This document shows positions 1-21,849 of a stretch of 21,849 nt of DNA, in pieces. The position numbers and the translations under genes were made by a program. Each line of letters opens with the position of its first letter. Position 1 is the stretch's first letter. This DNA comes from Punctularia strigosozonata HHB-11173 SS5. Lineage: Eukaryota; Basidiomycota; Agaricomycetes; Corticiales; Punctulariaceae. The notes below the pieces were generated by a model. That model was not told where the DNA came from and made no database searches. It saw only the letters and a program-made list of their open reading frames with translations. The stretch spans positions 437,025-458,873 of the forward strand of contig NW_006767434.1 in the NCBI RefSeq assembly GCF_000264995.1, read 5' to 3'.

Positions 1-420
1 AAGCAATTGTGGTACATGTCATGCGCACGGTAAAACATTTGTCTCCCTATTGAGTATCAAAACAATCAGAAACACGTCAGTATGTGCCTACCTCCGGGCA
101 ACCCGGACGGTCGACGATGTCAGTGATGACAATTTCTCTATGTTCATGAACTCGAGTACGAGATAAGCAGGAGATCTAGAGCTGGTGAGAACTGAAAGGG
201 ATGAGCAGAGGGAACAGAGACACTGGGTCGAGATCTGGATGACGGTTACGAGAACATACGGATGACGTGCGACGAGTCGGACAAGTGAGGCTGTAAGGGC
301 GCCACTTGACCTGCAGCTGAACAACCACTGAGAAATTCAGTACATCGCCGGAAACTGCTTGACGATGACGAGCGAGCCTTGGACGCCGCCAGCCGTATCC
401 ACGCATGTACCGAGCCAATG
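1..420 (+). repeat. Left terminal inverted repeat
   Basis: The reverse complement of this segment matches 21418-21836 base for base except for one extra A in the run near position 32-35. Pairing is exact up to base 420 (paired with 21418) and stops abruptly at 421. Open frames of 60-80 codons here also occur in the other copy, which is expected from duplicated non-coding DNA. The repeat may continue to the left of the window. Confidence 0.96.
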
Positions 421-1323
421 ATATTGTACAGCAATTACAGCCTATCAGTGGTCAGGGAACGTCACATGACACCACTCAAAGCTCTGCGTCTTGCTTAGCT
501 CTGTTCTTCAGACAATTGACCACTTCGCGAGCATCCGGCTACGATCGCCCCAGAAGTTCTGGCGCCATGCGAGACTGGTATGTCCAGAGTACATCACCGG
601 CGCCTTAAATTCAATCGCTTCAGTGTACACGGCGGCAGTGATGCTGTATATACGAACCCACGTATCTTACTACCACTTCGGCACATGAATAGAATCACCG
701 GATTCAACCACTGGAATGGAAGGTGCGTCCATTTTCCTCTAGTTGATGATGTGGCTGATAAGGCATGCTCCCATGTGAGACAGAGGGGTGGTATACTGCG
801 CCGCAGGACCAAATCGCTGGGACTGGAGGTACCCGGGTGGCGCAGCGGGATGGTGATAGAGCAGCACGTTCTGTGGTACGCCCCTGTTTTCAACCACGCA
901 GACGACATTGACCTCACCGTAGGACAAAGTTGCCGGGGCTGCTGGTACAGTGTCGCAGCGGGACTGTAGGGGTGCGAAGCCGGTGGGAGCAGCTCGTTCG
1001 GTGGCATGGCCCTGTTTTCAACCGCGGACACTGCCCTAATCCCAGCGTAGGGCGAAGTCGCTGGCACTGTAGCTCCAGTGCACCCCGTCAGGTGGTACGA
1101 CTCTGTTTGCGGCGGAGAAGGCGAAGGTTGTAGCAGTACTATGCCCGACACATCTTCTCGACTGAGCGGGACACATAACATTTTCTGTGCTACGTGAAGA
1201 TTTTCCATGTAAATTTACGGACTTCTAAGTAATTCCGATTCTCTCATCATACGATACGGGGCACGTATAATTGGTATCGACACATAACTAACAATTTGAG
1301 TGATCAATCATGTCTGTTGCCAC
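421..1323. other. Left subterminal region without a clear gene
   Basis: This region lies between the left terminal repeat and the 3' end of the transposase gene. A minus-strand open frame at 594-1208 spans it, but its product is low-complexity, matches no family I know, and lies on a tandem repeat, so I do not call it a gene. The recognisable content is the imperfect direct repeat at about 841-1075. Confidence 0.6.
841..1075. repeat. Subterminal imperfect direct repeat, two units of about 113-122 bp
   Basis: CGCAGCGGGA occurs at 841 and again at 954. Downstream of each, a CCTGTTTTCAACC block (883 and 1011), a CGTAGG block and a TGGCACTG/TGGTACAGTG block recur in the same order with substitutions and small indels. 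The position just inside the terminal repeat resembles subterminal repeats that transposases bind in other large DNA transposons; a binding role is inference. Confidence 0.6.
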
Positions 1324-4300
1324 TCACGGTGTAGAAAACATCTTCCTGTTGCGGGTAGCCTGCTCAATGAGTGTAAGCATGGCGAGATTGCAGCAGGAGA
1401 TACTCGTACCATCTGCAAATTGCACTGTTCTGTCCCTGGCTTGATACGATAAACGCAGGGGCGATGGCATATCCGAAGTTTTCTGCCCCTGGGCCCAACG
1501 AGCGTCCGGAATGCCGCGCGTGGGTGTCGAAGGTGAATACGGGGATCGAGCGTCCGGAATGCCGCGCATGGGTGTCGAAGGTGAATACGGGGATCGAGCG
1601 TCCGGGATACTTCGCGTGGGTGTCGAAGGTGACCACGGGGATTGCGATGATGCTCTAGATGGGCCCGAAGTCAGAGACGGAGTCGACGGCATAAACGGCC
1701 ACAACGCGTCAACGGGGATGTCAGGCGCGTTAAGATGCAAAGATTCCATCGTTTCGAACATCGCTACAACGTTCTCGTCCGCGTCCGATGTATCCTCCAG
1801 ATAAACGACCTGTCCATCGTCGTCTTCGAAGTCATCTGGATCGTCCGAGTCGAAGTGCAGGTTCGTATCCAACTGTATAGTGCTGCCCGGAATAGGATCA
1901 GTACCGATGGACGCGCGCAGTTCGTGCTGAATCCCTTGCGCCATCTGTTCATCCGTGGGTCCCCAGGAAGAATCCCAGTCGCGAACCCCCTTGAAATCCC
2001 CTACGCGGCGCCGCCAGGTAACGGCAAGCCGGAGGAGTTTGTCTTGACGTAGTTGAAGCTGGTTGCGAAGCCCTGGCTCCCTTGCTGCAAACATATAAGT
2101 TACGGTAATGGCTATACAGAAGAGGCACGCACCGTGGCGTGCGATCGCGTCTGCAGTTGCAGCCCATTCATCCTGAAGCCATTCCTGCAGCGTCGTTCTC
2201 TCCTTCCTCAAGCGTGCGAGCTCTTCATTGCATCGGTCAATCTCAAGCATAGCTCGTATCCCTTTGCGCACCGCATCATCTGCGAACCATCGCGGGTATG
2301 CTTCCTCACCGAGGTCTTCGTCCATCAATCCGGTGTCATGCCATATGGGATCGTCAACATCAAGGTTCCAGAGACTCTTGACGTCGATGGGAGTTGGAGC
2401 CTGGGCGCCTGGCGGTGCAGCTCCTCGTTTGATGAGATCAGACATCTCTATACAAAGCGTGTTATAACGCCGCGCCAGTGCTTGTATGCCGGGTTCCCGT
2501 TGTTGTATCGCGTTCGTTGCATGTGCGCCTAGCTTGCGCTCTGTAAAATACCAGTAAGACGATCAATACAGTTCTCATAAGGGAATACTTGCGAGAGGAC
2601 TGAGATGCATGAGTGCGAGATACGCGGTCGACTCGCGAAAACTCGAATTTGCGCTGACGCAATCGATCGCGGATCCGAGTCTTCAGAGCCAAGGCATTCA
2701 CGCGATTGTTGAGATATTGGTTCCCGCGTAGACGGTCTACTTTTGAACGAGTTTGAATATCCAGTTTGGCCCGATACTTCTTCGCACTCAATTGTGTTCG
2801 TGCAAGACGATCTTCGACTTCAGTGAGTTGCATACGTGTCTCGTCAGTGGACTCTCCAGCCAATATGGACGTCTCAAGCTGCTTCATTTGCTTTTCGAGG
2901 ATTCGGATGATCTGCTCGAGATTGAGGATGTGATCAATATCTTTGTCAGCTGCATTCTGTCGCTGGCCTGTCGCTGAATGAGTACCTCATGCTGGATACG
3001 CGTAACCATTGACGTACGTTCTAAGGGTTTTGTCTGAGATGCTTGCTGCGCATCCCATTCGCACCGTAGTGCCTCGATGCCGACGTTACACCGCGTGAGC
3101 TCCTCTTGAGCTGCCGCCAGTCGCTCTTGGCAAGTAGTGAATTTCTTCGCAAGCCAATCCGCGAGCGATAGACGGTGCACTGAGTCTAAATGATGGATTT
3201 GGGAATCGAGAATATAGAGCCGTTGATGATACTACAGAGTTGTCAGTCACAAAGTATCACACATATGATACCTTGAAGCTCACACCACAGACTCTGAGTA
3301 CGGCGACGAGGTGGGCGATCAAGCTCCAGAAGCGTTCACAACTTTCGCCGTCCGTGAAGCCAAAACCGACGCATTTGCGGGGATGATAGATAACTTGACA
3401 GGGCCACTGATGACCGTATGCGTGGAAGACGGAGATTCCAAAACGGATACGCTCGCGATACTCGGGCAGAAAACCCCACTTGTAGCAGCTTCTGTGGAGC
3501 TGACAACCGATGTCGTAAAGGACGCCCACAGTCCACGTTACGGGCAGGTTTTGAAATAGCTTCTTAAGAAGTGCGAGCGGGTAATGTTGGCGTTCTCCGG
3601 GGGTCGACATGTTGGCCAGCCACAGTACGCGATCATGACGGCACATTAACGCCATCAAACCGGTGTCGTCGAAGAATTGAGTGCTTGCCTTCTCCCGCTC
3701 CTCGTCGGCGGCTTTGAACGATGACTCGCACCCATCGAGCACAGAATTTGGTACCCGTAGGGGGCCTTCACACTCGTCGATAGCGGATTCCGGCTCCGCA
3801 AATTCTCGGTTTTTTCGCTTGCTCGGAGATGACGTCAAACTGGTAGACTTGCTGGATGCTTGTGACTGACGATTATCACTGCGACGCGTCTTCTGTCGTC
3901 GATAGTCGACCTCCGCCTCCATACTCTGCACTTCCTCTTCCGAGAGAAACACTGACGAAGGATGCATCTTGACCGGATCTCGCCTTTCCCCCCGTTCGGC
4001 TCGTCGGGTGGAGGGAATCCCTGATCCCTCTGTTGCATTGGTACGCACACGCTCAGCACATCTCTTTTGTGAGAAGCACGCGTCAAGGCAGACAACCACA
4101 TCGACGCTGAACGGATGTTAGCCTCTATGATCTCACAGGAGCTCGAGCGAAACAGCTTACGGCATTGATGAGTCGTGTCCATCTCTCCCCGCAAAGCACA
4201 AAATGCACCTGGATCGAAGATACGAGCTGGGACGCGTGCTCTCGTCGACATGACTGCCATTTGAGTTAATAGGGCCAGAGGCCGTTTCTTTTGAGGGACA

Positions 4301-5703
4301 CTTGTCCTCAAAGCTGATATGGGGAAGGTCCGCGGTCTGAGCCCCGCCATCTGGAGCCGCCGTGGGATGTAATCTCAAATGGCGGAGAGGCTGCGTATCG
4401 ATTCCGGGTTGTCGATTCATGGCGCTGGATTGCGCGTCCGGAGCTCGCGTGGATTGCGCGTCTGGAGCTTCAGTGGCATAGGAAGCAGGAGCGGGTCCTC
4501 CAAAGACAGTATCATATACGGGAAAGGCCGTGCCATTACTGGTTGTAGAGGTCGTATCCGTTGAGCGGCTGGGGGTGGGATTAAGACCAATGGCAGCGTT
4601 TGGGACTCGCTCAAGCGCCTCATGCAACGTAGGAACCCTCGAATAGGTATCTACTGACGAGTAAGCTCTCAGACACCCTGCATGTGTTTAGGCCTTACCG
4701 CCAACATGCTCGTCTTCGCGCTGTTTCAGCGCTTCCTGCCGAGATACTTCTAGTGTTTGGTCGATCTTCTTGCTCACGCAATCCACGAGATAATTATACC
4801 AACGTAGGGCATTGCCAAATCGTCGTCGAATGGAGTCCTAATGCGTGGTTTGTCAACACAAGCCGTCCCCAACGGACGCGATCGCGTACTTACCCGTGTC
4901 GTCAATTTGTAGGCCCTGATGCCAAGGAACGTTTCCAGCGTGGTGGCCCATGCTGTCACGTTTGGCGCCGTATGCAGGAACAGTGTCGATACCAGTTCAA
5001 GCATATTGAGATCGAAAGCAAGGGATGGCACCTGGGGTGCACTCGGAAACAATCCAATACTCATCAGCCGCTGAGCAGCGGAAATGCATGAGCATGTCGT
5101 GAGATTTAGGTATTCGAGGTCTGGAAGCTGCGTTAGGAATGCAAATTGACTGGCGCAAGGTAACTCACGATCTGTATATACGGCGGTAATCTGCATATCT
5201 TTACTTGCACCTCTGCAGGTGCAGACGAGAGGCAATGGTGTGTCGAGTCTCAGGTTCGCGGTTGCGGCGAGATAATCCATACACAAGTTGATCAACTCGG
5301 GGACTGTGACATTCTTCCACCGCGCCCACTGATTGAGCTTCTTTCGGGCATACCGTTCCTTATAGTTTTTTGGCGGAACGTGGTCGCCGTCGACCGGAAG
5401 TACGAGAGGAGAGGGAAATGGGTCGGGATCGTCAAGACCCGAAGGAGGATCATTGCTAATAGCGGGGTCACCATCGTCGATAGCCGACCGTCGTCCCCTC
5501 GTATGTGCGGTAGGGAGTTGAGTCAAAGTCCTTCCTCCGGGAAAAACCATGAAAGGCGCCGCTTGCGACTCCTTGCGTGAGGACCAAGAAGGGAGTGATC
5601 CTTGTGTGGAAATGGTAGGCCCATCGTGCACGGGGTTTGGGCCGCGCAATGGCCGGTCATTGGACCTAAGAACACTCTTCGGTATTCTCCTCTTCTTGCC
5701 CAT
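1324..5703 (-). CDS. KDZ-family transposase with N-terminal CxC cysteine cluster
   Basis: Predicted to catalyse cut-and-paste movement of the element. Exon model (minus): 5703-4894, 4837-4699, 4653-4161, 4106-3284, 3231-3018, 2967-2624, 2538-2133, 2084-1324, giving about 1,329 aa. Introns are 45-56 nt except one of 85 nt. The ATG at 5703 opens a basic start (MGKKRRIPKS). A CxC pair at residues 161/163 and a second at 204/206 form the CxC cluster; a CxxC is at 466/469. The RNase H-like core shows VVCLDACF (D489), LYDIGCQ (D679) and DGESCERFW (E735), the likely D-D-E residues; DDTGLMALMCRHD lies between. A long charged helical region follows (LKTRIRDRLRQRKFEF), then LDVDDPIWHD and an acidic tail with a 16-residue tandem repeat. 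Length and motif order fit the fungal family. The exon 6/7 junction is uncertain: the best-looking 48-nt intron (2541-2588) breaks frame. Confidence 0.9.
1500..1643 (-). repeat. In-frame 48-bp minisatellite, three units, in transposase tail
   Basis: Units start at 1500, 1548 and 1596, a period of exactly 48 bp. Each codes for 16 residues of the pattern SPYSPSTPTRGIPDAR with few changes. The period is a multiple of three, so copy-number change does not disturb the reading frame. The proline/serine-rich product is probably disordered. Confidence 0.9.
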
Positions 5704-6983
5704 TACACGACAACGTAGAGCGCGGCCTGAGGGCGGTCGACAAAGGTGTATTCACACGAACAGGTAGATGTGAATGCGCCAATGATACTCGAAGGCCAAG
5801 GACGGGACTTCGAATTGTCGTTATCGTCCTTGCATGAGCAGGCAGACATGTGACCGGACCGAAACATCATCTCAATGGGCGCATCATGGCGGAGGTCCGA
5901 GAACTGAGCCAGATCACGCAGACCAGGTGGACAATTGCGCTTATTTGGGAATCAGGCGTATATCTTAATACTGGAGAAGTATCATCCACGCGATCTGGAA
6001 ACCGACATGTCGTGAGCTCTCAGTCTCGGTTGGGAGGGTGAAAGTCACACTGTTACCGAGTACAATCCAGTATCCCAGGGAACGCGTAGACATCAAACAA
6101 GATTTGCTTAAGGTATTCCTCCATCAGCCCATGCGGAGCAAAATTTTGTTAGCCAGTCAGCCGCGACGGCAGGATCCGTTGCCAGAATTGGGCGCATTGA
6201 TGGTGTGGCACTCTAAGTCAGGTGGGTCCGCTCATGGTTACCCACAAGCGCCGGCTTTGCGCACCCTATTTCCCGACGTCAAAACATCGCTTCAATTAGT
6301 AGATTAGAAGAGATCAACGAGAACAGGTGAATCACCTAATATTACCCCATCAGATGGAGAATCACGCTTGTTCTGAGGACCTGGTGAAGATCTCCATCGT
6401 GATGAAATGTCGTCCAAACGGACGGTAAACCGCGCACCGTCGCATGAGCTCTCGATCTCTGTGAGAAATATTAACTCTGAGCCGGGAACTGATCGCCGCC
6501 CCGACTTCCGCATGAACATCGACACTCCTGTTCCAGTGCCCAGTGAGATCTCGATAACGCATACATCAATCAAGATTGCTTGAGGTATGCTCTCTCTGGT
6601 CCATCTGGTGCGTACGCAGGGACAAATAACTCCGACAACGTAGCCTGAAATCACAACAATGTTAGCGTTCCCTATATCTCATCCAGCGAACTCTCTGTAG
6701 TTAAAACTCATCTTGAGGGTATAGACTTGGGGCAGCAATCTAGGATACATATACGGAGACTAGTACCAGCTTGACAGGTGCCTCGCTTCGCGTTGCCTCC
6801 TTGTCGGGAGCAGCACGTGATGAGGACTGCCACCCTGCACGTGTTCCTCCTTCAAGCTTGACCCATCAACGGCAGTCCATTCGACTACAGCAGCTATGCA
6901 AACACGGAGCATCCAAGCTCTGCTCTACCACGACCGCATGCCAAACTTAGATGATAGGTTCCCGAACCACGTCGATTTCTCAG

Positions 6984-7540
6984 GACGAGCAACGATACGC
7001 ACTGCTAGAGGTGATACCTGGATCTACGGACGAAATTAAGGGAGCGCGCGGTAACCCTCTATGGCGCAGTCAATCGTCGGGAGACCCGTTGCCCCCCCCG
7101 CTTGAGGCCCGCCGCCTTGGGACACATCCGCAACGTGAGCCGACAACGGGTTGACGAGCAACGATACGCACCGTGCCGCACCCGATCTAGAGGTGATACC
7201 TGGATCTACGGACGAAGTTAAGGGAGCGCGCGGTAACCCTCTACTGTGCATCCACCCTGGCGCAGTCAATCGTCGGGAGACCCGTTGCCCCCCCCGCTTG
7301 AGGCCCGCCGCCCTGGGACACATCCGCAACGTGAGCCAACAACGGGTTGACGAGCAACGATACGCACCATGCTGCACCCGATCTAGAGGTGATACCTGGA
7401 TCTACGGACGAAGCGAAGGGAGCGCGCAGTAACCCTCTATGGCGCAGCCGATCGTCGGGAGACCCTAGATTTCATGTTGTGCGGGCTTGGCCGCCCGCGC
7501 CGCCCTGGGACACACCCTGAACGCGAGCCGACAACGGGTT
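6984..7540. repeat. Minisatellite, three units of about 169-196 bp
   Basis: Units begin with GACGAGCAACGATACGCAC at 6984, 7153 and 7349. Each carries CTAGAGGTGATACCTGGATC, then GGGAGCGCGC, a GGGAGACCC block, GGGACACA and an ACAACGGGTT ending. Units 1 and 2 share a run of eight Cs; unit 3 has a different sequence in that place. Unit 1 lacks a short block before CTAGAG, and unit 2 has a short insertion after CCCTCTA. GC-rich blocks interrupt open frames and no coding role is apparent. Confidence 0.92.
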
Positions 7541-7752
7541 TGGAACGGCCCACGAGATTGATCTCTGTCCATCTCACCTGCTTCTGATGGAAAGAATCTC
7601 GCTGAGGTATGATCTCCCGGGCATATTTGCACATATTTGAGATGAAGACCTGACTTAGCCGAAAGGCACAAACTCCGCAGGAAAGATGCGGAAAGACAAC
7701 TTGATTTGACGGTGACGTGATTCGGAAACATCCGTCGAAGGCTCGACTCGTG

Positions 7753-7760
7753 CATAAAAG
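7753..7760 (+). promoter_or_regulatory. Possible TATA box of the viroplasmin-domain gene
   Basis: CATAAAAG, followed by GCGGGGC, sits about 130 bp upstream of the proposed ATG at 7886 on the same strand. It resembles a fungal TATA element by sequence and spacing only. Confidence 0.35.
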
Positions 7761-7885
7761 GCGGGGCTCGTCTTGCTTCCAAGGGCACGTCTCCTTCGTC
7801 TTGAGTACTCGTAGTACGTCTGACAATCACTCTCCCCATACACAACATAACTCATGTCTTCCCCTCTTCCAAACGTTAGCTACCC

Positions 7886-8654
7886 ATGGCCCAAGAGACG
7901 ACGCAGACGCATAACAACGGTGTTCGTAGCCATGTTTCGACTTGTACTTGCGCTAACGTTTCCTCGACGTAGAGCTCCATGCCCGCAGACGGCGCGACCG
8001 ACTATGCCCGGAAGGAGCAGGCGTTTGCGCAGTTGATGAGCGCGGCGCACTACTTGTGCTTCGGTAGTGAGTCTATCACACATGAAGTACTTCGTTTGCT
8101 TGTTTACTAAGCTATTTCCTTCAGTTCCCTTGAACATCCACTTTGCCGATGAACACGTCCCATTGTATCACACTCAGAACGACGTCTTCTACACGCGCGC
8201 TCGCCCCTCCGAGGTGCCTTCGGGCACTTCGGGCACTGACGCTCCCGAGGACCGCAAGGGCCATGCCGATATGCCCGACTCTGCCGCGGATGCGGAGACG
8301 GCGGCGGAGGCTCCCACGGCCGCGCATGGCATTGCTCCTGCCACCCTCATTTCTGCTGTCGCTTCTAATGGGGCCTCCACTAGCGGCTCTGTCAGTGACG
8401 GCTCGTTAGACATGTCTTGGTATGTTGTGACTCGCGGATACGATACTGGCGTCTTCGATTCCCTGTGAGTCTGGGCTCGTCTCTGTGAAGCGTCGTTCTG
8501 AAGGTATTTGCGAAGCGCTCTTGCACAGTCGTTGACGTTCAAATGTCCCGGTCAGAACTACAAGAAGTTCAAATCGGAGGTAGCTGCACGCGAGTACTAC
8601 GAGGATTCCTGTGCTCGTGGCGTTGTCTCTGCTGTCCCTCGTATTCATGTGTAG
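7886..8654 (+). CDS. Small protein with RNase H1 N-terminal/viroplasmin-like domain
   Basis: Exon model: 7886-7921, 7973-8066, 8125-8464, 8516-8654, giving 202 aa. The first two introns have good branch sites (GCTAACG, TACTAAG). Residues 1-45 are unrecognised; a Ser/Ala/Pro-rich linker covers about 70-138; the C-terminus (about 141-190) reads WYVVTRGYDTGVFDSL, then PGQNYKKFKSEVAAREYY. This fits the RNase H1 N-terminal (Cauli_VI/viroplasmin-like) fold, known to bind RNA-DNA hybrids or double-stranded RNA in other proteins. No RNase H catalytic domain follows, so it would bind rather than cut nucleic acid. Many mushroom proteins carry this domain alone. The start at 7886 is chosen because its 51-nt intron keeps frame; an ATG at 7979 is possible. 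The last acceptor (GCGAAG) is chosen because it restores usual domain length. Confidence 0.7.
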
Positions 8655-9019
8655 TCAGTAGATATACTGTGATCACTCTGCGGCGGGGAATCATGATTAT
8701 GCGCCGTTGACCCGCCGTCCTTCGTTTGAGAACGTGCCGCTATGTTGATTGCTGTTTGGTTGTCGTTGGTTATTTTTCTGCACGCAAGGCACACAATGCG
8801 GCACGATACGGAATCATTATTCCCATGCTAGCCTGTTTGGGAGAGTGGGAGCACGACTCGCATGACGAGCACGCGCTCTCCTCACCTTGACTCCCCCCAG
8901 CGTGATACTGACCAGGCGCGAGCTCAATAACGTCCAAATAAAATACCTCGTCCCTCTGTAGGTTGCGCAGTATATGAGTGAACGGTGTGGGCGACTGAAT
9001 CATTTACCTACAGTACTTC
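8655..9019. other. Spacer between two plus-strand genes
   Basis: No gene is recognised here. A minus-strand open frame (8770-9003) codes for an unrecognised Ser/Cys-rich peptide without supporting splice or start context. AT-rich blocks near 8934-8944 (CAAATAAAATAC) and near 8970 (AGTATATGAG) could belong to the promoter of the ORF starting at 9020. Confidence 0.4.
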
Positions 9020-9403
9020 ATGACAGCCCATTCACCGGAGATGGAGACGGAGACGCAGCCGCAGGCTTCGAGCCCAGACAATCATCCCAGGCGGCATAAA
9101 GTCTGTGTAGCGGCCGAGCCCCTTCGTGCTCGTGAGTGTATACAAAGGTTCAATGATGAGATCATGAATCAATCCTATCTCACAGGAACATGCAGTCGAT
9201 GCGAACTACTGGATGCGGAGAAGGCTTCACTCCTTGAGGTTCTTGTCGAGCTCAACACCCTGCGCGCGGAAATCGAGCTGCTGCGGTACAGCAACATGCT
9301 CATCAAGCAGGAGCTCATCCAGCGGCACCCCAGCAAGTCGTTCTTGAAGGATCACCTAGAGCAACTTCGGGATCTAGCGACTCACATCGAAGACTCGTAT
9401 TAG
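9020..9403 (+). CDS. Short coiled-coil protein, unrecognised family
   Basis: A 127-residue open frame starts at the ATG at 9020. The first 40 residues are Ser/Pro/Gln-rich. A CSRC pair lies near residue 59, followed by a leucine-rich heptad-like stretch from about 65 to 120 (for example LLEVLVELNTLRAEIELL), which predicts a coiled coil. No known family is recognised. The TAG stop is followed, nine codons after the last sense codon region, by a splice-donor-like TACAG|GTGAGC. A decayed second copy of this 3' end at about 9826-9890 has CGG where the stop stands. The original gene may therefore have read on into a further exon, making this ORF a truncated survivor. It could also be non-coding. 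Confidence 0.4.
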   Translation: MTAHSPEMETETQPQASSPDNHPRRHKVCVAAEPLRARECIQRFNDEIMNQSYLTGTCSRCELLDAEKASLLEVLVELNTLRAEIELLRYSNMLIKQELIQRHPSKSFLKDHLEQLRDLATHIEDSY

Positions 9404-10135
9404 CTCGGAATGTCCACGTACAGGTGAGCATGTGGCTAAGAGGTTGGAGCGCGGAGTAATATAACAGTCAGAACATGATTCGTTCGTAGTAGAAGAGTGG
9501 AACATGTCTTGTCACCCATTTTTGCAAATACGACACAATGTCACGGCCTATAAATGCGTGGCCGATCTATCCGCTGAACCTGAGCACTAACATGGGCCGG
9601 TTGAACGCCACCGAGCTTGCTTGATTATCTGCAGGTTCCGAATATAAGTGCGGCGCAATCTTCATATCCGCGATCGAGAACTGAATGTCGCACCGGGGAA
9701 TTGGCTTGTCCGATGTGCTACAGAAGTCCAATATCCAGTTTGCATAGTCCGTGTGCTATTATACGCTCAACGTGAGTGATACAACTTCCCTTGGATGACG
9801 ATGCATTGTGCATGGTCACTTGCAGCAATTCCAGAATATAGCTACTCACATTAAAGACTCATATCGGCCCGGAATGTCTGCGTACAGGTGAGCATGAGAA
9901 TAAGAGGTTGGAGTGCAACGGGATGTCACGCCCTATGAATGGATGGCCGACCTGCTGAGCCTGAGCACTAACGCGGGCGAATTGAATTTCACCCGCGTGC
10001 ATGATGATCTGCAGGAATATACGTGTGCTGCATTCATCGCATCCGCGGTCGAGAACTGAACGTTGCCCAGCGTAGTCCGCGTGCTATAGTACGTTCGACA
10101 TAAGTGGTATGAGTTCCCATGGACGCTGACACCCT
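9358..10135 (+). repeat. Decayed tandem duplication, about 440-bp and 310-bp copies
   Basis: The segment from about 9358 recurs from about 9825. Matching landmarks are GACTCGTAT/GACTCATAT (9392 and 9856), GTACAGGTGAGCATG, AAGAGGTTGGAG, CTGAGCACTAAC, GAGAACTGAA (9676 and 10051) and TAGTCCG(C/T)GTGCTAT. The offset shrinks from about 464 to 375 to about 328, which shows several deletions in the second copy. The duplication covers the 3' end of the coiled-coil ORF and its downstream region. Confidence 0.85.
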
Positions 10136-11269
10136 CTGACGTTGGCCGCTATGCAACTACATACCGAGATAATAAAAGGCGGGAAGACTTACCTACCCCA
10201 CAAGGATTTTTTAAGCATCACCAGTCCGATGTTGCGTTAACGACAAAGGATTTGACATGCAGTCAACCTCGTGAGCTCTACATTTCTGTATGCACGAGCA
10301 GGTACCATTCAAAGTAATCGGGCTGTGCTCCCATGATTCTTCAGAGCATATTCGATGCATTGCGCAATCCATGCTCACCTTGTATTACCCTCGATTTTCT
10401 GGACAATCATCTGTCAGTAGAAATCGATACGACTTGCAAAGAATCTAGCAGGACGTAGGTACGAGGAACGAGCTGAAGTGCGCGAGTGTGTTTGACTGGG
10501 ACCATGAAAGCATAACAAAATCAGCTCGCCACTCTGCTTGCGAATATCTATCTCGAGAACAGTCAGATACCGCTTATGTGAATACCCTGTGCTTGTACAA
10601 TCCTCGGAGGATGTTCAAGCATTCTACAACTGGATGTTCACACACCGTGATCCGTGAGTCTCCGTACGATATGTTCTCGGATAGAATTTATGCGAGTATG
10701 GTTGGAGTCAGCCGGAGCAGAGGCAGTAAAACGCGGGGAATGTGCTAGATTGCATGAATGTACTTCACCGGGGCCATTACACTGCATGTGCCGATCGACT
10801 GTTCCTCCGCTCCTTAAAAACCATCGTTCTCCAGAAGAATTTTGGGCATTGCAATGCACAGTATATCATCGGTATCAGATCGAAATCAAATGAAGTTACA
10901 TGAGCGCCGCGATAGCGGGTTGTAATGCGCAGGATGAGAGATTAAGTTTGTGTCGCCGGGGCTGTGTCCATATTGGCGCCCACACTTACTCTGATCCCCG
11001 ACATCGGTGGCCTCAGCTCCTTTGTTAGAAAACGTGCTGCAACGGAAAACGAACCACTCATACATGGACGGGATTGCAGGAGAATGCTAGTATGAAGCCT
11101 CAATTCAAACGACGCATGCCCGATCGTGCGTTCCTCGACATCGTCTATCTTCGTGCGGAAACGCTTACATGGAGCATTGTGCGTGTTTAGAAACATTTTT
11201 TCGAAATGTAATATATTATGTATAGCGGGCATAATCTATGTCTAATCTCCACTCCTCTTCTATCTGCAT
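10136..11269. other. Region without an assignable gene
   Basis: No complete gene is recognised. On the plus strand near 10570-10665 a frame reads RLCEYPVLVQSSEDVQAFYN and continues WMFTHRDP before a stop that overlaps a GTGAGT donor-like site, so it may be an exon of a decayed gene; I could not extend it convincingly on either side. The minus-strand frame at 10942-11232 follows the stop of the downstream paralog and has no recognised family. Confidence 0.4.
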
Positions 11270-12376
11270 TCAGGTGTCCTGGTCGCAAAATCCGCCATTG
11301 CGCCATTTTCCACAGAGATAACGGAACGTGCTTGCAAGTTGCTGTGAGCACAATGTTAGTGGTGCTACGCAAGAGGATTGCAGGCTCGCTTACATTCCAG
11401 TAGCTTAGATCTTCGAATAGGTGATCCGACAGTCCCCCGTTCGCGAAGACGTGGCATAAATACTCACGAGCACCCATTCCGCGCAACTCGTGTAGGCGCT
11501 CGTAGTTCATAATATGGGAAGCGATTGATAGCGTTGCCCCTTTGCGTAGGTGTTGCTCTGGCTTTTCCAGCCAAAGCCGAACCTCTTCCGCCTGAAATAA
11601 GAAGCATTCGTTATACTGCCACGGGTAGCTGTACGCAGGCTCGCACCTCAATGCCGCGAACGTCCCAGAAGAAGATGAACGGATTTGCCACCTCCCAAGT
11701 ATGCCCAGGACTCGGATCGTTCCCGCTTGCGGGCATGAAGCGAGCACGGTCATCCGTAGTGGGTCGCTTGAAGAGCATATCCATCGAGGGAACTGTATTT
11801 TCGTCTAGGTTAGCGTCTTCTCCGCTCCATTTCTTGTACAGCTCCTGAAATCTCTCTACGACGGGCTGTGCATGTCAAAAATGATGCAACTCATGTCATC
11901 TCGTTGGGGAAAGCGCACCTCCATATCTCCCTCGAAGCCGACACCGAATCCGACACTTGCCAAAAGATATTCGAGGTAAGTTTGTGGTGACGTTCCGAAC
12001 ATTCTACGCTCGCGATGGCAAAACACTAGATGCTGCGTCAAGACCGTGCTTCGCTCATATTGGTTACCACATCGATCCTCATGGGTGAGCAACGAAATGA
12101 AAATGCTGGTCTGTTCAATGTGAGTTGAAGAGCTTATGAGATTGAGGTGGTGTTTACCTCAACCCTTCTCAGACGTCGTTGGAAGCGCAATCTCAACGAC
12201 AAGACTTCGGGAGCAGGATATATGTCAGGACTGTTGGATAGCGCAGTTGGCATGAGACCGTCCCAGGATGAGAAACTGCGGTATGCAGACAAGTCTGCTC
12301 TCGGCGCGATCGAAGACAAACTGACGATGAAACTTTTGCCCCAATGTCTAGCACTATCTCTGCTCCGGCTCCTAAC
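11270..12376 (-). CDS. Unassigned protein, paralog of the 13114-14616 gene (5' end unresolved)
   Basis: Exon model (minus): (12376 or less)-12158, 12110-11919, 11865-11647, 11591-11394, 11341-11270, about 299 residues without a clear first ATG. Introns are 47-55 nt and all in phase 0. Visible motifs in order: QHLVFCHRERRMF, VVERFQELYKKWS, NPFIFFWDVR, HIMNYERLHELRG, and a short C-terminus ending GGFCDQDT. Each has a counterpart at the same place in the neighbour gene, and all four introns fall at equivalent junctions. I do not recognise the family and see no catalytic motif, signal peptide or membrane segment. The 5' frame is open back to a stop at 12377-12379, so at least one upstream exon is missing from the model. 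Its C-terminus is about 50 residues shorter than that of its paralog. Confidence 0.55.
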
Positions 12377-13113
12377 TCATAAATGGAAACTGGCTATCAC
12401 ACCGACTGAATTGCGCCTGCCTCGCATTCCAGTACAGGAGCTTGTGCCGCAATTCGATCACACGTAGGTAGGCAACATCTCCATCTCGTTGAGTAGACCT
12501 GCTGATGGATCACAACAAAGCTCGCGACGAACACGTCTAGCACATCTCTCCCGGAACTTCCGTGGCGTGCTTCCATGCTTTCCGACTCCCTGATGGCAGC
12601 TGGCTAACGGATCAACCGGATTGCGCCCGCCTAAGGTCCTAGCACAGGAGCTCGTGGCGCAACTCGATCGCTCGAAGGTAGGTGATTCTTCCCTCTTGCA
12701 GTCGCAAGCACGGTGATGGAACACCGATGCAGCCCGAAACGATCACAGATAACACATTATCCAATCGCAATTTTGGAGGAGGAGTGCATCCACGCCGACC
12801 GAGTGTCGGACGACGGCTTGACATAGCACCACGCGGAGCGCAGTCGCCTCACATCATTGTCGTGCCTCAAGATGATCGGTGGACCTCCAATGAAGTTTAC
12901 GAGGTACGCCGGCGGCGTGATACTCCGGACTCAGAGCATGCTAACGGTTTGCAACATCACCGCGGATGTGTTTCTCTTCATTTCTGCCAGAAATTGTTTA
13001 TACAAATCCAGCGCGACTGAACGCTACATTCTAGTGTTCGATCGGAACGAAAGGACAAGCTGATGGATAGTGTTGCACACATCATACTCATAAACATTAG
13101 ATCTACTTCCTAA
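12354..13113. other. Interval between the two paralogs
   Basis: The 5' exons of the downstream paralog probably lie here, but I cannot place them. A local direct repeat (12405-12480 and 12612-12690) is the only clear structure. Minus-strand frames across it read like exon pieces (LRVIELRHKLLYW in one unit, LRAIELRHELLC in the other). Plus-strand frames at 12682-13063 are unrecognised. Confidence 0.4.
12405..12690. repeat. Direct repeat of about 75 bp, two diverged units 204 bp apart
   Basis: On the plus strand ATTGCGCC(T/C)GCCT, ACAGGAGCT, CGCAA(T/C)TCGATC and GGTAGG recur in the same order, the first unit near 12410-12473 and the second near 12618-12680. Read on the minus strand both units give a similar peptide, YLR(V/A)IELRH(K/E)LL, so an exon may have been duplicated. 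The second unit has an in-frame stop soon after. Confidence 0.75.
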
Positions 13114-14616
13114 TCAAGCGACCCCGATGTCCACAAGCGCCTCAGTCTTCAACGCGTCATCAACGTCTTCATCGAGAGGTGAGCTTTCTGTTCCCCAGTA
13201 CAACGGACCTTCACCGTTACCTCGGCGATCCCACAGCGAGTGGAGATCGACATGCGACGGCAGGGATATGCGATCGGTAACCGAGGGCGGTGCCTCAGTG
13301 GCGCTCACTACGATTCCCGACCATCGTTCATAAAGCTTGATGAAGCTCCGCAGGAAACGCTGGTGTGGTATGTAAGGTACAACTCACGCTTTTGATAAAT
13401 TGGTGCACCTTGTTGCTCATTGGTCCATGGCTAGGCATGGGCACCTCTCCAAGCCAGAGTACACGTTGAACGTACATGTAAGCGGTAACTCCGCACGCGA
13501 AATGCAGACGATGGAAATTCCCCATGTGGTAGTCCACGATAGGTTCACATTCGAAGACGGTTAACGGAGTTAGGCTCCGTACGGCGACCGCTAACTGCTG
13601 GGCCTTATCTCGCGTGAACAACAGACCCGAAGAATACGATGTGGAGGGTTCACCTCTTCGCGTCGGCTCCGCCACTCCAAGAACCACGGGTTTCCTACCA
13701 GGGGATCGTATGGTTCGTGAACGTCCGCCGAAGACGTTTCCTCCATCAATCGGTTAACGTCGGAGCCATGCAGCGGCGATAGCTCATCTCGAACCACTGG
13801 GTGAGGCGATACGTCCAGATCGAGTGCGTCATTCGACCAGACGTCGTACAATGTCCTGAAAATTTTCCAAATCGTCTATCGCCAGAGATCAGCCCTCGTC
13901 ATCGACGAAATGCAGCGTGATCGCACTTACTGCCTCATCCACACCACGCCATAGATGAACTCCGCCAGGGACGAATACAGAATGAAGATAATTCTCAAGT
14001 GGTAAGGCAAATAACCGTCGTTCATGATGATAGTAGCCAAGATGCTGACGAACGACGGGACAGACACGATCTATGTCGATGGTATCGCTGTCCTGTAAAG
14101 CGCTGGCCAATATACCGAATGCTAAAGCATGCGCCTGTGTACGTGAGCAGCATAAAGTATGAGTACGAAAGATTGTCTCACCTTAACACTTCGTACATGT
14201 AAAAGATCGTGAAGTTGGTCCATGCGATGTCGGCGTGTAGCCGGCCGGACTTGCAAGTTACGAATGCGGTCGTCCATGCGTGCACAGCCAATTACAACGG
14301 GCGATACAGCTGAAACTTGAGGTGAGCCGAGCTGCGGGACCTCGCCGATTTTGAGGTCAACCCAAATATTGGATTTCAGTTGACGAGAAAGAGGCATCAA
14401 AGTTGGTACGTTTAAGCGCCGTATCATATCAATGTTTGATAAGATCCCACAGATCAGATTAGCGTCCGATGGGATCTTCCTCATGCTCAGCTTGAGAAGC
14501 ATGGCGCCCGTGTGACTGTTCGGCGGTGGCGTGTGCATGATGGGCTCGTTGGTAAGTTTGAATGACACATGCGCGAGTTCCGCTCGGGAATGACAACTTA
14601 TACCGACGGAAAGCAC
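13114..14616 (-). CDS. Unassigned protein, paralog of the 11270-12376 gene
   Basis: Exon model (minus): 14616-14182, 14134-13931, 13875-13654, 13597-13388, 13335-13114, about 430 residues, all introns phase 0 and 47-56 nt. Motifs in order: VVRQHLGYYHHERRLF, TIWKIFRTLYDVWS, NPWFLEWRSR, HMGNFHRLHFACG and SLYERWSG, then an acidic tail. These align with the downstream gene, including the four intron positions, so the pair arose by duplication of an intron-containing gene. The family is not recognised. The frame at 14616 opens with GTG, not ATG; the first in-frame ATG is near MHTPPPNSHTG, so either that is the start or an upstream exon exists. A frame-keeping acceptor (GCGATAG) was chosen for exon 3 over a nearer AG that gives a stop. 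Confidence 0.6.
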
Positions 14617-15051
14617 ACTGTGACTTCGTCTTCCTCACATACCGGGAGTTCAAGGTTCGTCTGCGACCATTGTGGATTCCCCATTAGGCCCTCACACCGA
14701 CCCGACCTGCAGTTATAGATCGCAACGCATCCATCAGAAGCATTCACTAGCGACGATGCATGTTAGTGGATTCCCCGCTTTGTGTACTGTTTCATAATCT
14801 GGGTTGTAGACCAGAAGCGTAGTGACCAACCCTGCTCATGATGTTATAGAAGATGCTGTGAGTGTACTTGTGTGATCCGTTCCATGTTGCTTACACATGC
14901 ATACCAGCGAGGAGGCGAGGACGCGGAAGCGCAGCCGCCAGGACGCCGCAGTGGATTGAGGGTAGGATATCTTTTCCTTTCTCGCGGGCAAACATCTGTT
15001 AATGTTGCCGGTATATAGCCCCGAGCGAATCGTACAGTCGCTGAATCTGCG
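14617..15051. promoter_or_regulatory. Divergent intergenic region
   Basis: This about 430-bp gap separates the minus-strand paralog from the plus-strand giant gene and probably holds both promoters. Splice-like signals on the plus strand (donor GTGAGT at 14858, acceptor ACCAG ending at 14907) and a basic open stretch after them suggest a 5' untranslated or coding leader exon of the giant gene. GGTATATAGCC near 15010-15020 resembles a TATA box, about 35 bp above the ATG at 15052. Confidence 0.4.
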
Positions 15052-18000
15052 ATGCTCGTTTCGCCGTCGAAGTCTCGCCTGAGGAGGACCAGGGTATGTT
15101 GTCTTTGCCATATTCTGAGCGGAAGCAAGCTCACGGGACACGCCACAGCCTTTAGACGATACGGGTGAGCAAACCCGTGCCCAGGCCCCAAAGAAGGCAC
15201 ACTCTACCTCCTCGCGTGCACCAGTTCGAGTAAGCCTGTTCCGAAGAACGGATTGAGCCTCCGGCTGATCATACGCAACAGAAGACTGCTAAGGGCGCTT
15301 CGAAGGACGTCGCAATTGATAAGGAACCTGATGTTACTGGATCGACTGGCAGAGAGTGGTCGCCCGTGCATGAGTTGCCGATCACCGATTCAAACGGCGA
15401 AAATCCGCGGTCTTCCCCTGCATTGGTACGCTGGTCAGCGATATAAGTCTAACATCCGGTTACTGATGTCTTGCCTTCAGCCGGAGCAGGACTTTCACAG
15501 CGGTGACATCGGATCCACCGAGCAGCACCCCTTGCTCGACATTCCTCCTGGCGTCAAGTCCCCTCCCATCGTCAATTCCAGCATCTACGCACAGTATCCG
15601 CCTACCAGTCCTATCATGGCCGCGACTGCCCTCGGCCCGGACTGTCAGCCGATCCAGCCGCTACACTTTCTCTCGTCTTCCGCTGCTGCTGCGGTGATAG
15701 CGGACTCTGGTCTCCTTGCAACAATTAATGCGAGGGTCATTGATGGGACGTTCAACGCGGGCAATCCAAACGTCACGTCAATTGGAGGTCAGACATCGGC
15801 CAATGACGAAGACAATGATCCTATTAGCGGCAACGATCCTCGTAGGCGCCAGCCTACTGAATTCAATATAGAGCCTGTCCGCAGCGATGATGCCGGCGAT
15901 GTGGAGCCTGATCGTGTGGTAGACGACACCGCCGGGGGTGACGGCCGGGCCAAACAGGGTTCTGCAGGATCTGGCGAAGACGAAGACTATGATATGCTCT
16001 CGACGAACAATAATGAGGAGGTGGGAGAAGATCGCGGTAGGGAGCAATCTGGTAACGGATTAGACGCACCCCCGAGCGAAGACAAGGGAAGGGAGGACGA
16101 GGCCGAGGAGGGAGACAAAGAAGATGAGGAGGGAGACAGAGAGGACGAGGAGGAAGATGAGGAAGACGAGGAGGAGGAAGATGACGAGGACGAGGACGAG
16201 GAGGACGAGGAAGTGGACCGAGATGCCGCCAACAAGTACGAATCTCACATCGGCGGCGAGGACGACGCGGAGCGCACGATGGACGAATCTGAGGAAGAGG
16301 AGGCGGAGCCGATTGGAGATGTAGAGGATGCACAAGATGATGACGACAAAAACTCGGATCAAGGAGAAGATGCCACCGGCTCAGTCACATCAGCACGGCG
16401 GACCTCGGGGCGTACGCGACGTCCATCCTGGAAGATGAACCAGCTTATGCAGGACAGCGATGAAGATCCACCATCTAGCGATGATTTCGTGCTGGCAGAC
16501 CCAGATACTCACTCCGACACCGCTCGTCGTAAGGAAACGACCATCGAGGAGCAGGACGACGAGGACGACATGGAACTCGAGCAGGAGGTGGTGGATTCTG
16601 ATCAGGATCGGCGCAAAAGGAAGGTCAAGCGCAAAATCACCCAACCCCCGCACCGTAAAGGTAGGATTCTGAATATATTGTAACTATAACCAACTTGCGC
16701 ATCGTTCTCTAGGATCACACAGCAATGATACATCCTCAAAATCCGCACCTGGCGAATTGAAGTCGACAAAATCCTCTGAGACAAAGACGCCCAAGCGCAA
16801 AGCTTCCGCTGTCGGATATGGTATGATGGTGTAATCTTTCTTCGTTGCCGGATCATTGACATCTTCTTCAGAAACACTGTCGGAGCCATCAGCCGAAGAC
16901 CTTGCCAAAGCTCGCACTCGTCGCGACCATGCTAGAGAACGAAGCAAGGCTGGCGTCACGACGACCACGTCGGATTCCAGCAGCAACAATGATGAAGGCG
17001 AGTTAATGATTGTCACATGAATGAGCGCCGGACTCAAGACGTCCAGATTCTTATTTCCATGGTATTGAGGATCAACTTGCGATGGATGATGACGCCATGG
17101 ATGTCGATACACCAACGGTTAAGGCTCCGTTGAAGGGCGGGGCTACCGTCAAGATGAATCGGCCGAAAGGTAACTTATATAATTTCTATCACGAGTTCGC
17201 TCACGCGCTGATATCTTCGCCAGGTCGTTCCGCAGGGGACGCAAAGCGCACTGCATGCGCCAAGATCAATGACAAGTCGCATGCAGCCTCAGCGCGGAAG
17301 GCGGATATGGAGCGTACGTTGCACGGCCTACACTATTGTTTCGGCATGTTTATCTATGATTAGCCCCCGCTGGTTCGTCATCGGATGAAGCCATCACAAT
17401 CGATCCTGCAGCAGGAGGCATGGACAAATCCCAAGCGAAAGCCAGTATACCTCGACGCAAAGGTATGGCGACGCATCTCACTGAGGGGTGACATGTACTG
17501 ACCTATATTGTAGCCGGTGCAAGTAAAGGAGACAGGACAACCATTGCGAGTAATCGAGATACGGCACATGCCCTTTCAAGTGATATAGGAAAGGGGAAAG
17601 CGAAAGGTGTGCGATACTTCATCGATAAATGCAAATGTACTTATCCTCCGTTAGACATGTCAGCGGTATCTACTACGAAGTCGGGAGCGAAAATCTCGAA
17701 GCCGCAACCAACTGGTGCGACTATTTTCTTGTTGCTTCACAGCTGTGTATTGATATCTTGATAAGGTCAAGGTCAGAGCCGTGATAGAGAAGGCCGAGCC
17801 GAGATATGCGACAAATGGAAGGGGAAGGCCATAGGTCAGAAGACGTTGCAACAGCATTGCTGTACATGATACTAATTTAATCTCAGACCCAGACTCCAAA
17901 CCGAAGCCAGGCCCGCTGAGCAAGAAGCATCAAGCTATGATTGAGGCTGAAATCGAGCGGATCGATGAGTTCATCAACGAGATAGCGAAAGCAGCGGACA

Positions 18001-21000
18001 AACCGGTCGCGGTTATTGCAGACATGGTGCTAGTGCCAAAAATCTCGCGTCATTGCGAGCTCAACACCTGGTCGAGCTCAACACCTGGTCCTGCTTTGAG
18101 ACGTATCACTCACAAACGCATGGCCGCGGCGACAAAGGTAATACCCATGTCTTCAAGAGTTGATAGTTTATTGATTGCAGTCACAGAGACTGAGCAAGAG
18201 TACGCGCGACGACGGCAGGAGGACTATTACGCGGTTACAAAGGGTATACCGAAGGATGATAAAGCTAAACGCGAGGAGGCGTTCAGGCCGTATATCGACT
18301 GGTACATCGATTACATGGACCTTGCGTCAGAGAAGGCGGCGAAGAAGGGAGGTGCAGAGAAGGACCTTCGACAGGCTGCCTCGGAAATGACGAAGCTAGT
18401 AAGTAATCCCGTCACGTTACTGTCTGCTCCAACTAATCCGCGGACAGGGTCGTCACCTGTTCAAAACAAAAGGATTACATGTCGTCGGATATATCCTCAA
18501 CATTCGTCCCGGTGGCACCGGTCTCATGTTCAGAAACTCGCCGCAAGTAATGCAAATGCAGAAAGAATACGAGACCGATCATTTAGCAAACATCGCTGCG
18601 TATCAAGCGCGCCTCATGTAAGCTGTTCGCGACCTCGTTTAGAATACCTCCTGACAGCTCCTGGTACAGGGGTATTGACCTCACGAATAAGGGCATCACG
18701 ATACCGTCCGTATCCGGCACTCCTTCACAAACCTCTTCCGCGCGCCGTCCCCAGCTTCCTGTACAGAAACCGAACGAGGCTGGTCGTGACTATCGCAATC
18801 GTGTACTTACTGAGTTAATCAAGTGGAAGTTCAGTGAGTGTTTCGTCTGACGCTTTTTCAAGTGATCCCATTGTTAACATAATCCCCTCATACAGAACTG
18901 GCGAATGTGGAGACAGTGAAATACAAACTTTGGGCGGCAATCTTGGAGCTCCTATACACAAATAAATTGCGTATCATCGATATGCATCCTGACTCGAACT
19001 ACACGATTTGCAAGAGCCGAACCATCGAATTCGACCTGAAGGCGCCCGGAAATGGCCCCGTCGTCTCACAGATGATTGCGCCGTGGGTAGAGAACGATCC
19101 CGATGGCATCAAATTTGACATCGTGCCGTGGAGCGAAGGTTGGTCGTTCGCATGACATTTTCTCTCGATCTCCCTGCTTACGTCTACACCGCAGAGGAGT
19201 CAGCATTGCCGTTAGATAAACAGAAAGACGTGCCGCTCATCCTCACATGGCTGCATAACGAGGAAAATGTTGTACCTAACGGGACGAGCATCATCATGTA
19301 TGGCCACTTCAAGCAAGGCGTGAAGTGGCGAGTCTCATCAACGGCACGATACCAACATGACCTTGCAGTCGCGTCCGGGCAGGCCCAAGATGCGACTCCC
19401 GCTGGTGCCAGCGAGAGCGGACAAAAGTGTCGCATCCCCACTTGCAAAGACCCGAGCAACCAACGCTCGACCTCTGCTGCAGGCAGCACGGAGTCCACCC
19501 TGGTCTCCTCGTCTCGCTCAAACACTGCCGCATTAGCCACAAACCCTCGAACATCGTCGGTGGCACCAAACTCGAACTATCGGCAGCCTTCCGTAGCACC
19601 GTATTCTCATCCCAGCGCAGTCGTCCCTCCGTACCAGACCATCGAGACGCACTTAGACGCCGACAACGTAACTGGTTACACCCAAGATTTCGATGATCCG
19701 TGGTTGACGATTGAGGACGACAACGGTCAGATGGCATCGACACAATGGCAGGTATGCTATCTCCGTACTGTCATCATGTCGACCGGCGGACTCACGGTAT
19801 AATTCAGGAGTCCGGAAACGACTACGATCCAAGCAACACGCGCATGAACTCGCCATTCGAACCTGCACCTCCAAGCCCTCGCCGCCCTACTGGCTTCACA
19901 AACCCGGACCAGTATCGTGACTGGCCTCCCGACCCTATTCCAGAGAACATCGATATGTCACGCGCCGTCTTCTCAAGACCGGGAAGCGGCGCATCGCGCC
20001 CGGTCACCACCACGGGAAGATCAGCGGCAAGTCACTATGTCACTCCCTTGCCTGACACTCGAGCGACCCACACACGTGAGCCAACGTACGCAGCTCCCAT
20101 CCCCAACGGCATTTCGTTCCAATCGCGCGAGAGGCAGAACGCGAGATACGGCACGCCCTCGACATATGCCGGTCCCGAAACTGGCCATGCTACTTCACGA
20201 GCGAGCGGCTCAATGGACACGGATGATGGTGCCCCTACCCCGTATGCCGCTCCTGTGATGGACCGGGCTAGTTCCCGCGCAAGTAGCAGAGCAGACGGTA
20301 ACCACGGCAGCTCCATCGTGTATGCCCCTCCCATGCTTGACCGTACCGCGTCTCGTATGAGCACCAGACTGGCCGTCGACGATCGCGGCTCTTTGCCGGA
20401 CCATTCAGCATTCGCTGCCGACGCAGTCTCAACACCCGCACAGGATGCTATCCTTGTTGATCGCCACACAATGTATGCTCAACCTATGGTGCCTCCCACG
20501 TCCGTCCAGTCAACTCGCCAGTATGGACTGGATCGGTCTTCCACGGCTTCCATGAGGACCTTCGAGCCCGACATGTATTTCCAAGATGGACCTCGCGCTC
20601 CAAGCCAATTTGAGGATCGCGACGATTACCACACGTCGAGCTTGAATCTCGAACATGATGTCTATCGCACCGGACGCGCATCTGTCCCTCGCCGTGTGGT
20701 TCCCGCTTTAGGTGCTATACAGGAGGATGAGCCTGATCGCATACAGCAGGGATTCATGAGTCAACGACCGGCGGCTTTGTCGTCTGTTGGTCAGGGTATG
20801 TCTATTCCGCGAGCAGAGACGAAGCCTCTCGCAGGGCCATCGCTTTCCCGACCTCAAATCCGACCAGTCTCCCGTCAGACTCAACCACCCATAGAGGCAC
20901 CGCCTGTCGCAGGGCCATCGCGTTCTCGACCTCAACCCCGACCGATCTCCCGTCAACCTCAACCACCCGTCGAGGCACCGCCTGTCACAGGGCCATCGCG

Positions 21001-21112
21001 TCCTCGACCTCAACCCCGACCGATCTCCCGTCAACCTCAACCACCCGTCGAGGCACCGCCTGTCGCAGGGCCATCACGTCCTCAACCTCAACACGGACCA
21101 GTCGCCCGTTAG
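15052..21112 (+). CDS. Giant second gene of the element, 19 exons, broken by a 17-bp duplication
   Basis: Exons: 15052-15093, 15149-15229, 15282-15425, 15481-16660, 16713-16820, 16872-17001, 17039-17169, 17224-17313, 17364-17462, 17514-17606, 17655-17714, 17766-17834, 17887-18137, 18181-18398, 18448-18617, 18670-18833, 18896-19138, 19195-19751, 19808-21112; about 1,705 aa once the 17-bp duplication is discounted. Residues 1-90 are basic; a strongly acidic Glu/Asp block spans about 280-395; Lys/Ser-rich small exons follow. The most ordered part, about 820-1120, contains LNTWSCFETYH, FRPYIDWYIDYMD, FRNSPQVMQMQ and FDIVPWSEEESALPL. The tail is Pro/Ser/Arg-rich with a 26-residue repeat. From memory, unchecked, this core resembles a large family of agaricomycete hypothetical proteins found near KDZ elements; function unknown. 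A nuclear or DNA-binding accessory role is inference. Intron 6 (37 nt) and the first ATG are uncertain. Confidence 0.75.
16066..16365 (+). other. GAG/GAC-rich microsatellite-like tract coding for an acidic block
   Basis: The purine-rich run of GAG, GAA, GAC and GAT codons encodes an almost uninterrupted Glu/Asp stretch in the giant gene. Mixed codons show it is not a pure triplet repeat, which argues for selection for acidity and not simple slippage alone. Acidic tracts of this kind occur in nucleolar, histone-binding and chromatin proteins. Confidence 0.85.
18056..18089 (+). repeat. Exact 17-bp tandem duplication that shifts the reading frame
   Basis: CGAGCTCAACACCTGGT occupies 18056-18072 and is repeated without change at 18073-18089. 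It lies inside exon 13 of the giant gene. That exon is 251 nt; with one copy it is 234 nt, which keeps the phase-1 entry and exit shared by the neighbouring exons. With two copies the frame is lost before the next exon. No GT-AG pair is placed so that splicing removes one copy. Confidence 0.9.
20831..21112 (+). repeat. In-frame 78-bp minisatellite, about 3.6 units, at the C-terminus of the giant gene
   Basis: Units start at 20831, 20909, 20987 and 21065, with a period of exactly 78 bp. Each codes for 26 residues beginning AGPSRSRPQPRPISRQ. The stop codon TAG at 21110-21112 falls in the last partial unit. Like the transposase tail repeat, it is proline-rich and its period preserves the frame. 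Confidence 0.93.
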
Positions 21113-21417
21113 TCTGCATCATCGTTCCGGATATCTAGTCTGTCGCAAGCTGTGTATCTGCGACCTTGTGTCGGAAACCGGCGGAGTACATTGCACTTGG
21201 AACTCGGGAATGTCCGTGTGTCATAGATTTGTACTTACTCAGCATGCGAATGCGCAGGTTATGAGAATGTGGAATCTGCGAGGAAATCACTTCAGTGAAA
21301 GCATAAGTTCCGTATTCCGAACGAGGCAATACGAAGGATCCGCGACATCTCCAAACGTAAGTAAAGTGGCGCCAAGCGCCACATTCCGACTCCCCTCGGG
21401 GGATCACGTGATCGACA
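21113..21417. other. Right subterminal spacer with palindromes
   Basis: This is the spacer between the stop of the giant gene and the right terminal repeat. It carries three adjacent palindromic motifs next to the repeat: GTGGCG and CGCCAC around a 5-base loop (21366-21382), the CCCC/GGGG stem at about 21392-21401, and GATCACGTGATC (21402-21413). The left inner flank (421 onward) does not show the same cluster. It presumably contains the polyadenylation signals of the giant gene, though none is obvious. Confidence 0.6.
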
Positions 21418-21836
21418 CATTGGCTCGGTACATGCGTGGATACGGCTGGCGGCGTCCAAGGCTCGCTCGTCATCGTCAAGCAGTTTCCGGCGATGTACTG
21501 AATTTCTCAGTGGTTGTTCAGCTGCAGGTCAAGTGGCGCCCTTACAGCCTCACTTGTCCGACTCGTCGCACGTCATCCGTATGTTCTCGTAACCGTCATC
21601 CAGATCTCGACCCAGTGTCTCTGTTCCCTCTGCTCATCCCTTTCAGTTCTCACCAGCTCTAGATCTCCTGCTTATCTCGTACTCGAGTTCATGAACATAG
21701 AGAAATTGTCATCACTGACATCGTCGACCGTCCGGGTTGCCCGGAGGTAGGCACATACTGACGTGTTTCTGATTGTTTTGATACTCAATAGGGAGACAAA
21801 TGTTTACCGTGCGCATGACATGTACCACAATTGCTT
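21418..21836 (-). repeat. Right terminal inverted repeat
   Basis: This is the inverted partner of bases 1-420, with one single-base length difference. The inner edge is sharp at CATTGGCTCGG. The last 13 bases of the window (from 21837) have no partner because the left copy is cut by the window start. Near identity over 420 bp suggests either a recent insertion or gene-conversion-like maintenance. Confidence 0.96.
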
Positions 21837-21849
21837 GATCAAGACGAGC

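Follow-up and report, generated by a model that had tools for sequence, protein, structure and literature searches.

A probable KDZ-A transposon body with a conserved transposase-M-R gene core in the genome of Punctularia strigosozonata

The stretch of DNA analysed here, called the window, comprises 21,849 nt of the forward strand of Punctularia strigosozonata HHB-11173 SS5 (assembly GCF_000264995.1, NW_006767434.1:437,025-458,873). It was compared throughout with the 33.57 Mb genome from which it comes, and related loci are named by contig (C2, C5, C23 and so on). Facing the left end of the window is a transposase gene of the KDZ (Kyakuja-Dileera-Zisupton) group, modelled on the minus strand at 1325-5703 with 7 exons and 1346 aa. 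On the spliced model the KDZ transposase domain PF18758 is matched at E 3.4e-62 (210.4 bits, positions 2-217 of 217), and the catalytic domain lies in an open frame without stops at 3284-4102 on the same strand. Near the N-terminus a CxC1 cysteine cluster scores 29.3 bits on the transposase exon (cut-off 26.9) and 26.8 bits, just below the cut-off, on the whole model; such a cluster is found upstream of KDZ in all ten loci of the KDZ-A clade defined below. Judged by eye, the transposase tail that follows the KDZ domain appears coiled-coil-like and then of low complexity. The invariant residues of the domain are kept across the nine KDZ-A loci compared, the tenth row having been omitted as it is split by a frame change. 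The KDZ frame of the window is under constraint: its domain shares 72% amino-acid identity with that on C23, with pN of 0.18 and a saturated pS of 0.85 over 271 codons.

The second large gene, R, faces the right end and is modelled on the plus strand at 15052-21111, with 16 exons and 1748 aa. Its protein consists of an acidic N-terminal part, a conserved core and a proline-rich repeated tail, the latter encoded by 78-bp tandem repeats detected at 20824-21109 on the plus strand. No Pfam family scored above its cut-off on R in the Pfam profile search. Comparison with relatives revealed a 17-bp tandem duplication in the conserved core (18056-18090, plus strand), which shifts the R frame relative to all five relatives read, the break falling in the best conserved part of the protein. 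Hence, the claims of the preliminary description that the full cargo is present and that the copy has escaped erosion are doubtful, and this copy is probably no longer self-sufficient. In the R model an intron adjoins the duplication. KDZ elements reportedly form a named class in Iyer et al. 2014 (PNAS), several of them being said to code for proteins beyond the transposase, a divergent HMG domain among them. An HMG box was considered for R on the basis of a by-eye likeness in its middle part (a helix with N-x-W-x-x-F, then two helices); it was rejected as a demonstrated feature and stands as no more than a guess. None was found in Pfam or, at E up to 10, in the PDB, and hhalign of the R profile against four HMG boxes gave a score of 11.2, which at least 8 of 100 column shuffles surpassed.

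Further genes lie between the transposase and R. The M region (11188-14684, minus strand) can be modelled as one gene of 14 exons and 918 aa or as two adjoining genes, and its halves are related to each other (26% identity over 168 columns, E 1e-10). The profile search assigned M to no Pfam family, and for M1 the only matches were in C23 and, at a weak E of 0.0955, in C9. The first of two plus-strand features to the left of M is a small passenger gene (7886-8654), which is spliced, encodes a ribonuclease H1 N-terminal (Cauli_VI) domain (E 4.2e-08) and was not found in the sister elements described below; the second is an open frame of 134 codons (8999-9400) with no family above cut-off. Searches of the window for tRNAs and Rfam families, and against plasmid records, gave no match.

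Across the genome, 48 KDZ matches were reduced to 29 loci after exon matches had been merged by hand. Ten of these, the KDZ-A loci, form a separate clade with a support of 1.000 in a KDZ tree of the 29 loci and 133 columns, in which row L017 represents part of its domain only, a frame change having split it. R is paired with a KDZ-A transposase at 8 of 11 R loci, at a spacing of 9.3-15.6 kb and divergently in every pair. Seen from the transposase, R lies near 8/10 KDZ-A loci whereas it lies near 0/19 other KDZ loci (Fisher p 1.0e-5, a value that overstates the association since the KDZ loci are related by descent). M2 adjoins R at each of its eight loci, and at six of them it lies between KDZ-A and R on the transposase strand. 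No M2 match was obtained in two KDZ-R pairs (C9:1691169 and C6:729873), nor an R match at two KDZ-A loci, C7:1260110 and C28:16728, the latter near its contig start. KDZ-A elements have a conserved core, with the transposase to one end, M in the middle and R to the other. The arrangement given in the preliminary description, namely a KDZ transposase toward the left end, a giant gene toward the right end and accessory genes between them, is borne out in the window, and its proposal that this layout would define an element type is supported by the divergent pairs and the position of M seen elsewhere in the genome.

Four sister elements have both ends readable. They measure 20-27 kb, carry the terminal sequence CACCTYRGKCACC with CACC..GGTG termini, and are flanked in all four cases by perfect 7-bp target-site duplications: C23:129790-155720 (ATGGATG), C6:714492-734915 (TGGACTT), C9:202600-229741 (CCTTTAC) and C2:326288-348485 (ACTGCGC). 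The length of their terminal inverted repeats varies from 81 nt in one element up to several hundred readable bases, and the arms of three of the four seem to span 1.5-4.1 kb. These repeats sit just outside the same genes, which stand in the same order as in the window, and in four cases R and KDZ are enclosed by one repeat pair with one target duplication. Gene order, terminal repeats and target-site duplications are thus directly observed in the sister elements. The terminal motif also allows KDZ-A elements to be delimited by search; two elements of 16-19 kb in which the search gave no KDZ match share the motif and a 7-bp duplication (C8:188504-207597 and C15:420450-436726). A pair of terminal motifs on C13 was not counted as an element because it lacks a matching duplication and its ends differ.

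In the window itself, inverted-repeat alignment shows that positions 1-420 and 21418-21836 are reverse complements of each other save for a single 1-base gap, as the preliminary description had stated. Such near-identity suggests recent movement or repeat conversion of this copy. Were the 420-bp arms to make up the whole of the terminal repeats, the element would end at 1 and 21836 or only a few bases away. This reading would fit the single gap as well as the variable arm length of the relatives, down to the 81 nt noted above; we nevertheless regard it as improbable. The left arm begins at window base 1 and is cut off by the window edge, with no change of sequence to mark a boundary, so that its outer limit is no demonstrated end and 420 bp is a lower limit for arm length. 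On the right, 12 of the 13 bases past the claimed end (21837-21849) recur beside the same repeat on C7, where homology continues as far as the final base of the window, and these bases are probably still within the terminal repeat. Moreover, the sister motif CACCTYRGKCACC was not found in the arms of the window with up to 2 mismatches allowed. The readable arms are thus probably the inner part of longer terminal repeats that extend outside the window. The preliminary description had counted an inverted repeat running far past the window as a host palindrome, or other repeat copies around unrelated DNA, as evidence against an element. Judged by the C7 homology the repeat does seem to go on, and the idea of visible ends framed by 420-bp repeats is not supported. 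The genome search for other repeat copies that it had suggested yielded only two short, solitary fragments, on C5 and C7, and the genome-wide KDZ search reported no KDZ domain in the vicinity of either.

These solitary fragments, together with the fact that ends and target duplication are unseen at the window copy, are what could speak for the arms being host DNA duplicated in inverted orientation on either side of an old KDZ insertion, without any terminal repeat of an element. This is very unlikely, as in sister elements with this gene order the inverted repeats immediately flank the same genes and end in 7-bp duplications. Also very unlikely is that R and M are host genes lying by chance beside KDZ elements: for three of the 11 R loci no KDZ match lies nearby, two of these loci having M, but the other eight keep a fixed order and orientation beside KDZ-A, none lies beside the other 19 KDZ loci, and four times R and KDZ share a repeat pair and a single target duplication.

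Hence, we consider, with a probability of roughly 0.85, that the window represents the body, as far as it is readable, of a single large KDZ-A transposon with a KDZ-M-R core, the true ends of which lie outside the window. The single giant KDZ transposon of the preliminary description is retained as a KDZ-type element, not with the ends that it was given. During movement, the transposase would recognise both terminal repeats and excise the element, which would be reinserted at staggered cuts 7 bp apart; M and R may assist, for instance by holding the repeats together or by binding DNA. One KDZ clade now has a conserved gene set in fixed order and exact 7-bp target duplications, so that KDZ genes seen as scattered can be read as parts of complete elements, with helper genes open to testing.

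KDZ elements are described in PMC8290104 as understudied although they account for a sizeable fraction of the DNA transposons in mushrooms; those of Iyer et al. 2014 are cited in PMC7641404. According to passages of Kojima 2025 (PMC12730594), Kyakuja of Agaricomycetes have a KDZ transposase, 7-bp target-site duplications and 5'-CA..TG-3' termini, and the two first-described families are said to lack terminal inverted repeats and to carry a TET/JBP gene. The sister elements share the 7-bp duplications and, with CACC..GGTG read outside the window copy, the ends. They differ in having terminal inverted repeats, and none of the four TET/JBP matches in the readable genome (one above cut-off) falls within the window or any of the six elements delimited by their ends. 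In Cryptococcus neoformans, passages of PMC12810828 describe KDZ1, KDZ2 and KDZ3 as elements shown to move, with CxC1 and a KDZ transposase as in the window. Their inverted repeats are 139-241 bp long, and they are smaller than the sister elements (about 9-11 kb) with duplications of 8 bp (KDZ1) or 4-8 bp (KDZ2, KDZ3) instead of 7 bp; these passages make no mention of R or M. Large KDZ elements with terminal inverted-repeat motifs also occur in another mushroom, Marasmius oreades, for which the consulted parts of PMC8290104 and PMC9674265 report large KDZ and Plavaka elements, the motifs in a supplement, and a TE library whose largest elements reach about 42 kb. Neither R nor M was found described in the literature searched, which excluded the founding 2014 KDZ paper, and neither is claimed here as unknown.

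A further possibility, which we put forward tentatively and rate clearly below even odds, is that KDZ-A elements are multi-protein transposons in which the transposase works only with M and R, these recognising or holding both ends. The divergent order would then put an essential gene at either end, with the consequence that loss of one end would disable the element, and the KDZ-less elements on C8 and C15 would owe their mobility to the same machinery acting in trans. Such an arrangement would also take in terminal repeats that are nearly identical over one to four kilobases.

The whole-genome search for the KDZ transposase domain (33,569,446 bases, 32 contigs) gave 48 matches, merged to 29 loci, and in a tree of these loci built on 133 columns ten of them, including the window (bases 437025-458873 of contig C2), form one long-branch clade with a support of 1.000, named KDZ-A. 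KDZ transposases, together with genome size and the abundance of introns in the genes, suggest a fungal and probably a basidiomycete genome. The CxC1 cysteine cluster is found upstream of KDZ at 10 out of 10 KDZ-A loci. R, the giant plus-strand gene facing the right end of the window, was searched with window pieces, which gave 3 matches and then 22 matches at 6 loci, and with a sister R core, which gave 25 matches at 11 loci. At eight of these 11, a KDZ-A domain is found at a distance of 9.3-15.6 kb from R and the genes are divergent, namely at the loci of the window, C23, C2 (330 kb), C9 (1681 kb), C6 (719 kb), C9 (208 kb), C8 (488 kb) and C4 (1101 kb). No KDZ match was found near the R loci on C22, C6 (1655 kb) and C12 (3/11), R is near none of the 19 other KDZ loci, and the KDZ-A loci on C7 and C28 (2/10) show no R match. 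The association between KDZ-A and R gives a Fisher p of 1.0e-5, and 8/11 under random placement a p of 6.5e-14, both values being too small because the elements share descent.

Furthermore, M2, a query piece from the middle region M, has 8 genome matches. In six of them (window, C23, C2, C9, C4 and C8) M2 sits on the KDZ strand and is flanked by KDZ-A and R; the other two (C6 at 1658 kb and C22) are at ~3 kb from R loci lacking a KDZ match. The other piece, M1, matches the window, C23 and, weakly, C9 (E 0.0955), with the order KDZ-M1-M2-R in all three; no M2 match was found in the KDZ-R pairs of C9 (1691 kb) and C6 (729 kb). Hence, the outward-facing layout with accessory genes in the middle, which the preliminary description had put forward as an element type, does recur in the genome. 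Divergent R and M without a KDZ match nearby are seen at C22:316488-320255 and C6:1654907-1658934; these could be remnants, or the pair could be viable without the transposase. At C4:1110179 and C4:1116692 CxC1 and KDZ are 6.3 kb apart, whereas elsewhere in KDZ-A this distance is 0.5-1.2 kb; a later insertion into the transposase gene is the probable cause.

Four sister elements with the layout of the window were delimited, each with a perfect 7-bp duplication: C23:129790-155720 (25,931 bp, ATGGATG), C6:714492-734915 (20,424 bp, TGGACTT), C9:202600-229741 (27,142 bp, CCTTTAC) and C2:326288-348485 (22,198 bp, ACTGCGC). Their ends read CACCTCAGTCACC, CACCTTGGTCACC or CACCTCAGGCACC, and their arms are 99-100% identical in three and 96% identical over 81 nt in the fourth. 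The three sisters with 99-100% identity display an outer inverted-repeat block of 422-566 nt and an inner one of 308-409 nt; if continuous between the two, their arms would span 1.5-4.1 kb. A fifth KDZ-R pair (C9 at 1691 kb) reaches the contig end. Within the C23 element, the inner repeat (L042:3601-3908, L043:2354-3052) contains imperfect direct copies of a ~130-base unit; since six-frame translation exhibits a repeated hydrophobic segment, this arm may include a portion of a gene.

The near-identical inverted repeats noted for the window were recovered, as 100% complementary pairs at 33-420 / 21418-21805 and 1-34 / 21803-21836, which join into a single inverted repeat whose arms measure 420 and 419 bases and differ by one 1-base gap, the left arm being readable from window base 1. 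When this repeat was searched against the same genome, as had been suggested for finding other copies, only two fragments were obtained elsewhere, on C5 (L007:4001-4291, 291 bases, 89%, repeat positions 114-404) and on C7 (L008:3988-4113, 86%, repeat positions 1-114 and, beyond these, 13 outer bases). The C7 piece matches the right end of the window over 126 bases at 87%, up to the final base, and includes 12 of the 13 bases outside the claimed end at 21836. Because this match runs past that end, the homologous unit must exceed 420 bases. Moreover, since the arms sit like the inner repeat blocks of the sister elements, we take 420 bp as a probable lower limit for arm length. The end motif of the sisters is absent from the window arms with up to two mismatches allowed, and no exact copy occurs anywhere in the window. 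That the arms are nearly identical is consistent with recent movement or with arm-to-arm conversion. The C5 and C7 fragments share a breakpoint at repeat position 114, and the plasmid collection gave no match to the window.

Gene models in the window, as predicted by a simple script, place the KDZ transposase at 1325-5703 on the minus strand, on the left side (7 exons, 1346 aa). The predicted protein contains the KDZ domain in full (positions 2-217 of 217, E 3.4e-62), and its CxC1 cluster scores 29.3 bits on the exon, above cut-off, and 26.8 on the whole model, slightly below. Compared with eight other KDZ-A frames, it keeps the invariant residues, including D12, D202 and E261, presumably of the catalytic kind, and departs at five otherwise invariant positions. 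Over four computed pairs, amino-acid identity between the window frame and the others is 62-72%, silent differences are saturated (pS 0.81-0.89) and pN is 0.18-0.26; therefore the transposase has been under past constraint. Judging by these values, the genes are old. Between the transposase and the next gene lies a tandem array of a 196-bp unit (7005-7540). This gene, a small one on the plus strand (7886-8654), encodes a ribonuclease H1 N-terminal (Cauli_VI) domain (E 4.2e-08) and looks like a passenger, because its sole non-self genome match is weak (E 0.0098) and outside the elements. M (11188-14684, minus strand, middle) was modelled as a single 918-aa gene or two genes; its halves are mutually related (26% identity, E 1e-10) and matched no Pfam family.

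R (15052-21111, plus strand, right side; 16-exon model, 1748 aa) is very acidic in its N-terminal part, has a core that is conserved and ends in a repeated tail rich in proline, with no Pfam family above its cut-off. Iyer et al. 2014 reportedly mention extra proteins in KDZ elements, which may already include R or M. The cargo had been described as full, in contrast to the eroded state of most large copies, which is doubtful for R: at a 17-bp tandem duplication (18056-18090, plus strand) the frame shifts, staying open only with retention of an intron seen there in relatives, whereas W-x-x-F continues at this point in 5/5 sister R loci read, so that the window copy is probably damaged in R.

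In the literature, Kyakuja shows 7-bp duplications and CA..TG termini, the two families first described having no TIRs, and 8-bp duplications belong to Zisupton and the one Dileera family named (Kojima 2025, PMC12730594); Cryptococcus KDZ1-3 have CxC1, TIRs of 139-241 bp, a size of 9-11 kb and duplications of 4-8 bp (PMC12810828), and in Pleurotus CxC2 lies ahead of KDZ transposons (PMC7641404). Compared by published description, the ends of the present elements are Kyakuja-like, but these elements have TIRs, unlike the families first described; they share CxC1 and TIRs with Cryptococcus KDZ1-3 but are larger. They combine Kyakuja-like ends, TIRs, CxC1, larger size and an R-M core. Element ends and duplications in the sisters, gene order and transposase constraint are established. 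By analogy with the family, an RNase H-fold transposase would move the element by cut-and-paste and insert it at cuts staggered by 7 bp; that R and M help it is a guess.

The terminal motif CACCTYRGKCACC has 36 exact genome sites versus 12 for the pattern read backwards, and its pairs within 30 kb comprise 7 that face inward, against 0.28 expected, none that face outward and 1 with both copies in the same orientation. Since the motif was derived from four of the seven inward pairs, three remain independent. Two of these, C8:188504-207597 (19.1 kb) and C15:420450-436726 (16.3 kb), have identical 67-base ends (L075-L078) and perfect 7-bp duplications (CCTTAGG and TCCATGG respectively); the C13 pair has no matching duplication. 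The genome searches for KDZ, CxC1, R and M, from which their contents were judged, reported no match inside either element, and both are possibly non-autonomous carriers. A third, single end of this kind occurs on C11 at 219149. On C9 a minus-strand terminal motif (1677323-1677335), whose element would extend leftward, is separated by ~10 kb from a TET/JBP match that is weak and below cut-off (1666690), possibly a neighbouring TET-carrying KDZ element (C9:1666690-1677335). NPHP3_N/NACHT-type P-loop ATPases are found in fungal NLR-type genes, and one such NPHP3_N/NACHT-like gene (E 5.9e-21) is situated to the right of the window, at a distance of a few kilobases, on the minus strand (L006 8590-9000, L074).
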